Shown here: positions 1-64,000 of the stretch, piece by piece | Numbering within the stretch: position 1 is the first letter of the stretch | Layout: each line of letters begins with the position of its first letter | NCBI GenBank assembly: GCA_016789905.1 | Contig: JAEUQC010000041.1 | Span: 1-64,000 of the forward strand | DNA: 64,000 nt | Origin: Bryobacterales bacterium | GTDB taxonomy: Bacteria > Acidobacteriota > Terriglobia > Bryobacterales > Bryobacteraceae | Reading direction: 5' to 3' | The notes under the pieces: generated by a model | Seen by the model: the letters and a program-made list of their open reading frames with translations, nothing else | What the model was told of the DNA's origin: nothing | The model's database searches: none | Position numbers and translations under genes: made by a program

Positions 1-2934
1 TCGGTGCGCGGCGGCATCATCGACATCTTTCCGGCGGAGAGCGAGAAGCCGATCCGCATTGAGCTTTTCGGCGACACGATTGAGGAGATGCGGCGGTTCG
101 ATGTGCAGACGCAGCGCTCCGTTTTGAAAGTCACTTCGGCCACGATTCTGCCGCTGGCTGAACATGCGGTGCCGGCGAATCCGGTGCCGGGGTGGGAGTT
201 TCTGCGCGTGTTGCAGGACGCGCGGACGACGAACCTTTTCGACTTGCAGTTGGACGCGCTGGTACTGCTGGATGAGCCTGAGCAGATACGCGGGGCGGCC
301 GAGCGGTTTTGGAAACGGCTGAACGAGAACGTGCGGGAAGAGACGGTGCCGAACGGGGCCGTTTATTGCACGGTGGAAGAGTGGGCGCGGATGACGGAAG
401 GCCGGGCGACGGTGGCGCTGCGGCAGTTGGAACTGATTGGCGAAACAGGGGCGGGGCCGGCGGTGTATGTGCCGACGCGGCCATCGATTGCCTTCCACGG
501 CGACCTGCAAGCGGCGGTGGGCGAGACACGCAACCTAGTGGAAAAGGGCCATCGCGTGGTGTACTTCGCGCCGGCGGTGGGCGAAGTCGAGCGGCTGGCC
601 GATATTCTGCACGAGTACCGGGTGCCGTTCCAGTTGGCGCTGGACCCGGGGGACCATCCGTCGCCATATTTGGCGGAACGGGCGCGGCTGTTTGGATCGA
701 GCGCGAACACGATGCTGGCGCGCGGGCAGATACGGCGGGGCACGACGTTTCTGGACGCGCGGGTTACGGTTATTGGCAGTGAGGATCTGTTTGATCCCTC
801 GGACTTGCAGGTGTCGCCGGCGATCAACCACGGCGCGGCGGCGGCGTTCGCGGCCGACATCGCCGACCTGAAGCCGGGCGACTACATTGTCCACGTGACG
901 CATGGCGTGGGCAAGTTTCTGGGCATTAAAGAACTGGCGCAGGGGGACGGGGAGAAGGGCGATTTCCTGTTGTTGGAATACGCCGGCGAATCGCGGCTGT
1001 ATGTGCCGATGACGCGGCTGGACCTGGTGCAGAAGTACCGGGGCGCGGGGGAACAGAAGCCGGCGGTGGACAAGCTGGGCGGCGTCACGTGGACGAAGAC
1101 GAAGACGCGCGTGAAGGCGAAGATGCGCGACATGGCGGAGGAGCTTTTAAAGCTCTACGCGGCGCGGAAGATGTCGGAGGGATTCGCCTATTCGCCCGAT
1201 TCCAACTGGCAGCGCGAGTTTGAAGACGCCTTTGAATACGGGGCAACGAAGGACCAGTTGCAGGCGGTGGCGGAGATTAAGCGCGACCTGGAGCGGCCGC
1301 AGCCGATGGACCGGCTGCTGTGCGGCGATGTGGGTTTCGGCAAGACGGAAGTGGCGATGCGGGCGGCGTTCAAGGCGCTGGGCGATGGGAAACAGGTGGC
1401 GGTGTTGACGCCGACGACGGTGCTCTGTTTCCAGCACTACGAATCGTTCAAGCGGCGGTTTGCGAGCTTTCCGGTGCGGGTGGAGATGCTGAGCCGGTTC
1501 CGCACGGCGGCGGAGACCAAGGCGGTGCTGGAGGAGTTGAAACTGGGGAAGGTGGACATCGTCATTGGGACGCACCGGATCCTTTCCAAAGACGTACAGT
1601 ACTCCGATTTGGGGTTGCTGATCGTAGACGAGGAGCAGCGGTTCGGCGTGCGGCACAAGGAACGGCTGAAGGAGATCCGGGCGAACATCGATGTGCTGAC
1701 CATGAGCGCCACGCCGATTCCGCGGACGCTGCACATGTCGATGCTGGGGCTGCGGGATATGTCGGTGATCGAGACGCCGCCCAAGGACCGGCTGGCGGTG
1801 CAGACCACGGTGGCGCACTTCAACGAAGACCTGGTGCGGGCGGCGATTGACACCGAGGTGATGCGCGGGGGGCAGGTGTACTTTGTGCATAACCGCGTGG
1901 ACACGATCTACCAGCGGGCGATGTGGCTGCAGGAGACGATGCCGAATGTAAAAGTGGGCGTGGGGCACGGGCAGATGCCGGAGGCCGAGTTGGAACGGGT
2001 GCTGCTGGGCTTCATGAAGCATGAGTACGACGTGTTTGTGTGCACGACGATTGTGGAGAACGGGCTGGACATTCCGCTGGCGAACACCATCATTATCGAG
2101 AATGCCGAGCGGCATGGATTGTCGGAGCTGTACCAGTTGCGGGGGCGCGTGGGACGTTCGAACCGGCGGGCGTATGCGTATTTGCTGGTGCCTCCGAATG
2201 CGGAGCTATCGGAAGTGGCGCGGAAGCGGCTGGCGGCATTGCGCGAGTTTAGCGACTTGGGGGCGGGATTCAAGATCGCGGCGCTGGATTTGGAGCTGCG
2301 CGGGTGCGGGAATTTGTTGGGCGGGGAGCAGCACGGACATATCGAATCCGTGGGTTTCGACACGTATTTGAAGCTGCTGGACGATATGGTGCGGGAGTTG
2401 AAGGGGGAGGACGTGCCGCCGGAGATTCATTCGACGATATCGCTGGGGCTGGACCTGCGGATTCCGAATACCTATATCGGCGAGGAGATGCAGCGGCTGC
2501 GGACGTACAAGAAGCTGGCGAGTGTGGAAAACGTTTCTGAGCAGGCGCGGGTGCTGGAGGAGATGGCGGACCGGTACGGGCCGGTGCCGGATATGGTGCG
2601 GCAGTTGGCGGAGTTCAGCCTGCTGCGGGCGATTGCGCAACGGCTGGGAATTGAATCGATCGACCGGCGGCAGGGGTACTTCAACATGAAGATTCATCCG
2701 GAGGCGCGGATCAGCCCGGAGAACCTGATGGCCCTGGTGGCGGGGACGAAGGGGTGCCAGTTTACGCCGGCGGGGGTGCTGCGGCTGCCGGCCGATGCGT
2801 GGCCGGTGACCAAGCCGGAGGCGATGCTGCGGCACCTGCAGGAGTGTTTGCGGCGGCTGGACCCGGCGCCGGTTGGGGCGAACGGGACACAGCGTGAAGC
2901 GGTGGACACGGATGGAACACCTGTAACCCTTTGA
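1..2934 (+). CDS. mfd: Transcription-repair coupling factor Mfd (5' truncated by window edge)
   Basis: Superfamily 2 DNA translocase that removes stalled RNA polymerase from lesions and recruits UvrA. The window opens inside the gene; the frame is open from base 1, and about 976 residues remain of a family length near 1150, so the extreme N-terminus is missing. A CarD-like RNA-polymerase-interaction region (GDYIVHVTHGVGKF, near residue 295) precedes a helicase core with Walker A GDVGFGKTE near residue 440, DEEQRFG near 545 and the TRG-type motif around ENGLDIPLANT near 690. A C-terminal TRCF domain follows. The gene is followed after 47 bases by a foldase gene. Identification is secure. Confidence 0.95.
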   Translation, partial: SVRGGIIDIFPAESEKPIRIELFGDTIEEMRRFDVQTQRSVLKVTSATILPLAEHAVPANPVPGWEFLRVLQDARTTNLFDLQLDALVLLDEPEQIRGAAERFWKRLNENVREETVPNGAVYCTVEEWARMTEGRATVALRQLELIGETGAGPAVYVPTRPSIAFHGDLQAAVGETRNLVEKGHRVVYFAPAVGEVERLADILHEYRVPFQLALDPGDHPSPYLAERARLFGSSANTMLARGQIRRGTTFLDARVTVIGSEDLFDPSDLQVSPAINHGAAAAFAADIADLKPGDYIVHVTHGVGKFLGIKELAQGDGEKGDFLLLEYAGESRLYVPMTRLDLVQKYRGAGEQKPAVDKLGGVTWTKTKTRVKAKMRDMAEELLKLYAARKMSEGFAYSPDSNWQREFEDAFEYGATKDQLQAVAEIKRDLERPQPMDRLLCGDVGFGKTEVAMRAAFKALGDGKQVAVLTPTTVLCFQHYESFKRRFASFPVRVEMLSRFRTAAETKAVLEELKLGKVDIVIGTHRILSKDVQYSDLGLLIVDEEQRFGVRHKERLKEIRANIDVLTMSATPIPRTLHMSMLGLRDMSVIETPPKDRLAVQTTVAHFNEDLVRAAIDTEVMRGGQVYFVHNRVDTIYQRAMWLQETMPNVKVGVGHGQMPEAELERVLLGFMKHEYDVFVCTTIVENGLDIPLANTIIIENAERHGLSELYQLRGRVGRSNRRAYAYLLVPPNAELSEVARKRLAALREFSDLGAGFKIAALDLELRGCGNLLGGEQHGHIESVGFDTYLKLLDDMVRELKGEDVPPEIHSTISLGLDLRIPNTYIGEEMQRLRTYKKLASVENVSEQARVLEEMADRYGPVPDMVRQLAEFSLLRAIAQRLGIESIDRRQGYFNMKIHPEARISPENLMALVAGTKGCQFTPAGVLRLPADAWPVTKPEAMLRHLQECLRRLDPAPVGANGTQREAVDTDGTPVTL

Positions 2935-2981
2935 TTCGCGGTTTTGGCGAGGGGCTTGCAAGCGGTACTATAGGAGGAGAT

Positions 2982-4121
2982 ATGTCGAATCGCGTCCTTT
3001 TGCTGTGTGTTGCCGCCGGTTCCCTGGTGACGTTTGCTCAGCCGATTGTGGTGGAGCAGATTGTGGCCAAGGTGAACGGGGAGATTATCACCCGTTCCGA
3101 GCTGGAACGAATGAAGAAGAACATGGCCGACGACATGAAGCAGCGCGGGGCGAGCGCGGCGGAGATCACGACGGCGCTGCAGGAGCGGGAAAAGGATTTT
3201 CTGCGCGAGAAGATCGACACAATGCTGCTGGTGCAGAAGGGTCGCGACCTGAGCATCAACCTGGACACGGAAGTGACGAAGTACATTCTGGACCTGCAGC
3301 GGCGATCAAAGATCACCGATACCGACAAGTTCCAGGCCTATATTCGCGAGAACACCGGGATGCCGTATGAAGACTACCGGCTGGAAATCAAGAACAGCAT
3401 GTTGACGCGGCGGGTGATCGGGCAGGAGGTGAGCTCGAAGATTGTGATTCCGAAAGCGGATGTGCGCAAGTACTACGACGAACACAAAAACGAGTTCCAA
3501 CGCGAGGAGCGCGTGTTCATGCGCGAGATCTTCCTGAACGTGGAAGGAAAGGCCGAGGCCGAGAAGGCGGCGGTGGAGAAGAAGGCCAAGGACCTGGTGG
3601 CGCGGGCGCGGAAAGGCGAGAAGTTCAACGAACTGGCGCGGGACAATTCGGATTCCGAATCGGCAAAGAACGAGGGCGAACTGCCGCCGTCGAAGAAGGG
3701 CGAGTTGCGGAAAGAGATTGAAGACAAGGTGTGGGCGGCGAAGCGGAACGAAGTGCTGGACCCGATCGCGTTTCCGAACGGCTGGCTCATTTTGAAGGTG
3801 GAAGAGCATCACGAGGCTGGCCTGGCGCAGTTTGAGGAAGTGGAAGGCGAAGTGATGAACAAGCTGTTCGAACCGCGGATGCAGCCGGCGGTGCGCGACT
3901 ACCTGACGCGCCTGCGGAGCGAGGCGTTTTTGGAGATCCGGGAAGGGTATGTGGACACGGCGGCGGCGGCGGGAAAATCGACCAAGTGGAGCGACCCGGC
4001 GCAACTGAAGCCGGAGACGGTGACGCGGGCCGAGGTGGCGAGCCAGAAGCGGCGGAAGCGGTTATTGTTTGTGCCGGTGCCGGGAACGTCGACGGGGAAT
4101 GTGTCGACCTCCAAATCATAG
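2982..4121 (+). CDS. SurA/PpiC-type periplasmic peptidyl-prolyl isomerase/chaperone
   Basis: Predicted periplasmic foldase acting on outer-membrane or secreted proteins. The start was set at ATG 2982 because TAGGAGGAGA lies just before it and a signal peptide follows (hydrophobic VLLLCVAAGSLVTFA). Residues 20-140 form a SurA-N-like helical domain containing the family-typical VAKVNGEIITRSEL. Residues about 178-290 form one parvulin domain (LARDNSDSESAKNEGELP resembles the rotamase signature). The Lys/Arg-rich tail is unassigned. With a single parvulin domain and 379 residues it is shorter than E. coli SurA, which has two, so no gene symbol is given. Confidence 0.85.
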   Translation: MSNRVLLLCVAAGSLVTFAQPIVVEQIVAKVNGEIITRSELERMKKNMADDMKQRGASAAEITTALQEREKDFLREKIDTMLLVQKGRDLSINLDTEVTKYILDLQRRSKITDTDKFQAYIRENTGMPYEDYRLEIKNSMLTRRVIGQEVSSKIVIPKADVRKYYDEHKNEFQREERVFMREIFLNVEGKAEAEKAAVEKKAKDLVARARKGEKFNELARDNSDSESAKNEGELPPSKKGELRKEIEDKVWAAKRNEVLDPIAFPNGWLILKVEEHHEAGLAQFEEVEGEVMNKLFEPRMQPAVRDYLTRLRSEAFLEIREGYVDTAAAAGKSTKWSDPAQLKPETVTRAEVASQKRRKRLLFVPVPGTSTGNVSTSKS

Positions 4122-4170
4122 GCTTCCCAGCGGCTGCCGGTCCTGCTACGCTTAAATCCGATCCCATCGG

Positions 4171-5256
4171 ATGAAATTATTCGCAAACGAACTCGAACCC
4201 AACCAGCAGGTCCAGACGACTTTCCTGGTTTTGAACAAGGATGTCCGTCAGAAAAAGACGGGTGAACCGTATCTATCGCTGGTGTTAGGCGACAAGACGG
4301 GCGACATAGACGCAAAGATGTGGGACGGTGTGGCCGACATCGTCGACACCTTTGAACGCAATGACTATGTAAAGATACGCGGCCAGGCAACGGTATATCA
4401 GAATAAGTTGCAACTGCGGGTGGACCGGCTGCAACGGGCCGATGAGCGGGAGATAGAACCCGCCGATTACTTCCCGGCGTCGAAGCGCGACCGGGATGAG
4501 ATGTTTGCTGAGTTAATGGGCTACATCGAAACGATGCGGAATCCGCATTTGAAGGCGCTGTTGGAAGCGTTTTTCGCCGATGCCGACATTGCGCGACGGT
4601 ATAAGACGGCGCCCGCGGCCAAGTCGATTCACCATGCCTGGATTGGCGGGTTGATTGAGCATGTGCTGTCGCTGCTGGCGCTGGCGCGGTTCACGGCGCG
4701 GCACTATGCGGAAGTGGATGAAGATCTGCTGGTGACGGGCGTGGTGCTGCATGATATCGGGAAGATCTACGAACTGACTTACGACCGTGGTTTCGGATAT
4801 TCCGATGAGGGGCAGTTGATTGGCCACATTCTGATTGCGCTGCGAATGGTGGATGAGAAGGCGCGGCAGGTGCCGGGGTTCCCGCCGAAACTGCGGCTGC
4901 TGGTGGAACATTTGATTGCCAGCCATCATGGGGAGTTGGAGTATGGCTCGCCGAAGGTGCCGTGCTTCCTGGAGGCGATGCTGCTGCACCATTTGGACAA
5001 CCTGGACTCGAAGATGGAGACGGTGCGGACGATCGTGCAGCGGGACGCGATGCTGGAGGGGAATTTTACGGGGTACGCGCCGTCGATTGAGCGATCGCTG
5101 CTGAAGAAAGACCGGTTCCTGGCGGAAGAACAGGTGGCGCCGCCCGCCCCGAAACCGGTGGCGCTGCCGCTGCAGAAGAGTGGCAAGCCGGCGACGCCGA
5201 CGACGGGATCGCTTTTCGGCGATAAGTTGATTTCGGCGCTGGGCGACGAGAAGTAA
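4171..5256 (+). CDS. OB-fold/HD-domain protein, YhaM-like 3'-5' exoribonuclease
   Basis: An N-terminal OB-fold nucleic-acid-binding domain (residues about 10-90, including LVLGDKTGDIDAKMWDG) precedes an HD phosphohydrolase domain. Metal-ligand signatures are HHAWIGGLIEH near 152, LHDIGK near 195 and SHHGELEYG near 252. This order is that of YhaM, a 3'-to-5' exoribonuclease, so RNA or DNA 3'-end trimming is the likely activity (inference from family). The last 40 residues are Pro/Ala-rich and unassigned. The gene ends five bases before the BlaI-type regulator and probably shares its transcript. Confidence 0.82.
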   Translation: MKLFANELEPNQQVQTTFLVLNKDVRQKKTGEPYLSLVLGDKTGDIDAKMWDGVADIVDTFERNDYVKIRGQATVYQNKLQLRVDRLQRADEREIEPADYFPASKRDRDEMFAELMGYIETMRNPHLKALLEAFFADADIARRYKTAPAAKSIHHAWIGGLIEHVLSLLALARFTARHYAEVDEDLLVTGVVLHDIGKIYELTYDRGFGYSDEGQLIGHILIALRMVDEKARQVPGFPPKLRLLVEHLIASHHGELEYGSPKVPCFLEAMLLHHLDNLDSKMETVRTIVQRDAMLEGNFTGYAPSIERSLLKKDRFLAEEQVAPPAPKPVALPLQKSGKPATPTTGSLFGDKLISALGDEK

Positions 5257-5260
5257 AGCT

Positions 5261-5647
5261 ATGGCGAGGCGCACCGGGCAGTCTCCGCTACCACCGCCGC
5301 TGGAAATGGAGTGTTTGGGCGTGCTGTGGACGCTGGGGGAAGGCACGGTGCGGGATGTGGCGGCGGCGCTGGCGCCACGCAAGCCGATGGCGTACACGAC
5401 GGTGATGACGCTATTGGAACGGCTGGTGAAGCGGGGCCGGCTGGCGCGGCGGAAGGTGCGGCGAAGCTATGTGTATGTGCCGGCCGAGGACCCGGCCGAG
5501 TTGCGGGAGATTGCGGTGGGAGAGTTGACGCGCGACTACTTTGGGGGGTCGCGCGAGGCGCTGCGGGAGTGGCTTGCAGGCAAGCCGGGCGGCGAGCGGG
5601 AAGCGGAAACGACGGTGAGCGAACCGATCGATACAGCGTTGCTGTAA
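5261..5647 (+). CDS. BlaI/MecI-family winged-helix repressor
   Basis: A 128-residue protein with the BlaI/MecI winged helix over residues about 14-80 (LEMECLGVLWTLGEGTVRDV, then TTVMTLLERLVKRG for the recognition helix), and a dimerisation tail. Family members repress beta-lactamase or other stress genes and are inactivated by a BlaR1-type membrane protease. No BlaR1 gene lies in the window, so the inducing partner must be elsewhere or absent. CTGTA/TACAG half-sites downstream suggest it may act on the next gene or on itself. The target is inferred, the family assignment is firm. Confidence 0.85.
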   Translation: MARRTGQSPLPPPLEMECLGVLWTLGEGTVRDVAAALAPRKPMAYTTVMTLLERLVKRGRLARRKVRRSYVYVPAEDPAELREIAVGELTRDYFGGSREALREWLAGKPGGEREAETTVSEPIDTALL

Positions 5648-5752
5648 ATTGGACACGCGCATCTCCTTTTGTTTGTTACAGTTCCGTTTTTTCATAGATT
5701 TGAGTTCCAAAAGCTGTATATTAACTCCCTTAAAATCAACTAGATACAGCTT
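5642..5752. promoter_or_regulatory. AT-rich intergenic region with candidate BlaI-type operators
   Basis: Between the BlaI-type gene and the TonB receptor there are four half-sites in alternating orientation: CTGTA at 5642-5646, TACAG at 5677-5681, CTGTA at 5714-5718 and TACAG at 5745-5749. The last two lie in a perfect 9-bp inverted repeat, AAGCTGTAT (5711-5719) and ATACAGCTT (5744-5752). Known MecI/BlaI operators are TACA/TGTA dyads, but with a much shorter spacer, so the match is suggestive only. Confidence 0.4.
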
Positions 5753-5806
5753 GCAGTGCATACCCCCCCGGACATAGAATAAGAGTGCACAGGTGTCTCT
5801 TACCCT

Positions 5807-8800
5807 ATGAGAAAACTGAAACTTATTACCCTAATCAGCGCGATGTTGGCCGCCTCGGCCTCCGCGCAAACCATTACCGGCGCGTTCACTGGAACGCTGA
5901 CCGACCAATCCGGCGCTGTAGTCCCGAACGCCAAAGTGACGGCCACCAATGCCGGCACCAACGTGACCTATACCGCGTCCAGCAACGACGCGGGAGTCTT
6001 CAATCTGCTCTTCCTGCCCGTCGGCAGCTACAATCTTGCGGCGGAAGTGAAGGGGTTCAAAAAAGCCACAGCGGGGCCGTACGCGCTGCAGGTGAACCAG
6101 ACGGCGCGCGTGGACTTCAAGCTGGAAGTCGGCGAGACGACGCAATCGGTGGAAATCACCGCGGCGGCGCCGGTGTTGCAGACCGAATCGACGCAGACGG
6201 GTGAATCGCTTGGGTCGAAGCAGTTGACGGAACTGCCGCTGAAGGGCCGCAATTTCGTATCGTTGACGCTGTTGGTTCCGGGCGCGGTGTCGCCGAATCC
6301 GGACGCGATGAGCAGCCGATTTGGCGCTCGTCCGTATGTGAACGGGAACCGGGAACAGACGAACAACTTCATGTTGGACGGCGTGGACGTGAACGACTCG
6401 ATTGACAACCGCGTGGGCTATTCGCCGAACGTGGACGCACTGGAAGAAGTGAAAGTGCTGACGGGCAACGCGGCGGCCGATTACGGCAACTCCGGCGGCG
6501 CGACCGTGATGATGTCTATCAAGAGCGGGACGAACAAGTTCCACGGGAACGTGTTTGAGTTCCTGCAGAACAATGTATTGAACGCGAATGGGTTCTTCCG
6601 GAACCGGAACGCGAACACCGCAACGCGCACGGGTTTCAAGCGGAACATCTTCGGCGGCACGCTGGGCGGGCCAATTAAGCGGAACAAGATGTTCTTCTTC
6701 GTGGACTATGAAGGGACGATGCAGCGCAATGACGGGCCCGCTTCGGCCAGTTTGGCGCCGCAGGCTTGGCGCAATGGCGACCTGAGCCAGTTCCCGAATA
6801 CGACGATTACGGACCCCACCAACGGGCAACCGTTCGCCGGCAAGCAGATTCCCGTCTCCCGGTTCAATCCGGTGGCGAGATTCCTGTTCTCCAACCCGTC
6901 GCTGTATCCGCTGCCGACGCAGACCGGCACGGGCCCGCTGGGCATCGCCGGCAACTACGCCGGCGGCACAGCGTCGAAGCTGAACAATCATCAGGCAGAC
7001 GCCAAAGTGGATTACCGCCCCTCCGATAAAGACGCCTTGATGGCGCGCTGGTCGGTGGGCCGTTATGAATCCGTTGGCAGCCGCGCGGTGCTCCCCACCA
7101 GCATGACCAGCGGCCAGGAAGGCCCGACATCGTCGTGGGTGGCCAACTGGAACCGCACCATTTCGCCTTCGATCGTGAACGAAGCCCGCTTCTCGTTCTC
7201 GCGCATCCAGATTGACGACGTGACCATCGACTGGAGCGGCCAACTGGGCGCCGATGGTAACCAGAAGTTTGGCATCCCCGGCGGACAGCCGATTCCCGGA
7301 TTGAGTTCCGTCGGCCTCGGCAGCGGACTGACCGGAATTGGCGCCGGCGCCAGCTTGTCGAACACAGTGGACAAGAAGTTCATCATTTACGACAACCTGA
7401 CCTGGCAGAAGGGCAAGCACCTTCTGAAGATGGGTACGCAGTTGATGAAGTACAACCAGGACCGTTATTACGCCGGCAACAACGGCGTGTTGGGCCTGTT
7501 CCGCTATAACGGCACCTACACGGGCCTGGACTTCGCCGACTTCCTGACCGACTCCCTGAACGGCAAAGGCCGCGGCGCGCTGACGGACCCCTGGGGTCAC
7601 CGCTTCTGGAGAACAGCGCTGTTCTTCCAGGACGACTACAAGGTTTCCCAGACGTTCACGCTGAACATCGGCATGCGTTGGGAATACATGCAGCCGATCT
7701 ATGAAAAGGACAACCGTCAGATCAACGTTGACACCTTTGCCGGCACGCTCGTTCGCCCCGGCGGCGAGTACGGGAACGCGCTGTATCGCGGCTACAAGAA
7801 GCAGTACATGCCCCGCATCGGCTTCGCCTGGACGCCGAACCAGTTCAACAACAAACTGGTGGTCCGCGGCGGCTACGCCTATCAGAGCTTCATGGAAGGC
7901 ACCGGCGCCAACCTGCGCCTGCCGCTGAATCCGCCCTTCTTCGTGGAAACGGACTTCACCTATGACCCGCGCACGCCTGGCACAATTCGGACCGGTTTCT
8001 CCGACGTTGTGACGGCTAATGTGACGCTCGACATGCCTCGCCCGGCGGCTGCCGGCACCACGCCGCAGTTGCAGGGACGCGCCTGGGATCTGAACCTGCG
8101 TCCGCAAACGACCAGCCAGATCAACTTCACCATGGAGTATCAGTTCGATAACGCCACATCCCTGCAGGCTGGCTATGTCGGCCAGAAGGGCACCCACCTG
8201 GTGGCGCCCGTCGAAGCCAATCAACCCGTGGCCGGAACCGGTCCGTTCGCCACCTGGACGAACATCAACCTGCGCCGTCCGCTGATCAACAGGCTGCCGA
8301 ACTTGGGCAACATCGCGCGTACCGAATCTTCGGCGACGATGGATTATCACTCGCTGCAGGTGGTGGGCCGGCGCAAGTTCGCCTCCGGGTTTGACTTCCT
8401 GGCGTCCTACACGTTTGGCAAAACCCTCACCGACAACCTGGGCTATTACGGCTCCGGCAACACCCAGGGTGAAGGCGCTTATTGGCAGAATGCGTATGAT
8501 CGCCGGTCCAACCGCGGTCCCGCGTTTTTCGATATCCGCAGCAACCTGACGGTGGCCGGCAGTTGGTTTGTCCCGGTGGGCAAAGGCAAGAAGTTCGGCG
8601 GCGGCATGAACGCCGTGGCGGACGCTGTCCTTGGCGGCTGGAACTTGAACTACTCTGTGGCCGCCCGCACCGGCGTGCCGATCACCGTTCGCGCCAATGA
8701 CCTTACCGGCCAGGCCGTTCGCGGCAACGTTCGGGCGAATGCGTACCGTCCGTTGACGATCAATGAGTCGGCGCGCAACGTGGACAACTGGTTCGGACTG

Positions 8801-9139
8801 CCGACGGACTCGGCTGCACGCGGTGCGTTCTTCTGCGCCGCTGGCGTCGACAACGGCACCTGCGCCTACGGTCAGCCCGGCCAGGGCTTCTTCGGCAACT
8901 CCGGCATCGGAACCGAACGCGGCCCCGGCTTCTTCAGCTCCGACATGTCGATCGGGAAGCGCTTCAATGTGACCGAGTCGAACTACATCGACTTCCGCAT
9001 GGAGCTCTTCAATGCCTTCAACAACGTGAGCTGGGCGCCCCCGGGCGCCAACGTTGGCAACCCGGCGACGTTCGGCGTCGTGGGCGGCCAGGTGCAGGCT
9101 CCGCGCAACATTCAGTTTGGTCTGAAGTACTTCTTCTAG
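5807..9139 (+). CDS. Oar-like TonB-dependent outer-membrane receptor with carboxypeptidase-regulatory domain
   Basis: An outer-membrane protein of 1110 residues. A signal peptide (ends near SASA, residue 20) is followed by a carboxypeptidase-regulatory-like beta domain at about 22-108, a plug-like region at about 140-235 (LPLKGRNFVSLTLLVPGAV) and a long beta-barrel ending in the aromatic FGLKYFF typical of barrel C-termini. Acidobacteria carry many such receptors; the family is linked to uptake of large ligands or to adhesion (Oar of Myxococcus). The substrate cannot be read from sequence. Start ATG 5807 is chosen for its signal peptide. A strong terminator follows. Confidence 0.88.
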   Translation: MRKLKLITLISAMLAASASAQTITGAFTGTLTDQSGAVVPNAKVTATNAGTNVTYTASSNDAGVFNLLFLPVGSYNLAAEVKGFKKATAGPYALQVNQTARVDFKLEVGETTQSVEITAAAPVLQTESTQTGESLGSKQLTELPLKGRNFVSLTLLVPGAVSPNPDAMSSRFGARPYVNGNREQTNNFMLDGVDVNDSIDNRVGYSPNVDALEEVKVLTGNAAADYGNSGGATVMMSIKSGTNKFHGNVFEFLQNNVLNANGFFRNRNANTATRTGFKRNIFGGTLGGPIKRNKMFFFVDYEGTMQRNDGPASASLAPQAWRNGDLSQFPNTTITDPTNGQPFAGKQIPVSRFNPVARFLFSNPSLYPLPTQTGTGPLGIAGNYAGGTASKLNNHQADAKVDYRPSDKDALMARWSVGRYESVGSRAVLPTSMTSGQEGPTSSWVANWNRTISPSIVNEARFSFSRIQIDDVTIDWSGQLGADGNQKFGIPGGQPIPGLSSVGLGSGLTGIGAGASLSNTVDKKFIIYDNLTWQKGKHLLKMGTQLMKYNQDRYYAGNNGVLGLFRYNGTYTGLDFADFLTDSLNGKGRGALTDPWGHRFWRTALFFQDDYKVSQTFTLNIGMRWEYMQPIYEKDNRQINVDTFAGTLVRPGGEYGNALYRGYKKQYMPRIGFAWTPNQFNNKLVVRGGYAYQSFMEGTGANLRLPLNPPFFVETDFTYDPRTPGTIRTGFSDVVTANVTLDMPRPAAAGTTPQLQGRAWDLNLRPQTTSQINFTMEYQFDNATSLQAGYVGQKGTHLVAPVEANQPVAGTGPFATWTNINLRRPLINRLPNLGNIARTESSATMDYHSLQVVGRRKFASGFDFLASYTFGKTLTDNLGYYGSGNTQGEGAYWQNAYDRRSNRGPAFFDIRSNLTVAGSWFVPVGKGKKFGGGMNAVADAVLGGWNLNYSVAARTGVPITVRANDLTGQAVRGNVRANAYRPLTINESARNVDNWFGLPTDSAARGAFFCAAGVDNGTCAYGQPGQGFFGNSGIGTERGPGFFSSDMSIGKRFNVTESNYIDFRMELFNAFNNVSWAPPGANVGNPATFGVVGGQVQAPRNIQFGLKYFF

Positions 9140-9160
9140 ACCGCGCTGGATTTACACTGA

Positions 9161-9190
9161 AAGGGCAGGCCTCGCGGCCTGCCCTTTTCG
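9161..9190 (+). terminator. Rho-independent terminator
   Basis: Perfect 11-bp inverted repeat AAGGGCAGGCC (9161-9171) and GGCCTGCCCTT (9176-9186) with a TCGC loop, then TTTTC. It closes the Oar-like receptor transcript. Confidence 0.9.
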
Positions 9191-9199
9191 TTTTCCCCC

Positions 9200-9658
9200 A
9201 TGAAAAAGAAATTATTGCTGGCCATTCCGATCCTGGCGATCGTGATCCAATTTCTACCCGCCCCGGCGAAGACGAACCCGCCGGTGGACCCGGCTCGGAC
9301 GCTGCAAGCCGTCATGAAACCGCCGGCGGGGGTAGCCGGGATCCTGGAGCGCGCGTGCGCGGACTGTCACTCGAACGAAACCCGTTGGCCGTGGTATGCG
9401 AACGTGGCGCCCGTTTCCTGGCCCGTGCGGCGGCACGTAGAGGATGGACGCAAACACGTGAATTTTTCCGAGTGGCTGAAGCCTGGCGATACTAACTTCA
9501 CTGATTGGAATACGTTAGAGGATATTTGCGAGAGTGTGAAGAGCGGTGAAATGCCGTTGGCCGGCTACGATTGGCTGCACCCGGAAGCCAAACTCACCGA
9601 TGCGGATCGCCAGGCCGTATGCGCGTGGGTGGACCAGGCGTTCGAAGGCGCGAAATGA
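9200..9658 (+). CDS. Secreted haem-binding-domain protein (single CxxCH)
   Basis: A 152-residue protein with an N-terminal hydrophobic segment (LLLAIPILAIVIQFLPA) acting as signal or anchor, and one c-type haem motif CADCH near residue 53. The surrounding SNETRWPWYANVAPVSWPV is characteristic of the small haem-binding domain family found in Acidobacteria and Bacteroidetes. It is probably a periplasmic electron-transfer or haem-carrying protein; no partner is adjacent. It starts ten bases after the terminator of the receptor gene, so it should have its own promoter, which is not obvious. Confidence 0.8.
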   Translation: MKKKLLLAIPILAIVIQFLPAPAKTNPPVDPARTLQAVMKPPAGVAGILERACADCHSNETRWPWYANVAPVSWPVRRHVEDGRKHVNFSEWLKPGDTNFTDWNTLEDICESVKSGEMPLAGYDWLHPEAKLTDADRQAVCAWVDQAFEGAK

Positions 9659-9817
9659 GGCGGAAGGCTGGTACTTTCGATGGATCGGGGGGCGGAAACG
9701 CTGAGGAATAATCACCTCCGGAATAGGGCGTTCCGCCAATATGTCAGACGAAATGCGGACGGTATCATCATCTCAGCAGCCAAGAAAACCAGGCTGCAGG
9801 GAGAGGAATTACAAAAC

Positions 9818-10018
9818 ATGAACCGTATCAAGAATCTTTTCTGGTCGCTTTCGATCGTCAAGAATACCAAGGGCCAAGACCTTATCGAATACGCACTGAT
9901 GGCCGGCTTCGTTGCCGTCGCCGCGGGCGCGATTATGCCCGGCGTTTCCACCAACATCAGCCAGATCTTCTCGAAGATCGCCAGCTCCATGGGCAGCGCC
10001 GCCAGCCAGGGTTCCTAA
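9818..10018 (+). CDS. Flp/Fap-type (type IVb) pilin
   Basis: A 66-residue pilin. After a short basic leader comes the signature GQDLIEYALMAGFVAVAAGAI, in which prepilin peptidase would cleave after Gly before the Glu-containing hydrophobic helix. GAGAGGAATT upstream supports ATG 9818. No tad/rcp assembly genes, prepilin peptidase or minor pilins are in the window, so this is an orphan major pilin relying on an assembly system elsewhere. The 159 bases upstream hold no recognised gene. Confidence 0.88.
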   Translation: MNRIKNLFWSLSIVKNTKGQDLIEYALMAGFVAVAAGAIMPGVSTNISQIFSKIASSMGSAASQGS

Positions 10019-10050
10019 GCCGCACTGGCTTCCAACCAACAACCAACGCC

Positions 10051-10080
10051 GAAAACGGGGCCAGCGATGGCCCCGTTTTC
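10051..10080 (+). terminator. Rho-independent terminator after the Flp pilin
   Basis: Perfect 13-bp stem GAAAACGGGGCCA (10051-10063) with TGGCCCCGTTTTC (10068-10080) around a GCGA loop. The strength suits a highly expressed pilin. Confidence 0.9.
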
Positions 10081-10226
10081 TATGTGGCAGACTGTAAAGT
10101 ACGGAACAATCGAAACAACTTGAGACGATTCTGGTTTTTGCCCTGACGTTTTTCGTCCTCGGAGTTGGCCGGCTGCCAGGGCTGCGAATTGACCGGACAG
10201 GAGCATCGGTCATCGGCGCCGGGCTG

Positions 10227-11318
10227 ATGCTGGCGATCGGGACGATGACGATCGACGAAGCGTGGAACGCCATTCACCACGATACGATTCTGCTGCTGTT
10301 CGGCATGATGATCGTGGTCGCCAACTTGCGGCTTAGCGGATTCTTCACGCTTGCCGGGCAGGCCATAGTGCGCCGCGCGCACCACCCGGCCACGCTGCTG
10401 GGGGCCATTGTCGGCGCGACGGCGGTGCTGAGCGCGATGTTCGTCAATGACACGATGTGCCTGGTGATGACACCGCTGGTGGTGGAGGTGGCCGTGACGC
10501 TCCGCCGCAATCCCCTGCCCTATCTGATTGGCGTGGCGGTGGCGTCCAACATCGGCAGCGTCGCTACCATTACCGGGAACCCGCAGAACATGATGATCGG
10601 CAGCTACTCCGGCCTGCCATACGCGTACTTTTTTCTACGGCTGGCGCCAATCGCGCTGGCCGGCTGTGTACTGGCTGTGTTGCTCATTCTCCTCATCTAC
10701 CGGGCGGAGTTCCGGCGGACGGGGAGGCTAGAGGTACCACCGCGGCCGGTGGAACTGGACCGGATGCTGCTGGTGAAGTCGTTGACGGCGTCGGTTCTGC
10801 TATTCGCCGCTTTTTTCGCCGGCGTGCCGGTGGCGAAGGCGGCGATGGTGGCGGGCGCGCTGTTGTTGATCACGCGGCGCATTCATCCGGAAAAAATTTA
10901 CGAGCAGATCGACTGGTCTCTGCTGGTGATGTTTTCGGGGCTCTTCGTGGTGCTGGCGGCGGTGGAAAAGACTTCTTTGGACGAGCAGTTTCTGAACCTC
11001 GCGAATTCGTTGCGGCTGCGGAACATCGCCGTGTTGAGTCTGGTTTCCGCGGTGCTTTCGAACCTGATTTCAAACGTCCCGGCGGTGATGGTTTTGAAAC
11101 CCGTGGTGCAGCGGTTGCCGGACGCGACGGCCGGGTGGCTGACGTTGGCCATGTCATCGACGCTGGCCGGGAACCTAACGCTACTAGGGTCCGTGGCGAA
11201 TCTGATTGTGGTGGAGCAGGCGAGGAAGCACACCGTTATCTCGTTTTGGGAGTACACGCGCGTCGGGCTGCCGTTGACGCTGGCCACGCTCGCCTTTGGG
11301 GCGTGGTGGCTAAGTTAG
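10227..11318 (+). CDS. SLC13/ArsB-superfamily anion transporter
   Basis: Integral inner-membrane transporter of the ion-transporter superfamily (SLC13, ArsB, NhaD) with about 10 hydrophobic segments. Family-like motifs include NDTMCLVMTPLVVEVA near residue 75, ITGNPQNMMIG near 118 and a matching C-terminal half, NLISNVPAVMVL and NLTLLGSVANLIV. The substrate (arsenite, dicarboxylate, Na+) is not decidable. The listed start is the first ATG, but the frame is open from 10098. The upstream codons encode another hydrophobic segment (ILVFALTFFVLGVG) typical of this family's first helix, so translation probably begins near 10131 at a CTG, or a base is missing. Confidence 0.75.
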   Translation: MLAIGTMTIDEAWNAIHHDTILLLFGMMIVVANLRLSGFFTLAGQAIVRRAHHPATLLGAIVGATAVLSAMFVNDTMCLVMTPLVVEVAVTLRRNPLPYLIGVAVASNIGSVATITGNPQNMMIGSYSGLPYAYFFLRLAPIALAGCVLAVLLILLIYRAEFRRTGRLEVPPRPVELDRMLLVKSLTASVLLFAAFFAGVPVAKAAMVAGALLLITRRIHPEKIYEQIDWSLLVMFSGLFVVLAAVEKTSLDEQFLNLANSLRLRNIAVLSLVSAVLSNLISNVPAVMVLKPVVQRLPDATAGWLTLAMSSTLAGNLTLLGSVANLIVVEQARKHTVISFWEYTRVGLPLTLATLAFGAWWLS

Positions 11319-11326
11319 CCTGTCCG

Positions 11327-11487
11327 ACGCTGGCCGGGGAATTTGACGCTCTTGGGGTTCGGTGGCGAACCTGATCGTGGTGGAACAGGCACGGAGGCAT
11401 GCCGTCATCTCCTTCTGGGAATACTCGGGCGTCGGGCTGCCGTTGACGCTGGGCACGCTCGCCATTGGGGCGTGGTGGCTGCGTTAG
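11327..11487 (+). pseudogene. Decayed tandem copy of the transporter gene's 3' end
   Basis: About 160 bases closely resemble 11158-11318, the last 160 bases of the preceding transporter gene (I estimate 80-85% identity by eye). The stretch from GSVANLIVVEQAR to GAWWLR and a TAG stop is retained. Two extra bases (in GGGGAA and TTGGGG) break the frame near the start of the copy. It has no start codon, so it is a remnant of a paralogous transporter gene, or of a partial duplication, rather than a functional gene. Confidence 0.8.
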
Positions 11488-11496
11488 ACTGTCGGG

Positions 11497-12069
11497 ATGC
11501 GAATGCTCTATTGTGCGGTGCTGGCGGCGGCTGTGTGCGCCGCGCAGAACCCGGTGGTAATTGAGAACGGCTGGGTGCGCGTGGTGAAGGCCGCGAACCT
11601 TCCGGGGCAGTTGAGCCGGCCACACGTTCATAAAATTAACCGGGTGATGATCCATCTGGACAAGGGCACGCTGCGGATCGACAACAAGGAAACCGGGATA
11701 GCCAAAGACATTCCGTTCCGCGCCGGCGAAGTGCGCTGGGACCCGCGGGTGGGCCTGCACACAAGTGAAAATACGGGCGGCACGGCCATTCGGATTGTCG
11801 AAATCGAACTCAACGACGCGCCGCCGCGCGAGGGGCCGGCGAGGCTTGCGCGGCCCGGCGAGAGATTTCGCTTGGATATGGAAAATGCACAGGTGCGGAT
11901 TCTGCGGACAACGCTGCGGGCCGGGGAGGAACTGCGCCCCTTCTCGCCGGCGCCAGTGGTGGCGGTGCGGCTGAGCGATGGAGAAACAAGCTGGAACCCG
12001 CCGGGCACAGGACCGGTTAAGAACGGCATCGCTCAGGCGAGCGACTGGGTGCTGGTGGAACTCAAATAG
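11497..12069 (+). CDS. Secreted cupin-like protein, function unknown
   Basis: A 190-residue exported protein: a signal peptide (MRMLYCAVLAAAVCAAQ) is followed by two similar beta-rich halves. The first contains RPHVHKINRVMIHLDKGTLRI and the second VRILRTTLRAGEELRPFSP, the spacing expected of a bicupin fold. One half keeps a His-x-His metal-like motif and the other does not. It overlaps the 3' end of the convergent PAP2 gene by eight bases. No pathway is suggested by neighbours. Confidence 0.6.
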   Translation: MRMLYCAVLAAAVCAAQNPVVIENGWVRVVKAANLPGQLSRPHVHKINRVMIHLDKGTLRIDNKETGIAKDIPFRAGEVRWDPRVGLHTSENTGGTAIRIVEIELNDAPPREGPARLARPGERFRLDMENAQVRILRTTLRAGEELRPFSPAPVVAVRLSDGETSWNPPGTGPVKNGIAQASDWVLVELK

Positions 12070-12607
12070 CGGCGACGGCCACGCAGCCCAGGACGGCGCC
12101 GAGCACGGCGCCGGCGACCACATCGCTCAAAAAGTGCATCCCGAGCAGAATCCGCGAGACCGCGACGCTGACGGCACAGAACAGTAGCCCAAGCGAAAGG
12201 TCGGGGTAGTAATAGAGGAGCGGTGTCGCCACGGCGAAGGCCGTCATCGTGTGCCCGCTGGGGAACGAGAACTGATCCGGCGGGAGCAGCGTTGCCCAGG
12301 CGTGCGGAGCAATGGCGCACGGACGGGGACGGTTGGCGGCCTTTTTCAGCACCAGGAACACCCAGATTCCGATGGCGGCCGAGGCCGCCGAAGCTCCGGC
12401 GGCGTGGAATCGCTCCGTGCCGCCGAACAGCAATACGCCAAGCAGCACGGCATACCAAAGCCAGCCATCGCCGCCGCGGGTGGCGCAAATCATCCACAGG
12501 CGAATCCACCGCGGGGCCATCCAATTGTTGCAGCGGCGCATGACGCGCAGGTCGCGGGCGGCGATGAAGCCCAGCAGGTTGTCCGTCAACAATCGGCTAG
12601 TTCGCAT
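12062..12607 (-). CDS. PAP2-family membrane phosphatase
   Basis: A 181-residue membrane protein with the three acid-phosphatase motifs in order: KKAANRPRP near residue 89 (KxxxxxxRP), PSGHT near 117 and SRILLGMHFLSDV near 150 (SRxxxxxHxxxD). Several transmembrane helices surround them. Likely substrates are lipid phosphates such as undecaprenyl diphosphate or phosphatidic acid. It is divergent from the glycosyltransferase gene across a 109-base gap that contains an AT-rich stretch but no clear promoter. Confidence 0.85.
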   Translation of the reverse strand: MRTSRLLTDNLLGFIAARDLRVMRRCNNWMAPRWIRLWMICATRGGDGWLWYAVLLGVLLFGGTERFHAAGASAASAAIGIWVFLVLKKAANRPRPCAIAPHAWATLLPPDQFSFPSGHTMTAFAVATPLLYYYPDLSLGLLFCAVSVAVSRILLGMHFLSDVVAGAVLGAVLGCVAVAAI

Positions 12608-12716
12608 GACTTACTTGTACGCGCGGCGGATGACAACCGGTTGAATAACGCAAAAAACATTCATGAATCAATTTGTTTGTGGGTGAGGCCCGGTACAATG
12701 ACGAGTAGACTACCTC

Positions 12717-13850
12717 GTGGCAAAAAAACCAGCCGTCGATTTCATTTTCTTTGACGCCGGAGGCGGGCACCGCGCCGCGGCCGTGGCGCTGGAGGCCGTC
12801 ATCAGCCAGCAGGAGCGCCCCTGGGATGTGCGTCTGGTGGATTTGCAGGACGTGCTCGATGAACTCGACATCTTCCGCAAACTCACCGGGCTCCGCATGG
12901 AGGACATCTATAATCGTATCCTTGAAAACGGCTGGACGCTTGGTTCCACAGAACTTTTGCCGCTGATGCACGGGATCATCCGGCTCTATCACTCGGCGCA
13001 GGTACGGGTTTTGACGCGCTACTGGACGGCCAACCGGCCGGATATGGTGGTTTCCCTGGTCCCGAATTTCGACCGGTCCATGTGGCAGGCGCTGCAAAAA
13101 GTGGATCCGCGCATCCCGTTCGTCACCGTGCTGACGGACATGGCCGATTACCCGCCGAACTTCTGGATTGAACGACAAAAACAGATCTTCCTCTGCGGCA
13201 CGGAGCGCGCCTGTCAACAGGTACGCGAGATAAGCCCGGAGAGTTCCGCCCATCGAGTGAGCGGAATGATTTTGAACCCGAAGTTTTACGAAGTAACGCC
13301 GGTGGATGTGACGGCGGAGCGCGTCAAGCTCGGGTTGGAGCCGGGGCGGCCAACGGGGCTGGTGCTGTTCGGCGGCATGGGCTCGCGAAAGATGGAAACC
13401 ATTCTGCGGCTGGTGGATGAATCCGGCCTGGATATGCAGTTGATTTTGATTTGCGGCAAGAACGAAAAGTTGAGGGCGAACCTTACGGGGCGTCGCACAC
13501 GGATTCTGAAGTTCGTCGAAGGGTTTACGCGAGACGTTCCGCGGTATATGCAATTGGCGGATTTTTTTATCGGGAAGCCCGGCCCGGGCTCCATCAGCGA
13601 GGCCATCCACATGGGCCTGCCGGTGATTGTGGAGAAAAACGCGTGGACGCTGCCGCAGGAGCGATTCAACGCCGACTGGGTGGTGGAGCAAAACGTTGGA
13701 ATGTCGCTCGGCTCCTTCAAACAGCTTGTGCCGGCGCTGGAAACGCTGCTCGCCCCCGGTCGATTAGCGGAACTGCAACGGAACGCCAGGGCCATTCACA
13801 ACCGGGCCATCTACGAAGTGACAGACCTGCTGGCGACGTTCCTGCCCTAG
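12717..13850 (+). CDS. MGDG-synthase/MurG-like glycosyltransferase (GT28 type)
   Basis: A 377-residue GT-B glycosyltransferase. The N-terminal FDAGGGHRAAAVALEAVI matches the acceptor-side signature of monogalactosyldiacylglycerol and processive diacylglycerol glycosyltransferases. The C-terminal half carries LVLFGGMGSRKM near 218 and GKPGPGSISEAIHMGLPVIV near 287, the nucleotide-sugar-binding loop. It probably glycosylates a membrane lipid. The start is GTG 12717 with only a weak ribosome-binding site. Its stop codon shares a CTAG with the stop of the convergent methyltransferase gene. Confidence 0.8.
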   Translation: MAKKPAVDFIFFDAGGGHRAAAVALEAVISQQERPWDVRLVDLQDVLDELDIFRKLTGLRMEDIYNRILENGWTLGSTELLPLMHGIIRLYHSAQVRVLTRYWTANRPDMVVSLVPNFDRSMWQALQKVDPRIPFVTVLTDMADYPPNFWIERQKQIFLCGTERACQQVREISPESSAHRVSGMILNPKFYEVTPVDVTAERVKLGLEPGRPTGLVLFGGMGSRKMETILRLVDESGLDMQLILICGKNEKLRANLTGRRTRILKFVEGFTRDVPRYMQLADFFIGKPGPGSISEAIHMGLPVIVEKNAWTLPQERFNADWVVEQNVGMSLGSFKQLVPALETLLAPGRLAELQRNARAIHNRAIYEVTDLLATFLP

Positions 13851-15496
13851 CCGGCTTGCAGACGTTGCCGGCGGCGTTCGCCCGCCTTTTCGGCTTCTGC
13901 GCGGCGGCCGCGCAGCGCGCCGAGAATTTGCTGCTGCTTTTCCTGCAACCGTTCGTGGTATTCGCCGCCGTTGTCGTGGGCGAAACCCTTCGCGATGGCG
14001 AGCAGCGCGGTTTCGTAATCCTCTAAAGCCGAATGGGCGTAGCTGAGATTCACCTGCGTTCGGACATCGTTCGGCGCCAGACTCTCGGCAACACGGTAGG
14101 CGCTGACGGCCTCGTGGTACTGTTGCAGACCGTAGTGTGCATCTCCGTAGACGTTCCATAGCCACGTGGAGAACCAGGGGTTCAGAGCCAGCGCCGATTG
14201 CGCAAGTACCAGACCCGCGCCATAATCGTTAGCTCGCCGGATGACGAACTCCGCCACCTCTCCCAGAATCGACCAATCGTTTGGGTAGGCAGCCAGGACC
14301 GCTTCGTAGGTCGCCTGCGCCTCCGATAGCGCGCCGGAGCGCGCCTGCGCCTGGGCCCGGTCGCGGGCGGCGCGCCACTCTGCGGAGTGAAACAGTCGCA
14401 AAAAGCGAGCCCGGGTTGCCGCGCTTTCCTGAAGCAATAGCAATCGGGAGTGCAGCTTTGACGGCGGTGAGGTGTTGGGGTCAACGAGTTCCGCGCCAAT
14501 GGCGCGGGCAAAATCGGCCAGTATGGGAAAGTGGAGACCAACCGCCGTAGTGACCCCGAATTGCTGCGGCGTAGTGTGCGAAAGCGGCGCGTTAACGTCC
14601 ACCACGCCGTAGTCGCTGAACAGGATGAATCCGGCGGAGACGAGCATGGAGGCAAGTTCGGAGATCGACTCCATGGCACCATAATTCAGGATCAGGCGCG
14701 GCGCGCCGCCGTAGCGTTCCAGCGCTTCGTCCAGGAATCGATAAGGGTGCCGGCAGGGGAGGAACGCCACTTCCGGTTCCAACGCGGATTGCACGCTGCG
14801 AAGGACAAGGTCCGTTGCCGCCGCCATTGTGCGAAGCTCTTCCAACGCCGGGGAACCGGCTTGGCGCACACGCTCCAGATCAGCGGAAAGAACGGTGCGA
14901 ACGCAGAGTTCCTCCGGCCCGGCGGCGCCACGGCGAACGATGGCGGCGGGCAATGAATCAAAGCCATAGTTGCAGAAAACGGCGCGGATACCGGCGAGTT
15001 CCACTGGTCCATTGTCCGTTTCCCAACGGCGGGGCCGGCGGGCGTCACCCGAACCGGCGACGATGGCGGAATCCGCAAACAGCCCCAGGTCCTTCCATTG
15101 CGCGAGGGTCGCCGGGGACCCGTCGGTCACATAGTAAACCAACTGCTGGTGAAATTCGGCCCCGGCGTGCTGGCATAGGCCCCGAAAGGCGTCGACGAAG
15201 GCGCGCGCAAACAGGCCCGTGCCGGCGCAGAGTTCCAAGACCACAACCGGGCCGTCCGGCGGATGTTCATGACAGTTTGCCAGCAACACTTCCGCCGCGG
15301 CCTGGGCCAGCGCGCCTCCGGAAGTTGAAGCGTATGGCACCGAGTCTTCAATGAATCCTTGCGTTCCGGACACCTTCCAATGGGCCTCCGATAGCCGCCA
15401 CTCCAGGCTCTCGGCGACCGGACGAAAGTCCTCCACCACTCGCGAATCAATCTTCACGCGGCGCAACGCGTCCAGCGGGTTTTGCGGAGAATCCAT
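13847..15496 (-). CDS. SAM-dependent methyltransferase (MidA/NDUFAF7-like) fused to TPR repeats
   Basis: A 549-residue cytoplasmic protein. Residues about 80-370 form a class I methyltransferase, with VVVLELCAGTGLFARAF near 85 as the SAM-binding loop and the IRAVFCNYGFDSLPAAI segment resembling the MidA family of protein arginine methyltransferases. Residues about 390-510 contain tetratricopeptide-type helices (for example NPWFSTWLWNVYGDAHYGLQQYHEAVSAYRVAESLAP). The C-terminus is strongly basic. The TPR part probably binds the protein to be methylated (inference). It is divergent from the secreted esterase 42 bases away. Confidence 0.7.
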   Translation of the reverse strand: MDSPQNPLDALRRVKIDSRVVEDFRPVAESLEWRLSEAHWKVSGTQGFIEDSVPYASTSGGALAQAAAEVLLANCHEHPPDGPVVVLELCAGTGLFARAFVDAFRGLCQHAGAEFHQQLVYYVTDGSPATLAQWKDLGLFADSAIVAGSGDARRPRRWETDNGPVELAGIRAVFCNYGFDSLPAAIVRRGAAGPEELCVRTVLSADLERVRQAGSPALEELRTMAAATDLVLRSVQSALEPEVAFLPCRHPYRFLDEALERYGGAPRLILNYGAMESISELASMLVSAGFILFSDYGVVDVNAPLSHTTPQQFGVTTAVGLHFPILADFARAIGAELVDPNTSPPSKLHSRLLLLQESAATRARFLRLFHSAEWRAARDRAQAQARSGALSEAQATYEAVLAAYPNDWSILGEVAEFVIRRANDYGAGLVLAQSALALNPWFSTWLWNVYGDAHYGLQQYHEAVSAYRVAESLAPNDVRTQVNLSYAHSALEDYETALLAIAKGFAHDNGGEYHERLQEKQQQILGALRGRRAEAEKAGERRRQRLQAG

Positions 15497-15538
15497 CCAA
15501 CTAGACTAACGCGCGCGAATTCTCGATAAAATCCGGAG

Positions 15539-17470
15539 ATGCGACTCCTTGCCGCCTTCGCGCTGATTGCGCTCTGCATACATGCGCAGCCATACAACGA
15601 GTGGATCAATCGCGTGGCGCAAAGCCAACTGGCAACGCGGAAAGCCGCGATCCGTCAAATCAGATCGCGCGCCGACGCAGAGGCACATCAGCGCACCGTG
15701 CGGGCGAAGATACTGGAGGTTTACGGTGGCCTGCCCAGCTACCGCGGCCCGCTAAACGCACGCACTACCGGCACGCTTGATGCCGGTTCATACTCCATCG
15801 AAAAGGTGATGTTTGAGAGTCTGCCCAAATACTGGGTTACTGGGAACCTCTACCTGCCGAAGAGTTCCGGCAAGCACCCCGCTGTGCTCTACGCCATCGG
15901 CCATTGGAACGAGGGCAAGCCCGCGGCGCAGCGAATGGCCGCGAACCTTGCTATGCAAGGGTTTGTGGTGCTGGCGTTCGACCCGATGGGCCAGGGCGAG
16001 CGATTCCAGGGTTACTGGTCGCGCGCCGGCGTCTCCCTGGTCACTCCTGGCGTGCCGCAACATTGGAATGCGGGCACGGCGGCGTTTCTTATCAATCAAA
16101 CACTTTCAGCCTATTTTGTTTGGGACGGCATGCGCGCGCTCGACTACCTGACTTCGCGGCCGGAAGTGGATGCGGAGCGGATCGGCTGCACCGGTTGCTC
16201 CGGTGGCGGTACGCAGGCCACATACATTTCCGCGCTTGACCCGCGGGTGAAGGTTGCCGCCCCGCTGTGCTATATGCAGTCGTTTGAGGTGCTGTTTCCG
16301 GGGCCAATCGGCGATTCCGAGCAGAGCCCACCCGGGTTCCTGGCCAAAGGGCTCGACCAGACAGATTATGTTGAGCTTTTCGCGCCGAAGCCCTGGTTCA
16401 TCGGGTCCACGAAGGAGGACTTCTTCACGCCCGCGGGCGCGCAGCCGCTGTATGAAGAGGCACGCAATTTCTATGAGATTCTCGGGGCGCAGGACCGCGT
16501 CAAATGGGTGGTGGGACCGGGCGGGCATGGAACGCCCATTGAGATTCGAGAGCGTGTTTATGAGTGGTTTAACCGGTGGCTGAACAACGGCAATCCAAAC
16601 TGGAAGGAACGGCCGGTGAAGATGTTCACGAACGAGGATCTGCTGGTCACTTCGAAGGGCCAGTTGGCCGCCGATTCCCGGGATTTGATTGAGATCCTGC
16701 GGGAACAGCGCAACGCCCGGCCCGTGGAGGGCACGCTCGACGAATATGTCCGGCGGTTGGCCGTGGTGCGGCCGGGGACGGCGACGCCGGTGGTGGAGAG
16801 CGAAGAAAAATCGGGCGGGCTGGTGATTCGGAAAGTGAAGCTGGAAACAGAGCCTGGCGTGACGGTGGAAGGCTGGATGGTGCGGCCGGACAACGCGGCC
16901 GCGTTGCCGGGCGTGGTGCATGTTGAACGCACCGCGAAGCTTTCGGCGCGCGCTATTGAGATAGCCAAAGCCGGCGCGCACGTGTTCGCCGTCATGCCCC
17001 GCGCCCTGCCGGCGCCGACGCGCTATATAGAGCACGGCGATTGGGAGGCCGCCACGCGCGCCTGGCTTACGGGGCGAAACTTGCCCGCCATGCGCGCGAT
17101 CGATATTGCCACCGCCGCCCGCGCGCTGGGGACGGCCGGCTCAATTCGGGGTGTTGCCGATGGCGTACACGCAGTGGCACTGTTGGTGGCCTCGCGGCTG
17201 GAGCCGCAACTGAACCGCCTATGGCTGGAACGCGCGCCGCATAGTTTCGCGCCGGTGTTCGAATCGCCACGTCACCTGGGTCTGCACGACGCGGTGATGC
17301 CCGGGTTCTACACGCGGTGGGATTTGGCTGATCTCGCGGCCGGCCGCCAGGTGACCTGGATGCAGCCGAACGACTGGAACAACAATATCGTCGCGGTACA
17401 GGGCCCGTTGTACCGCTATCGCGCCTTTGATGAAATGAACGAGGGGATCGTCCGCTGGTTACTCGAATAG
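15539..17470 (+). CDS. Secreted alpha/beta-hydrolase, acetyl-xylan-esterase-like
   Basis: A 643-residue exported protein (signal peptide LLAAFALIALCIHAQ). Residues about 100-350 carry an alpha/beta-hydrolase: a FDPMGQGERFQGY region, the nucleophile elbow GCTGCSGGGTQ near 222, an acid region around KPWFIGSTKEDFF, and the catalytic-type His in GPGGHGTP near 328. This resembles acetyl-xylan esterases and glucuronoyl-esterase-like enzymes. The second half (360-640) looks like a degenerate second hydrolase domain. The ribosome-binding site CCGGAG precedes ATG 15539. It overlaps the start region of the following TonB receptor, suggesting coupled expression of hydrolysis and uptake of plant or microbial polymers. 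Confidence 0.75.
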   Translation: MRLLAAFALIALCIHAQPYNEWINRVAQSQLATRKAAIRQIRSRADAEAHQRTVRAKILEVYGGLPSYRGPLNARTTGTLDAGSYSIEKVMFESLPKYWVTGNLYLPKSSGKHPAVLYAIGHWNEGKPAAQRMAANLAMQGFVVLAFDPMGQGERFQGYWSRAGVSLVTPGVPQHWNAGTAAFLINQTLSAYFVWDGMRALDYLTSRPEVDAERIGCTGCSGGGTQATYISALDPRVKVAAPLCYMQSFEVLFPGPIGDSEQSPPGFLAKGLDQTDYVELFAPKPWFIGSTKEDFFTPAGAQPLYEEARNFYEILGAQDRVKWVVGPGGHGTPIEIRERVYEWFNRWLNNGNPNWKERPVKMFTNEDLLVTSKGQLAADSRDLIEILREQRNARPVEGTLDEYVRRLAVVRPGTATPVVESEEKSGGLVIRKVKLETEPGVTVEGWMVRPDNAAALPGVVHVERTAKLSARAIEIAKAGAHVFAVMPRALPAPTRYIEHGDWEAATRAWLTGRNLPAMRAIDIATAARALGTAGSIRGVADGVHAVALLVASRLEPQLNRLWLERAPHSFAPVFESPRHLGLHDAVMPGFYTRWDLADLAAGRQVTWMQPNDWNNNIVAVQGPLYRYRAFDEMNEGIVRWLLE

Positions 17471-17487
17471 CTTTTCTCGCCCTGCTG

Positions 17488-19656
17488 TTGAGCAGTTCCC
17501 TGCCCGCGGCGACCATTCGCGGCCGCGTGATCGACGCCGCCACGGGCGAACCGATCCATCGTGCGCTGGTGAAAGCGGGTGCCGCCGCGGCCACTGCTCC
17601 CGATGGCCGTTTTAAGCTCGACGTAGCCGGCGGGCCGCTTCAAGTGACCTGCGTTGGCTACCGGCCCTTCGTGTTGGAGCGACTGCCGGAGACGGCGGAG
17701 TTGGAAGTTCGGCTGGTGCCGGACACGCTGCGGCGCACGGAATCGATAGACGTTGCCGCGGGCCCGTACGCGCCGCAGACGACGCCCAGCGTCAACCTGG
17801 CTGGGGGTGAATTGCGCAACCTGGCCAGCGTGCTGGCCGACGATCCGCTGCGCGCCGTGCAAGGATTGCCAGGCGTCACGTCGAACGACGATTTCACCGC
17901 GCAGATTTCGCTGCGGGCCGCCGGGTTCCAGCGGCTGGGAGTGTATTTGGACGGCGTCGTGCTGCACTCGCCGTTTCACACCGTGCAGGGCGAGGCGGGC
18001 GCGGGCTCGCTCACCATGTTGAGCAGCGACATGCTGGAGCAAGTGGAACTGCACGCCGGGCCCATTCCGTTGCCGTTCGCCGACCGAACGGCCGGCGCGC
18101 TCGACATGCGCTACCGCGATGGAGACCGGCGCCGCCGCTTCATACGCGGGTCGGCCAGCGCGTCCAACGCCAACGCGTCGCTGGAGGGGCCGTTGCAGAA
18201 TGGCCGTGGCAGTTGGCTGGTCAGCCTGCGCAAGAGTTACCTGCAGTATTTGATCCAATCCACCGCCGACGACCCGACGCTGGCCTTCGGCTTCTGGGAC
18301 ATGCAGGGCCGGCTGAGCTACGATGTCACACCCGCACATCGCGTCTCGCTTAACCTGGTTCACGGCCAGTCCGGTCTCAATCGCGAAGGCGCCGAAAATA
18401 CGCTGGGGCTCAACAGCATTTTCAAGACGGACTATCGGGTCACGCTCGCCAATGCCGGTTCGCGCTGGACGCCGAACGCGCGCTGGCTGCTGCAGAACAA
18501 CCTGGCGTGGATGCGGGAGGGTTTCGATAACGGCAATCGCCAGGCCAACCCGCTTTCCGGCGGCCGGTACCGGGAGTGGGTTTGGAACAGCGACAACACG
18601 TGGCAGCAGGGAGAGCACGCCACGATTTTGTTCGGCGCCAATCTGCGGCGCATCCACGATGAGGGGTTCCTGAACCGGGTGCAAACAACAGCAACGCGGA
18701 TTGATGGCTACAACGCCAACGCCTTCCGCGCAGGCGTTCACGCGGGACAGGAGCTGCGCATCTGGACCGGCCGTGTGGTTCTTCGAGCAGGAGGGCGGGC
18801 CGACCGGCATGACGCCGTGGCACGCACCACGCTATCGCCCCACGCCGCCGTTGGTTTGGCACTCACGCCGCGTACGCGGCTCAACCTTGGCTTCGGCGCC
18901 GCCGCCCAGTTTCCTGAAATCAGTCAATTGTTCGCACGCTCCGGCGTTCGCTTCCTGCTGCCGGAACGGGCGCAACACGTGCAGGCGTCGGTGGAGCAGC
19001 GGCTTGATGAACGTACCCGTTTTCGCGCCGAACTGTGGCAGCGCGTGGATCGCGATCTGCTGTTCCGCCCATTGTTCGAGCCCCGCATCACGCAGGGGCG
19101 CATCTATGCCGGCAACACGCTGGCGCCGTGGGCCAATAGCCAGCGCGGATATGCTCGCGGTGCGCAGGTTTTCCTGCAGCGCCGCTCAGCGAATGGCGTC
19201 ACCGGATGGGTCTCCTACGCCTATACCGCCGCGCGCTTGCGGGATGGTGTCCTGAACCTCGCTTTCGCACCTGACTATCAGCAGAAGCACGCCGTCAACG
19301 TATTCACCAGCTATCGCCTGCGGCCCACTATCAACCTCAGCGCACGTTGGAGCTACGGTTCCGGATTCCCCATTCGCGGCTTCTTCGCGGGCGGCGATGC
19401 GCAGTATCGTCTGTCGGCCGCGCGCAACGATCTGCGCATCCCGGCCTACCACCGGCTCGACATTCGCGCCAACAAAACCTACATCCGCAAGGGCTGGCAG
19501 ATGACGCTTTATGCCGAAGCGGTAAATCTCTATAACCGGCGCAATAGCAGGTTCGACGATTTGCGCTCCGTGGACGCGCGTACCGGGGTCGCCCGGCTCG
19601 GGTTCGATCGCATGTTCCCCATTTTGCCTTCGGCCGGTCTCGCCATCGAGTTTTAG
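17488..19656 (+). CDS. TonB-dependent receptor with carboxypeptidase-regulatory N-terminus
   Basis: Outer-membrane receptor of about 722 residues: carboxypeptidase-regulatory-like domain (TIRGRVIDAATGEPIHRALVKAG), a plug region (LADDPLRAVQGLPGVTSNDDF, LRAAGFQRLGVYLDG) and a beta-barrel to the C-terminal IEF. The listed start TTG 17488 leaves no full signal peptide. The in-frame bases just upstream encode RIAFLALLLSSSLPAA, a good signal sequence, and the only likely initiation codon for it is CTG 17455, inside the esterase gene. Translation coupled to the esterase is therefore likely. Ligand unknown, perhaps a product of the neighbouring esterase. Confidence 0.82.
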   Translation: MSSSLPAATIRGRVIDAATGEPIHRALVKAGAAAATAPDGRFKLDVAGGPLQVTCVGYRPFVLERLPETAELEVRLVPDTLRRTESIDVAAGPYAPQTTPSVNLAGGELRNLASVLADDPLRAVQGLPGVTSNDDFTAQISLRAAGFQRLGVYLDGVVLHSPFHTVQGEAGAGSLTMLSSDMLEQVELHAGPIPLPFADRTAGALDMRYRDGDRRRRFIRGSASASNANASLEGPLQNGRGSWLVSLRKSYLQYLIQSTADDPTLAFGFWDMQGRLSYDVTPAHRVSLNLVHGQSGLNREGAENTLGLNSIFKTDYRVTLANAGSRWTPNARWLLQNNLAWMREGFDNGNRQANPLSGGRYREWVWNSDNTWQQGEHATILFGANLRRIHDEGFLNRVQTTATRIDGYNANAFRAGVHAGQELRIWTGRVVLRAGGRADRHDAVARTTLSPHAAVGLALTPRTRLNLGFGAAAQFPEISQLFARSGVRFLLPERAQHVQASVEQRLDERTRFRAELWQRVDRDLLFRPLFEPRITQGRIYAGNTLAPWANSQRGYARGAQVFLQRRSANGVTGWVSYAYTAARLRDGVLNLAFAPDYQQKHAVNVFTSYRLRPTINLSARWSYGSGFPIRGFFAGGDAQYRLSAARNDLRIPAYHRLDIRANKTYIRKGWQMTLYAEAVNLYNRRNSRFDDLRSVDARTGVARLGFDRMFPILPSAGLAIEF

Positions 19657-19675
19657 CAAGTGCGATCCTGTTGAA

Positions 19676-21376
19676 ATGCGCCGCGTGGTTCCGCTATTAC
19701 CTCTGCTCGTCTTCGCAGGCTCCTGCGGACAGGACACACGGTTTCGTGATTTTGAAGAGGAGTTCTGGCGCAAATGGTTCATCGCCAATCCATCCATGGC
19801 CACTGGCGCCGGCGTGCATGACTACGACGGCATGTTGGAAGACTACTCGGCCGCGGCCATCCGGCGGCGACAGGTCGAAATCGTATCGCTTCTTGCTCGC
19901 CTGCAAAAAATGACCGGACTCGCGCCAGACGAAATGATCGACGGCGAGATCATACGAGCCGCCATCCGATCCGAGATCCTAGATGCCCAGGATATTAAGA
20001 GCTGGAAACGCAACCCCATGATGTATGTTGGCACGCCCGGAAACGCGATTGATGCGTTGATGAAACGCGACTTCGCGCCGAAGAGGAAGCGCTTCGAACT
20101 CCTCACCAGCCGCCTGCAAGAGATTCCGAAAATGATCGCCGCCATGAAGGCGAATGTAGAGAATCCGCCCAAAGAGTTTACGGACCTGGCGATCCGCATG
20201 GCCTCCGGTTCTATTGAGTTTTATAAGGAGACCGTCGCCGCGTGGGCCGCCGATGCCGCTGGCGGCGACAAGGCGCTGTTGGAATGGTTTGGGAAGGCCA
20301 ACCGCGAAGCGATTGGCGCGATGGAAGACGCTGAGAAGTGGTTAAAGGCGGACCTGCTGACGCGTTCGAAAGGCAGCTACGCCATCGGCGCATCGCTTTT
20401 CGCGAGTAAGTTGAAGTACGAAGAAATGGTGGAAACACCGCTGGACCGGCTGCTCGCCATCGGCGAGGCGAACCTCGAAAAGGACTATCGGGCCTTCCTG
20501 GAAACGGCCCGTCAGATCGACCCAAAAAAGACGCCGGCCCAGGTGATGGCGGCGATAGCAAACGACCATCCGGCGGAGGCCGAACTGATTCCAGCCACAC
20601 GCCAGACGCTCACGCGAATCCGGCAGTTCCTGCGCGATCGGATGATCATGGAACTCCCGAATGACCGGCTCCCGAAGGTTGTGGAGACGCCGCCCTATGC
20701 GCGTTCCGGCAGCTTCGCATCCATGGACACGCCCGGCGCCTATGAGAACACGGCCACCGAGGCGTTCTATTACGTTACGCCGCCGGAAAGGGATTGGACC
20801 GCAAAACACAAGGAGGAACACCTGCGGCTCTACAACCGGCCGGTGATGGACATCATCACCATTCATGAGGTGTTCCCCGGCCACTTCACGCAGTTTCTAT
20901 TCGCCAATCAATTCCCGACCAAGACGCGCAAACTCTACGCCTGTTCCAGTAACGCGGAAGGCTGGGCACACTACACGGAGCAGATGATGCTCGAAGAAGG
21001 CTTCGCCAACGGTGATGCGAAACTGAAGCTGGCCCAGCTCTCCGAAGCTCTATTGCGCGACTGCCGTTACGTTGCGGGCATTAAGATGCATACCCAGGGA
21101 ATGACCGTGGAAGAGGCGGCCAAGCTGTTCGTGGATAGAGGATTCCAGGAACCCGCCAATGCCTACGAAGAGGCCCGGCGCGGCGCCTACAACCCCACCT
21201 ATCTTTACTACACGCTCGGCAAGCTGCAGGTATATAAACTACGCGAGGACTACAAACAGCAAAAGGGCCAGGAGTTCAGCCTGGCCCGCTTTCATTCCGA
21301 TTTCGTGAAGCAAGGGGCAATTCCCATCAAGCTTATCCGGCGCATCCTGTTGGGCGCGGACGGCCAGACGCTCTAA
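19676..21376 (+). CDS. DUF885-family secreted (probably lipoprotein) metallopeptidase-like protein
   Basis: A 566-residue protein of the DUF885 family. The N-terminus LLPLLVFAGSCGQ is a signal with a Cys that could be lipidated, although Ala at -3 is not ideal for a lipobox. The zinc-peptidase-like motif HEVFPGHFTQF lies near residue 395, followed by SNAEGWAHYTEQMMLEEG, the usual glutamate-containing second motif of this family. It probably cleaves peptides in the periplasm. It follows the TonB receptor by 19 bases on the same strand, so the esterase, receptor and peptidase may form an operon. It is convergent with cimA, overlapping by four bases. Confidence 0.8.
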   Translation: MRRVVPLLPLLVFAGSCGQDTRFRDFEEEFWRKWFIANPSMATGAGVHDYDGMLEDYSAAAIRRRQVEIVSLLARLQKMTGLAPDEMIDGEIIRAAIRSEILDAQDIKSWKRNPMMYVGTPGNAIDALMKRDFAPKRKRFELLTSRLQEIPKMIAAMKANVENPPKEFTDLAIRMASGSIEFYKETVAAWAADAAGGDKALLEWFGKANREAIGAMEDAEKWLKADLLTRSKGSYAIGASLFASKLKYEEMVETPLDRLLAIGEANLEKDYRAFLETARQIDPKKTPAQVMAAIANDHPAEAELIPATRQTLTRIRQFLRDRMIMELPNDRLPKVVETPPYARSGSFASMDTPGAYENTATEAFYYVTPPERDWTAKHKEEHLRLYNRPVMDIITIHEVFPGHFTQFLFANQFPTKTRKLYACSSNAEGWAHYTEQMMLEEGFANGDAKLKLAQLSEALLRDCRYVAGIKMHTQGMTVEEAAKLFVDRGFQEPANAYEEARRGAYNPTYLYYTLGKLQVYKLREDYKQQKGQEFSLARFHSDFVKQGAIPIKLIRRILLGADGQTL

Positions 21377-22986
21377 ACGCCCCAGCAGTAGTCTTCCACG
21401 GCCTTTTCAATCGCGTCGTCGGTATCGGACAGCCGCATCAGTTCCAAGCGGATCGCGTCCACCAACGCCTTCCAACTGGCTTCTATTACGTTGTCCGAGA
21501 CGCCCACCGTCGCCCAGGAACGCTTCTGGTCGCTCCACTCGATCAGCACGCGAACCTTCGCCGCCGTGCCCTTCTTGGAATCGATCACGCGCACCTTGTA
21601 GTCGGTCAACTTCACATTCTTGATGGCCGGGAAGTTGCCCACCAGGCACTCGCGCAGGCAAAGATCGAGGGCGTTTACCGGACCGTTGCCCACGGCGGTT
21701 TCCGTGTGCAGCCCATCGGCCGCCTGCAGGGAAAGCGTGGCCACGGTGAGCGAGCCGCCGCTCCGGCCCATCTTTGTCGAAACGTCAAAACTCACGAGTT
21801 GGAAGAAGTTCTTCCCCGGATTCAACGCCTCGCGCACCATCAATTCGAACGTGCCTTCGGCCGCTTCCAGTTCGTAGCCCTCGAACTCCATCTGTTTGAT
21901 CTTTTCAAGCAACGACTTCCGCGCATCCTCGCTCAACTTCTCTTCCAGGCCATGCTCTTTGAGTTTGTAGAAGATGTTGCTGCGCCCGGACAGATCGCTG
22001 ACCAGCACGCGCTGCCGGTTGCCCACAGTTTCCGGCCGCACATGCTCATAAGTGGCCGAATCCTTCATCACCGCGCTTACGTGTACGCCGCCCTTGTGCG
22101 CGAACGCGCTTTGCCCAACATAGGGCTGGCCATTAGGAATTTGCAGGTTCGCCAACTCGGCGATGAACCGCGCCACCGAAGTGAGCCCCTCCAGCTTTTC
22201 GCGGCCGATGGTCTCGTGCCCCAGCTTGAGCTCCAGATTAGCGATCACCGATGCCAGATTCGCATTGCCACAACGCTCCCCATACCCGTTCATGCAGCCT
22301 TGCACATGCGTCGCGCCGGCCTCAATCGCCGCCAGCGCGTTTGCCACGGCAACGTCGGAATCGTTATGCGGATGAATGCCAATGACGCCGCCAAAACGCG
22401 CCCGCACCACTTCCACAGCCTCGCGCACCTTCGACGTGATCACGCCGCCGTTGGTATCGCATAAACACAGCACATCGGCCCCGGCCTCCTGCGCCGCCTG
22501 CAGCGTTAGCAACGCATATTCAGGGTTTGCCGCATAGCCGTCGAAGAAGTGCTCGGCGTCGTAGACAACTTCGCGCCCGTGCTGCTTCAAGTACCTGACG
22601 GTGTTTCCAATAATCTTCAAATTTTCTTCGAGCGTAATGCCCAAAGCGCGCGTGACATGGAAGTCCCATGTTTTGCCGAAGATGCTGATTACCGGCGTTT
22701 CCGCGCCCAGTAACTCCCGCACGTTCGGATCCGTTTCCACCGTATTCCGCGCGAAATGGGTGGACCCGAACGCTGTCAACTTGGCATGCTTCAGCCGCAG
22801 TTCGTCCTTGGCCCGCGCGAAAAACTCCTTGTCCTTCGGATTCGATCCGGGCCAGCCGCCCTCAATGTAGTCAATACCAAGCTCATCCAGTTTCTGACTA
22901 ATAATCAGCTTGTCCTCGACAGAGAAGGAAACGGCTTCGCCTTGCGTGCCGTCGCGGAGAGTCGTGTCGAAGGTATAGATGCGCAT
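21373..22986 (-). CDS. cimA: (R)-citramalate synthase
   Basis: A 537-residue enzyme that condenses pyruvate and acetyl-CoA to citramalate, the threonine-independent entry to isoleucine synthesis. It has the DRE-TIM barrel start FDTTLRDGTQGEAVSF, an IEGGWPGSNPKD segment, the metal-binding HPHNDSD near 200, the GCMNGYGERCGNANL loop near 230, and a C-terminal LeuA allosteric domain beginning near 400. The length and the TLRDG-TQGE opening fit the CimA/NifV-like long form rather than LeuA. It is last in the ilvB-ilvN-ilvC-cimA operon, 42 bases after ilvC, so it is probably under the leader attenuator. Confidence 0.9.
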   Translation of the reverse strand: MRIYTFDTTLRDGTQGEAVSFSVEDKLIISQKLDELGIDYIEGGWPGSNPKDKEFFARAKDELRLKHAKLTAFGSTHFARNTVETDPNVRELLGAETPVISIFGKTWDFHVTRALGITLEENLKIIGNTVRYLKQHGREVVYDAEHFFDGYAANPEYALLTLQAAQEAGADVLCLCDTNGGVITSKVREAVEVVRARFGGVIGIHPHNDSDVAVANALAAIEAGATHVQGCMNGYGERCGNANLASVIANLELKLGHETIGREKLEGLTSVARFIAELANLQIPNGQPYVGQSAFAHKGGVHVSAVMKDSATYEHVRPETVGNRQRVLVSDLSGRSNIFYKLKEHGLEEKLSEDARKSLLEKIKQMEFEGYELEAAEGTFELMVREALNPGKNFFQLVSFDVSTKMGRSGGSLTVATLSLQAADGLHTETAVGNGPVNALDLCLRECLVGNFPAIKNVKLTDYKVRVIDSKKGTAAKVRVLIEWSDQKRSWATVGVSDNVIEASWKALVDAIRLELMRLSDTDDAIEKAVEDYCWGV

Positions 22987-23028
22987 TTGATATTGGCTCC
23001 TTTTCGCGGAAGCTGGCCCGGTGCTTGC

Positions 23029-24048
23029 TTAAGCTTCCGGTACGCCGGCTTCCTTCTTTTTCTTCAGGAAGGGCATCATGGCCCGGAGTTCTTTCCCCAC
23101 CGTCTCGATCTGGTGAGTCTGGTTGGCTTCACGCATCGCCAGGAACTTATGCCGGCCAGTGCGATTCTCGTTCATCCAGTTTTCGGCAAACTTGCCTTCC
23201 TGAATCTCTTTCAGCACGCGCTTCATCTCGGCTTTGGTTTCCGGGTTGATCAGGCGGGGCCCGGTGACGTAGTCGCCATATTCAGCCGTATCGGAAACCG
23301 AGTAGCGCATGTAGTTCAAGCCGCCCTCGTAGATCAGGTCGACAATCAGCTTCAGTTCGTGCAGGCACTCGAAGTACGCCATTTCCGGCGCATAACCGGC
23401 TTCCACGAGCGTCTCGAAACCAGCCTTGATCAGTTCGCTCGTGCCGCCGCAAAGCACCGTCTGTTCGCCGAAGAGATCCGTTTCTGCCTCTTCCTTGAAC
23501 GAGGTTTCAATCACGCCCGCGCGCAGGCAGCCAATGCCCAGCGCATACGCGAGCGCGTTTTGCAGCGCCTTGCCCGAAGGATTCTGCTGCACAGCCACCA
23601 GGCCGGGAACACCAACGTTTTCGACAAATAACTCGCGAACGCGATGGCCGGGAGATTTCGGCGCGATCAGGCTGACATCGACATCGGCCGGGGGCTTCAC
23701 ATAACCAAAGTGGATCGAAAACCCGTGCGCGAACATCAGCGTCTTGCCAGCCGAGAGATTGGGAGCGATCTCTTTCTCATACAGGTCCGGCTGGATGTGG
23801 TCGCTTACCAGCACCATGATCGTGTCGGCGGCCTTGGTGGCCTCCGCCGTGGTCATCACGCGCAGGCTGGCGGCTTCCGCCTTCGCCCAGCTCTTGGACC
23901 CGGGGTACAGGCCGACAATCACATCGGCGCCCGAATCCCGCAGATTCAGCGCATGCGCGTGGCCCTGGCTGCCATAGCCAATGATGGCGAATACGCGGCC
24001 CTTCAGCAGGCTCGGGTCGCCGTCTTTTTCGTAGTAACGATTCAACAT
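23029..24048 (-). CDS. ilvC: Ketol-acid reductoisomerase (class I)
   Basis: A 339-residue enzyme converting acetolactate and acetohydroxybutyrate to dihydroxy acids with NAD(P)H and Mg2+. The Rossmann motif [18 protein letters not shown] lies near residue 22. The C-terminal knotted domain contains the metal ligands in [12 protein letters not shown] near 190 and SDTAEYGDY near 250. The length is class I. ATG 24048 overlaps the ilvN stop codon by one base (TAATG), indicating translational coupling. Confidence 0.96.
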
Positions 24049-24599
24049 TAAATGACTCCGTTTTTCTCTTCCGTCTTTCCTTCCTCCGCGCCTCGGGGCA
24101 CGGGAGGAGAAAGACGGAGCTTCTTGGACTCCAGTGAAACTGCCACAGCGCCGCCGCGAGTCACTTCAATCTCGCCATAGCTGCGCATAATATCGATAAA
24201 CTCATCGAGCTTCTCAATGTCGCCCGTGGCTTCCAGCGCGAAACCTTCCAACGTCGAATCCACAACCCGCGCGCCGAAAATCTCGGCTTCCTTCAGGATG
24301 GCGGTGCGCGATTCCTGCGGCGCACGCACGCGCATCAGCACCAACTCGCGAATTACGGCCGGCGAATCGGTCAGATCCGTCGCCTGCAGCACGTTGATCA
24401 GCTTGTTCATGTGCTTGATCAACTGGCGCCGCTGGTGCGGTTCAATCGCCACCGCGATCGTCATCCGCGATAGCTCGGGGTCCAGCGTTCGCGCTACGGT
24501 CAAGCTGTCGATGTTGTAGCCGCGCGCGGTCAACAGGCCCGTTACGCGCATCAGCGCGCCCGTCTTGTTTTCCACCAAAAGTGTGATGATCTGCAACAT
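24048..24599 (-). CDS. ilvN: Acetolactate synthase small (regulatory) subunit
   Basis: A 183-residue ACT-domain protein that binds the catalytic subunit and mediates valine feedback. The N-terminal ACT domain is [30 protein letters not shown] (residues 5-34), followed by the conserved second domain with IREL and [20 protein letters not shown]. The last 20 residues are variable and charged. It is placed 16 bases after ilvB and coupled to ilvC. Confidence 0.95.
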
Positions 24600-24615
24600 G
24601 GGGAATTCCTCGTTT

Positions 24616-26340
24616 CTACTTCCGTGCCTCGGCCGGTTGCGGCGGCGTCAGCACCATTTCGTTGATTGCGCCGCCGGCGGGCACCATCGGGAAGACGTTT
24701 TCCGTTGGCGTCACGCGCACGTTCAACAGGTACGGCCCCGGATCGGCGAATGCCGTTTCCAGCGCCTCCGCCAGTTCCGACGGCTTCTCCACCGTCCGGC
24801 CCTTGAAGCCATACGCCCCGGCCAACTGCACCGGATCAGGGAAACCATCCAGCGTCACTTGCGACAGCCGGTTGGCGTAGAACAACTCCTGCCACTGGCG
24901 CACCATGCCCAGGTAGCCATTGTTCATTACGATCACCTTTACCGGTAAACCGAAATTGAATAGCGTCGCCAGCTCAGGAATCGACATTTGGAAGCCGCCG
25001 TCGCCGCAAATTGCCACCACAAGTTGATCCGGATTCGCCACCTGCGCGCCCAGCGCGCTCGGCAGGCCAAAACCCATTGAACCCAGTCCGCCCGAATTGA
25101 TCCACAGCCGAGGCTCATTGAAACGAATCAGTTGCGCGGCCCACATCTGGTGCTGGCCCACGTCGCTGCAAACAATCGCCTTGCCCTTCGTCAACCGGTC
25201 AATCTCCCGCATCAGGTGTTGCGGCTTGATCTCGGTGTCTGAAACCGATGTTTCCAACGGGTGCGCCGATTTCCACTCTCGCATCTGCTTCCACCACGCC
25301 TTCAGGCCGGGCCGCTCGCCCGCCTCGGGCTTCAACTCACGCAGCACTTCGTTGATCTTCGGCAGCACACGCTTCAAGTCGCCGACAATCGGCAGGTCCG
25401 CGTTGCGGATCTTGCTGATCTCCGCCGGATCAATGTCCACGTGGATAATCCGCGCGTGCGGCGCAAAGGCGTTCAATCGGCCCGTCACGCGGTCGTCAAA
25501 ACGCACGCCCAGCGCAATAATCAGATCCGTGTTGTACATGCCCATGTTGGCGGCATAGCTGCCATGCATGCCCGGCATGCTGATGAAGTTCGGGTGTTCT
25601 GAACTCAACGCACCCAAGCCCATCAACGTACACACGGTCGGCGCGTCCACCAATTCCACCAGTTCGCGCAACTCTGCACTTGAATTCGACAGTACAATAC
25701 CGCCGCCGGCATAAATCATGGGCCGCTCGGCTTCCAGCATCATCTGCGCCGCGCGCCGGATCTGCCCCGTATGCCCTTCGGTATAGACTTTGTAGCCGGG
25801 CAGGTGAATGGAGGTGACCGGCGCATAGTGCGCATTGCCCTGAAACACGTCCTTGGTGATGTCCACCAGCACCGGGCCCGGGCGGCCGCTTGCGGCAATG
25901 TAGAACGCCTCGTGGATGATCTGGGGCAACTCGTTGACGTTCTTCACCAGGTAATTGTGCTTCGTCGCTGATCGAGTGATGCCAAACGTGTCCGCTTCCT
26001 GGAACGCATCGCTGCCGATCAGCTTCGCCGTCACCTGCCCCGTCAACGCCACCACGGGAATCGAGTCCATCATCGCGTCGACGAGCCCCGTCACCAGGTT
26101 CGTCGCCCCCGGCCCCGATGTCGCACAGCATACGCCCACTTTGCCAGTGGAGCGAGAATACCCCTGCGCCGCGAACGCCGCGTTCTGTTCATGCCGTACC
26201 AGAATGTGACGTATCGGGTTATCGTACATCGCATCGTACAGCGGCAGCGTTACGCCGCCGGGATAGCCAAAGATCGTGTCCACGCCCTCGCGCGCCAGAC
26301 ATTCGAGCAGAATTTTTGCGCCACTCATCAGTTGAGACAT
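24616..26340 (-). CDS. ilvB: Acetolactate synthase large subunit, biosynthetic
   Basis: A 574-residue thiamine-diphosphate enzyme that makes acetolactate from pyruvate, or acetohydroxybutyrate with 2-oxobutyrate. Visible parts are the N-terminal pyrimidine-binding domain with the catalytic Glu in VRHEQNAAFAAQGYSRSTG near residue 50, the central domain GVRFDDRVTGRL, and the TPP-Mg motif GDGGFQMSIPELATLFNFGLPVKVIVMNNG near 440. It is the first structural gene of the ilv operon and lies 46 bases downstream of the leader terminator. Confidence 0.96.
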   Translation of the reverse strand: MSQLMSGAKILLECLAREGVDTIFGYPGGVTLPLYDAMYDNPIRHILVRHEQNAAFAAQGYSRSTGKVGVCCATSGPGATNLVTGLVDAMMDSIPVVALTGQVTAKLIGSDAFQEADTFGITRSATKHNYLVKNVNELPQIIHEAFYIAASGRPGPVLVDITKDVFQGNAHYAPVTSIHLPGYKVYTEGHTGQIRRAAQMMLEAERPMIYAGGGIVLSNSSAELRELVELVDAPTVCTLMGLGALSSEHPNFISMPGMHGSYAANMGMYNTDLIIALGVRFDDRVTGRLNAFAPHARIIHVDIDPAEISKIRNADLPIVGDLKRVLPKINEVLRELKPEAGERPGLKAWWKQMREWKSAHPLETSVSDTEIKPQHLMREIDRLTKGKAIVCSDVGQHQMWAAQLIRFNEPRLWINSGGLGSMGFGLPSALGAQVANPDQLVVAICGDGGFQMSIPELATLFNFGLPVKVIVMNNGYLGMVRQWQELFYANRLSQVTLDGFPDPVQLAGAYGFKGRTVEKPSELAEALETAFADPGPYLLNVRVTPTENVFPMVPAGGAINEMVLTPPQPAEARK

Positions 26341-26385
26341 GTTTTCACTCCCTGTTTCGCCTACCGGTCTTTCTTCCTAAACGTC

Positions 26386-26422
26386 AAAAAGGCCACCGGC
26401 TGGGTTTCCCCCGCCGGTGGCC
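26386..26422 (-). terminator. ilv operon attenuator (intrinsic terminator before ilvB)
   Basis: On the minus strand a perfect 10-bp stem, GGCCACCGGC with GCCGGTGGCC (26413-26422 and 26391-26400), is followed by TTTTT (26390-26386). It lies between the leader peptide and ilvB. The sequence GTGGC at 26447-26443, right after the leader stop codon, can instead pair with GCCAC inside the terminator's 5' arm (26421-26417), giving a mutually exclusive antiterminator. A ribosome at the stop codon would cover GTGGC and allow termination. Confidence 0.85.
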
Positions 26423-26447
26423 TCGATTTCGAATCGTCAGGTGCCAC

Positions 26448-26528
26448 TCAGGCGGGTTCCGTTACGGTGACCCCGATAATGGCTACTACTACGATGGGAA
26501 TAATGCCGGTGACTACGAGCTCGCGCAC
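26448..26528 (-). CDS. ilv leader peptide (Ile/Val-rich)
   Basis: Short frame of 26 codons from GTG 26528 to TGA 26450-26448. It contains GIIPIVVVAIIGVTV, and of 26 residues five are Ile, seven Val beyond the start, and one Leu. Such codon runs in front of a terminator are the hallmark of attenuation by charged-tRNA supply. AAAGG lies about ten bases before GTG. The same frame stays open to TTG 26555 and GTG 26579, so the peptide may be longer (up to 43 residues). The peptide is probably not functional in itself. Confidence 0.82.
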   Translation of the reverse strand: MRELVVTGIIPIVVVAIIGVTVTEPA

Positions 26529-26585
26529 AACTCCCCGGCCTTTCGCCTGGGACAATGTTGAGGTGCGTTCGAAGCTCACCTTTTG

Positions 26586-26614
26586 AGGTTAAGTTAAAAG
26601 CGAACTAAATGCAA
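26586..26614 (-). promoter_or_regulatory. Candidate sigma-70 promoter for the ilv leader
   Basis: On the minus strand TTGCAT (26614-26609) and TAACCT (26591-26586) are 17 bases apart, in the only non-coding stretch between the particle locus and the leader peptide. The -35 element is good and the -10 element is weak. The predicted start near 26579 leaves about 50 bases before the GTG of the leader peptide. Confidence 0.45.
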
Positions 26615-26648
26615 CTCCCTTCCGCCATTAAATCGACTAATGACCGGA

Positions 26649-29399
26649 TTAGAGTTGCCGGCTCCGCTTTTGCCGCTTCCAGAATGGAACCGGATAGCCG
26701 ATCAAGCAGAACTGATCGAGCGCGAACAGCACGATCGATTCCAGGTTCTGCTTCTTGGCCAGCCATGCCTCTTTTTGCCAGTTCGTGGACGAATCACCCG
26801 GCCCCACCAGGAAGCTCCGCCCCGTGCGGGCGAACCCCTTGGATTGGGCAAACCCGATTGAGTACTTGGATTTGTTCAGGTCTCTTGCGAAGGTGAAGCT
26901 GAAGCTTTCCGTCTTCAGGTTGTTGAGCTTCGCCGGCGTCCAGGCCGCGTTTGGATAGTTCACCAGATGCCCCCACGGCGTATCGTTCACATCGGTGGGA
27001 TACAACACCTCGAAACGGCAATTCGGATGCGCGTTCAAAACGTAGGCACGAATCTGGTCGGTAAAGGTTCCGATGAGCGATGGCAGGAACTCCGCCTCCT
27101 CCGGGAAGTCTGCCGGGTCCACATCCCGATTACCGATATACCGGATCGGAAAACCGTACGTCGCCTCGAACTGGTCCTTCGTGTACTGGTCATAGTAGGG
27201 CAGACTAATCTGCGGATCGAACGGCCCCATGTTCGGGAAGTACCACCATTGGACTTCGCCGAACTGCATATAGGGCACGTATCCGGCCGTCGCCAGAATG
27301 TCGGCCATCTCCAGGTGGACTTTTTCCCAGTAGGCCCGGCTGACGGGCGAGAAGTTCGTCTGCAACGCGGGTGTGTTCAGCAAACAGGCTTCTCCAGTGG
27401 AGTAGCGCTGTCCGATACCCGCCTCCGGCGACGGGTCGCCATGCTGCAGTTCGAGTGAGAAGGCGGCGGTCATATCAAGGCCGTAGTCCTTGCAGGCAAC
27501 GTAAAAACCGCGCGACCAGTCCCTGCAGGCCCGGTTGATCCGTGGATCGGCCGTTGTATCGGTATACCAGTTGCCGTCCTCCCCGCCGGTCAGGTTTGCC
27601 GCGGATTTCGTTAGCGAAAACCCGCCGCTTGCCGGCGAGACTTCCAGGCTCACCAGTTCGCCGGCATTGCCCATTGCCCTTGCATAAATGGTCAGCCGCG
27701 TTCCCGAAGCTTCGGCACGAATTGCGGTGTAGCCACGGTTGAACTCCAGCTCGAACGCCTTGGCGATCGTCTCCGCCGTATCGCCATATAGGTTCAAGTG
27801 GCGGACCATTAGTTCCGACGCCGGTTCGCCCACACGTCCAATCGTAATGTCGGTATACTCGTTCACCACCGGCGTTCCAATAAAGTCAATCGTCGCTGAG
27901 GCGTACTGGTGTCCCTTTCGATAGAGCTCGTAAAACCACAACGCGCCGACGTAATGATTCACCCGTCCACGGAAACCCAGCGAATGAATCAGCCACGCGG
28001 TGCGCTCCGCAGGGATCGCCAGGGAGTGATCCGTATCCCAGTCGGTGGCCAGTGTCACCGTCTCATCGACAGGCTGGTTCTCCACCGTGCTCGCTGGAAT
28101 GGCCACTTCCAGAAAATCGAAATAGAACGCGTTACCGCCGGGCCCGTTGTGCGAGATCAGCACTGAATGCTCGCCCGGTCCGTATTGGCCCAAGGGCACC
28201 CGCATCAGCGCATCCTCGCCGTTGGCCCGTAAGGAAAGTACGCGTGGAGTCTCATTGTCCACGCGCAATGCGATATCGGCGCCGGCTGTCAAAAGCCGCG
28301 TGCCCAGATACAGCTCATGCGTCTGCGGACAGCGGTATGGAATCGTTACGCTGTCGCCGTATGCGCCGGTATAGCGAATGGTGCCGCCTGAAAAATTCCC
28401 CTTCGTCTTCACCCAGGCGTTGCCGTAATAGCTGACGCTTCGATGGTTGTCCTCCAGCCGCCGGCTGCCCGGCCCGGCCACGCGGTAGCCGCGGTTGGCG
28501 CCGGTGACGGACCAGTTGCTTATCACCGCCGCGAACTCGCTGCGTTCGTAAGCGCCCGTCTGCATCGCCGCCGCGTACGTCCACCGCATTTTGCGTACCT
28601 TCTGTGTGGGAACAGTCCGGTTCAGCCGGTCCGTCAACGCACCCATCGGCAGCACCACGCGCCATTTCGTCGGTGAAGCGCCGCCGCTGAAGGTGGCCGA
28701 CGCCGGCTCCCAGTACTCTGTCGTGCCAGCGACGGTTCCGTACGCCCCAACCACGTTGCCATTGGCGCCGGTCGTCGAATTCGCCAGCGTCTGGCCGTCG
28801 CCAATGTAGGTGAGTGTGATTACCGCGCCCGCGCTGGCCGCGTGAACGGTTGTCGAATGAGTGTTGATAGCGGTGGCAATTGCGTCAGCGACTGTTGTTA
28901 GAGTATCCCCGGCCACCACATCGTACTTGTGGTTTTCGCTCATCCACGCCAGCCCAATAATGTCCCCTGCGGTGATTGTGCCCTTCAGTTCGAACGTCGC
29001 GGTTGCACATACGTAGGTCCCCTCAATCGGTGTCGCGTAGTCCTTTAGCTTCACCTGGTAGAACGTCTCCACACCATTGTCATCCGCCCACACGCGGAGA
29101 TAAGGCCAATCCACCGTCGGATACAGGTCCGAGTCCAATGGAATGCAGTTGTCGCGTGTTTCCTCATAGGTCAACGTCAGGCCACTTAGGTCGCCGTCCG
29201 GCAGGTTACGAAAACGCGGATGCTCGAATACGTTCTCGCGGTTCCATTCGATAACGCACCAATCGAACTGTTGACGCCACGTCCCGCTGGCGGTAAAACC
29301 AGCGGGCGTGGCGCCACTCATCGCGGCAATCGCCGACGGCCTTTCGAAGTAGACCTGCAAGTCGCGGTCGGGTCGCAGTTTTTCTAGAGTTTCTGGCAT
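26649..29399 (-). CDS. Terminal tail protein of particle locus, beta-rich with TIM-barrel/glycosidase-like C-terminus
   Basis: A 916-residue protein, last gene of the particle block, starting five bases after the hub gene. Around residues 145-225 lies a flagellin/fibre-like module (YDVVAGDTLTTVADAIATAINTHS followed by a GAVITLTYIGDG strand). Around 330-450 there is a carbohydrate-binding-like beta domain. Residues about 640-900 look like a TIM-barrel hydrolase, including AAFSLELQHGDP and YMQFGEVQWWYFPN with acidic residues at strand ends. By position it should be receptor-binding or envelope-degrading. No family is firmly recognised and the catalytic role is inferred. Confidence 0.6.
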   Translation of the reverse strand: MPETLEKLRPDRDLQVYFERPSAIAAMSGATPAGFTASGTWRQQFDWCVIEWNRENVFEHPRFRNLPDGDLSGLTLTYEETRDNCIPLDSDLYPTVDWPYLRVWADDNGVETFYQVKLKDYATPIEGTYVCATATFELKGTITAGDIIGLAWMSENHKYDVVAGDTLTTVADAIATAINTHSTTVHAASAGAVITLTYIGDGQTLANSTTGANGNVVGAYGTVAGTTEYWEPASATFSGGASPTKWRVVLPMGALTDRLNRTVPTQKVRKMRWTYAAAMQTGAYERSEFAAVISNWSVTGANRGYRVAGPGSRRLEDNHRSVSYYGNAWVKTKGNFSGGTIRYTGAYGDSVTIPYRCPQTHELYLGTRLLTAGADIALRVDNETPRVLSLRANGEDALMRVPLGQYGPGEHSVLISHNGPGGNAFYFDFLEVAIPASTVENQPVDETVTLATDWDTDHSLAIPAERTAWLIHSLGFRGRVNHYVGALWFYELYRKGHQYASATIDFIGTPVVNEYTDITIGRVGEPASELMVRHLNLYGDTAETIAKAFELEFNRGYTAIRAEASGTRLTIYARAMGNAGELVSLEVSPASGGFSLTKSAANLTGGEDGNWYTDTTADPRINRACRDWSRGFYVACKDYGLDMTAAFSLELQHGDPSPEAGIGQRYSTGEACLLNTPALQTNFSPVSRAYWEKVHLEMADILATAGYVPYMQFGEVQWWYFPNMGPFDPQISLPYYDQYTKDQFEATYGFPIRYIGNRDVDPADFPEEAEFLPSLIGTFTDQIRAYVLNAHPNCRFEVLYPTDVNDTPWGHLVNYPNAAWTPAKLNNLKTESFSFTFARDLNKSKYSIGFAQSKGFARTGRSFLVGPGDSSTNWQKEAWLAKKQNLESIVLFALDQFCLIGYPVPFWKRQKRSRQL

Positions 29400-29404
29400 A
29401 TGGG

Positions 29405-32400
29405 TCAGAGTCGAACAGTTACAGTCAAGTCAGCTCCTGGCGTGCTGGTGGCCGTCTGGCCCACCGACACAATGTCCAGTTGCAGCAGCGAGCCGCCGCG
29501 CAGCGGCGCCAGCCCGAAACCGTCAACGACGTTGGAAATCGTCCCGTTGACAGGAATTGTCAGCGTGCAAATCACATCGGCGTCCTGGCGCAGCCGCAGT
29601 TCCACCGGTATCTCCGTGGGAGCTTCCAGCACCACGGCGTAAATGTCCTGCATCGCCATGAAGTCTTCAATCACTAAGGGAGGCGTCGCGTCGTCTTCAA
29701 TCGACAATGGCCCCTCCACCTGCAAGTTCAGTTGTCCGCCGCGCATCGTACGCAACCCCAGTTCCGTGGTCGCCGTAAAATGCCGCCGGTCCACCGGGCT
29801 GTCGCCCCGTTGATTGGTGACGAAGAAATCCGCGGCCGCCACCCGGGCGTTCGTCAGATTCACCGTATAGTTGTAGCTGCCGCTTGCCGGCGACCCGAAG
29901 AAGTCGCGGCTGAATGGCACTATTTCCGTTCGCTCCTGCAACGCATAGACGATCTCATCGGCCCCATGCCCAATCGCTGGAGACCCATGGGAACCGCGCG
30001 TCACCTGAAGCGTCGTCCCGCCCGGCGCCACAGCGTCCACGTGCAGAATCTCCTCTCCGATCTGCAGATACTGCCCGGCCACAACACTCGCCGCGCTAAT
30101 TGTGATCGCTGTCTCCACGTCGTCCACCGCGACCGTGGAACGTAGGCCCGACGGGCTCGTCAGTTCGTCCCAATACCGCAGTGTCAATGTGCCCGCAGCA
30201 ATGCTTCGCGTGTTGTCGAACGTGGGAAAACCGACGCCCAAAAGGTCAATGGTCCCGTCGCCCTTCACCTGCATGGAGAACACCGGTTGCGGCGGAACAT
30301 CGAGGTCCAGCAGCATACCGGCGGCACCGACTATACGCCATCGCGTCAGCGGGCACAGTTCAAACGGACACTCTTTATCGTTTGCGTTCGCCGATCGTCC
30401 CGAAACATGCAGCGTATACCCCTCGCGGTTGGGAACCAGGAACGTCACCGGACTCGTAGCCGATGTCGCGCCAAAGCTCCAACTCGGTTCGGCCACCACA
30501 AACTTGCTGGTAGCATCCGGTATCACTGCCCACTTGTCTTCCAGCGTCAACAGCGTCGGCGTGTTTCCGTAGATGCGCCTCTCCTGGCCCTCGCCCTTTC
30601 CTGAGACAATCCGCACCACTTGTCCGCGGTACTCGTTCCCCAGCATCGTGAGTTCTGTATTGCCTACGGTATTCCACGTCGCCTGGTTGGCCCCATGGGG
30701 GCCCTGCAATTCCCACCGCCAGTGGAAATTGGCGTGAGAGTAATTCTCGTCCGGCGGCCCAACAATTCCCTCCGCGGCACCCGTATCCGTGTAGCTTGCC
30801 GCCAGCGGCACGTCGTTCGCCACCCGGTGAAGCTGCTGCGGGCTCGAACCCCGATACACATGAAACGCTTGTGACTCGCTGCTAAAGCTCATGCTTTGCA
30901 GCGTCACCACGTTCGTGTTGGTACCCGGCGGGATCACTGCCCGCACTATGAATGACAATCCACTTTCGGCGCCATCGCCATCCAGCGCCGTCAACGCATA
31001 GTAAAGAATCTGATCCCCAGCCAGCGTCCCGCCTGTCCCTTGGGAAAGCGCGGAAAATCCAACGAGCGGGCTCCCCGCGCGGCTTGCCGATGGCTTCGCC
31101 GGCGCGGTGAATTCTACCGTCAACCGTGTCTGCGCCGAACCGTCCGTCGCGTCGTCATAGCTCTCCGTGATGCCGAACTGCGGAATCCCGTCCTCGTCGA
31201 TCACCGACCCGCCCAGCGGTCGCGGCAGCCCCAGTTCATACTTCGGCTGCCGGCCGCTGGATTCAGCGCCGTTCCCGGCCGTCTGCACGTACCAGTCGTC
31301 ATCGTGAATCTGCGCTGTGATCACCGTTGTCCGGTGGTTCAGCCCCGGCGCCAGTCGCAGCACGCGGAAGGGCTGCCGCAGGAATCCCTCTTTGGTGTAA
31401 GTCAGCGTGATCAAATCGCCTGGCCGCAAGCCAAATCCGCGCACGCTCGTCTCAAACTCAACGTACATGTTCCCGCGTACCGATTTGAGCAGTTGCAGCT
31501 TTACCATCCGCGTCGCCTGGTCGAAATTCGCCAAACCAAGCGCCGGCAGCGCGGCACTGGTCTCCTGGCCGCTCGCCAGCACATCGTCCACATCCACCAG
31601 AGAGACGCTGTCTTGCTGGTACTCATTGAAAGCGTCCTGAAACTCCACGCTGAAACGATTGGGCGCGTCGGCGGAACTGCGGCTGTAGAACCGGATTTTC
31701 GGCTCCCCGCTCTCGCTCCGCAAGAGCCCACCGGCCGGTGTCGAGCCGTCCCCGAACTCGTAGGCCGGCCATCCGTTCAGCAGCACCTCAGTGGCATTGC
31801 TTCCCGCAGGCTTTTGCGCGTGCTGTACGGCCACGGTCGATTCGAACCGGCACTGGAGTTTACCGCCATTTCCGAAACTCAGCAGAAGCCCCGCGCTGTT
31901 CCGTATCCCCCGCAAAACATCGGCAGCGCTCCGGCGCCGGCGCAGAGCCAAGTTGCACTGGAACCGTGGCACCGTAATCGAGTTGCCATGCAGATCGAGT
32001 GTCTGAATCGGATCGTCGCAGTACAGCGCGGTCTCAGCAAAGCTCGCCAGATCCAGTTCCCCTTCTGCCCATCCGCTGCGGCGCAGCACATCCAGCAACA
32101 CCCACGCCGGGTTATTCGTGAACACATTCCCGGTGAAGTTCTCCCCTGTATCGTAGGTGGGCAGCTTCATACCATCCACCAATGCCTTCACCCGCGGCAG
32201 CGAACGTCCGTCGTGAATCCGGTTTGGAACCACGACAGATACAACAGCCATGCTCCCATAGGGATCGCCAACCGGATTGCCGGAGCTATCCCGGAAGTCC
32301 AGGTTGAAATCTCCGGTGCGATTGCCCAGGCTCACCACGTTGTACCATCCAGTGGACGTCATGTCGCGCCCGGCCGAACCCTGCGGAATCTCAATGTCGT

Positions 32401-33331
32401 TGACGACAATCTTCATTACCCCTTGCATCTCGCCGGCGCCCAACAGCACTTCCATCCGTGTCAGGTTGCCATCGTTGCGCGCAAGGGTTACCGGCGGCTG
32501 CACCCACGCGGTGCCATAGATCAACGGCACCACGTCGTTGTACTTGGCCTCGTTGTCGATCGGGCCGCTCAAATGCGAACTCTTTTCGCCATAGCCCCGC
32601 ACCAGCACGCTAGACGGCACGAATTCCACCCCGCCAAAGCGGCGGGTGATGTTGTTGGCGCTGTCGGTCCTGAACATCCCGCGCTGCTCGCACGCGGCTC
32701 GCGTGTAGTCGCAAGAAGTGTAAGGGGTCGAGCCGTTCAGGTTCCCCACCCCGCCGGTTTCGCCCGCTGAATACCCGCAGCGGAAAAACGGCGAGTATGC
32801 GCCCCTGGCGCCGCCGTCCATCCCTTCCTGCCGCTGCGGCGCATCTGCGGGAAACATCCACGGACATCGCTTCTGGATGCGGATCTCCGGCAACAGCAAG
32901 CGCTGAAAATTCAGCCGGTTGTTGAAAGAGAGCCGCATCGCGGATTCACGCATACTTTCCGGCGCATTCGCGATGCCACGAAACAGCACCGCGTCCTCCG
33001 ACGCCGGAGCATCGTTCTTCATATCGAAGAACAGAAAGCGCACGGTCAGCTTTGCGCCTTTCCAGCCGATTGAACGCTCGACCTGCGAATACCGGGAATC
33101 GGTGTTGGCAAGCGTCAGCGATATTTTCGCTGTTGCGTCAATGCCGTCCTCGGACTGCGCGCGAAGATCGAACTGACTATGATCAATAAGCGTTGGCAAA
33201 TACAGGTTCCCGTTAAACGACACCTGGTGCGTCGCCCAGTATTCGTGCTGTCCATTGCGTAGCTCGCAATCGAATAGCAAAATCGGGGTTTCGAGAACTT
33301 CCTGTTCCTTGATTTCGAAAATCGTTGACAT
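29405..33331 (-). CDS. Tail hub/baseplate megaprotein (DUF2163/gpL-like N-terminus)
   Basis: A 1308-residue tail-tip protein. The first 300 residues resemble the DUF2163/BR0599 and lambda gpL hub families: LLFDCELRNGQHEYWATHQVSFNGNLYLP at the start and four spaced cysteines (CPW, FRCGYSAG, SCDYTRAACEQRGMF) before RRFGGVEFVPSSVL, the arrangement that binds an iron-sulphur cluster in gpL. Later regions are beta-sandwich, with Fn3-like parts around residue 780 (QAFHVYRGSSPQQLHRV). In RcGTA the hub functions are split over several genes; here they appear merged in one chain. The exact domain boundaries need profile searches. Confidence 0.75.
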   Translation of the reverse strand: MSTIFEIKEQEVLETPILLFDCELRNGQHEYWATHQVSFNGNLYLPTLIDHSQFDLRAQSEDGIDATAKISLTLANTDSRYSQVERSIGWKGAKLTVRFLFFDMKNDAPASEDAVLFRGIANAPESMRESAMRLSFNNRLNFQRLLLPEIRIQKRCPWMFPADAPQRQEGMDGGARGAYSPFFRCGYSAGETGGVGNLNGSTPYTSCDYTRAACEQRGMFRTDSANNITRRFGGVEFVPSSVLVRGYGEKSSHLSGPIDNEAKYNDVVPLIYGTAWVQPPVTLARNDGNLTRMEVLLGAGEMQGVMKIVVNDIEIPQGSAGRDMTSTGWYNVVSLGNRTGDFNLDFRDSSGNPVGDPYGSMAVVSVVVPNRIHDGRSLPRVKALVDGMKLPTYDTGENFTGNVFTNNPAWVLLDVLRRSGWAEGELDLASFAETALYCDDPIQTLDLHGNSITVPRFQCNLALRRRRSAADVLRGIRNSAGLLLSFGNGGKLQCRFESTVAVQHAQKPAGSNATEVLLNGWPAYEFGDGSTPAGGLLRSESGEPKIRFYSRSSADAPNRFSVEFQDAFNEYQQDSVSLVDVDDVLASGQETSAALPALGLANFDQATRMVKLQLLKSVRGNMYVEFETSVRGFGLRPGDLITLTYTKEGFLRQPFRVLRLAPGLNHRTTVITAQIHDDDWYVQTAGNGAESSGRQPKYELGLPRPLGGSVIDEDGIPQFGITESYDDATDGSAQTRLTVEFTAPAKPSASRAGSPLVGFSALSQGTGGTLAGDQILYYALTALDGDGAESGLSFIVRAVIPPGTNTNVVTLQSMSFSSESQAFHVYRGSSPQQLHRVANDVPLAASYTDTGAAEGIVGPPDENYSHANFHWRWELQGPHGANQATWNTVGNTELTMLGNEYRGQVVRIVSGKGEGQERRIYGNTPTLLTLEDKWAVIPDATSKFVVAEPSWSFGATSATSPVTFLVPNREGYTLHVSGRSANANDKECPFELCPLTRWRIVGAAGMLLDLDVPPQPVFSMQVKGDGTIDLLGVGFPTFDNTRSIAAGTLTLRYWDELTSPSGLRSTVAVDDVETAITISAASVVAGQYLQIGEEILHVDAVAPGGTTLQVTRGSHGSPAIGHGADEIVYALQERTEIVPFSRDFFGSPASGSYNYTVNLTNARVAAADFFVTNQRGDSPVDRRHFTATTELGLRTMRGGQLNLQVEGPLSIEDDATPPLVIEDFMAMQDIYAVVLEAPTEIPVELRLRQDADVICTLTIPVNGTISNVVDGFGLAPLRGGSLLQLDIVSVGQTATSTPGADLTVTVRL

Positions 33332-33354
33332 GGGATCCTGCTCTCCGCGTTCAA

Positions 33355-34146
33355 TTAGTAGGGGCGGCTTTCGATGCGTATCTCGGCCGCGTTATTGTTC
33401 GGTGCCTGTTGAATCCAGGCCAGTTCGTCATCGGCAAACCGGGCATTCGGATACAATCCACACCGCGAGTTTGTCCGCCGGTATCCGCCCGGCGCCAACT
33501 GGGCGTCCGCTTGCATTCCGGTCACCGTCACAGACTGCCCTGGCTCCAGCAGCAGACTGAATGTCACTGATTCGGCGTTGCTTCCAGGACGCGCGTTTAC
33601 CGAATAGCGCTTCCAATCCGCATCGGCGATAAACGCTCGCTCCGTCACCACTCCGCCCGAATCGATGCGGAGGCGAAACTGCTGTCCGCTGCCGGTTACA
33701 TAGGCGCTCAGACAGTACTGCAACGTTCCCGGAGCATTGATAGTTTGGGCGAATCCCTGCATCGCAGCGCCCGCGTTGGACACAGTTGTTCCTCTCGTCA
33801 TCCCCCACGGGTCCGCCGCGCCGGAAACCTGCGCCAGCATCGGATCGGCGGTCCAGATTCCCTCGCTGAAGTCCTCGCTCCACTTGAGCAGATTCGCCGC
33901 CGGGTCCAGAAAGACGAAGTCCTGCAATCGCCCTTCGCACTCGGCGAAGAGCGCGTCGATCGCGCCCCTTTCCCCGGTTGTCAGCCCCTCATATTGCAAC
34001 ACCCAACCCACACGTGCGGCACTGCCGTCGTAGTAGGTTCGCAGCCGTCCGTCCAATGATTCGTGCTTGACCAGCCGCTCCCGCCGTTCCCGGCGGAGCG
34101 GGTATTGCCCCGCCGTAAAGGTTTCGAGTTGTGGAAAGTAGCGCAT
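33355..34146 (-). CDS. Distal tail protein with embedded carbohydrate-binding-like domain
   Basis: A 263-residue protein. The first 75 residues (SLDGRLRTYYDGSAARVGWVLQYEGLTTGERGAIDALFAECEGRLQDFVFLDP) share a pattern with the next gene upstream and with phage distal-tail proteins that contain WxLxxxxLxxxEkxaldaFF and FvDP. Residues about 78-230 form an inserted jelly-roll-like domain (NLLKWSEDFSEGIWTADP is a common lead-in to such phage sugar-binding domains). It is likely part of the tail tip, with surface binding inferred. Confidence 0.6.
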   Translation of the reverse strand: MRYFPQLETFTAGQYPLRRERRERLVKHESLDGRLRTYYDGSAARVGWVLQYEGLTTGERGAIDALFAECEGRLQDFVFLDPAANLLKWSEDFSEGIWTADPMLAQVSGAADPWGMTRGTTVSNAGAAMQGFAQTINAPGTLQYCLSAYVTGSGQQFRLRIDSGGVVTERAFIADADWKRYSVNARPGSNAESVTFSLLLEPGQSVTVTGMQADAQLAPGGYRRTNSRCGLYPNARFADDELAWIQQAPNNNAAEIRIESRPY

Positions 34147-34149
34147 GAG

Positions 34150-34506
34150 TTACCTGTTCTGCCGCACCACCAGGCGCGTGCGGCCATCGTGAAATCCTGT
34201 GAAATCAAAATAGACGTCCGGGTTTTCCAGACTGCATCCGGTGTACTCGGTCTCGTCCCAAGGGTCCACAAACGTGAACGTGCCGTAGCCGCCTTGCTCG
34301 GCGAGGAAGAACGCCTCCATCGCGTCCATCTCCTCCTCATCGAGCATTGTGAGTTGCACAATCCATCGCCGCAGCGGTCCGCCGAACTCCCGGAACCGTT
34401 GTTCACTCCCATCGACGAATCGCATTACCTGCGTCGAAAAACGCGTTGTTCGCTGTGCCGGGTATTGGGCCACGGCGCCCGTCTTCAGTCGTGGAAACTC
34501 GTCCAT
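34150..34506 (-). CDS. Small distal-tail (Dit/DUF2460-like) protein
   Basis: A 118-residue protein between the tape-measure-like gene and the larger distal-tail protein. RRWIVQLTMLDEEEMDAMEAFFLAEQGGYGTFTFVDPWD is the pattern of phage tail-tip proteins in which a helix is followed by an F-x-D-P turn. The neighbouring 263-residue protein uses the same plan, so the two may be paralogues forming adjacent rings. Gaps to both neighbours are ten bases or fewer. Confidence 0.65.
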   Translation of the reverse strand: MDEFPRLKTGAVAQYPAQRTTRFSTQVMRFVDGSEQRFREFGGPLRRWIVQLTMLDEEEMDAMEAFFLAEQGGYGTFTFVDPWDETEYTGCSLENPDVYFDFTGFHDGRTRLVVRQNR

Positions 34507-34516
34507 CGTCTTGCTC

Positions 34517-35086
34517 CTAGAGTTCGCTCACCACATCGTTCAAGCTGTGCGATTGCAACATCGCCTCTCGCACCGCGCGCGCAATATCCTCGCGCCGGTC
34601 CAGGAAAGACTGGCTGTCCATCGCCTGTACGTTCACCGTGATGGCGGTGTTCGTCCCAACCTTTCCGCTCACGGGCGCGCCTCCCGTTGCCGGGCCGGTC
34701 TGCGCTGGCGGCGGCAATTGCCGGATTCGGTCGCCCACACCGCGGTCAATCAGAAACGTCTCGCCGGATTGACTCAGCCCCGCCTCGGCTCGAATCGAAG
34801 CCGGCATCGCAAACTTCTCCAGCGGCGCCGGCTCGTCTTTCCCTCTCCCAACGCCGAACAACTTCAACAAACCGCTGACCACCGGCAACAGCGTCAATCC
34901 GCCCCCAACGGTTCGCAGTGCCGAAGCGGCCACATTCGCCCCGCGCGAAGCCCCCGGGCCGCTTCCAGCCGTTTCCGGAGCCGCGAACAGCGATGGCAGT
35001 TGGGCCAGCAGCCCGGGGCTCAACGCGCGCGCTCCCTTTTGCCCCTGCAAATTATTTAACAACGCGATCAGTTCATCATTAGCCAT
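34517..35086 (-). CDS. Short tape-measure-like tail protein
   Basis: A 189-residue protein directly downstream of the frameshifted chaperone, the place of the tape-measure gene in siphovirus-like tails. Residues about 148-189 (ITVNVQAMDSQSFLDRREDI, then ARAVREAMLQSHSLNDVVSEL) match the conserved C-terminal end of many phage tape-measure proteins as I recall them. A hydrophobic segment lies at about 55-77. Typical tape measures are 600-1500 residues, so the tail would be very short. It starts eight bases before the chaperone extension ends, indicating coupling. Confidence 0.68.
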   Translation of the reverse strand: MANDELIALLNNLQGQKGARALSPGLLAQLPSLFAAPETAGSGPGASRGANVAASALRTVGGGLTLLPVVSGLLKLFGVGRGKDEPAPLEKFAMPASIRAEAGLSQSGETFLIDRGVGDRIRQLPPPAQTGPATGGAPVSGKVGTNTAITVNVQAMDSQSFLDRREDIARAVREAMLQSHSLNDVVSEL

Positions 35087-35405
35087 GGTTTTTCTCCCGC
35101 AGTAGCTCGCTCTCCAACACCGTGAACGCTTCCACGCTCTTTGCCGGGTACTGCCGCAAATCCCCGCTTCCGCCCATTCGCCATAGGTGATGCTCTTCCA
35201 GCAACGTCAGGCTTTCCGGCCGAATGAACGATTGCGGACACTCCGTCAGCAGCACTTGACCGCGGGCCCATACCGGCTTCTCCTCACCCCGCTCAATGGC
35301 CGGCAGATAGCCGCAGCGTCTTTGCTTCTCCAGGCCGTTCTGTCGGCATTCGTCGCACTTCCACGCGGCCTGGTTCGCGAATTGAAATTGGAAGGCGACT
35401 ATTAG
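35079..35405 (-). CDS. Tail-assembly chaperone extension (reached by -1 frameshift)
   Basis: Open frame of 108 codons with no initiation codon near its beginning. It is entered from the upstream chaperone gene by a -1 shift at A AAA AAC, reading on as LIVAFQFQFANQAAWKCDEC. It contains a CxxC...C...C cluster (CDEC, RRCGY, TECPQS) that could bind zinc. This mirrors lambda G/GT, in which the T part recruits the tail tube to the tape measure. The fused product would be about 229 residues. It ends inside the first codons of the tape-measure-like gene. Confidence 0.8.
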   Translation of the reverse strand, partial: LIVAFQFQFANQAAWKCDECRQNGLEKQRRCGYLPAIERGEEKPVWARGQVLLTECPQSFIRPESLTLLEEHHLWRMGGSGDLRQYPAKSVEAFTVLESELLREKNHG

Positions 35406-35767
35406 TTTTTTCGTTCGTCCTCGTCAAGGAACAGTTCGCCCTTGATGCTGTCGACGATTTCCCGGGCCAGCGCGTCGGGCCAGCGCTCCAGTAAGTTATC
35501 CAGCGATATCGGCTCGCCGTCGATGGTGATGCCGCTAATCTCCTCCAGGCCCCAGCGAATATAGAGCGCATCCATGCGCGCGCGGATTTCGGCGGCATGC
35601 GCGGCGTCTATTACGCTATCGCCGGCCATGTGAAAAGCCAGCGTCTCCCCGGTCTCCCGGATCAGTCGAACCAGTTCCATTCGGCGGGCCAGCGACAGAC
35701 GTCGCACCCGAAATCGCACGCCGTAACAGGCGCGCGATTCCACTGTGATGAAGCTATCGTAGGTCAT
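35402..35767 (-). CDS. Tail-assembly chaperone (lambda gpG-like)
   Basis: A 121-residue protein between the tail tube and tape-measure-like genes, the conserved site of the tail-assembly chaperone. The sequence is mainly helical (LSLARRMELVRLIRETGETLAFHMAG, IRARMDALYIRWGLEEISG). It stops at TAA 35404-35402 directly after a slippery heptamer, so most ribosomes would make this short form and a minority the extended form. It starts three bases after the tube gene. Confidence 0.72.
   Translation of the reverse strand: MTYDSFITVESRACYGVRFRVRRLSLARRMELVRLIRETGETLAFHMAGDSVIDAAHAAEIRARMDALYIRWGLEEISGITIDGEPISLDNLLERWPDALAREIVDSIKGELFLDEDERKN
35405..35422 (-). promoter_or_regulatory. Programmed -1 frameshift site A AAA AAC
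   Basis: On the minus strand the zero-frame codons CGA AAA AAC (35413-35405) contain the canonical X XXY YYZ heptamer A AAA AAC (35411-35405), with the TAA stop immediately after it. GAGG at 35422-35419 lies seven bases upstream and could act as the internal Shine-Dalgarno stimulator known from dnaX. No downstream pseudoknot was worked out. Confidence 0.82.
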
Positions 35768-35770
35768 GGC

Positions 35771-36943
35771 TTATGCAAAGGCGATCTGTATTTCGTCATC
35801 CGCGGAACCCTGTGCTGCGCTCAGCGTGAAGTTCCACTCCAGCCTCGGCTGGCGATCATCGAATTCGGGCACTTCCGGCACCACCGCGGGCAGGTAGATG
35901 CCGCACAACTGCCCGGCGCTCTGCCCAAGCTGGATCATGATCGAAATCGGTGTGCGGTTCTTCGCGGCTTGGTAGAGCCCGAGGGTCGCCGCATCGTCCT
36001 TCTCATAGATCCGGAATTTGATCCCCACTTCCCGTTCCCCCGCCGCGATACACGTGGGCCCGGCGTAGCCGAACTCGCGTTTTCGCATGTCCACGTTGTT
36101 GGCGATCTCAATCTCCGCCTCGGTCAACGTGAAAAACTGCGTCGGCGAAGTTCCAATCCATACCTGGCCAATATGGCCGGGGATAATGTTGTAGTCAACG
36201 CCGCCGACCGCCGGTTCCACCGGAAACGAACTCAAGCCGGCGAGCCCGGAGGAAAACGTCGCGCTGTCAAGCAGGTCCTTCGCCTCGCCGGCGAACTCAA
36301 ACTCGTGGTAGTCGGCGTTCACCTTGATCTTCATTCGGTCCACGCCAGCCCCGGTTAGTGCGCGCTGCACCGCCGTGGCCGGGCTCCAATAGTCAAAAAT
36401 GCTGACGCTCGGCAGGCTCGTCGCTGGCCCGTAAGTCAAGGTAGGATTCAGCGGCGATCCGCCCGATGGCGTCAGCGTAAACGGCGCGTTCAGCTCCACC
36501 GTATTGGCGTTCACCACCGCGGCGACAAACCGGATCTCCCCCCCAAAGCTCACCGCCTGGCCCGCCGCCAGCCCATGGGCCGCGCCAAACGTCAATTGGT
36601 TGTTGCTGCCGGCGGAGGCAACGCTCTGCCCCCCATCCAACAACGGCGCGGCGCCCAGCGCCCCGCGGATGAGCGGACCGTAGGACGGCTCGGCGTTGAT
36701 ATTGCTCCAGTTGGTCATATAGGTCCCCAACTGGTATCGGGTGCGCGTGCGCGCTCCGGATGGTATCCCCGCGCGCGTTCGCGTGCCCGTCTTGTCGCGG
36801 CGCGGGCCCTGCACGGTTTCATGTTGTATGCCAAGGCGGATCGCTGGAATGCGATTCTCCGCCGTTGCCTCAACAACGGCGCCGAAGCTCGACTCCAGCG
36901 TCGCGTAGAAGCGGTTCTGATTGGAAGAAATGTAACAAGCCAT
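35771..36943 (-). CDS. Major tail (tube) protein
   Basis: A 390-residue protein in the tail-tube position between head-tail joining genes and the chaperone. The mixed beta sequence includes NQLTFGAAHGLAAGQAVSFGGEIRFVAAVV (residues about 112-142, an Ig-like insertion), VDRMKIKVNADYHEFEFAGEAKDLLDS near 195 and ITAEIEI-like strands (LTEAEIEIANNVDMRKREFG). This fits phage major tail proteins that polymerise as hexamer rings. The name rests on position and fold pattern rather than on a specific match. Confidence 0.68.
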   Translation of the reverse strand: MACYISSNQNRFYATLESSFGAVVEATAENRIPAIRLGIQHETVQGPRRDKTGTRTRAGIPSGARTRTRYQLGTYMTNWSNINAEPSYGPLIRGALGAAPLLDGGQSVASAGSNNQLTFGAAHGLAAGQAVSFGGEIRFVAAVVNANTVELNAPFTLTPSGGSPLNPTLTYGPATSLPSVSIFDYWSPATAVQRALTGAGVDRMKIKVNADYHEFEFAGEAKDLLDSATFSSGLAGLSSFPVEPAVGGVDYNIIPGHIGQVWIGTSPTQFFTLTEAEIEIANNVDMRKREFGYAGPTCIAAGEREVGIKFRIYEKDDAATLGLYQAAKNRTPISIMIQLGQSAGQLCGIYLPAVVPEVPEFDDRQPRLEWNFTLSAAQGSADDEIQIAFA

Positions 36944-36989
36944 GTCTTAGCCTTCCTGCTGAATTTTTACGGACGCCTCGCGCGCCCGC

Positions 36990-37484
36990 CTATACGCTCA
37001 CCTGAACGTCGAAGCTCACCTTAGCGGTCTGAAGGAAGTTCTTTCCCCCATGCTTGACGGGTTGGTAGGTTACGGTGTAGCCCCCGGTGTAGAAGAGGCC
37101 GCTGTCCCAGTCACCGCGGTTGCCGTCCAGCACTTCGGTCAATGCGTCGACATACCACTGCAGTTTCTGGTCCAGCCCCTCCAGCCGGTCATGCGTCACC
37201 CGCACATCCACACTCAACGTTGCCGTGCCGGAAAACTGCCGGAACTTCTCGCGCAGCGTGTTCTGCAGCTTCTCGCAATAGATATGAAATGCCGGATACT
37301 TGGTTCCGGCGCTCTTCTCGATCACTTCGGCGGGCACGTTCTGCGCGATGATCTGCGCCAGTTCGATGAGTGGCAACACCACTTGGTTCTTCTGCGCGAT
37401 GTTCGCCAAGCCTGCCTGCAGCCCGGCCGGTGCCCGCAGCAGGCCCGCTGCTTTTTGTACGGCGATTGTCCCGATCTGTGCCAT
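36990..37484 (-). CDS. Head-tail joining/tail-terminator-like protein
   Basis: A 164-residue protein; ATG 37484 is chosen because it lies four bases after the previous gene ends. The C-terminal half (LSVDVRVTHDRLEGLDQKLQWYVDALTEVLDGNRGDW, then GGYTVTYQPVKHGGKNFLQTAKVSFDVQVSV) has the alpha-beta plan of phage tail-terminator and minor-capsid proteins. It lies just upstream of the tail tube, the usual place for a terminator. Evidence is positional. Confidence 0.5.
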   Translation of the reverse strand: MAQIGTIAVQKAAGLLRAPAGLQAGLANIAQKNQVVLPLIELAQIIAQNVPAEVIEKSAGTKYPAFHIYCEKLQNTLREKFRQFSGTATLSVDVRVTHDRLEGLDQKLQWYVDALTEVLDGNRGDWDSGLFYTGGYTVTYQPVKHGGKNFLQTAKVSFDVQVSV

Positions 37485-37488
37485 AGAG

Positions 37489-38235
37489 TTACCCCCGGTG
37501 CAGCACAGGTACGTGCCGCAGGTAATGTTCCGCCGTCTGCCCGGTGCCCGGAGAAGTGCCCGCCGCCAGCCCGGTGGAAGGCATGGTCCATGTCGCGCCG
37601 AGTTCCAAAGGAGCGTTGTTCTGACGCTGCATCTGATCGTCCAGCAGTCCGGCATACAGATTCCATCCGCGAGCGTTCGGCGGCGCGCCAATCGCGCGGA
37701 CGGTCAGCGCCGTGCCTTCCATCGTCGTGATGCCCGCCGTTTCGCTCGGGGAACTGGCCACACCGTGTGCGTCCACCCATTCCACACGGACATAGAACGT
37801 GCGTGCCGGGTGCGCTCCCGCTAGTTGACCCAACAACGGTTGCACCGGTTTGGCCAGAGGATTGAATACCAGCCCCACTCCGGTTTCAAACAGCATTTGC
37901 CCCGCCGCCCGCGCCAGCCGCTCGTACTCTTTCCACTTGTGTTTGTGCCGGTCGTTGAGTTGCTGGAAATGCGCGTCGCGGTAGGTGGCCGCCAGCGCCA
38001 GTAGCGTGTGCCACTGTTTTAATCCACTGGTCAGGGCCACGTGTCCTAAGGTGTATTGCTGGCCGCCGGGCGTCTGCGCCATCAGCCGCTGCAGTTCCAG
38101 CCCGATTTCCAGCGCCGCCACCGTCGCCTTCGCCGTCAAGTCGATGCCCTCGGTGGCGGCCACTTCCACGATCGCGCTTTCGTAGTTTGCCAGGTCGGTG
38201 ATTTGAGAAGGATTGCCATCCACAAAGAGCGCCAT
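37489..38235 (-). CDS. Head-tail connector-like protein with C-terminal Ig/Fn3-like domain
   Basis: A 248-residue protein. ATG 38235 has AAGGAG just upstream; a GTG at 38253 would overlap the preceding gene. Residues 1-130 are helical (AIVEVAATEGIDLTAKATVAALEIGLELQRL) and resemble small head-completion proteins. Residues about 140-225 form a beta-sandwich-like domain (RTFYVRVEWVDAHGVASSPSETAGITT, GWNLYAG) typical of Fn3 decorations on virions. The function is inferred from position between coat and tail genes. Confidence 0.5.
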   Translation of the reverse strand: MALFVDGNPSQITDLANYESAIVEVAATEGIDLTAKATVAALEIGLELQRLMAQTPGGQQYTLGHVALTSGLKQWHTLLALAATYRDAHFQQLNDRHKHKWKEYERLARAAGQMLFETGVGLVFNPLAKPVQPLLGQLAGAHPARTFYVRVEWVDAHGVASSPSETAGITTMEGTALTVRAIGAPPNARGWNLYAGLLDDQMQRQNNAPLELGATWTMPSTGLAAGTSPGTGQTAEHYLRHVPVLHRG

Positions 38236-38245
38236 ATCCGTCTCC

Positions 38246-38578
38246 TTATTCACCCTTCCGGGAGGGTTGCATCGCCTTCTTCAACGACCGCAACTCGTCT
38301 TCTGCCAGCCGCGTCATTCGCACGCGTTCCTGCAGCGCCGCGATGTCCCGCTGGCGTTGCTGCTCCTCGCGCTCCTCGCGAAGCTTTTTCACTTCTTCCG
38401 GTGTCGCCAGCCGCGCCAGTTTGTCCACCACCAGCTTGGCGGCTGTCGCCCGGCTTACTTCCGAAAAGACGCCCGCCCGTCCGCCATTGGGCGTCTCCAG
38501 GCTGACGGTCAGAACGAAGGATTCTTCGATCGCGGCTTCTTGCTCCGCAATCTCGCGGTAGTAATCTTTCAGGTTCAT
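38246..38578 (-). CDS. Small helical protein of particle locus, function unknown
   Basis: A 110-residue charged protein following the coat gene. The N-terminal half has short strands (SFVLTVSLETPNGGRAGVF) and the C-terminal half is a long predicted coiled coil (PEEVKKLREEREEQQRQRDIAALQERVRM). The region GGAATCCT before ATG supports the start. It could be a head-completion or assembly factor; no family is recognised. Its stop overlaps the possible GTG start of the next gene. Confidence 0.6.
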   Translation of the reverse strand: MNLKDYYREIAEQEAAIEESFVLTVSLETPNGGRAGVFSEVSRATAAKLVVDKLARLATPEEVKKLREEREEQQRQRDIAALQERVRMTRLAEDELRSLKKAMQPSRKGE

Positions 38579-38597
38579 AGGATTCCTCTCATGAAAG

Positions 38598-38626
38598 AGG
38601 AGGAGGCGCTTGAAGCGCCTCCTCCT
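38598..38626 (-). repeat. Strong hairpin after the coat gene
   Basis: Perfect 13-bp inverted repeat AGGAGGAGGCGCT (38598-38610) and AGCGCCTCCTCCT (38614-38626) with a 3-base loop. On the transcribed strand only CTTTC follows, so termination would be partial. It may instead stabilise the coat mRNA end or reduce downstream transcription. Confidence 0.7.
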
Positions 38627-38653
38627 GTCTTGAACGGCGACGGTCCCCAGCGG

Positions 38654-39565
38654 TTAGCTGCGAACCTGAACACCATGCGTGTTGCGCAGAACCGCGACGC
38701 CGTACAGCACGTCCACGGTGAACTGCTGCGCAAGCGTGTTGGGCTGGTAGCTCATCACCACTCGCATGCCGAAGTTGCCCAGTTCGGCGTATTCGGCCAC
38801 CGCGCCCGTGCCCGGCAAGGGTTGCGGCAGGCGGCGCATCACCAGGCCGATTCCGTCCTTGGCGAACGCCAGATTGTTGGTCGTCACCGGGCCGCTGCCG
38901 GTCTTGGAAATGAACTGCGAACGGAAAACGAAGAAGTCCTTCAGCTTCCCGACGCTGCCATCGATCATTGCGCGAACACCCGCTTCGCCGGCCGTGGCGT
39001 ATTCGCTGAAGCGCGGAATCTGGCGGAGTTGCGAATAGGTCGAGCCGTCGACAATCAGGTACTTCTGCGCGCTGGCCGGAACCTTCGCGTTGAACAACGC
39101 CGTCTCCGCCTGGTCAATCGCCGATTCAGTGATCGGCGATCCGCCCGTCCCCACCGCCGGGTTGGCGGTGAACTGCGCGTACAGGTTCATCAGGTCGGTC
39201 TCAATCTTCTCGGCGATCGCAATCACGGCCGGCTCCATGTAAAGCTGGAGAAGATCGGGCACCGCCAAAACCTTGGTCACGTCCGGAATCTGGAACGTGG
39301 CTTCAGCGTGGGTGTTCAATACGATCTGCCCATTCCCAAGGCTGGGATTCTGGGTGGTCACGGAGCCGCCCTGGGCGATATTGTTCGCCGTCAATGTCGG
39401 CGGAATCGGCACATTGACCGTATCTCCGGCCTGGGCCAACGTCGGCTCGAAGCTCCGGTTCACCAGGTTACCCATCACCAGGTTGCCCATCAAGGCGGGC
39501 AGCGCATCGGCGGCCACGAGTTTCACAATCGCATTGGCGACGTTCGAAGAGGTAATTGCAGGCAT
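38654..39565 (-). CDS. Major capsid (coat) protein, P22-coat-like
   Basis: A 303-residue protein. ATG 39565 is preceded by GGGAGAGC, and the upstream in-frame codons are not needed. The opening MPAITSSNVANAIVKLVAADALPALMGNL and the phrase NRSFEPTLAQAGDTVNVPIPP are typical of the P22-type coat family (HK97 fold). It lies between scaffold and head-tail genes, and is isolated from both by hairpins, which suggests separate control of its high expression. Confidence 0.85.
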   Translation of the reverse strand: MPAITSSNVANAIVKLVAADALPALMGNLVMGNLVNRSFEPTLAQAGDTVNVPIPPTLTANNIAQGGSVTTQNPSLGNGQIVLNTHAEATFQIPDVTKVLAVPDLLQLYMEPAVIAIAEKIETDLMNLYAQFTANPAVGTGGSPITESAIDQAETALFNAKVPASAQKYLIVDGSTYSQLRQIPRFSEYATAGEAGVRAMIDGSVGKLKDFFVFRSQFISKTGSGPVTTNNLAFAKDGIGLVMRRLPQPLPGTGAVAEYAELGNFGMRVVMSYQPNTLAQQFTVDVLYGVAVLRNTHGVQVRS

Positions 39566-39631
39566 TCTGCTCTCCCAATAAAAAGATTCGGCCCGGATTT
39601 TCTCCAGGCCGGTTGTAGTCTTAGTTAACCC

Positions 39632-39688
39632 AAGCCGGCGCTTGGCGCCAGCTTGCGTAGGTTGCCGGGGGCTCACGCCCACCGGCAA
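39632..39688 (-). repeat. Two consecutive hairpins between scaffold and coat genes
   Basis: First: AAGCCGGCGC (39632-39641) with GCGCCAGCTT (39645-39654), ten pairs including one G-T, loop of three. Second: TTGCCGG-GGGC (39662-39672) with GCCC-A-CCGGCAA (39677-39688), loop TCAC and one bulged base. They occupy most of the 166-base gap before the coat gene. No T-run follows, so mRNA processing or 5'-end stabilisation of the coat message is a possible role. Confidence 0.6.
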
Positions 39689-39731
39689 GATCGTGTGCGA
39701 GTCGCGGTCTCCGCTCCTCGCCAAACTTCTG

Positions 39732-40307
39732 TTAGAGGTGCGTCGTCAACTGCGACGCCACCCGGGCGATTTCCTGACGGGCCCGCTCCATCTCTTCCTT
39801 CGACATTCCCGGACGGATCTTGTCCAGATCGAAGGAGGAACTGAAACCTCCGGCGCGGTGATTTCCGCTCGCGCCGGATCCACCCGTCACCCTGGCGGGC
39901 AGCAGTTCCGGGTTTTCCCCAACGAAGTGGGTGAGGTATTCCTTCAACCCCATTTCGCCTTGCCCCGTATTGGCCACCAGACGGCCGTCACCGGTCCGCT
40001 GGATGTCGTCTTTGACCGCCTTATAGGCCAGGTCTACCTTGTTCACGCCGAGCCGCTGCAGTTCCGATCGGATCGCCGTGTTGCGTTCCGCCTCTTCGGC
40101 GATCAGCCGGCTTCGTCGGTTCTCCTCCACCAATTCATTCATGCGGCGTTCGAGCGTTTCGCGCCGGCGCCGTTCATCTTCGAGTTCCGCCTTGTAGGCC
40201 GGCTCACTCTTTGCCGTCTCCTGGTTCACGAACTCGCGAATCGCGTCCTGGATCAGGGCCCGGATGTCGGGCGATTTCGGCGCCTCGTTTTTTACGTTTT
40301 CTTCCAT
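39732..40307 (-). CDS. Capsid scaffolding protein
   Basis: A 191-residue highly charged helical protein between portal and coat genes, the standard scaffold position. A coiled-coil region KAELEDERRRRETLERRMNEL (residues about 39-59) is followed by an acidic and Gly/Ser-rich linker and a basic C-terminal helix (PGMSKEEMERARQEIARVASQL) suited to binding coat protein. No protease motif is seen, so it is probably not autocleaved. Confidence 0.78.
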   Translation of the reverse strand: MEENVKNEAPKSPDIRALIQDAIREFVNQETAKSEPAYKAELEDERRRRETLERRMNELVEENRRSRLIAEEAERNTAIRSELQRLGVNKVDLAYKAVKDDIQRTGDGRLVANTGQGEMGLKEYLTHFVGENPELLPARVTGGSGASGNHRAGGFSSSFDLDKIRPGMSKEEMERARQEIARVASQLTTHL

Positions 40308-40319
40308 GTCTAGTTCTCC

Positions 40320-41735
40320 TTACCGTTTCTCGCGGGTCATCCATTCATCGATTTCCCGCGCGATCGTGTCTTTCAAATCCTGCCGCTCGTCGCACAGATA
40401 CTTGAAAGCCAGCTTCTTGTAGATCTGCCGGCGGAGCGTCGGCGACCCGACTCCCAATTCCAGCAGTCTTCGGGCATCGTCGATCTCCGCGGAGAAGTCG
40501 CCGATGTCGAACTCGTCCAGGCCGGATACACCGATGGACAAATCGTCCTCCCGCGCCTGTTCCACCGCTCGCAGCACCCGCTGCATGGCGTCCTTCACCG
40601 TGTCGCCAAAGCTGCGCAGCACTTCCTGCGTAATGGCAAAATCGCGTTGCTTGCTCAGTCCTGAGATTGTGCGTCCGTCGGCCGAGGTCTGTCCGGCCTG
40701 CGCCAGCAGATAACAGACACGGTAGATCTCCTCCTTCAGCCGGTCCAGGTTCTTGGACGCGATTTCGTAAACGTGACCTTCCGGCTCCGCCCAGCCGAAC
40801 TTGTCTTCCGGCCCCATCTGAATGTAGTAGCTCTCTCCGATGATCTGGTTCCAGCTCTTGTCGGAGTAGATCACCGGCGTCGCAAACAGGCCCATCGTCA
40901 GCGCCCAGCCCAGCGCGTTCGACTTGTTGAAGTGTTCCAACTGAAGCGACGCGGCCTTGTTCATCAGCCACATCCCGTCGGATAACTTCAGTTCGAACAG
41001 CGGAACCCGCTTCTGCCGCGCCAAACCGTGCAGCCCTTCAGCCACCAGTTCAATCGGTCTTGCGTCGCTGCCCGTCCCAAACATACCGGGCTTGCTGATC
41101 TGCCGGTAACTCCTGAACTTCTCCCGGTCGTAGTAGTGCCAGTTGGTCTCAAGCATCGGTTCGGCGTCTTCCAGCCGTTGCCGCCGCATCTGGGATGTGC
41201 GGATCACTACCCAGTCGAATTCCCCTCGCTCGTTCGTCGACCAGTTGATGAGCTCGTCCGGAGCATAACTCACCAGGTAGGCATTCGCCGCCCCGACGGC
41301 CTCTTCTTCCGCTCGATTCTGCAGCTTCTGGTGCTGTAGCGGAAAGTCGACCAGTGTGTAGCTCGAACCGCAAATCAGCGCCTCTAGAATCTGACGGCGG
41401 AAAAAGTCGCTTATCTTCGAGCCTTTCCGGTCGCAGTCCTCCACAAACGAGTTGAAGAACTTCCGGCCTATTTCGTTATCGCCGTCCACGCTGATCACCG
41501 GTTCCCGGCGGAACAGCGTGGCCGCGTACCAATCGACAATCGAGCCGATATAGTTCTCATAAAACGCCCGGTTTAGCCGCTCCTGGTACACACCAACCGG
41601 CTCCCGGTTGCGCTGCACCAGATACTCACCAGCCTGGGCCTTGAACTGCGCGCCACCCGTGTAGAGGTCGCGATACTGTTTCCACAGCGCATGGCGCGCT
41701 TTGTATTCGTGATGTTCCGTGTTGATTTCGATCAC
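40320..41735 (-). CDS. Portal protein
   Basis: A 471-residue protein. GTG 41735 is preferred over a longer frame because GGAGGAAGG lies about 15 bases upstream and the chain then opens IEINTEHHEYKARHALWKQYRDLYTGG. Portal-like features are the YLVQRNREP-YQERLNRAFYENYIGSIVDWYAATLF stretch near residue 35, a central region with DKSWNQIIGESYYIQMGPEDKFGWAEPEG, and a C-terminal crown helix region. It would form the dodecameric DNA channel. It lies between terminase and scaffold. Confidence 0.82.
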   Translation of the reverse strand: MIEINTEHHEYKARHALWKQYRDLYTGGAQFKAQAGEYLVQRNREPVGVYQERLNRAFYENYIGSIVDWYAATLFRREPVISVDGDNEIGRKFFNSFVEDCDRKGSKISDFFRRQILEALICGSSYTLVDFPLQHQKLQNRAEEEAVGAANAYLVSYAPDELINWSTNERGEFDWVVIRTSQMRRQRLEDAEPMLETNWHYYDREKFRSYRQISKPGMFGTGSDARPIELVAEGLHGLARQKRVPLFELKLSDGMWLMNKAASLQLEHFNKSNALGWALTMGLFATPVIYSDKSWNQIIGESYYIQMGPEDKFGWAEPEGHVYEIASKNLDRLKEEIYRVCYLLAQAGQTSADGRTISGLSKQRDFAITQEVLRSFGDTVKDAMQRVLRAVEQAREDDLSIGVSGLDEFDIGDFSAEIDDARRLLELGVGSPTLRRQIYKKLAFKYLCDERQDLKDTIAREIDEWMTREKR

Positions 41736-41777
41736 GTTCTTGCTCCACGTCCTTCCTCGCGTGGCGCCGAAAAAGCA

Positions 41778-41833
41778 AGGCCGCCGTATACCGCCAGCGC
41801 CCCCGGTTGGAGTGCTCGCGGTACCGGCGGCCT
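41778..41833 (-). repeat. Large imperfect hairpin between terminase and portal genes
   Basis: AGGCCGCCG (41778-41786) pairs with CGGCGGCCT (41825-41833), and TACCGC (41789-41794) with GCGGTA (41818-41823), leaving a small internal loop and a 23-base apical loop. It fills the 133-base gap between the large terminase and portal genes. It could be a partial terminator, an RNA-processing site or a DNA signal for packaging. Confidence 0.65.
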
Positions 41834-41868
41834 GTGCCAGTCCGTCGCCCGGAAAATTCAAATACTGC

Positions 41869-43170
41869 TTAGAACAATGGCCGGTTCTGGTAGCCGATCG
41901 GCTGCCGGTACCGCTGTTCCTGCCACACCAGATAGCCCAACGCGTCGGAAAGGTGCGTCCGCCGGGGGTCTTTGGTTTTATCGATAATCATCGTGCCTTC
42001 AAGTAGTACCACCTGCTCCAGGTCAACGATCAATTCTTTGCAACGCGGATCGATGAGCAAGCGCCGCTCGCCGCTGGCGTTCCGCAGCGATCCGTTCATT
42101 ATGTCCAGCCGGTCACGCACCGCCGGATTAGTCTTGGGCACGCGATACTCAACGTTGTTCATGCAATTCTGGTTGAAAAACCGCCGCATCATCGAGTAGT
42201 CACTGCTCCCGGTGGTCTGCATCCGGCTGCCGGAGGCATCCCCGTAAATGATGATCCGCTGCGCGTTCGGATACCGTCGCACGAACTCCATGCAGGCTTC
42301 CTCCGTTGTCACCCGGTTCAGGACGATTTCGTCCAGCACCCGGATCCGGTCTCCGTCCATCTGCGCAATCACCGACGACATCGGATTCACATTGAAATCC
42401 AGCGCCCATAACAGCGGCTGCCGCGGGTCATACTCCTGCTCCCTCACGTTCTCCAGCCGGTCAAACGCGTCGTAGGCGCGGCCGGCCGTCACGTTCAGAT
42501 ACTGCCCCAACACTTCCTGCTGGTAAAAGCGTTCGTCGTAGCTCCGCTTCAACCGTTCGTAGAAATCCGGAATCTGCTCCAGCAGGTGGCGGTTTTCGTT
42601 TGCCTTTGCCAGCACAACTCCATAGCCATCCACTGGTTCGGCGACGAACCGCCGGTACACCCAGTCGAACCCTTTCGGGGTCCAAACCGCATAGCCGCAT
42701 AGCATCTTCGCCCGTGGGTCGCGCAAACGCGCCTCCAGCCGCAGCCACGCTTCCTCCTGGCAATACGTCAGCTCATCGATGCCGAACCAGGCCAGATTCG
42801 TGCCCCGCAGCCGCTCATAGTCATCGAGCGACCGGAACAGCACTTTGGAACCGACTTCAGTGAAAACAATGAAATTCTCTGCCTTGTTGAACTCGAACGG
42901 AATCTTGCACCGGTCCAGAATTTCGAACAACGCCGCCTGCGTCGCGTCCCGCAACATCGGGAACGTCGGCGCGCCCAACAGGCCAAGCCGGCCGGGATTC
43001 ATGTAGCTCAAACGGATGGCTTCCTGACAAAGAGCCTGACTTTTCCCGGACCCGACCGGCCCGGAGAAGCCCTTAAACCGGCTCGCCAGCCGGTGGAATT
43101 GCGATTGGGACGGTAGAGCGTCGTACTCTATGTTCCGGACTCGTCGTCCGCGCGGAGCCGATCTACCCAT
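41869..43170 (-). CDS. Terminase large subunit (packaging ATPase/nuclease)
   Basis: A 433-residue DNA-packaging motor. Walker A GPVGSGKS is at residues 37-44 and Walker B LAWFGIDE ends at D132-E133. The RNase-H-like nuclease follows with ALDFNVNP (D258), IIYGDASG (D311) and THLSDALGY near 413, so all catalytic acids are kept. AGGAGG before ATG 43170 supports the start, which overlaps the preceding gene by 43 bases. Intact active sites argue against decay. Confidence 0.92.
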   Translation of the reverse strand: MGRSAPRGRRVRNIEYDALPSQSQFHRLASRFKGFSGPVGSGKSQALCQEAIRLSYMNPGRLGLLGAPTFPMLRDATQAALFEILDRCKIPFEFNKAENFIVFTEVGSKVLFRSLDDYERLRGTNLAWFGIDELTYCQEEAWLRLEARLRDPRAKMLCGYAVWTPKGFDWVYRRFVAEPVDGYGVVLAKANENRHLLEQIPDFYERLKRSYDERFYQQEVLGQYLNVTAGRAYDAFDRLENVREQEYDPRQPLLWALDFNVNPMSSVIAQMDGDRIRVLDEIVLNRVTTEEACMEFVRRYPNAQRIIIYGDASGSRMQTTGSSDYSMMRRFFNQNCMNNVEYRVPKTNPAVRDRLDIMNGSLRNASGERRLLIDPRCKELIVDLEQVVLLEGTMIIDKTKDPRRTHLSDALGYLVWQEQRYRQPIGYQNRPLF

Positions 43171-43403
43171 CGAACTTCTACCTCCTTCACTTGTTCCGCT
43201 GTCAGGTCTTTGTAAACCTGTAGCAATTTCAGGAGTTCTCCTACAGAAGTCTTGCTGGAATTTTCCTCATTTTCCAGGTTGTCCATCTGCTTCGCAATCA
43301 TTTTTTTCAGACGTGTCGTGTTCAAGTCGACACTCGTCCGCTTGCTCTTTCTAGCAACGGACTTAGCGTCTCTCTTCTTCTTTCCTTCCACTGTCTCTAA
43401 CAT
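43128..43403 (-). CDS. Small basic/helical protein, candidate small terminase
   Basis: A 91-residue protein, first of the particle block, with CAGGAGGTGAC before its ATG. The N-terminal third is very basic (KKKRDAKSVARKSKRT), which fits DNA binding. The rest is helical (GELLKLLQVYKDLTAEQVKEVEVRWVDRL), which could mediate ring assembly. Position immediately upstream of and overlapping the large terminase suggests the DNA-recognition subunit. There is no recognised helix-turn-helix, so this is an inference. Confidence 0.5.
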   Translation of the reverse strand: MLETVEGKKKRDAKSVARKSKRTSVDLNTTRLKKMIAKQMDNLENEENSSKTSVGELLKLLQVYKDLTAEQVKEVEVRWVDRLRADDESGT

Positions 43404-43600
43404 CTCGCGTCACCTCCTGCCGGGGGCCGCCGGGCGCGGCTAACCTCGACACCCTCACTGTAGCAGCCGCCCGCCAAGCACTTCCGCTATCTAAATTTCC
43501 AAATAATTGAAAATAAACGAAATATATTTATTAAAATAATGTGAACGCTTTTTCCGCGACTTTCAATTTCCGCGAAAAAGGGTGCAAGTGATGTCCGAAG
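43404..43600 (-). promoter_or_regulatory. AT-rich control region upstream of the particle operon
   Basis: The only AT-rich stretch near the block (43487-43550, long A/T runs such as AATATATTTATTAAAATAAT) lies before its first gene. It is flanked by a hairpin at 43548-43580: CTTTTTC and GCG pair with CGC and GAAAAAG, with one bulged C and a 12-base loop. Two direct TTTCCGCGA copies lie within it. A promoter and regulator-binding site are likely here, but no clear -35/-10 pair is visible. The stretch contains no gene. Confidence 0.5.
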
Positions 43601-44131
43601 CTACTCGTGGAGGTCCGCGTTCTCTGTCCGGCCGGCACCGGTGCCCAGCCCAACAGCGCTTCGCAGATACACAATCCCTGGAACGGTGATCGCCATGCGG
43701 CTCTTGTCGTCCATCTCGATGATCTTCTGCGTCTTCATGTACGACATGACGAACGCCGCGCCTTCCCGTTCGATGTTCAGCATCTTTTCCATGTCCAGAA
43801 TGGAAAGAAATCCGCCGCTCGGATTGCGCTTCTTGCAGCGATACAAAAGCCCCAGGATGCGTTGGATCAGCACTTCGTCGCCAAATAGTTCGGCACGCAG
43901 ATCAGCGAGTTCCTCTTCCTCTTCCTGTATCTTGGCAACAGGAGGGGGCGAACCGGCGGCCCGTGGCGATTCTGCCGGTGCGTCCAGTGAAGGAGCCCTC
44001 TCTTCCAAAGCAACGGAACCGTGATCCTCGGGTTCGTGGGTCGATTTGCGGGCTCGGTTCAACAGGCTGAGCAGGTCGACAGATTCCAGGGCCATATTCA
44101 CAATCATCGGCGGAATCGATGGCCCGTACAC
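43601..44131 (-). CDS. Winged-helix-like protein upstream of the particle operon
   Basis: A 176-residue protein of unknown family. The first 80 residues are low-complexity, Pro/Glu-rich and probably unstructured. Residues about 85-160 (EVLIQRILGLLYRCKKRNPSGGFLSI, then FVMSYMKTQKIIEMDDKSRMAITVPGIVYL) read as a winged helix with a helix-helix-wing pattern. It is co-oriented with and directly upstream of the particle block, so it could be its regulator or a DNA-recognition factor. Start GTG 44131 is the longest choice; ATG 44095 is possible. Confidence 0.55.
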   Translation of the reverse strand: MYGPSIPPMIVNMALESVDLLSLLNRARKSTHEPEDHGSVALEERAPSLDAPAESPRAAGSPPPVAKIQEEEEELADLRAELFGDEVLIQRILGLLYRCKKRNPSGGFLSILDMEKMLNIEREGAAFVMSYMKTQKIIEMDDKSRMAITVPGIVYLRSAVGLGTGAGRTENADLHE

Positions 44132-44182
44132 TAGGCAAATTCCCCTAAGCGGAGCCTAAGGCCCCGCCCAGGGGGTAACCCA

Positions 44183-45298
44183 CTACGCCATCGCCTCGCG
44201 CAGCGCACCCAGCAGCATATCGACGTTCGACGCCGTGGATCCTTCTCCCATCAAGCCAATACGGAACACCTGCCCGGCCAGAGGGCCGAAGCCGCCCTGA
44301 ATCTCAATTCCGTGGCGTTCCATCAGTTTCTTGCGCACATCGAGATCGTTTACACCCGCTGGAACCTTCGGCGTGTGCAGCGCCCACATGCGGATGCCCG
44401 GTTGCACCAGCATCTCCATGCCCAACGACTCCAGCCCAGCCACCAGCTTCTCATGGTTTGCCTTATGCCTGGCGTAGCGCGCCTCCACACCCTCTTCCAG
44501 CACCAGCGCCAGCCCTTCGCGCAGTGCGTAGAACATGGAAATCGGCGCTGTGTGATGATAACGGTGCGCGCCCTCGTAGTATTCCGCCAGCAGTTTCAGA
44601 TCCAGATACCACGAGTGGTTCACGCTCGTTCGCGCCTTCAACCGCTCCATGGCCAGCGGCGAACAGGAAATCGGCGACAGGCCGGGCGGGCAGGATAGCC
44701 CTTTCTGGGTGCAACTATAGGCCACATCAATTCCGGTGGCGTCAAGGTTGATTGGCATCGTTCCCAAGGACGTGACGCAATCGGCGATCGTCAACGCGCC
44801 GGCCGCGTGCGCCGCGGCGCAAATCGCCTCTCCGGACGTCGCGACGCCAGTGGAAGTTTCGCCGTGAACGAAAGCGACGGCCTGCGGCTGTTCTTTGCGG
44901 ATAAACTCGGCAGCGGCGGCTTCGTCGAACGACTGGCCCCACGGCGCCTCGTAGCGAATGACCGTGGCTCCCTGCCGGCGGCCCATCTCGCTCATGCGGT
45001 CACAAAAAAATCCGTTCGCGAAGACCACAAACTTGGTGCCAGGTTCCACGAAATTGCTGATGGCCGCTTCCATGCCCGCGCTTCCGGTGCCGGAGATGGC
45101 CATCGTGAAGGCGTTTGCCGTGCCATAGGCGGCCTGGAGACCTGCGCGGATCTCCTCGTTGACCTGGAAGAAAAAGGGGTCGAGATGGCCGACAACCGGC
45201 TTGCCCATTGCTTCATAGACGCGGGGAGCGACTAAGGACGGGCCGGGGCCGAAAAGCAATCGCTTTGGCGGCGCTAACGGGGCGAATGAAGACGACAT
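44183..45298 (-). CDS. Class V aminotransferase (alanine-glyoxylate/serine-pyruvate type)
   Basis: A 371-residue PLP enzyme. ATG 45298 is chosen because the conserved opening PPKRLLFGPGPSLVAPRVYEAMGKPVVGHLDP follows directly. The PLP-phosphate region is SGTGSAGMEAA near 70, ADCVTSLG near 165 holds the cofactor Asp, and the Schiff-base Lys is in YSCTQKGLSCPPG near 190. Family members transfer amino groups between alanine or serine and glyoxylate. It is divergent from hrpB with 15 bases between starts. Confidence 0.9.
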   Translation of the reverse strand: MSSSFAPLAPPKRLLFGPGPSLVAPRVYEAMGKPVVGHLDPFFFQVNEEIRAGLQAAYGTANAFTMAISGTGSAGMEAAISNFVEPGTKFVVFANGFFCDRMSEMGRRQGATVIRYEAPWGQSFDEAAAAEFIRKEQPQAVAFVHGETSTGVATSGEAICAAAHAAGALTIADCVTSLGTMPINLDATGIDVAYSCTQKGLSCPPGLSPISCSPLAMERLKARTSVNHSWYLDLKLLAEYYEGAHRYHHTAPISMFYALREGLALVLEEGVEARYARHKANHEKLVAGLESLGMEMLVQPGIRMWALHTPKVPAGVNDLDVRKKLMERHGIEIQGGFGPLAGQVFRIGLMGEGSTASNVDMLLGALREAMA

Positions 45299-45313
45299 AC
45301 GTTGTAGTTTACC

Positions 45314-47731
45314 TTGAAAGAGGTGATTTCCCTTCCCGTCGACGCGCTTTTGGGCAACTTGCGCGCGTCCCTGCAAAAACATACCTGCGTCGTATTAGAG
45401 GCGCCACCCGGTGCCGGGAAAACGACCCGCGTGCCGCCGGCACTGCTCGACCAAACAACCAAAGAGGTTTGGGTGCTGGAACCACGGCGTTTGGCGGCGC
45501 GTTTGGCGGCGCGCCGCGTAGCCGAGGAAATGGGCGAACGGCTCGCCGAAACCGTCGGGTTTCAGGTTCGTTTCGAAGAGGTGAGCGGGCCCAACACCCG
45601 GTTGCGCTTCCTTACCGAAGGCGTCCTCACCCGCCGAGTGCTTTCTGACCCGCGGCTCGCGGCGGCGGGCGTGGTAGTGCTGGACGAGTTCCACGAACGG
45701 CACCTGGACGGTGATCTCGCGCTCGCCCTATTACTCGAACTGCAACGAACCCGCCGGCCCGATCTGAAGCTAGTCGTGATGTCGGCAACGCTCAATGCCG
45801 CGCCCATCGCGGCTCACATGGGCAACGCGCCGATTCTTCGCAGCGAAGGCAGGCTGTTCCCCGTCACCGTCGAGTGGACGCCCGAAACCGGCGCAGCGCT
45901 GGAGGAACGAGTGGTCAACGGCGTGGAACGATTGGTGCGCCAAGGCCTTACTGGCGACGTGCTCGTCTTCCTGCCGGGCGCGTTTGAAATGCGGCGCGCC
46001 GGGCGCGCGTTGGAGCGCCTTGCCTCGGCGCAGAACCTCATTGTGACCCAACTACACGGAGATCTTTCACCGGAGGAACAGGACCGCGCACTTGCCCCGG
46101 CTACCCGTCCCAAAGTGATTCTCTCCACCAACGTCGCGGAAAGCTCCATCACGATTGAGGGGGTAACGGCGGTGGTGGATAGCGGGCTGGCACGCGTAGC
46201 GATAGACTCTCCTTGGACCGGAATTCCCGCATTGCAAGTAGCCCGCATCAGTCAGGCGTCGGCGAAACAGCGCGCCGGCCGCGCCGGCCGCACGGCGCCG
46301 GGCCGCGTAATCCGGCTCTACACCCAAGAGGAGTTTGTACGCCGCCCGGAGCAGGACCCGCCGGAAATAGAGCGCAGGGAGTTAACCCAGTTACTGCTCG
46401 ACTTACACGGCTGCGGCATCACGGACGCCAATCGTCTCCCTTGGCTCACGCCTCCCCCGCCGGCGGCGAAGGACGCCGCGGAAGAGCTGTTGCATCGATT
46501 GGCGGCGGTGCGGGAAGGCGCGTTAACCCCACTAGGCAGGCGGATGACGCAGCTTCCCTTGCACCCCCGGCTGGCGCGTTTGGTACTGGAGGCGGAAGCG
46601 CACGGAGCCGCGGACGATGGTGCCCGCGCCGCCGCGGTGTTGAGTGCCGGCGAACGTCTGGAAGGCGCGCCGCGCCACCATGTCGAATCCGATTTATTCC
46701 TCCTGCTGGAGCAGCGCTGGCAACCGAATACTTCCAGAATGGTGGAGCAGATTCGCCGCGCCGGCCGGCTGAAACCGGGACGGCGCGATGCGCCGGAGAC
46801 GGCTCTAATGATGGCGGTGGTCGCCGCGTTCTCAGACCGGCTCGGCCGCAAGAAACCGAACGGGGAAATCCTGTTGGCCGGCGGCGGCGCGGCCCAATTG
46901 GCCGATTCTTCCGGCGTGCGGGACGCGTCTCTATTGGTCGCCTTGGACATCGAACATCGCAAGGATAAGGGCCAGCCGCTGATCCGGCTTGCAAGCAGGG
47001 CGGACGCAAACTGGCTGCTCGATCTGTTCCCGGATCGAATGGACTCCCGCGACGGTGTGGAGTGGAATCGCGCCGCGGAACGCGTGGAAAGCGTCAGTGC
47101 CCTCACCTTCGATGGATTCGTCATCGATGAATCGCGCAGCGGCGCGGTGGACATGGAACAGGCGGCCCGGCTGCTGGCGGAAAAGGCCATGGAGGCCGGC
47201 CTCCCGCGCTTCGCCGGCGCCGGCGAATTGGAGAATTTGTTGGCCCGTTGGCGCTTCGCCGCCGCACACGGCGGCCCCACGGCGCCTGATGGGACGGCCC
47301 TCGGCCACGCACTCGCCTCGGCCTGCTATGGCTGTAAGTCATTCGCCGACTTGCGAGCCCTGCTGGGCGATGGCGGACTGCAGCGGGTGTTACTCGACGG
47401 ACTGCCGCCGGGCCAGCGGGAGTTAGTCGATCGGCTGGCGCCGGCCAGAATTCAACTGCCCGCCGGACGCCACACGAAAGTGCAGTATGTGGACGGCCAG
47501 CCTCCCTCGGTTGCCTCCCGTCTCCAGGATTTTTTTGGCATGAAGGAGACGCCCCGCGTCGCTGGCGGCCGGGTAAACGTAGTGGTTCACCTGCTGGCGC
47601 CAAACCAGCGCCCTGTACAAATGACGCAGGACCTGGCCGGCTTCTGGGACCGTCTCTATCCCCAATTGCGCAAGGAACTGGGTCGCCGCTACCCGCGCCA
47701 CGCCTGGCCGGAGAATCCTCTAAACCCGTAG
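45314..47731 (+). CDS. hrpB: ATP-dependent RNA helicase HrpB
   Basis: An 805-residue DEAH-box helicase. The N-terminus has VLEAPPGAGKTTRVPPALL (Walker A, near residue 34), LDEFHERHLDGDLAL (DEFH, near 123), VMSATLNA near 155, STNVAESSITIEGV near 275 and QRAGRAGRTAPGR near 320. The HrpB-specific C-terminus ends with VNVVVHLLAPNQRPVQMTQDLAGFWDRLYPQLRKELGRRYPRHAWPENP, the family hallmark. It starts with TTG 45314. The 3' end overlaps a convergent DUF4259 gene by 12 bases. Confidence 0.95.
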   Translation: MKEVISLPVDALLGNLRASLQKHTCVVLEAPPGAGKTTRVPPALLDQTTKEVWVLEPRRLAARLAARRVAEEMGERLAETVGFQVRFEEVSGPNTRLRFLTEGVLTRRVLSDPRLAAAGVVVLDEFHERHLDGDLALALLLELQRTRRPDLKLVVMSATLNAAPIAAHMGNAPILRSEGRLFPVTVEWTPETGAALEERVVNGVERLVRQGLTGDVLVFLPGAFEMRRAGRALERLASAQNLIVTQLHGDLSPEEQDRALAPATRPKVILSTNVAESSITIEGVTAVVDSGLARVAIDSPWTGIPALQVARISQASAKQRAGRAGRTAPGRVIRLYTQEEFVRRPEQDPPEIERRELTQLLLDLHGCGITDANRLPWLTPPPPAAKDAAEELLHRLAAVREGALTPLGRRMTQLPLHPRLARLVLEAEAHGAADDGARAAAVLSAGERLEGAPRHHVESDLFLLLEQRWQPNTSRMVEQIRRAGRLKPGRRDAPETALMMAVVAAFSDRLGRKKPNGEILLAGGGAAQLADSSGVRDASLLVALDIEHRKDKGQPLIRLASRADANWLLDLFPDRMDSRDGVEWNRAAERVESVSALTFDGFVIDESRSGAVDMEQAARLLAEKAMEAGLPRFAGAGELENLLARWRFAAAHGGPTAPDGTALGHALASACYGCKSFADLRALLGDGGLQRVLLDGLPPGQRELVDRLAPARIQLPAGRHTKVQYVDGQPPSVASRLQDFFGMKETPRVAGGRVNVVVHLLAPNQRPVQMTQDLAGFWDRLYPQLRKELGRRYPRHAWPENPLNP

Positions 47732-48118
47732 CGAATCCGCGATCGATTCCAGCAACCCGGCCCACTCCGGAAACGCATCAGAATCAACCCACGCCTCGTG
47801 CAACTCTGACGCCTCCCCATTGATTTTGGCGAGCGCATCCGATGCTGCGGAGGCGAGCGGCTTGATCTGCGTTTCCCGCCCGCGGAGCCAATCGGCAAGT
47901 TCAGACGGAAGGAGCCTCGCCGTTCGGTCGCACGCCGTCGCCACCAGCGCCGCGGCGGCAACAATCACAGCGCCGTCGGCCGACTCCAGGTATTCGTTCG
48001 CGCGAGCGCGATCAAACGCGGCCGAAATGAACCCTGCCGGGTTGTCCGTCTCTCTCAACTCAAACGCCCACTCGGCGGCATCGTCGTTCCCGAATGCGGT
48101 TGGGTCCCATGCGCCCAT
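47720..48118 (-). CDS. DUF4259-family protein
   Basis: A 132-residue protein. ATG 48118 is chosen because MGAWDPTAFGNDDAAEWAFEL is the family's standard opening. The rest is helical (YLESADGAVIVAAAALVAT) with the usual acidic, Trp-containing ends. The family has no assigned function and is often carried as a lone gene, sometimes thought to be an immunity protein; nothing nearby supports a role. It converges on hrpB. Confidence 0.75.
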   Translation of the reverse strand: MGAWDPTAFGNDDAAEWAFELRETDNPAGFISAAFDRARANEYLESADGAVIVAAAALVATACDRTARLLPSELADWLRGRETQIKPLASAASDALAKINGEASELHEAWVDSDAFPEWAGLLESIADSLRV

Positions 48119-48197
48119 GGCGCAGAGCCTATCACAAAAGGAAGCCGCCGAAACACCGGAGTAGCGCGGGGCAGCCGCGAAGTGATAGCGTTTCCCC

Positions 48198-48995
48198 ATG
48201 ACCTCGGCGCGTATAGCGGCGGCGTTGGCGGCCCTCCTCATTGTGGGGGGCGCGGCGTGGGCGTTCCAGAGCCGCCGGTCCTCGTATATGTACGAGCGGG
48301 AGATGCAGAACCCCGCAGCCGACCCCGATGACGCCGACGTGCCCGGTGAATGGGCCTTCGCCCGCCTGCGCTACCGCTCCGCCGGCGGTTGGCGCCGCGG
48401 TTCCTGGGGGACGGATTCCAACAAAGCCGAGCGCGTCTTCACGCAAGGCGTGCGGCGCCTTACACGCGTCAACGCGCGCAGTGTGGAAGAGATCATCGAC
48501 GTGGACAGCGACGAAATGTACGAGTGGCCCTGGCTCTACGCCGTCGAAGTGGGACATTGGAACTTGAGTGAACCCCAGGCGAAGCGCTTGCGCGACTACC
48601 TCGACCGCGGCGGCTTTTTGATGGTGGACGATTTTCACGGCTCCCAGGAATGGGACGTTTTTATGGACGGGCTCCAGAAGATCTTTCCAGATCGCGTGGT
48701 GATCGACCTGCCGGACGGTGAGCCGATTTTTCATGTCCTCTACAACTTGGACAAGAAGTTTCAGGTGCCGGGCCAGCGATTCATCTATTCCGGCCGAACC
48801 TATGAGCGCGACGGAATTGAACCCCGCTGGCGGGCGATCCTGGACGACAAGGGCCGCGTGCAGGTGGGGATTTGCCACAACATGGACCTGGGCGATGCCT
48901 GGGAGTGGGCCGACGATCCGGAGTACCCGGAGGCCTTTGCCTCGTTGGCCTACCGGATCGGCATCAACTACGTTGTTTACTCCATGACCCATTGA
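48198..48995 (+). CDS. DUF4159-domain exported protein
   Basis: A 265-residue protein with an N-terminal signal or anchor (AALAALLIVGGAAWAF), then a DUF4159 domain: FARLRYRSAGGWRRGSW near 55, WPWLYAVEVGHWNLSEPQAKRLRDYLDRGGFLMVDDFHG near 115-152 and a conserved VGICHNMDLGDAWEWADD near 232. Members occur beside MoxR ATPase and DUF58 clusters in other bacteria, but here it stands alone. It probably acts in the periplasm; activity unknown. Confidence 0.8.
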   Translation: MTSARIAAALAALLIVGGAAWAFQSRRSSYMYEREMQNPAADPDDADVPGEWAFARLRYRSAGGWRRGSWGTDSNKAERVFTQGVRRLTRVNARSVEEIIDVDSDEMYEWPWLYAVEVGHWNLSEPQAKRLRDYLDRGGFLMVDDFHGSQEWDVFMDGLQKIFPDRVVIDLPDGEPIFHVLYNLDKKFQVPGQRFIYSGRTYERDGIEPRWRAILDDKGRVQVGICHNMDLGDAWEWADDPEYPEAFASLAYRIGINYVVYSMTH

Positions 48996-49045
48996 AGCGG
49001 CTAAACCTGAACGCCGGCCGTGGGATGATAAACTTGCAATTGCAC

Positions 49046-49122
<77 letters not shown>

Positions 49123-49134
49123 CTTTAGACACCT

Positions 49135-50634
49135 GTGTCCGGCTACTTCCCTTCCTCACCCATCCCGGCGATCCGCGTCCGCGTCGGCACAGCCAGCACG
49201 GAAGCGCGCGACTATCGCTTCACACAGACGTTTCGCATTGGCCGCGTCGCCGAATGTGAGCTGTGCATTGAGGACCCCCACGTAAGCCGCCAACATGCAA
49301 CGGTGGCCTTTGCCAACGGCCAGTGGTGGGTGCAGGACATGAATAGCGCGAATGGCATCTGGGTGGACGGCCAGAAGGTACAGACGCTCGCGATTAGCCA
49401 GGCCGTCTCTTTCCGCCTGGGAGTGGAAGGCCCGTGGGTCATGATGCAGGCCGAAGTGCCGGCCGCCGCGCCGCAAGCGCCAGTGCAGGTTCCCGCGCAA
49501 CCGCAGCAGCAGCCGGTCGGCGGCGAGACCCGCATGATCGCCAGTTACACCGAAAAGTACCTCACTGGAAACACCGATCAACCGGCGGGCGAGCGGACCA
49601 TGATGATCCGCAAAGCGTTCACGAAGGTTCAGAAGAAGCAGAAGCGCAAATATGGCTGGGTGGTGGCCGGACTGGTGCTGCTGCTGTGCGGGGTCGGAGG
49701 GTTCGCATGGTTCCGGGATCAACAAGTGCGCAAGCAGACGGCAATGGCCCAGGAACTTTTCTATTCCATGAAGGCACTCGACGTCGACATCGCCAACGTG
49801 GAGCGGTTGGTGGCCGAATCGGGCGGGCCGCAGGGCGCCGAACAGATTCGTAAGTTCCGCGAGCGCCGCATGGCGATGGAAAATCAGTACAACAACTTCC
49901 TCTCGGGGCTCAAGATTTATGACCGCCAGCTAAGCGAAGAGGAGCGGCTTATCCTGCGAATGGCCCGCGTGTTCGGTGAGTGTGAATTGACGGCCCCGCC
50001 GGAATTTATCTCCGAGGTCCAGCGCTACATTGGCATGTGGAAATCCTCTTCCCGCTACAAAACCGCCGTCGACCGGGCCGTGGCCAACGGCTACCACGTC
50101 AAAATAGCCAAGGAATTCCTCGACCGCGGTCTCCCGCCCCAGTTCTTCTACTTGGCCATGCAGGAAAGTAACTTCGACCCGTTCATCAGCGGCCCCATGA
50201 CTTACAAGGGGCACGCCAAGGGCATGTGGCAGTTCATCGCTGAAACAGGCGAACGCTACGGCCTGAAAACCGGTCCGCTGTTCGAATTTCCGCGCCCCGA
50301 CCCTGGCGATGACCGGCACAACTGGGAGAAGGCCACTGTCGCCGCTTCGCGCTACATCAAGGATATTTATTCCACCGACGCCCAAGCCTCCGGCCTGCTC
50401 GTCATGGCGTCTTATAACTGGGGCGAGCACCGCATCATCAAACTGCTCCAAACCATGCCCGCCAACCCGAAGGAACGTAACTTCTGGCAGTTACAAGCCA
50501 AATATCGCGACAAATGGCCCAATGAAACCTACGATTATGTCTATTACATCTTCTCGGCGGCCGTAATCGGGGAAAACCCGCGCCTGTTCGGCTTTCCCTT
50601 CGATAATCCGCTCGCGCACCTGGAAAAGCGTTAG
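49135..50634 (+). CDS. FHA-domain / lytic transglycosylase fusion membrane protein
   Basis: A 499-residue protein starting with GTG 49135. Residues about 25-105 are a forkhead-associated domain (FRIGRVAECELCIEDPHVSRQHATVAFANGQWWVQDMNSANGIWVDG) for phosphothreonine binding in the cytoplasm. A Pro/Gln linker leads to a transmembrane helix (GWVVAGLVLLLCGVGGFAWF, residues about 178-197). The outer part ends in a transglycosylase SLT domain with the catalytic Glu in AMQESNFDPFISG near 343 and GMWQFIAETGERYGLK. This couples Ser/Thr-kinase signalling to peptidoglycan cleavage (inference). Confidence 0.85.
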   Translation: MSGYFPSSPIPAIRVRVGTASTEARDYRFTQTFRIGRVAECELCIEDPHVSRQHATVAFANGQWWVQDMNSANGIWVDGQKVQTLAISQAVSFRLGVEGPWVMMQAEVPAAAPQAPVQVPAQPQQQPVGGETRMIASYTEKYLTGNTDQPAGERTMMIRKAFTKVQKKQKRKYGWVVAGLVLLLCGVGGFAWFRDQQVRKQTAMAQELFYSMKALDVDIANVERLVAESGGPQGAEQIRKFRERRMAMENQYNNFLSGLKIYDRQLSEEERLILRMARVFGECELTAPPEFISEVQRYIGMWKSSSRYKTAVDRAVANGYHVKIAKEFLDRGLPPQFFYLAMQESNFDPFISGPMTYKGHAKGMWQFIAETGERYGLKTGPLFEFPRPDPGDDRHNWEKATVAASRYIKDIYSTDAQASGLLVMASYNWGEHRIIKLLQTMPANPKERNFWQLQAKYRDKWPNETYDYVYYIFSAAVIGENPRLFGFPFDNPLAHLEKR

Positions 50635-50682
50635 GCAGGCGCCCCAAATCGCCGATCACAATCCGGACTTTCGCTAAACTGA

Positions 50683-51486
50683 ATGGATGCCCCCAACCAA
50701 GGAACTCAAGTGAGCCTCATCACCCTCACTGTCCTCGGCTCCGGCACCTCCGTCGGCGTCCCATCCATCGGTTGCGATTGCGACGTTTGCACCTCCGCCG
50801 ACCCCCGCGACAACCGCCTCCGCCCTTCGGTCTGGATTCGTTATAACAACCGCGATATCGTCATCGATACTACCCCGGACTTCCGCTACCAGGCGCTCCG
50901 CGTCCGCATCCCAAAAATCGACGCCATCCTCCTAACCCACGGGCACGCCGACCACATCTTAGGGCTCGACGACGTTCGCCCCTTCAATTTCCGCCAGGCG
51001 GGTTCCATACCAGTTTACGGCTCCGGCCCCACACTCGACGTGGTGAAACGAGTCTTCCAGTACGTCTTTTCCGAAGGCGCCAATGAATCCAGCCGCCCAA
51101 AACTTACCACCCATTCCATCGACGAAACTCCCTTCGTGCTCTACGACGAACTCATCACTCCCATCCCACTTCTCCACGGTTCCATGCCCGTTTTCGGGTT
51201 CCGCATCGGCCGGTTAGCCTACCTTACCGATCATAATCGCATCCCCGAACAGTCCATGCCGCTCTTGCAGGGTCTCGATACCCTTTTTCTCGACGCGCTT
51301 CGTTACAAACCACACCCCACGCACTCCACCGTCTCCCAGTCGCTGGCCATCGTCCAGGCGCTGCAGCCCCGCATGACGTATTTCACACACATCTGCCACG
51401 ACCTCGGTCACCAGCGCGCCGAAAGCATGCTCCCCGCAAACGTCCGCCTGGCCTATGACGGGCTCACCGTCACGGTGGATGCCTGA
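50683..51486 (+). CDS. Metallo-beta-lactamase-fold phosphodiesterase, PhnP-like
   Basis: A 267-residue enzyme of the PhnP/RNase Z superfamily. GSGTSVGVPSIGCDCDVCTSADPRDNRLRPS near the N-terminus carries the extra Cys zinc site of PhnP-like proteins, LLTHGHADHILGLDDVR is the metal motif near 86, and YLTDHN and FTHICHDLGH supply the remaining ligands. It probably hydrolyses a cyclic phosphodiester. No phn genes are nearby. GTG 50710, preceded by AAGGA, may be the true start. Confidence 0.85.
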   Translation: MDAPNQGTQVSLITLTVLGSGTSVGVPSIGCDCDVCTSADPRDNRLRPSVWIRYNNRDIVIDTTPDFRYQALRVRIPKIDAILLTHGHADHILGLDDVRPFNFRQAGSIPVYGSGPTLDVVKRVFQYVFSEGANESSRPKLTTHSIDETPFVLYDELITPIPLLHGSMPVFGFRIGRLAYLTDHNRIPEQSMPLLQGLDTLFLDALRYKPHPTHSTVSQSLAIVQALQPRMTYFTHICHDLGHQRAESMLPANVRLAYDGLTVTVDA

Positions 51487-51493
51487 CCCAGCC

Positions 51494-52450
51494 ATGCGGA
51501 TCTACCACTCCCTCGCTGACGCCCGCGGCCAATTCGGCCCGTGCGCCCTCACCATCGGCAACTTCGATGGCACGCATCTGGCACATCAGGCCTTATTCCG
51601 CGAAGTCGCTCTCCTGGCGCGATCCAGGAACTGGACCCCGGCCGCGCTTTCCTTTAACCCCCATCCGGCATACGTTGTCGCTCCGGACCGCGCACCTAAA
51701 CGGATCACCACGTTCGACCAGCGTTGCCAGGTTATGGCTTCTTGCGGCATCGAAAGGGTCCTCATCCTTCCCTTCACGCCCGAACTGGCTCATGTTTCGC
51801 CTGAATCGTTCGTAAAGGATATCCTCGTGGCCACGCTCCAAACCCGGGCCATCGTTGTCGGCGACAACTTCCGCTTCGGCTACAAACACGCCGGCGACAT
51901 GCATCTGCTTGCCGAACTCGGCCTGCAACTCGGCTTTTCCACACATATCGAACCCGCCATCCGGTCCCGCTATGGAGTCATATCTTCCACCCTTGTTCGC
52001 GAAGCCGTCTTTGCCGGCAGAATGGCCATGGCGCAGCGGCTTCTCGGTAGGCCATACTCCCTCGCCGGTCCCGTCGTTCCCGGCCATGGCATTGGTTCCA
52101 GGCAGACTGTGCCGACACTGAACATCGACCCGCCCACGGAGGTCCTTCCTCCCAATGGCGTCTACATCTCCCGCACCTGGGATCGCCCGGCCAATCGCTC
52201 CTGGGCCTCCATCACCAACATCGGACAACGGCCAACCTTCCACGGCGACCGTCTCACCATCGAAACCTTCGTCATCGATCCCTTCCCCGTTCCACCCCCC
52301 GCCGCCATTGAAGTCCAACTGCTCCACCGCGTCCGCGATGAGCGCAAGTTTGACTCCCCCGAAGCCCTGCGGACCCAGATATTACGCGATGTGGAGCGCG
52401 CCCGTGCCTATCATCGGCGTGCCAACCGGTGGCAAGCGGGTTTACACTAG
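51494..52450 (+). CDS. ribF: Bifunctional riboflavin kinase / FAD synthetase
   Basis: A 318-residue enzyme converting riboflavin to FMN and FAD. ATG 51494 was chosen as the start of MRIYHSLADARGQFGPCALTIGNFDGTHLAHQAL, which includes the adenylyl-transfer motif GNFDGTHLAHQ. The N-terminal domain continues with VGDNFRFGYKHAGD and SSTLVREAVFAG. The kinase domain begins near 185 with GRPYSLAGPVVPGHGIGSRQTVPTLNI and ends in the usual helix. It follows the PhnP-like gene by seven bases. Confidence 0.94.
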   Translation: MRIYHSLADARGQFGPCALTIGNFDGTHLAHQALFREVALLARSRNWTPAALSFNPHPAYVVAPDRAPKRITTFDQRCQVMASCGIERVLILPFTPELAHVSPESFVKDILVATLQTRAIVVGDNFRFGYKHAGDMHLLAELGLQLGFSTHIEPAIRSRYGVISSTLVREAVFAGRMAMAQRLLGRPYSLAGPVVPGHGIGSRQTVPTLNIDPPTEVLPPNGVYISRTWDRPANRSWASITNIGQRPTFHGDRLTIETFVIDPFPVPPPAAIEVQLLHRVRDERKFDSPEALRTQILRDVERARAYHRRANRWQAGLH

Positions 52451-52474
52451 AATCAAGGAGTTGTTTTCGTCATC

Positions 52475-53470
52475 ATGAGTATTTCAGAAGGTAAACGTAA
52501 GCATCTTGTAGCTCTCTCCGATAGCCGTGGCGTTATCGCCGCCGCCGCAATGGACCAGCGTGGCAGTCTCCAGAAGTCCATCGCCGCCGCAAAAGGCATC
52601 GCTCCCAAGGAAGTCACACAGGAGATGATGGAGGAGTTCAAGATCGCCGTATCGAAGGTCCTCACCCCTCACGCCAGCGCCATCCTCCTCGACCCGGAAT
52701 ATGGCCTTCCCGCCGCCGCCGTCCGTTCCAAGAACGCCGGCCTGCTGCTCGCCTACGAAGAGACCGGCTACGACAACACCCAGCCCGGCCGCTTGCCGGA
52801 TCTGTTGCCCCACCTCTCGGCAAAACGCATTAAGGACCTCGGCGGCGACGCCGTCAAGATCCTCATCTACTACACTCCGTTTGAAGATCCCTCGATCAAT
52901 GACATCAAGCATGCCTTCATTGAACGCATCGGCAGCGAGTGCGAAGACAACGAGATCCCCTTCTTCCTCGAATTCGTCGGCTACGACCACAAAGGCGGCG
53001 ACGAAAAAGGCCTCGAATACGCCAAATTGAAGCCGCAGGTTGTCATCGGCTCCATGACCGAGTTCACCAAGCCCCAGTACAAAGTGGACGTGCTGAAGGT
53101 GGAAGTTCCCGTCAACGCCAACTTCGTTGAAGGCAGTTCGGTCTTCAAGGGTGAGATCGCTCAGACCAAGGCCGAAGCGATGGCGCTCTACCGCCAGGCC
53201 GCCGACGTCACCAGCAAGCCGTTCATCTATTTGAGCGCCGGTGTTTCCAACGCCGAGTTCAACGAGAGCCTCGCCATGGCCGCCGAAGCCGGCACCGACT
53301 TCAGCGGCGTCCTCTGCGGCCGCGCCACCTGGAAAGAAGGCATTCCAGTGTACGGCAAGCAGGGCGTCAAAGCGCTCGAAGACTGGTTGTCCACCGAAGG
53401 CGTCAAGAACATCGAAAACGTCAACAATTCCATCAAGGCCGCAAAGTCGATCTTCAATCGTCTCGGCTAG
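52475..53470 (+). CDS. Tagatose-1,6-bisphosphate aldolase-like class I aldolase (LacD type)
   Basis: A 331-residue class I aldolase of the LacD family. It opens GKRKHLVALSDSRGVIAAAAMDQRGSLQ, has LLDPEYGLPAA near 70, DAVKILIYYTPFED near 125 and the Schiff-base-type Lys in VDVLKVEVPVN near 207, and ends in an ordinary C-terminus. It cleaves a ketose bisphosphate to dihydroxyacetone phosphate and glyceraldehyde 3-phosphate. As no tagatose genes are near, it may serve as a glycolytic fructose-bisphosphate aldolase. A 20-bp-stem terminator follows. Confidence 0.87.
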   Translation: MSISEGKRKHLVALSDSRGVIAAAAMDQRGSLQKSIAAAKGIAPKEVTQEMMEEFKIAVSKVLTPHASAILLDPEYGLPAAAVRSKNAGLLLAYEETGYDNTQPGRLPDLLPHLSAKRIKDLGGDAVKILIYYTPFEDPSINDIKHAFIERIGSECEDNEIPFFLEFVGYDHKGGDEKGLEYAKLKPQVVIGSMTEFTKPQYKVDVLKVEVPVNANFVEGSSVFKGEIAQTKAEAMALYRQAADVTSKPFIYLSAGVSNAEFNESLAMAAEAGTDFSGVLCGRATWKEGIPVYGKQGVKALEDWLSTEGVKNIENVNNSIKAAKSIFNRLG

Positions 53471-53485
53471 GCAGATCCGGCATCA

Positions 53486-53529
53486 CCAAAAGCAAAGGGC
53501 GCGCCGCCTGGCGCGCCCTTTGCTTTTGG
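53486..53529. terminator. Bidirectional terminator between the aldolase and lexA
   Basis: Perfect 20-bp inverted repeat: CCAAAAGCAAAGGGCGCGCC (53486-53505) and its complement (53510-53529) with loop GCCT. The A/T-rich outer ends let it work in both directions for the convergent aldolase and lexA genes. Confidence 0.9.
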
Positions 53530-53535
53530 AACCGC

Positions 53536-54162
53536 TCAATACTTCCGCAGCACCGCGATCAACTTACCCTGCACCTGCAGGCTGGCCGCTGGAACGAAAA
53601 TCGGGTCCATCGTCGAGTTGGCCGGCTGCAAACGCACCTGCCCGTTCGGCTCCCGGTAGAAGCGCTTCAGCGTCGTTTCCATGCCGTCCACCAGTGCCAC
53701 CACAATCTCGCCGTCCCGCACGGAATCGGCTTTCTGAATCAGAACGAAATCCCCGTTGCAGATATGGTCGTCGATCATTGACTCTCCGCGAACTTGAAGC
53801 GCGTACGTGCTCGAATCCCCGGCGAAGTCCTGGAATTGCAGCGTCTCCGGCGTTGCCACCGCTTCCACGGGCGCGCCCGCGGCAATCTTACCCAAAAGCG
53901 GCACCGCCAGCCCCGTTTCCACCGCCCGGCGCTTCTCCACCTCTGCCGCGTACCGCGGCGCGATTTCCAGGGATCGGCTCTGGTTAAACGCCCGCCGCAG
54001 ATACCCTTTCGACTCCAGCGACGAGATATGTTTGTGGATCGTCGCCAGCGAGTTCAGTGATAACCCTTCGGCGATCTCTTCATAGGATGGCGAGTAGTGA
54101 TGTTCCTGGATAAACGCGTGCAGAAACTCCAATACCTCTTTTTGCCGTCTTGTCAGAGCCAT
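53536..54162 (-). CDS. lexA: SOS repressor LexA
   Basis: A 208-residue repressor/autoprotease. The N-terminal winged helix ALTRRQKEVLEFLHAFIQEHHYSPSYEEIAEGL leads to LATIHKHISSLESKGYL. The cleavage site is Ala95-Gly96 (IAAGAPVE), the catalytic Ser128 is in GESMIDD and Lys166 in TTLKRF. All functional residues are present. It has its own promoter upstream and ends at a bidirectional terminator. Confidence 0.96.
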   Translation of the reverse strand: MALTRRQKEVLEFLHAFIQEHHYSPSYEEIAEGLSLNSLATIHKHISSLESKGYLRRAFNQSRSLEIAPRYAAEVEKRRAVETGLAVPLLGKIAAGAPVEAVATPETLQFQDFAGDSSTYALQVRGESMIDDHICNGDFVLIQKADSVRDGEIVVALVDGMETTLKRFYREPNGQVRLQPANSTMDPIFVPAASLQVQGKLIAVLRKY

Positions 54163-54171
54163 ATCACAAAC

Positions 54172-54200
54172 AGTATGGGCGAACGAATAGCGAAGGTCAA
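54172..54200 (-). promoter_or_regulatory. Candidate lexA promoter
   Basis: On the minus strand TTGACC (54200-54195) and CATACT (54177-54172) are 17 bases apart and end ten bases before the lexA ATG. The spacer contains TTCG repeats (TTCGCTATTCGTTCG) that could be the LexA operator. The operator consensus for this phylum is not known to me. Confidence 0.5.
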
Positions 54201-54225
54201 GAAAAAAAGGGAAGAAACGGCGAAA

Positions 54226-54471
54226 TCAGTTTTTGCCGCACATCCCGGGCGTTCCGCACATTCCGCTGCCGCAGCCGCCCGCCGGCATCGGCGCGCCGCA
54301 CGGCCCGGCGGCTCTTGCTCCGCCCGTTCCCATCTGCGCCGCGAACGTGGAATACTGCTGCTCCAGTTTTTCCCCGCCGCAATCCGGACAGGCCACCGCC
54401 GGCGAACTCGCCCGCACCAGCTTTTCAAACTGGTTTCCGCATCCTTCACATCGATACTCGTAAATCGGCAT
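54226..54471 (-). CDS. FmdB-type zinc-ribbon protein
   Basis: An 81-residue protein starting MPIYEYRCEGCGNQFEKLV, with CxxC at residues 8-11 and CPDCGG near 28, a four-Cys zinc ribbon of the FmdB/YjdM-like regulatory family. The tail is Gly/Cys/Met-rich (GGCGSGMCGTPGMCGKN), which is common and possibly metal-binding. It lies between lexA and dacB; six bases separate it from dacB's stop, so it may be co-transcribed with dacB. Confidence 0.85.
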   Translation of the reverse strand: MPIYEYRCEGCGNQFEKLVRASSPAVACPDCGGEKLEQQYSTFAAQMGTGGARAAGPCGAPMPAGGCGSGMCGTPGMCGKN

Positions 54472-54477
54472 TCTCTT

Positions 54478-55959
54478 TTACTCCAGTAGCGTTCCCACCA
54501 GTTTATCAATCCCCTGCCTCGCCTCGGCGGAGGCCGTGTTGTAGTTATTCAGCAACACGGTAAACGCCATGCGCCCACGTTTCGGATGGTCCAAATAGCC
54601 GCCCAGCGCGCTGACGTGCGACAACGTCCCGGTTTTGGCTCGCACCTGCCCCTTTTCCGGCCCGGTGAACCGCCGTCCTATCGTGCCGTCCTCCCCGCCC
54701 ACCGGCAGCGATGCCACCCAGGCCTCTTTCGCCGCGGATCCGGCCATGAAAACCAGCAGTTTCGTCGTCGCCTCCGGCGTCAATAGCGTCAGCCGCGACA
54801 AGCCGGAGCCGTCTTCAAAATTCACGTCTTCCTTCCGCAGTCCAACGCTCCCGGTAAGAAATTCACGCAGCGACGCCAGGCCCGCCTCCACGCTTCCGAA
54901 CGCCTTCCCTTGCCGCCCCGCTTCCCGCAACAGTAACTCCGCATGTAAGTTCTGACTTACTTTGTTCACCACCTGTACTAACTCCGCCAGCGGGCGCGAT
55001 TTCCGCTCAGCCAGCACTTCGGCATAGTCCGGGCCCGGGTCGGCCGCCCCAACGCGGTGCCGCGCCACGGCCGGGTCTCGTACAGCAATGCCGCGCCGGA
55101 TGAGCGCCTCCCGAAACACCTGCGCCGCGTACAGCGCCGGCTCCGGAATCGCAAGCAACGCCGAATACGGCTTTGCCCCGGCGGCGATCGTCCCATACAC
55201 CCGCAATTCGTTGGTATTCGCCGGTCGCTCCAGGCGGATGCGTCCGCGCTCCCCGGCCGCCACCGTCATCACCTCCGGAACCAGCACCAATTGCCCGACA
55301 TCGGCGCTCAAATAAGCCTCGGCCGCCTCTCCTGCCGTCTCTCCCGGCCGAACCTCCAGCCGGATCGAATTATCCTGCAGCGTTAACGCCGACACCGGAG
55401 CGCCGTACTCATACAACGGATCGTCTATGCTCCACCCGTCCGGAAACGGCTCGTGTACATAGGCCGTGTCGTCCCCCGCCACGGCCCCCTCGATCCGGGT
55501 AACGCCCCGGCGCGCCAATTGGTCGGCAAGGTCCTCAATTCCCGGCGCTATATCGTTCCATTCTTTCTCTTTGTCGTAAGGATAGACGCGTCCGGATAGC
55601 GACGGATCTCCGCCCCCCACCAGGCGCACGTCGCCTCGTATCACGCCGCCCTCCGGCGCGGCCGCCGCGGTCACGCGCGTGGTCATCCGGTAGTCGGCGC
55701 CAAGCCGCGTCAGCGCCAGCGCCGTCGAATACAGCTTTGTGTTGGACGCAGGCACAAACCAGCTTTGGGCGTTGCGCTCAAAGTAGACTTTGCCCGACAG
55801 ATCCACCACACGCACTCCCACGTGCGCCCGTTGCAGCGCCGGCGTTTCCGCTATGATGCGCTCCACGCGCTCCGCCAACGGACGCTGCTTTTTCTTCTTC
55901 GGCGCCCCGCTGGCCGGCAAAGCGCACAGGAGTGCTATGACAAGGATTCCACGCCGCAT
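54478..55959 (-). CDS. dacB: D-alanyl-D-alanine carboxypeptidase/endopeptidase (PBP4 family)
   Basis: A 493-residue periplasmic penicillin-binding protein. ATG 55959 gives a signal peptide (GILVIALLCALPASGAP). The serine-peptidase S13 motifs are SNTK (Ser72, Lys75), an SQN motif in KVSQNLHAELLLRE near 330 and KTG in RAKTGTLSHVSALGGYL near 440. It trims or cleaves peptidoglycan cross-links. Its start lies only 19 bases from the start of a divergent gene, so the two promoters must lie within coding sequence or overlap. Confidence 0.9.
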   Translation of the reverse strand: MRRGILVIALLCALPASGAPKKKKQRPLAERVERIIAETPALQRAHVGVRVVDLSGKVYFERNAQSWFVPASNTKLYSTALALTRLGADYRMTTRVTAAAAPEGGVIRGDVRLVGGGDPSLSGRVYPYDKEKEWNDIAPGIEDLADQLARRGVTRIEGAVAGDDTAYVHEPFPDGWSIDDPLYEYGAPVSALTLQDNSIRLEVRPGETAGEAAEAYLSADVGQLVLVPEVMTVAAGERGRIRLERPANTNELRVYGTIAAGAKPYSALLAIPEPALYAAQVFREALIRRGIAVRDPAVARHRVGAADPGPDYAEVLAERKSRPLAELVQVVNKVSQNLHAELLLREAGRQGKAFGSVEAGLASLREFLTGSVGLRKEDVNFEDGSGLSRLTLLTPEATTKLLVFMAGSAAKEAWVASLPVGGEDGTIGRRFTGPEKGQVRAKTGTLSHVSALGGYLDHPKRGRMAFTVLLNNYNTASAEARQGIDKLVGTLLE

Positions 55960-55978
55960 AGCCAAGTATACTGTGGCC

Positions 55979-56668
55979 ATGCGCTTCCTCCTTCTTGCGG
56001 CGCTCGTCACACCCCTTCTGCCAGGGCAGGAGATCATGCCCGCCCGCGCCTCGGCGGCGGAATACAAAGCCCATGCGGTCATCGGCCCCAGCCTTACGCT
56101 GGCCGCCGAATTCCAGGGCCGCACCGTGCCCGCCCCAAACGCGGCTTTCGTATTAAAGCACTATGTCGTGGTCGAAGTGGCGCTTTTCACCCGCTCTCAC
56201 GAATTCAATACCGGCCATTTCTCGCTGAAACTGAATGGCAAATCCCCGCTCCTGGCGCAGACGCCCGGAATGGTGGCCGCGTCTCTTAAGTATGCGAATT
56301 GGGAGAACCAGCGCCAAATCACGGCCGCCGGAAGTGCCGGCGACGCCACGGTTATTCTGGGCCGGGACTCGGGCACCGCGCGTTTCCCAGGCGACCGCCG
56401 CGTGCCCCAGCCGCCTCCGGGCACACCTGTCAAAGTGGAGACCGCTCCGGAGATGGCCGCCTGGGATTGGGTCGCCCGTTTGGCCTGGGCCGATGGTCCG
56501 GTCAACGGCCCTTCCGCGGGCCTGCTCTACTTTCCTTACCAGGGCAATCTCGCCAAGCTCAAGTCCATCGAACTGCTCTACAACGGCGCCGGCGCCATCA
56601 CTGCTTTGCCTCTCCGCGCGTTAACCGTCCCTCCAGCCAAATCAGCAGCACCAGCAGGCAAACCATAA
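55979..56668 (+). CDS. Secreted protein of unknown function
   Basis: A 229-residue exported protein (signal LLLAALVTPLLPGQ). The body is beta-rich: residues 55-90 (APNAAFVLKHYVVVEVALFTRSHEFNTGHFSLKLNG) and a C-terminal GLLYFPYQGNLAKLKSIELLYNGAGAITALPLR look like immunoglobulin-like strands, with a Pro-rich linker between (VPQPPPGTPVKVE). I do not recognise a family. It is divergent from dacB and overlaps the convergent MFS gene by 71 bases. Confidence 0.65.
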   Translation: MRFLLLAALVTPLLPGQEIMPARASAAEYKAHAVIGPSLTLAAEFQGRTVPAPNAAFVLKHYVVVEVALFTRSHEFNTGHFSLKLNGKSPLLAQTPGMVAASLKYANWENQRQITAAGSAGDATVILGRDSGTARFPGDRRVPQPPPGTPVKVETAPEMAAWDWVARLAWADGPVNGPSAGLLYFPYQGNLAKLKSIELLYNGAGAITALPLRALTVPPAKSAAPAGKP

Positions 56669-57890
56669 CCGATCCCAGCGCCGGTATCAGCATCACCTTG
56701 CCCACGCCCCACTGCTGCGCCACGAATCCCAGCACCCCCGGCGTCAACAATCCGCCCAGCAGCCCAAGGGAAAAAATGCCTCCAAAAAATCCGGGATGGT
56801 AGTAAGGAAACCGGTGTTCGATGGACTCGACAGTAAGCGGGTAGATGGACGAAAAACTGCCCCCGATCAGGATAATGCCCGCCACCGCGCCGCCCATCTT
56901 CTCCGTCATGCTCAGCAGCACGCAACCCAGCAGCGCCGCCAGCACGCTCGCCATCAGCATCCGCGAATGTCGCACCCGGTGCAACAGCGCCTGCGCCGCA
57001 ATCCGTCCGGCCAGCAGTGCTGTCCAGTACAGCGCTAGCAGCATGATTCCGCTCGTGGGGCTCATCCCCAGTTGCTGGATCAGGAACAACGGCAGCCACC
57101 CAGCAATCGCCCATTCGTTTCCAAACTGAAAGAAAAGCAGCAACGCAAAGAGAATTGCGCCCGGCGACTTGAAATCGGCCAGCGCCTTCTGGAACGAAGG
57201 GAATGCATGAGGCGTATAGGCGATCGGGCCGCCCACCGCGAACCCGATCGCGAAATAAAAGGGGATCACCGCCAACAGTATGAACATGCTGGGAACGGTG
57301 TAAAAGTCAAATGCGCCCGCCGTTAGCAGCGCGGTGGCCAAACAGCCGAGCCCAAACAGCCCGCCGGAAAGATTGATCGTCGCCGATGGGTCATGCTGAT
57401 AGAGCGGCGAGATGGCGTGGAAAATTGCGGTATTCACCATCGCTGCCGCGCAGCCGACCACAAACAAGGCGAACATACGCGGCGAGGGCGGCTGCGGTGC
57501 GGTGGACAGATAGGCCAGCGTCAACAACCCCGCCGACGCGACGCCGCTTGCCACCGCAAGCAACGCACGTAATCCGGTCCGAGCCACAAGCCAGTGACAG
57601 GCCTGCGCGCCAACATAAATCCCAAACGTCAGAAAAAGAAAGTACAGCCCGACTGTGGCGTGGTCCGAATGAAGATGGTATCCCCATGCCGGGAGTACCG
57701 CGCCCAGAAACGAGAACAGAACACCGGAGAGAAAGAATCCTCCCAGTGCCCTTCTTCCGGCGGCTGCTTGCAACGTGGGTCGCCGCCCGCTGGCGGAAAC
57801 CGGTAGTCCCTGCGCTATTACCGGCATTCCTAGATTATCGCGCGGTTCCTCCGCCGAGATCCACCCCGTTTCCCGCATCGGCACTTCCAT
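56598..57890 (-). CDS. Major facilitator superfamily transporter
   Basis: A 430-residue inner-membrane transporter with about 12 hydrophobic helices in two halves, preceded by a 45-residue soluble head. Parts visible are GGFFLSGVLFSFLGAVLPAWGYH (helix 1), SGGLFGLGCLATALLTAGAF and GGIFSLGLLGGLLTPGVLGFVAQ. The pattern resembles sugar or fucose-permease-like MFS members, but the substrate is unknown. The start may instead be the internal ATG for MPVIAQGLPVS. It lies between the unknown secreted gene and the RNA locus upstream of rpmE. Confidence 0.78.
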   Translation of the reverse strand: MEVPMRETGWISAEEPRDNLGMPVIAQGLPVSASGRRPTLQAAAGRRALGGFFLSGVLFSFLGAVLPAWGYHLHSDHATVGLYFLFLTFGIYVGAQACHWLVARTGLRALLAVASGVASAGLLTLAYLSTAPQPPSPRMFALFVVGCAAAMVNTAIFHAISPLYQHDPSATINLSGGLFGLGCLATALLTAGAFDFYTVPSMFILLAVIPFYFAIGFAVGGPIAYTPHAFPSFQKALADFKSPGAILFALLLFFQFGNEWAIAGWLPLFLIQQLGMSPTSGIMLLALYWTALLAGRIAAQALLHRVRHSRMLMASVLAALLGCVLLSMTEKMGGAVAGIILIGGSFSSIYPLTVESIEHRFPYYHPGFFGGIFSLGLLGGLLTPGVLGFVAQQWGVGKVMLIPALGSVMVCLLVLLIWLEGRLTRGEAKQ

Positions 57891-57978
57891 ACAACCCCCG
57901 ATTGTCGAAACCCGGCAGCAAAATCTAACGGATTCCCCCCTTCACCCAACTACATGTGGGGGGTGCGTAGAAAAACTA

Positions 57979-58007
57979 TTGACAAGAAATCCACTCCGCC
58001 CTAGTAT
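57979..58007 (+). promoter_or_regulatory. Consensus sigma-70 promoter for the rpmE-upstream RNA
   Basis: TTGACA (57979-57984) and TAGTAT (58002-58007) are separated by exactly 17 bases. The -35 element is perfect and the -10 matches five of six. Transcription would start near 58014, leading into the structured RNA and rpmE. Confidence 0.85.
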
Positions 58008-58042
58008 GGCCTTATCACTGAGGAAGGAGGTGGTCCAGTCAT

Positions 58043-58090
58043 ATGGAAATAGGAAGTTTATCTGGGCGCAGGGAGGTTGCCGACAGTTGA
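58043..58090 (+). CDS. Possible 15-residue leader ORF inside the rpmE-upstream RNA
   Basis: ATG 58043 follows the full-length Shine-Dalgarno by 12 bases and encodes MEIGSLSGRREVADS, then TGA. Its last codons lie across the 5' arm of the long-range stem and the inner hairpin, so translation would disrupt them. It could act as a leader peptide, or the SD could serve only to bind ribosomes. There is no evidence for a peptide function. Confidence 0.35.
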   Translation: MEIGSLSGRREVADS

Positions 58091-58191
58091 GTCGGACCTC
58101 TTAATCGTTCAGGCTTCGATCAGTGGCGAGGCCGCCGTTCCCGTGGACCGGTGCCTCCCTGCGCTCGAAACAAAGCCTTGTTGACGGCATT

Positions 58192-58223
58192 CGCCCGCCG
58201 CAGGTTGGTCCCTGCGGCGGGCG
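58192..58223 (+). terminator. Terminator-like hairpin before rpmE
   Basis: Perfect 13-bp stem CGCCCGCCGCAGG (58192-58204) with CCTGCGGCGGGCG (58211-58223), followed by TGCTGTTT. The T-run is weak, so read-through into rpmE (starting 36 bases on) is likely. It could be a regulated attenuator. Confidence 0.6.
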
Positions 58224-58258
58224 TGCTGTTTCTGTGCTACTCTGGAATCTGGAAAGTC

Positions 58259-58501
58259 ATGAAAGCCGGAATTCACCCCGCATACAATCCCGTTAAGGTC
58301 ATTTGCGCCTGCGGAAGCCAGTTTGAAACCCGTTCCTCACACAAAGGGGACATCCGCCTGGAAATCTGCTCCGCCTGCCATCCGTTTTTCACCGGCAAGC
58401 AGAAGCTGATCGACACCGAAGGCCGCGTCGACCGGTTCCAAAAGAAGCTTCAGAAATCGGCCGCCATCAAGGCCGCCCGCGAAACGGCCACCTCCAACTA
58501 G
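58259..58501 (+). CDS. rpmE: 50S ribosomal protein L31 (zinc-binding type)
   Basis: An 80-residue ribosomal protein: [20 protein letters not shown] with the CxC pair, then [28 protein letters not shown] with CxxC. All four Cys ligands of the C+ (zinc) form are present. ATG 58259 was chosen as the family start. No other ribosomal gene is adjacent. Expression probably comes from the promoter at 57979 through the structured RNA. A strong terminator follows. Confidence 0.95.
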
Positions 58502-58524
58502 TTTCGTCTTTCCGAATCCCCATC

Positions 58525-58556
58525 AAAAAAGCCCCGCCTTCCAGCGGGGCTTTTTT
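58525..58556 (+). terminator. Rho-independent terminator after rpmE
   Basis: Perfect 13-bp stem AAAAAAGCCCCGC (58525-58537) and GCGGGGCTTTTTT (58544-58556) with a 6-base loop and T-run. The A-tract on the other side lets it also terminate the convergent minus-strand operon. Confidence 0.92.
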
Positions 58557-58586
58557 ACGTTTTCGCTCGGCGCACAACAAACGGCC

Positions 58587-58988
58587 CTACATGCCGCCTT
58601 TGAATCCTTGCTTGCGCTTCTGTTCGCGCTCCGCTCGCATCTTGTCGTATTCACGCATCTGCTGCTCGCTCAAAATGCCGCGAATGCTCGTCGTCTGGTC
58701 CGTCTGAATCTTTTCCATCTCCGGCTTGGTACGTTCGCGGAACTCGCGGTAACGGTCACGCGTGGCGTCCAGCACCTTTTCCACGTCCACCGCCTGCGCG
58801 TCGCTCAGGCTCAGCCGCTGCTTCATTTCCGCCATGTAGTCGCGCCGGTACTCGTCTGGCGTCTTTCGGTTCGATGTCGCGCTCACCGCCTTCACCGTAT
58901 ACAAACGGTGACCGAATGCGCCGACGGCCGCGCCCCCGGCAAACACAAACAACAGGTAAAGCGCGATCGTGAAATTGCTGCGCTTCAT
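58587..58988 (-). CDS. Spy/CpxP-like membrane-anchored protein
   Basis: A 133-residue protein with one N-terminal transmembrane helix (FTIALYLLFVFAGGAAVGAFG) and a periplasmic helical domain. YMAEMKQRLSLSDAQAVDVEKVLDATRDRYREF resembles the Spy/CpxP and heavy-metal-sensor families, followed by a second helix with ILSEQQMREYDKMR. It is third in an operon with an ECF sigma factor and its likely anti-sigma; its start overlaps the preceding stop by four bases (ATGA). It probably senses envelope or metal stress or acts as a periplasmic chaperone. Confidence 0.7.
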   Translation of the reverse strand: MKRSNFTIALYLLFVFAGGAAVGAFGHRLYTVKAVSATSNRKTPDEYRRDYMAEMKQRLSLSDAQAVDVEKVLDATRDRYREFRERTKPEMEKIQTDQTTSIRGILSEQQMREYDKMRAEREQKRKQGFKGGM

Positions 58989-59326
58989 TTAGGAGCTCCG
59001 CCGGTTTCCATGGATACTGGATGCATCGCCGCCAAGTCCTCGGGGACCTCGTTATCGTCTAGCGCTTCGATATATGTGGATTGATAGAACTGCGAAGACG
59101 AAAGCGCCGTACCCATCACGAATCCGAGCACAAGGCACAGGGCCAACGCCCCAACCAACGCCCGGCGGCTCAGCGTTACCCATTGGAGCACCGGACTTCG
59201 CCGGGCTTCAATGCGCTGCCACATAGTCGGCATGAAGTTGGCACCGGCTTCCGGATCCGGGCACGCGGCACGGTAGTCGGAAAACAACTGATCCAGACGC
59301 TGCTCATGATTTTTTCCAACTGACAT
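58985..59326 (-). CDS. Probable anti-sigma factor (single-pass membrane protein)
   Basis: A 113-residue protein; ATG 59326 fits the 16-base gap to the sigma gene. The cytoplasmic part (residues 1-45) includes LDQLFSDYRAACPDPEAGANFMPTMWQRIEARR, the helical layout of anti-sigma domains but without the HxxxCxxC zinc motif. One transmembrane helix (RALVGALALCLVLGFVMGTAL) is followed by a short periplasmic tail. It is placed directly after an ECF sigma gene, so sequestration of that sigma factor is inferred from context. Confidence 0.6.
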   Translation of the reverse strand: MSVGKNHEQRLDQLFSDYRAACPDPEAGANFMPTMWQRIEARRSPVLQWVTLSRRALVGALALCLVLGFVMGTALSSSQFYQSTYIEALDDNEVPEDLAAMHPVSMETGGAPK

Positions 59327-59342
59327 ACGGTCTCCCACGATT

Positions 59343-59951
59343 CTACTCGTTTTTTGAAGGCCTAGAGGCTGCATCCGCCTTATCGGCAGATTCCTCGCTC
59401 TTCGCAAATGCTTTCAACACGCGCTGGCGCGCTCGAAACAGCCGCACTTTCAGCGCATTCTCGTTCACTTTGTACACCGTTTCCAACTGCTTCAACGACA
59501 ATCCTTCCACTTCCTTCAACGTCAGCAACACGCGGTCTTCCTCGCTAACAGCGCCCAGCAGCGAATTCACAAAATCGCGGACTTTGCCCTGGCGCACCTG
59601 TTCCCGTTCAGCGATTGTTCCCGCGTCGGCATCGGCCATCATAACCTGCTGCTCGCTTAGGTCGCTCATGCGCGCTTCCGGTCGCCGCCGCTGCCGCCGC
59701 AAATAGTCGTATGCCGCGTTCACCGTCAATCGGTACAGCCACGGCTCGAAAACGTCCGGTTCCCGTAGTTGGTCCAACGAATAATAGAGGCGGACAAACA
59801 CTTCCTGGCCTACGTCCTCCACGTCTTCAGGCCGTCCAATAAGACGTGAGATCGTACCCAGAATTCTTCGCCGGTACGCCTGTACAATCTGGTTGAATGC
59901 CTGATCATCGCCCTGTTTGGCCCTCAGGATAAGCTCAAAGTCAACCAGCAT
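59343..59951 (-). CDS. ECF-family RNA polymerase sigma factor
   Basis: A 202-residue group 4 sigma factor. Region 2 (AFNQIVQAYRRRILGTISRLIGRPEDVEDVGQEVFVRLYYSLDQLREPDVFEPWLYRLTVNAAYDYLRR, residues 18-86) binds the -10 element and core polymerase. Region 4 (EEDRVLLTLKEVEGLSLKQLETVYKVNENALKVRLFRARQRV, about 137-178) binds -35. It is first in an operon with an anti-sigma-like and a Spy-like gene and is probably autoregulated. The 157 bases upstream of its start hold no gene and no promoter I can assign. Confidence 0.93.
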   Translation of the reverse strand: MLVDFELILRAKQGDDQAFNQIVQAYRRRILGTISRLIGRPEDVEDVGQEVFVRLYYSLDQLREPDVFEPWLYRLTVNAAYDYLRRQRRRPEARMSDLSEQQVMMADADAGTIAEREQVRQGKVRDFVNSLLGAVSEEDRVLLTLKEVEGLSLKQLETVYKVNENALKVRLFRARQRVLKAFAKSEESADKADAASRPSKNE

Positions 59952-60108
59952 CTTGGCACGCCACCTAATCCGCGTGGCTCTGCCAGGCAGTTCCTGGCTG
60001 GCCTTGAAGCTGCATCCCGCAGACCGTACAAAACAATAGGCGCTTTACCACTCTCTCCAGGTTACAGCAGATTTGCTGGAGGGCCAAGAATGACTATTCC
60101 TTCATTTA

Positions 60109-60294
60109 TCACGCCGCCTCAATCGATTGGCGGGCCCCGCGCTCCTCGCGTTGGGGCCCTTCACGTGTCTCCGAATACGCTTCTAATGATTTAAGCAATC
60201 GCTCTATCGTTCGTCGCCGTTGGAGCAAATAGGACAACTGCTCCTCCACCGGTGCCGATCGTAGCGCCGGAGGCAACAATTTTTGGGGGATCAT
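60109..60294 (-). CDS. Small helical hypothetical protein
   Basis: A 61-residue protein with a good ribosome-binding site (AGGAGT, five bases before ATG 60294). PVEEQLSYLLQRRRTIERLLKSLEAYSETREGPQREERGAR is one amphipathic coiled-coil-like helix. It stands alone between the sigma operon and the acyltransferase gene. No family or function is recognised. The ribosome-binding site and length are the only support that it is expressed. Confidence 0.5.
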   Translation of the reverse strand: MIPQKLLPPALRSAPVEEQLSYLLQRRRTIERLLKSLEAYSETREGPQREERGARQSIEAA

Positions 60295-60394
60295 ACGATA
60301 CTCCTAGAACTAGCAGTACCTTTTTCGTATTGCAATAAGAAGATCGTACTGGAACTTTGGGATGCCATCCCCCCATCTTCCGCTTTCCTTCCCC

Positions 60395-61024
60395 CTACGC
60401 GAACTGGGCCCGTGCCGCGCTCCAGGATCGCCGCATCCAACTCACCCGCTCCGCTTTTTCGCGAATCTCCTCCAGCCGAATGCCCAAAAGTTCCGTCTCA
60501 AAATTCACGCCCATGTACTTACGCGGCGCGGCCATCGGCCGGAATCCATACAAGCGCTGGTAAATCTCGGAATGTTCCACCCGCGGGCACGCCGTCAGCC
60601 ACTCCACGCCGTAGTGCTCCCCAAGTGCCGCCATATTTCCCAGTAGTCCGTAAAAGGCGTCTCGCCGCGCTGTCTGCGCGAAACAGAGCCGGCTTGCCTC
60701 AACAAAGGTGCTTCGCGCCATCGACTGGAACGCCGGGTGATCGCCGAAAACTTTTTCGGCAGGGGAAATGGTCCAGCCCAGGTCCGGTCGAACCACCGAG
60801 ATTCGCACCGTGGCCAGCGGCTCGGCCTCCGTATCCCTCACCAGAAAACTGAACTGATTCGGAGCGTCGTCCAGCGCGTCGCGGAAGCGGCTGTCCGTGC
60901 GAGCTTCAATCGCGCCTCGCCGGTGATAGCAAAGGTATCGAAGCCGGAAAACCGCTTCCAAATCCGCGCTGGTTCGGGCAATCGAGCACTGCAAGGGGAG
61001 AGGAGCTACGTCTGTGATGATCAT
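60395..61024 (-). CDS. GNAT-fold N-acyl-amino-acid synthase / exosortase-associated acyltransferase-like protein
   Basis: A 209-residue acyltransferase. FRLRYLCYHRRGAIEARTDSRFRDALDDAPNQFSFLVRDTEAEPLATVRISV (residues about 26-77) is the FeeM/autoinducer-synthase-like GNAT core, and EASRLCFAQTARRDAFYGLLGNMAALGEHYGVEWLTACP near 110-148 is the acyl-binding second half. These enzymes use acyl-ACP. Related proteins are tied to PEP-CTERM/exosortase systems, and a PEP-CTERM protein is encoded 68 bases upstream on the same strand. Start ATG 61024 follows GAGGGGG. Confidence 0.72.
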   Translation of the reverse strand: MIITDVAPLPLQCSIARTSADLEAVFRLRYLCYHRRGAIEARTDSRFRDALDDAPNQFSFLVRDTEAEPLATVRISVVRPDLGWTISPAEKVFGDHPAFQSMARSTFVEASRLCFAQTARRDAFYGLLGNMAALGEHYGVEWLTACPRVEHSEIYQRLYGFRPMAAPRKYMGVNFETELLGIRLEEIREKAERVSWMRRSWSAARAQFA

Positions 61025-61092
61025 GGCCCCCTCTCAGCGCGCAATCGCCGCCAATGGGGCCATGGCGGCGCGACTTTCCCCCACACCGCTAA

Positions 61093-61791
61093 TTAGCGGC
61101 GCCGCAGCCGGTAAATAACGGCAAGCCCGGCGGCGAACAGCGCGTAGGTTGCCGGTTCAGGCACACCGGTGGGCGCCGCCGAATAGGACGCATTCAAACG
61201 ATTGGAAAACGTCCCGATGCTGGCGTTGCCAGCATTGCCGCTAATGGACACGATGTTGCCGAGACCCGGGAGACTGGTGGTAACTCCGGCCGGCAGATTG
61301 CAGGAGTCCGCCGTGGACGTGGAAAACGCTAGACAGACGGGCGCGCCGGGAATCACAAACTGCACGGCCGCGTTCCCATTTCCGGAAAAACTGCTTGTAT
61401 TCAGCATTACTTCTGCGGGATCGATGAACTGCACACTACCGGGCGTCAACGGCGCGATGGCGACGTTGTAAGTGAAGCTGAAACTGTTCGTGTTCCCTGC
61501 ATTCGCCAGAAAGACCACGTTGGGATTGGCGGCCGTAGCGATCTTGGTCATACTGAGAACGGCGCCAAGCCCTGGGCCTGCAGTCAGATTCAACGCAATA
61601 TCGGCGCCCGTCACCAGTTGTGTCCCGGTCGCCGAGTTGGCGGCAAGGGCGAAATTGGAAAACGTGTACTGAACCTGGCCGCCGGCGTTGAGCACGCAAG
61701 CGCCCGGCGAGGCGACAGTACCGCAAGAAAGAGCCGAAGCGCCCATGGCGCCGGCGACGAAAAGCATGGGCAGAAGGAGTTGAGGTTTCAT
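61093..61791 (-). CDS. PEP-CTERM sorting-domain protein
   Basis: A 232-residue exported protein with signal peptide (LLLPMLFVAGAMGASA) and a C-terminal PEP-CTERM sorting signal: VPEPATYALFAAGLAVIYRLRRR, that is, a PEP motif, hydrophobic helix and Arg-rich end, recognised by exosortase. The body is a Gly/Ala/Ser-rich beta domain with four Cys. No exosortase gene lies in the window. It probably belongs to the cell surface or extracellular polymer matrix. The 72 bases upstream to the P450 gene hold no gene. Confidence 0.85.
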   Translation of the reverse strand: MKPQLLLPMLFVAGAMGASALSCGTVASPGACVLNAGGQVQYTFSNFALAANSATGTQLVTGADIALNLTAGPGLGAVLSMTKIATAANPNVVFLANAGNTNSFSFTYNVAIAPLTPGSVQFIDPAEVMLNTSSFSGNGNAAVQFVIPGAPVCLAFSTSTADSCNLPAGVTTSLPGLGNIVSISGNAGNASIGTFSNRLNASYSAAPTGVPEPATYALFAAGLAVIYRLRRR

Positions 61792-61863
61792 GGTTTACCT
61801 ACGGACAGCATGAAACCAGGCAGCAAAAGACTTCTCAGCAAAAGGTAAGCGTTTTGTAAAGTC

Positions 61864-63174
61864 TCACACCCGCCAGGTAAGCGGGTAGGATTTCGGCATG
61901 TGGCCATCGTATTCGATGCCAGCCGCCGCCTCCAGCCCGGGCATCAACAGGATCTGCCGCACAATCTCCGGAATCATCACCATGCCCACATACTTGCCAA
62001 GGCACTCATGGGCGCCATAGCCAAACGTGAAGTAGTGATACCAGTTTCTATTCGGCCGGAAGGCCTCGGGGTTCTCGAACGCCTTCGGGTCAAACATCGC
62101 CGATTGGGTTAGCGCCAGTACGTTGGTCCCTCCAGGAATGTGCGTTTCGTGAGGTGTCCCCTTGGCCAACGTATAGCCGCAGGCAGTCTGCCGGAACATA
62201 TATGGCGAAATGGGAACAAACCGGAGCGCTTCCCAGACGATCGAATCGAACTGCGAGGGGTCGTCCTCCCGTGCCGTATTACGAGCCTGGTCGAACAGGT
62301 CGGCGTGCTGAAGCAAATACTGAATGGTTTGCACACTCGCCTGGGCGGTGGTTTCGATGGTGCCGATCAGTAACCCTCCAGCGTTCACGCCCGCCCGTTT
62401 AATGTCAAAATCCACTTCGGCCGGAAACTTGGTTCGCAGCATCCGGGAGACGATATCATCCCGTAGCGGCCGTTTCCCTTTGCGAAACATCGCGGCAAGC
62501 CGTTGCAACGGCGCCCAGAGCCGCTCAAACTTCAGTGCGATGGAACGTGTCAGAACAAGCGCCGCGATGTACTTCCCGAGCTTTTCCCCGGAGGCGTCGT
62601 GGCTCGCCTGAATCCGCTCCCGTTCTTCGGCGGTGGCGATGTCGAACGGCTGGTTGTAGAACGTATCCACCTGGGCCCAATAGGACCATTCCATCAGGTC
62701 CTTGCGATGCATCCCAATCAGGCCGAAATAGTCGCGGACAATGGTCGCCGGAACCAGGCGGCAGTAACCGGAAACGGCGTCAATGCCGCCGCCCGCGCCC
62801 TCCAGCAGGTCCCGGCTGATGTCCCGCACCATGCGGCGCACTTCCGGCAGATCGTCGCGATTCAACAAGCCCTGCATGATCGACTTCTCCCTGTAGTGCA
62901 GCGCATCATCATCGTGCATCATCAGGTAGCCGTTCGCCATCTTCGCCTCGTACAGCTTTACCGTGAAGATCTTCGGCATGTTGAGCATTTCGATCACATC
63001 GTCGTAGAGCGAAACGAGAGTGCATTCCGGCAGAACCAGTATCGGCCGTTCCGCCCGCAGCTCTTTAAAAAAGCCGAGCGGATCAGTCTCCATCAGTCGC
63101 CGGACGAGTGCCAATTTCGATTCGGCGGGTTCACGGTCTATTCGTGGCAGATAGGCGGCCGGTGCGGGACCCAT
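61864..63174 (-). CDS. Cytochrome P450
   Basis: A 436-residue soluble P450. The haem-thiolate loop FGYGAHECLG carries the ligand Cys391, the K-helix ExxR is EALR near 314, and the I-helix region is AGVNAGGLLIGTIETTAQASVQ near 275, in which the usual Thr acid pair is altered to GTIET. YMFRQTACGYTLAKGTPHETHIPGGTNVLAL is the usual beta-bulge region. Start at 63174 is the longest plausible. A c-type cytochrome starts upstream and ends 15 bases before this gene, so the two are probably co-transcribed. The substrate is unknown. Confidence 0.9.
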   Translation of the reverse strand: MGPAPAAYLPRIDREPAESKLALVRRLMETDPLGFFKELRAERPILVLPECTLVSLYDDVIEMLNMPKIFTVKLYEAKMANGYLMMHDDDALHYREKSIMQGLLNRDDLPEVRRMVRDISRDLLEGAGGGIDAVSGYCRLVPATIVRDYFGLIGMHRKDLMEWSYWAQVDTFYNQPFDIATAEERERIQASHDASGEKLGKYIAALVLTRSIALKFERLWAPLQRLAAMFRKGKRPLRDDIVSRMLRTKFPAEVDFDIKRAGVNAGGLLIGTIETTAQASVQTIQYLLQHADLFDQARNTAREDDPSQFDSIVWEALRFVPISPYMFRQTACGYTLAKGTPHETHIPGGTNVLALTQSAMFDPKAFENPEAFRPNRNWYHYFTFGYGAHECLGKYVGMVMIPEIVRQILLMPGLEAAAGIEYDGHMPKSYPLTWRV

Positions 63175-63189
63175 GGCGGTTTCCTTGTC

Positions 63190-64000
63190 TCAGAGTGTTT
63201 TCAGGTATTCGACGAGGTCCCAACGGTCCGCTTCCGACATCTCCGCCGCGCCGTATTCGTGGCCGGCGTTGCTATTGCTGGGCTTCGCGGTGTCAAACAG
63301 GAACCCGTCGTACTCTCTTTCGCCGTGTTTGAAGCCCACCTTCTTCGCGTCCAGTTCGCGAGAACCCACCATGAATACCTCGGGCCGCTCTGCCGCCGGA
63401 AGCAGCAGGTCGTAAAGTGTCGGCACCGAACCGTTATGCAAATAAGGCGCGGTGGCCCAGATGCCGTTTAGCGAACGTCCCTTGTAGGCGCGCAGCGATT
63501 CATAGGGTGCAGCCGTCGAATCCGGCGTGTACTTGCCGGATTTTACCGACGGCTTGATCTTGTTCTGCGTGTACTCATCGTAGAGGTCGATAAACCAATC
63601 GGCCGCGCGCGTGAAAAACCACTTGTCCGGGTCTGGCGTTGCCACCACATTTTGCGTCGCGTTCGTCAATATCGCCGCCACCGGTGCTTTGGTATTCAGC
63701 AGAATCGCGCCAACGCTGTTCTTGGAATACATGTTGCGGAAGATGCCCGAATAGCCCGTGTAGTCAACGGAGTTATCCGCCATCTTGGGGTCCGTCTTTA
63801 CCTCCGCCACTTTGTCCATATGCGCCACAACACGGCGATCATCGCTCGCCCGGTCTATTTCCGCATGGCATTCGGCGCAATACTTGGCGAACAGCCGTTC
63901 CCCGCGTCCGGCGCGCGATTTATCAATCGCGGGAAGCCCGGCTTTAGCAACGGCGTCGTCCCACGCCGGCGATTGCAGCGACCAGAGACGGTCCTCCAGC
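63190..64000 (-). CDS. c-type cytochrome, RoxA-like/di-haem type (5' truncated by window edge)
   Basis: The last about 270 residues of a larger protein; the frame runs off the window (first full codon at 63999). A haem motif CAECH follows GERLFAKY near the left end of the visible chain. The C-terminal YKGRSLNGIWATAPYLHNGSVPTLYDLLLPAAERP matches the conserved end of RoxA-like and di-haem peroxidase-type cytochromes. Distal GHEYGAAEMSEADRWDLVEYLKTL closes the family signature. A second haem is expected upstream, outside the window. It lies just before the P450 gene and could act as its periplasmic redox partner or a separate dioxygenase (inference). Confidence 0.75.
   Translation of the reverse strand, partial: LEDRLWSLQSPAWDDAVAKAGLPAIDKSRAGRGERLFAKYCAECHAEIDRASDDRRVVAHMDKVAEVKTDPKMADNSVDYTGYSGIFRNMYSKNSVGAILLNTKAPVAAILTNATQNVVATPDPDKWFFTRAADWFIDLYDEYTQNKIKPSVKSGKYTPDSTAAPYESLRAYKGRSLNGIWATAPYLHNGSVPTLYDLLLPAAERPEVFMVGSRELDAKKVGFKHGEREYDGFLFDTAKPSNSNAGHEYGAAEMSEADRWDLVEYLKTL

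Follow-up and report, generated by a model that had tools for sequence, protein, structure and literature searches.

Gene transfer agents (GTAs) have been defined as viriforms that use caudoviricete-derived proteins to form tailed particles, that mostly encapsidate random host DNA and deliver it to other cells, and that are fully endogenised in the host genome, often across multiple loci, with mostly vertical inheritance and co-diversification with their hosts (Kogay et al. 2022, PMC9662315). GTAs with known genes are confirmed in only a few groups, namely Alphaproteobacteria and a spirochete. Among them, BaGTA (Bartogtaviriformidae) and BhGTA/VSH-1 (Brachygtaviriformidae) are independent domestications of tailed phages for host DNA transfer (PMC9662315). 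In RcGTA (Rhodogtaviriformidae), the virion proteins are encoded at several loci, and the unlinked tail spike gene tspA is under the same activator as the main cluster (GafA binds the tspA promoter; PMC13420450). Here, we describe a structural operon from Bryobacteraceae (Acidobacteriota), a soil/groundwater family, for which no earlier report was found in the library searched. It most likely represents a GTA that arose independently of the alphaproteobacterial ones, although no particle, packaged DNA or transfer has been observed.

Organization of the locus

The window analyzed comprised 64,000 nucleotides of a Bryobacterales bacterium (assembly GCA_016789905.1, contig JAEUQC010000041.1, positions 1 to 64,000). 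A preliminary description had reported about 15 tightly packed minus-strand genes at 26649-43403 and proposed a domesticated, GTA-like particle. The presence of fifteen such genes was confirmed. Intergenic distances ranged from -43 to 75 nt, except for 166 nt between scaffold and coat and 315 nt between chaperone and tape measure, the latter being filled by a frameshift extension. Profile searches and gene order led to the following assignments (genes g6, g7 and g8 are not to be confused with the genera designated below).

43499..43548 (-), conserved ~50-bp upstream element (GKTCACA-N~27-TTTTCAATxAcTTr), putative promoter/activator site of the particle regulon
43128..43403 (-), small-terminase candidate, 91 aa, overlapping the terL start by 43 nt; assigned by position only, without a convincing profile match
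41869..43170 (-), terminase large subunit TerL (PF03237, 3.3e-9; phrog_2, 6e-35)
40320..41861 (-), portal protein (phrog_145, 3.5e-50); start uncertain and probably further in, as homologues have ~465 aa
39732..40307 (-), head scaffolding protein (phrog_206, 2.6e-4, and gene order)
38654..39565 (-), P22-type major coat protein, 303 aa (PF11651, 1.4e-17; phrog_283, 2e-41)
38246..38578 (-), small, fast-evolving head-region protein (g6), without profile match, syntenic in 31/33 loci
37489..38253 (-), head-tail connector candidate (g7), by position, syntenic in 33/33 loci
36990..37490 (-), tail completion/terminator candidate (g8), by position, syntenic in 33/33 loci
35771..36943 (-), tail tube protein (phrog_290, 4e-14)
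35402..35767 (-), tail assembly chaperone, zero-frame product, 121 aa, by position and slippery site
35405..35411 (-), A_AAA_AAC slippery heptamer directly before the stop codon
35079..35404 (-), -1 frame extension of the chaperone, CxxC-containing, ~107 codons
34517..35086 (-), very short tape-measure protein, 189 aa (phrog_3779, 7.6e-4 over the C-terminus)
34150..34506 (-), distal tail protein, DUF2460 type (PF09343, 7e-13)
33355..34146 (-), second DUF2460-like distal tail protein (PF09343, 0.016; phrog_2913)
29405..33331 (-), J-like tail hub, 1308 aa (PF13550; phrog_31, 3e-23)
26649..29399 (-), terminal tail-tip/adsorption protein with a carbohydrate-binding region and an N4-type sheath TIM barrel (PF23845, 4e-16)

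Some details of the preliminary description had to be corrected. Comparison with 13 homologues showed that the coat protein starts at 39565 and not at 39724, the tape measure has only 189 aa, and the chaperone gene ends in a classic slippery site and has a -1 extension. The catalytic residues of TerL (G40/K43/S44, D132/E133, D258, D311 and D409) were invariant in 17 homologues. For the terminal protein, searches against PDB profiles returned N4 gp64 (1e-8) and 7ehg, a MiXBM entry that we read as a carbohydrate-binding module, and the best match of its predicted fold was the N4 tail sheath 9yf5. The same type of search gave nothing credible for g7, g8 and the tube protein.

The GC content of the locus was 60.2% as compared with 61.2/60.8% in the flanks, and GC3 matched as well. 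No exact direct repeat of 13 nt or more was present between the two borders, and the only tRNA gene was found at 49046. No integrase, repressor, replicase, holin or endolysin was found in the locus, nor were integration, replication or lysis modules seen among the genes inside or recurring beside the syntenic loci of other genomes, the flanks of which were not profile-scanned one by one. A conserved adjacent regulator or lysis gene shared widely was likewise not found. Recurring neighbors were ordinary chromosomal genes, i.e. ilvBHC/leuA-type genes, a Wzt-like ABC transporter or an Xaa-Pro peptidase, and an upstream gene for a 176-aa protein was seen in only a few genomes of genus g1 (genera are designated here by g and a number).

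Conservation and inheritance in Bryobacteraceae

To investigate whether the locus is a stable trait of its hosts, its distribution, gene order and phylogeny were analyzed. All 13 core genes from terL to hub were collinear in 33/33 loci with complete cores. These loci spanned 13.3-17.7 kb and were without cargo except for a 3.5-kb stretch in G044, a genome from outside the family. The hub gene was found in 124/148 good genomes of the family and in 62/64 genera, almost always in single copy and without internal stops in the listed copies. TerL was present in 84/101 family genomes, but in only 4/298 genomes in the rest of the class sample. The position next to ilvBHC, which the preliminary description had suggested for comparison, was shared by genera g1, g7, g19 and g42, though on either side of the locus, and is not general.

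The concatenated gene tree, constructed with FastTree, shared 19/33 splits with the rpoB tree (random mean 0.26, maximum 2) and recovered 12 of 14 strong rpoB splits. The distance correlation was 0.77, a value that was reached in 0 of 2,000 permutations (maximum 0.31). Thus, descent is mostly vertical. Nevertheless, three genomes outside the family carry a full-length terL of this type, and two of these (G044 and G057) nest inside the family tree, so the locus has moved between families at least once.

The dN/dS values were 0.07-0.30 across the 15 genes, with dS of the same order as in the flanking ilv genes, indicating purifying selection. A functionless, decaying prophage remnant might be suspected because some genomes have lost the locus (G004 by one internal deletion; G014 has no trace of it at its ilv site). 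These losses show that the locus is dispensable. However, the absence of internal stops in the listed hub copies, dN/dS well below 1 in all genes and the conserved frameshift signal and upstream element described below speak against a remnant, and the selection data already contradict this reading, which we consider very unlikely.

Vertical inheritance and purifying selection would fit any domesticated particle, including a tailocin-like or PBSX-like killing or secretion particle for which packaged DNA would be incidental. In line with such a role, the tip protein varies in location while the core does not, and in genus g37 the operon persists without terL, a TerL of this genus not being detectable by profile. 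On the other hand, tailocins lose head and packaging genes, whereas here the head genes, portal, scaffold and terL are about as constrained as the tail genes (dN/dS of 0.095 for terL, 0.156 for the coat and 0.096 for the hub), the TerL motifs are invariant, and in g37 terminase-like genes elsewhere carry the same upstream element as the operon. We therefore regard a killing particle as unlikely, though it is the strongest of the alternatives.

Comparison with prophages of the same family

Prophages with the same coat exist in the family (G129:C156, G270:C144 and G247:C1, given as genome and contig). Their coat is 62-79% identical, and the order portal-scaffold-coat-tube-chaperone-distal tail-hub is the same as far as the contigs reach. 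These prophages are sporadic, form longer loci, have replication and DNA-modification families among their neighbors and carry DNA polymerase, beta clamp, SSB and RusA. At the place of the tape measure, they have open frames of 999 and 1,145 aa, as compared with stop-to-stop frames of 181-337 aa in 32 loci of the type described here. The prophage relatives thus allow one to see what a phage loses on domestication, i.e. replication genes and tail length. A bias toward energetically cheap amino acids, a trait reported for RcGTA-like GTAs, was not seen: costs were mostly equal to or higher than in the prophage homologues, although only three prophage sets were compared.

The existence of these prophages, and the fact that IMG/VR lists the locus many times as virus contigs of ~16-17 kb starting at terL, might point to a family-specific temperate phage or a prophage hot spot with its replication, integration and lysis genes elsewhere or trimmed. 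This is improbable, because none of the 33 loci from many genera carries such genes, the recurring flanks (not profile-scanned one by one) are ordinary chromosomal genes, the locus is single-copy almost everywhere and it co-diversifies with rpoB. The IMG/VR entries show that virus catalogues list this host locus many times as small viruses.

Frameshift signal, shared upstream element and unlinked loci

The slippery heptamer in the chaperone gene was conserved in 35/39 loci, and the loci that have it contained an open extension of 105-129 codons in the -1 frame. A scan for sigma-70 promoters gave no excess over shuffled sequences. The ~50-bp element upstream of the operon was found in 87/96 unique upstreams, and in the window its site at 43499..43548 was the best by far (PWM 50.6 bits). 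In 13/13 genomes that lack the operon copy of the tip gene, a homologue was present elsewhere, often with the same element in front. In nine genomes, the element was the first- to third-ranked site of the whole orphan-tip locus, close before that gene. It did not stand out before prophage tip homologues. The element also precedes a TPR-CHAT/ECF-sigma operon and solo terminase modules. These results suggested a multi-locus regulon, as in RcGTA.

It is possible, but tentative, that the TPR-CHAT/ECF-sigma operon reads the shared element and that the solo terminase modules scattered in the genome (a 'RANA' small-terminase-like gene, in some cases followed by TerL) use it as well. These modules might either supply interchangeable packaging motors, replacing the lost operon terL in genus g37, or act as parasites that redirect the particles to package their own neighborhood. 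Such modules could also be taken, together with the compact size of the locus, as pointing to a capsid-encoding satellite or a helper-dependent element that needs a phage for mobility. Satellites are sporadic, however, and the lack of an integrase or replicase and the near-universal, mostly vertical inheritance make this explanation improbable.

Taken together, the domestication proposed in the preliminary description is strongly supported by conserved synteny, prevalence, mostly vertical descent, purifying selection and the lack of att repeats and integrase. With fair confidence, we deduce that the locus is the main structural operon of a domesticated, mostly vertically inherited tailed particle of Bryobacteraceae, most likely a GTA. 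In this model, the shared promoter-like element probably switches on the operon and, in many lineages, an unlinked tail-tip gene. The scaffold and P22-type coat would build a head that the terminase loads with DNA, a short tail would be set by the 189-aa ruler and the frameshifted chaperone, and the carbohydrate-binding tip protein would recognize related cells. Since nothing in the locus can replicate or integrate it, the packaged DNA should be mostly host chromosome. Particle assembly, random packaging, delivery, regulation by the element and lysis by genes elsewhere are inferred; no lysis gene was found. The locus would offer a concrete mechanism to test for gene exchange among soil Acidobacteria, one of the most abundant and least tractable soil phyla, and the shared element a handle on induction.

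Comparison with known systems

The best named matches among phages were the phage N4 tail sheath for the tip (fold and sequence), the cyanophage KBS-S-2A terminase for terL (33%) and the Streptomyces phage Keanu coat for the coat (27%). These matches are distant (15-33% identity) and scattered over unrelated phages, and the hub has no close relative among 50,697 phage records. With BaGTA and BhGTA/VSH-1, which occur in different hosts, the locus would share the independent domestication of a tailed phage.

With RcGTA, the locus shares a structure-only operon of similar size in head-to-tail order, a short tail, near-universal occurrence in an order or family, the absence of replication and integration genes and the distribution of virion proteins over several loci; a DUF2460-type distal tail protein and a large hub are probably present in RcGTA as well. 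It differs from RcGTA by a P22-type coat with scaffold, for which no match to the HK97-type Phage_capsid family was obtained at E 0.1 (without a direct comparison with the RcGTA coat), by a different TerL and hub, by the lack of a visible cheap-amino-acid bias and by its ilv-linked location in several genera. Furthermore, an N4-sheath-like tip with TIM barrel is present instead of the TspA beta-helix, and a shared element and a candidate ECF-sigma operon instead of GafA/CtrA.

Organization of the particle locus

The locus lies on contig C203 of an 8.1-Mb draft genome (G000). Close relatives in public records are Bryobacteraceae/Bryobacterales metagenome genomes, including 'Candidatus Sulfopaludibacter' and 'Candidatus Solibacter', and from the names of these relatives the host family was inferred to be Bryobacteraceae (Acidobacteriota). 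Between ilvB and an aminotransferase gene, with a gene for a 176-aa protein preceding the latter, 15 minus-strand genes were found in head-to-tail order, separated by tiny gaps. The gene calls of the preliminary description, which had listed about 15 tightly packed minus-strand genes, hold, except that the coat gene starts at a different position and the portal start is uncertain. The positions are as follows.

26340: end of ilvB
35087-35401, minus strand: the one large gap, filled by a -1 frame extension of the tail chaperone
39565, minus strand: start of the coat gene
44183: start of the aminotransferase gene

The zero-frame chaperone gene ends with CGA AAA AAC TAA, an exact X_XXY_YYZ slippery heptamer. 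In 35 of 39 loci the same heptamer lies at the stop codon and is accompanied by an open -1 extension of 105-129 codons. The slippery site is missing in genomes G044, G057, and G020.

Distribution and conservation of gene order

In a class-wide sample, TerL was detected in 84 of 101 genomes of the family but in only 4 of 298 others. Some apparent absences of TerL were contig breaks (genomes G002, G007, G011, G353, and G404). The hub was found in 124 of 148 family genomes that are at least 90% complete and at most 5% contaminated, representing 62 of 64 genera, nearly always as one copy and without stops in the listed copies. In 33 loci with complete cores the order terL-portal-scaffold-coat-g6-g7-g8-tube-chaperone-tape measure-distal tail 1-distal tail 2-hub is the same, and the span is 13.3-17.7 kb; in three of these loci one small gene fell below the search threshold. 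G044, a genome from outside the family, has a 3.5-kb insertion between the tape measure gene and distal tail 1. Real losses were also observed. G004 keeps terS, 43 codons of terL, and the second half of the tip gene in one clean deletion at the same place, and G014 has ilvBHC with no trace of the locus.

Vertical descent and selection

For 36 genomes, trees were calculated with FastTree from the concatenated cluster (3,310 columns) and from rpoB (1,217 columns). The two trees share 19 of 33 splits, against 0.26 on average and at most 2 with shuffled names. Twelve of the 14 rpoB splits with support of at least 0.95 were recovered, whereas one is contradicted by a well-supported cluster split. 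Tree distances correlate at 0.77, a value reached in 0 of 2,000 permutations (maximum 0.31). Two copies from outside the family, those of G044 and G057, nest inside the family clade of the cluster tree, and the locus has thus moved between families at least once. Between G000 and G003, dN/dS is 0.07-0.26 for the cluster genes, with the highest value for g6, and 0.03-0.05 for ilvBHC, with dS of the same order (0.44-1.95 against 0.67-0.90). In the genome pair G009/G017, dN/dS is 0.02-0.26 where dS is not saturated, and pN/pS is 0.12 and 0.30 for the two that are. The locus is therefore about as old as its neighbors in these pairs and is under purifying selection in head, packaging, and tail genes alike.

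Comparison with related prophages

Prophage loci in genomes G129, G270, and G247 encode a coat that is 62-79% identical and have a similar gene order but occupy longer regions. A profile scan of 40 proteins from the G129 and G247 regions, some of them products of flanking host genes, yielded hits to DNA polymerase, beta-clamp, SSB, RusA, ParB, and methyltransferase families, although the hits were obtained per family and not assigned to individual proteins. Open frames at the tape-measure place are 999 and 1,145 aa, against stop-to-stop frames of 181-337 aa in 32 particle loci. Thus, the family hosts both a mobile-looking relative and the stripped, fixed version with a short tail. Among 50,697 phage records the hub has only two weak partial matches, and the listed coat matches are less than 28% identical.

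Multi-locus organization and a shared upstream element

In genomes G134, G158, G370, G389, G281, G247, G162, G029, G204, G118, G112, G211, and G253 the tip gene is missing after hub, but each has a homologue of ~1,030 aa elsewhere. In G389, G204, and G118 this homologue is megabases away, whereas in G162 it lies about 2 kb off and is inverted. G000, G003, and G025, which carry the tip gene in the operon, have no second copy; G077 and G024 have one next to a hub homologue, i.e. in a prophage-like setting.

Upstream of terS there is a conserved element of ~50 bp (GKTCACA, an AT-rich middle, TTTTCAATxAcTTr), which by leave-one-out scoring was found above the 99% level of shuffled controls in 87 of 96 unique upstreams. 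In the window its position is as follows.

43499-43548: conserved upstream element, 50.6 bits (next best site in the window, 9.4 bits)

In the orphan tip loci of G118, G204, G253, G247, G281, G389, G162, G370, and G158 the element lies 47-121 nt before the tip gene as the first- to third-ranked site among 24,000-40,000 positions. Several of these orphan sites score low in absolute terms (2-11 bits), but those of G118 (32 bits) and G204 (19 bits) are strong. The element is first-ranked but weak at G359, and it does not stand out at G134, G029, G211, or G022, nor at the five prophage-type tip genes (ranks 7-85). Genus g37, represented by G118 (contig C3, 2899842-2911761) and by G112, G211, G253, G435, and G436, lacks any recognizable terL of this type genome-wide. 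In G118 the operon starts with portal and has no terS-terL, portal to hub stays intact, and the element sits directly before portal (27 bits).

A candidate regulon

A sequence-only model of the element, trained on the operon upstreams plus three g37/orphan sites, found 2-26 sites (E up to 1) in most family genomes tested and 1-2 weak ones in the control genomes G040, G041, G047, and G060. The best hit in G000, better than the operon itself, is at C76:54910 (35.4 bits, E 9e-8) and was not part of the training set. It lies ~300 nt upstream of a three-gene operon encoding a TPR-CHAT protein (PF12770, 2.8e-44), an ECF sigma factor (TIGR02937, above cut-off), and a 222-aa cysteine-containing, anti-sigma-like protein without a family match. 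The same operon with the element occurs in G003 and, in another genus, in G118, and in G009 the element precedes a TPR gene of this type. The candidate regulator operons are located as follows.

G000, contig C76, 54910-59000: TPR-CHAT/ECF sigma/cysteine-containing (anti-sigma-like) protein operon with the element
G003, contig C40: the same operon with the element
G118, contig C3, 1859500-1865400: the same operon with the element

Because autoregulated ECF operons are common, we infer, albeit without proof, that this sigma factor reads the element.

The element also lies 30-140 nt before genes of a multi-copy 'RANA' family (N terminus ANRANAxxSTGPxTxxGKxRS) at five loci of G000 (contigs C61, C110, C22, C46, and C138) and in G118 (contig C4), G112, G247, G389, and G134. 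At two of the G000 loci the RANA gene is followed by a stand-alone TerL, one full length and one split, and in the g37 genomes G118, G211, and G253 the element precedes TerL-like genes directly. These genes might be alternative packaging modules, although their link to the particle is inferred. In G000 (contig C96, locus L461, 4756-5209), G003, and G004 (contig C30, locus L479, 557-1199) the element occurs at a conserved place 3' of an outer-membrane protein gene, followed in two of them by 215-220-bp tandem repeats with unlike sequences, and no gene is obvious there. Other element sites have no obvious relation, so the element is not exclusive to the particle.

Likely mechanism and relation to known gene transfer agents

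No report of a gene transfer agent (GTA) in Acidobacteria, Acidobacteriota, Solibacter, or Bryobacter was found in the literature searched. One 'active' prophage each has been counted in Bryobacter and Solibacter (Eichorst et al. 2018, PMC5900883), and some of these may be this locus. IMG/VR holds many copies as 'virus' contigs; those listed measure 16.3-17.4 kb and start within ~700 nt of terL, i.e. the host locus is catalogued repeatedly as a small virus.

The likely mechanism is that element-linked expression makes a scaffolded P22-type head, a short tail, and a tip whose sequence and predicted fold resemble the N4 non-contractile tail sheath, with a carbohydrate-binding region (model pLDDT 73, moderate). 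The terminase would fill the head, and with no self-replication the cargo should be host DNA. Of the six features in the viriform definition of GTAs, which lists endogenization across loci and co-diversification (PMC9662315), three are fulfilled here, whereas the other three are accessible only by experiment. We therefore refer to the locus as encoding a GTA-type domesticated particle, not a proven GTA, and do not assign it to any named GTA family. The parallel with RcGTA is close: there the tail spike TspA is also unlinked and bound by the same activator as the main cluster (PMC13420450).

Follow-up and report, generated by a model that had tools for sequence, protein, structure and literature searches.

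A probable programmed -1 ribosomal frameshift in the tail genes of an acidobacterial head-tail gene cluster

In a tail gene of a Bryobacterales bacterium, we found a slippery heptamer, A AAA AAC, at the junction of two overlapping reading frames. We predict that these frames are joined by programmed -1 ribosomal frameshifting that is functional and similar in kind to that of lambda G/GT. Based on comparisons of sequences across related loci, we give this prediction a probability of roughly 94%. Frameshifted tail chaperones are already well known, and the larger point is the gene cluster around this one, which probably encodes a gene transfer agent. (Below, "the window" is the whole stretch of 64,000 nucleotides that we analyzed; the features described are on its minus strand.)

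Results

Two reading frames and a slippery site

The zero frame is an open reading frame of 121 codons (35402-35767) that resembles a tail assembly chaperone (TAC). It ends with GAC GAA CGA AAA AAC TAA. The heptamer (35405-35411) is in the X_XXY_YYZ register, and the -1 frame (35079-35405) continues from it for 108 codons plus a stop codon (TAA, at 35079-35081). The product of the -1 frame starts with LIVAFQFQF and ends with REKNHG. An earlier note, made from the window alone, had described CGA AAA AAC followed at once by TAA and a -1 frame of 108 codons that is free of stops; we found both as described. It had also claimed that the -1 frame lacks an early initiation codon, and indeed, from its upstream stop to nucleotide +149 after the slip, the -1 frame of the window contains no ATG, GTG, or TTG. 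Finally, the note had the -1 frame ending inside the start of the tape-measure-like gene, which is correct: that gene's ATG is at 35086 and the -1 frame stops at 35079.

By itself, the heptamer proves little because the word recurs: it is present six times in the window (both strands) and twice in register within the genes of the cluster, in the TAC and in a scaffold gene. (The other in-register A AAA AAC, at 40287-40293, lies at offset 14, early in the scaffold-like gene of 39732-40307, and is probably there by chance.) What makes the heptamer significant is its conservation. We used tblastn to compare the fused product to 299 genomes of the class, and 60 genomes matched. We dropped G119 (L091), whose match seems due to chance, as the frame there reads like a restriction endonuclease. 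G198 has a second copy, so the total is 60 loci, counting the one in the window.

All 60 loci contain the heptamer in frame, as either A AAA AAC (56 loci) or A AAA AAT (4 loci), even though the protein identity among these loci is often just 24-50%. The CxxC-containing extension is retained in all 60 as well, so the conservation that the earlier note had proposed to look for is present on both counts. The codon before AAA ends with A in every locus; it encodes arginine in 56 loci and isoleucine, lysine, leucine, or glutamate in the others. Elsewhere in the same genes, 19% of arginine codons end with A. Similarly, the heptamer's lysine is encoded by AAA in all 60 loci, versus 24.5% elsewhere in these genes, but because the sequences are related, such codon frequencies cannot be multiplied to give probabilities. 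In four loci, the zero frame continues for 22-65 codons beyond the heptamer. (As a side observation, three of the four A AAA AAT heptamers are from four genomes of one genus, g8 (L085-L088), in which the region before the portal gene gave no match to TerL; the terminase of these genomes may have been replaced or lost.)

We also assembled a wider set of 80 genome contigs and 80 contigs from a viral database by searching with the coat protein. These partly overlap the class sample and each other. In this set, 113 loci reach the extension, and 110 of them have the heptamer, always in the frame that matches the TAC HMM. One of the three exceptions is masked (L157). The other two (L107 and L187) are two copies of one contig of 12,733 bp, in which G AGA AAC, at about 8050, replaces the heptamer and both frames and the downstream stem (see below) are intact. 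The remaining 47 of the 160 contigs had no match to the extension. In L155, the end of the TAC and the extension are missing, due to either a deletion or an assembly error; given the lengths of the other contigs and the positions of their matches, we take them to be fragments that end before the extension. In a distant second copy (L287; G075:C156, 18242-19074), the -1 relation of the frames is retained and the slip site reads CGG GGG GAA. Since GGGGGAA is in register there instead of A AAA AAC, the slippery site seems to be exchangeable.

The earlier note had suggested that a GAGG might stimulate slippage. A GAGG is indeed present 7 nucleotides upstream of the heptamer in the window. Across the 60 loci, just 23 have a GAGG in the upstream 20 nucleotides, whereas 20-mers taken elsewhere in these genes would predict about 10. 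The element is therefore not well conserved, and we do not favor it as a conserved stimulator.

The extension is conserved as a protein from the slip onwards

The extension contains four cysteines (C17, C20, C31, and C56) that are invariant across the 60 loci, and so are A4, W46, and P57. Conservation begins right at the slip, with L1 and A4. We computed dN/dS for 10 hand-chosen pairs of loci. In the -1 frame, dN/dS was 0.09-0.52 for nine measurable pairs (the tenth was saturated in dS), while in the zero frame the same DNA gave 0.87-1.75 for all 10 pairs. By this measure, the extension evolves as a protein in the -1 frame only.

Might the second frame be translated as a separate protein, by re-initiation or coupling after the UAA? 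In favor of this, 39 of the 60 loci have an ATG, GTG, or TTG in the -1 frame (ATG in 13 of these) upstream of the first cysteine codon. But the other 21 loci, including the window, have no such start; the positions of the starts are not conserved, while conservation of the protein begins at the slip; and there would be no reason for the heptamer and the stem to be retained. We consider separate proteins to be extremely unlikely.

The AlphaFold model of the extension has a pLDDT of 94.9 and is a mostly helical domain. The model had no match at E = 0.001 in PDB or in BFVD, and structure comparison gave a single VIA row (Z = 2.9). The missing match does not demonstrate a new fold. Judging from the four cysteines alone, the extension probably binds zinc. 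Neither frame had a match above the cut-off in Pfam or PHROG (there was one sub-threshold row from Pfam, with E = 0.1), and the fused protein had no match at E = 1 among 50,697 phage records.

A conserved stem begins 5 nucleotides after the heptamer

Folding of the window suggested a stem beginning 5 nucleotides after the heptamer (z = -1.8). This stem has 11 base pairs, with its 5' arm at 35389-35399 and its 3' arm, which includes one bulged U, at 35352-35363. We tested the stem in 138 non-redundant sequences, with both arms anchored on the protein alignment. (Presence of the heptamer was a criterion for choosing these sequences, and thus they cannot serve as support for it.) Across this alignment, 93.3% of cells were paired, versus 87.8% (sd 0.4) if the arms were shuffled and 81.9% (sd 0.6) if synonymous codons were resampled. 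Changes on both sides of the stem were seen in 25 cells, as compared to 7.6 in shuffles, and none of 500 shuffles reached 25. Compensatory sets include GTC/GAC, CTC/GAG, and ATC/GAT. Both the covariation score and the cells paired exceeded those of the shuffles and of stems that were slid along the alignment, and sliding by 1-3 columns always gave far fewer paired cells. Within the stem, the cysteine codon is TGC in 138 of 138 sequences, and the one variable internal pair, for which two registers are available, can form in 135 of them.

RNAalifold, without constraints, recovered 10 of the 11 pairs from 43 sequences (alignment A3, which is limited to those of the 59 sequences whose loops are equally long; alignment A2 leaves out L050, whose TAC is cut by the contig end). 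In the pair-count test against shuffles described above, two of the five measures (pairs with change on both sides and further types) were no higher than in the shuffles. The minimum free energy of the 84 nucleotides downstream is slightly below that of synonymous shuffles (mean z = -0.46; below zero in 37 of 60 loci), but this raw energy is a weak signal, and covariation is the informative test of the stem. Overall, the conserved stem is likely to be a frameshift stimulator.

The stem might be part of an H-type pseudoknot. The candidate second stem would pair CCAGGCCG, in the loop (35366-35373), with CGGCCTGG (35330-35337). All seven of the pairs tested are formed in 64 of the 138 sequences, and 79.2% of cells are paired, versus 76.4% with shuffling and 62.2% with synonymous codons. 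This is weaker than for the first stem, and a pseudoknot is possible in about half of the loci.

Another way to obtain a fusion would be transcriptional slippage: RNA polymerase would add or drop bases in the run of A's, and normal translation of the altered mRNA would yield the fused protein. The loci do have such a run, with eight A's in L043 and six in nearly all of the others. Six A's is a short run for polymerase slippage. Furthermore, the run is held at six, the C (or T) after it is fixed, the heptamer keeps a constant X_XXY_YYZ register with respect to the codons, and a stem with compensatory changes lies 5 nucleotides downstream; all of these argue for slippage by the ribosome instead. 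We consider slippage by the polymerase to be very unlikely.

Under ribosomal frameshifting, ribosomes translating the TAC mRNA would reach CGA AAA AAC and be slowed by the stem, possibly a pseudoknot, that starts 5 nucleotides further on. A minority would then slip back by one base, with AAA AAC presumably re-pairing as AAA AAA, and these ribosomes would pass the adjacent UAA and translate another 108 codons. The long form would carry the helical domain with four cysteines that probably binds zinc. By analogy to gpG and gpGT of lambda, the tape measure would be coated by the short form, while recruitment of tail tube subunits would fall to the rare long form.

The first frame and its neighbors resemble tail genes

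The AlphaFold model of the TAC-like frame has a pLDDT of 86.4. The best solved structure for it is the tail assembly chaperone of HK97 (PDB:2ob9; Z = 6.8, rmsd 3.4, 88 residues aligned, 14% identity), but the Z score of 6.8 is tied with those of unrelated helical chains. One predicted viral protein also matches (E = 1.6e-7), and among the weak matches, several carry the name of tail assembly chaperone. The tentative identification of this frame as a chaperone derives mostly from its position and from the frameshift.

Upstream of the TAC is a gene that resembles a major tail or tube protein (35771-36943); it matches PHROG 290, "minor tail protein" (E = 4e-14), and we call it a tube by its position. 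Overlapping the end of the extension is a short tape-measure-like gene of 189 codons (34517-35086), with a weak match to a PHROG tape measure (E = 0.00076 over 37 residues). The order is tube-like gene, TAC-like frame, extension, short tape-measure-like gene, and two DUF2460-like genes. The earlier note had likened this placement to lambda G/GT, and the order from tube to tape measure is retained in the homologous loci. The homologous tape-measure frames have a median length of 203.5 amino acids (range 54-269, in 58 loci), and the one with 54 amino acids is probably cut or mis-called. (From the length of a gap, L068 had looked like a prophage with a long tape measure, but its frame has 225 amino acids, with an insertion after it.)

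The probable frameshift lies in a widespread and mostly vertically inherited cluster

The tail genes belong to a head-tail cluster of about 17 kb (26649-43403), which lies between the side of an aminotransferase gene and ilvB. It includes a terminase, a portal, a P22-like coat protein, tail genes, DUF2460, and tip and sheath-like genes. All of the genes with a family match are structural or packaging genes, and in the gene inventory of the window, we saw no genes for lysis, replication, or integrase within the cluster. The coat protein matches P22_CoatProtein in Pfam (E = 1.4e-17) and not Phage_capsid. (The last gene of the cluster, at 26649-29399, matches the TIM barrel of a non-contractile tail sheath (Pfam E = 4.3e-16); it is missing or has no match in part of the loci.) The cluster is collinear in most loci.

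The cluster is probably a feature of the family Bryobacteraceae (Acidobacteriota). Of the 67 genomes of this family that we sampled, 57 have the coat protein, usually in a single copy and with 69-91% identity. It is rare in the rest of the class or phylum: a phylum-wide search found it in 6 of 396 genomes, namely two from the family and four remote ones with 26-30% identity. Among the 50,697 phage records, 16 contain a similar coat protein, all below 30% identity.

We compared a tree of the portal, coat, and tube proteins to a tree of CimA for 31 of the 59 genomes. The trees have 15 of 28 splits in common, versus an average of 0.3 with shuffled labels, and the cluster's tree recovers 13 of the 18 well-supported host splits. 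This points to mostly vertical inheritance. A caveat is that five supported host splits are not matched, which points to some transfer or to errors in the trees. Also, in several genera, ilv genes adjoin the cluster on one side or the other, so its location is partly but not fully retained.

An ordinary or decaying prophage could account for the setting, with the frameshift as a relic rather than part of a domesticated element. One locus fits this idea: a relative in G198 (G198:C1:842000-901999; L089, L284, and L285) shares the heptamer, has a tape measure of 1101 amino acids and a phage lysozyme, and looks like a real prophage. (Another copy of the coat protein is about 17 kb away. These copies are possible living relatives of the cluster's ancestor.) But 57 of 67 genomes of the family carry the cluster, nearly all of them once; its phylogeny is mostly that of the host marker; and dN/dS is low. 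Housekeeping genes flank the cluster in the window, and in the 15 genomes that we surveyed, the listed matches included no integrase less than 20 kb away from the main cluster. We judge a prophage setting to be unlikely, if far from negligible.

Discussion

Because the frameshift is conserved across the family, the tail machinery seems to be still under selection for correct assembly, unlike that of a dead prophage. This makes a gene transfer agent in these abundant soil bacteria a testable idea. We think that the cluster is probably vertically inherited, short-tailed, and like a gene transfer agent. With slightly less assurance, we propose that it is a family-wide gene transfer agent of the Bryobacteraceae, domesticated independently of RcGTA, with a lambda-like frameshifted chaperone whose heptamer, stem, and "T-like" domain with four cysteines (of no known relative) would have been kept since the ancestor of the family.

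Our searches of the literature on gene transfer agents, prophages, or frameshifts in Acidobacteria gave no report of this cluster among the matches listed. In the parts available to us, a survey from 2018 (PMC5900883), which covers 24 genomes of Acidobacteria, gives prophage counts and does not describe the cluster, and "Acidobacteri" is absent from the main text of a 2024 review (PMC11841831). Contigs in the viral database that are derived from metagenomes and contain the cluster may be counted as viruses. Among the best 80 of these contigs, none is above 21.2 kb, as expected of fragments of chromosomes and not of whole phages. The loci also amount to an extensive natural collection for studying a bacterial -1 frameshift that is probably stimulated by a stem.

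Comparison to known systems

The closest parallel is G/GT of lambda: in both, the frames lie between the tail tube and the tape measure, and the -1 shift, which here is predicted, comes late in the first frame and yields a longer fusion. Many other phages with long tails have this arrangement as well. Lambda's slippery site is G GGA AAG. Here, the site is A AAA AAC, the extension is helical with four cysteines and has no significant structural match, there is a conserved stem downstream, and the tape measure has just about 200 amino acids. A_AAA_AAC is listed among the consensus heptamers in a survey (PMC3711429). A review of lambda-type chaperones describes their frameshifting as widely conserved and gives a molar ratio of 30:1 (PMC5009743).

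In the tail assembly genes of corynephage phi16, as far as the available text describes them, an internal Shine-Dalgarno sequence (GAGG), a slippery GGGGGAA, and an H-type pseudoknot are predicted (PMC5506516). Our heptamer differs and the host is unrelated, yet the distant copy L287 has GGGGGAA in register. For HK97, the chaperone 2ob9 is the best solved structure for our model of the zero frame and aligns over nearly its whole length, but with 14% identity, a tied Z score, and no Pfam or PHROG match above the cut-off.

The coat protein of RcGTA is of the HK97 type (Phage_capsid). In contrast, the coat protein here is P22-like in Pfam, which sets it outside the family of RcGTA's coat, and the host family is in the Acidobacteriota. 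What the two share, judged here from the genes alone, is a compact structural cluster, vertical inheritance, a DUF2460 protein, and a tape measure of similar size: that of RcGTA comprises 113 + 83 + 20 residues, or about 216, in the portion of the report that we consulted (PMC7296036).
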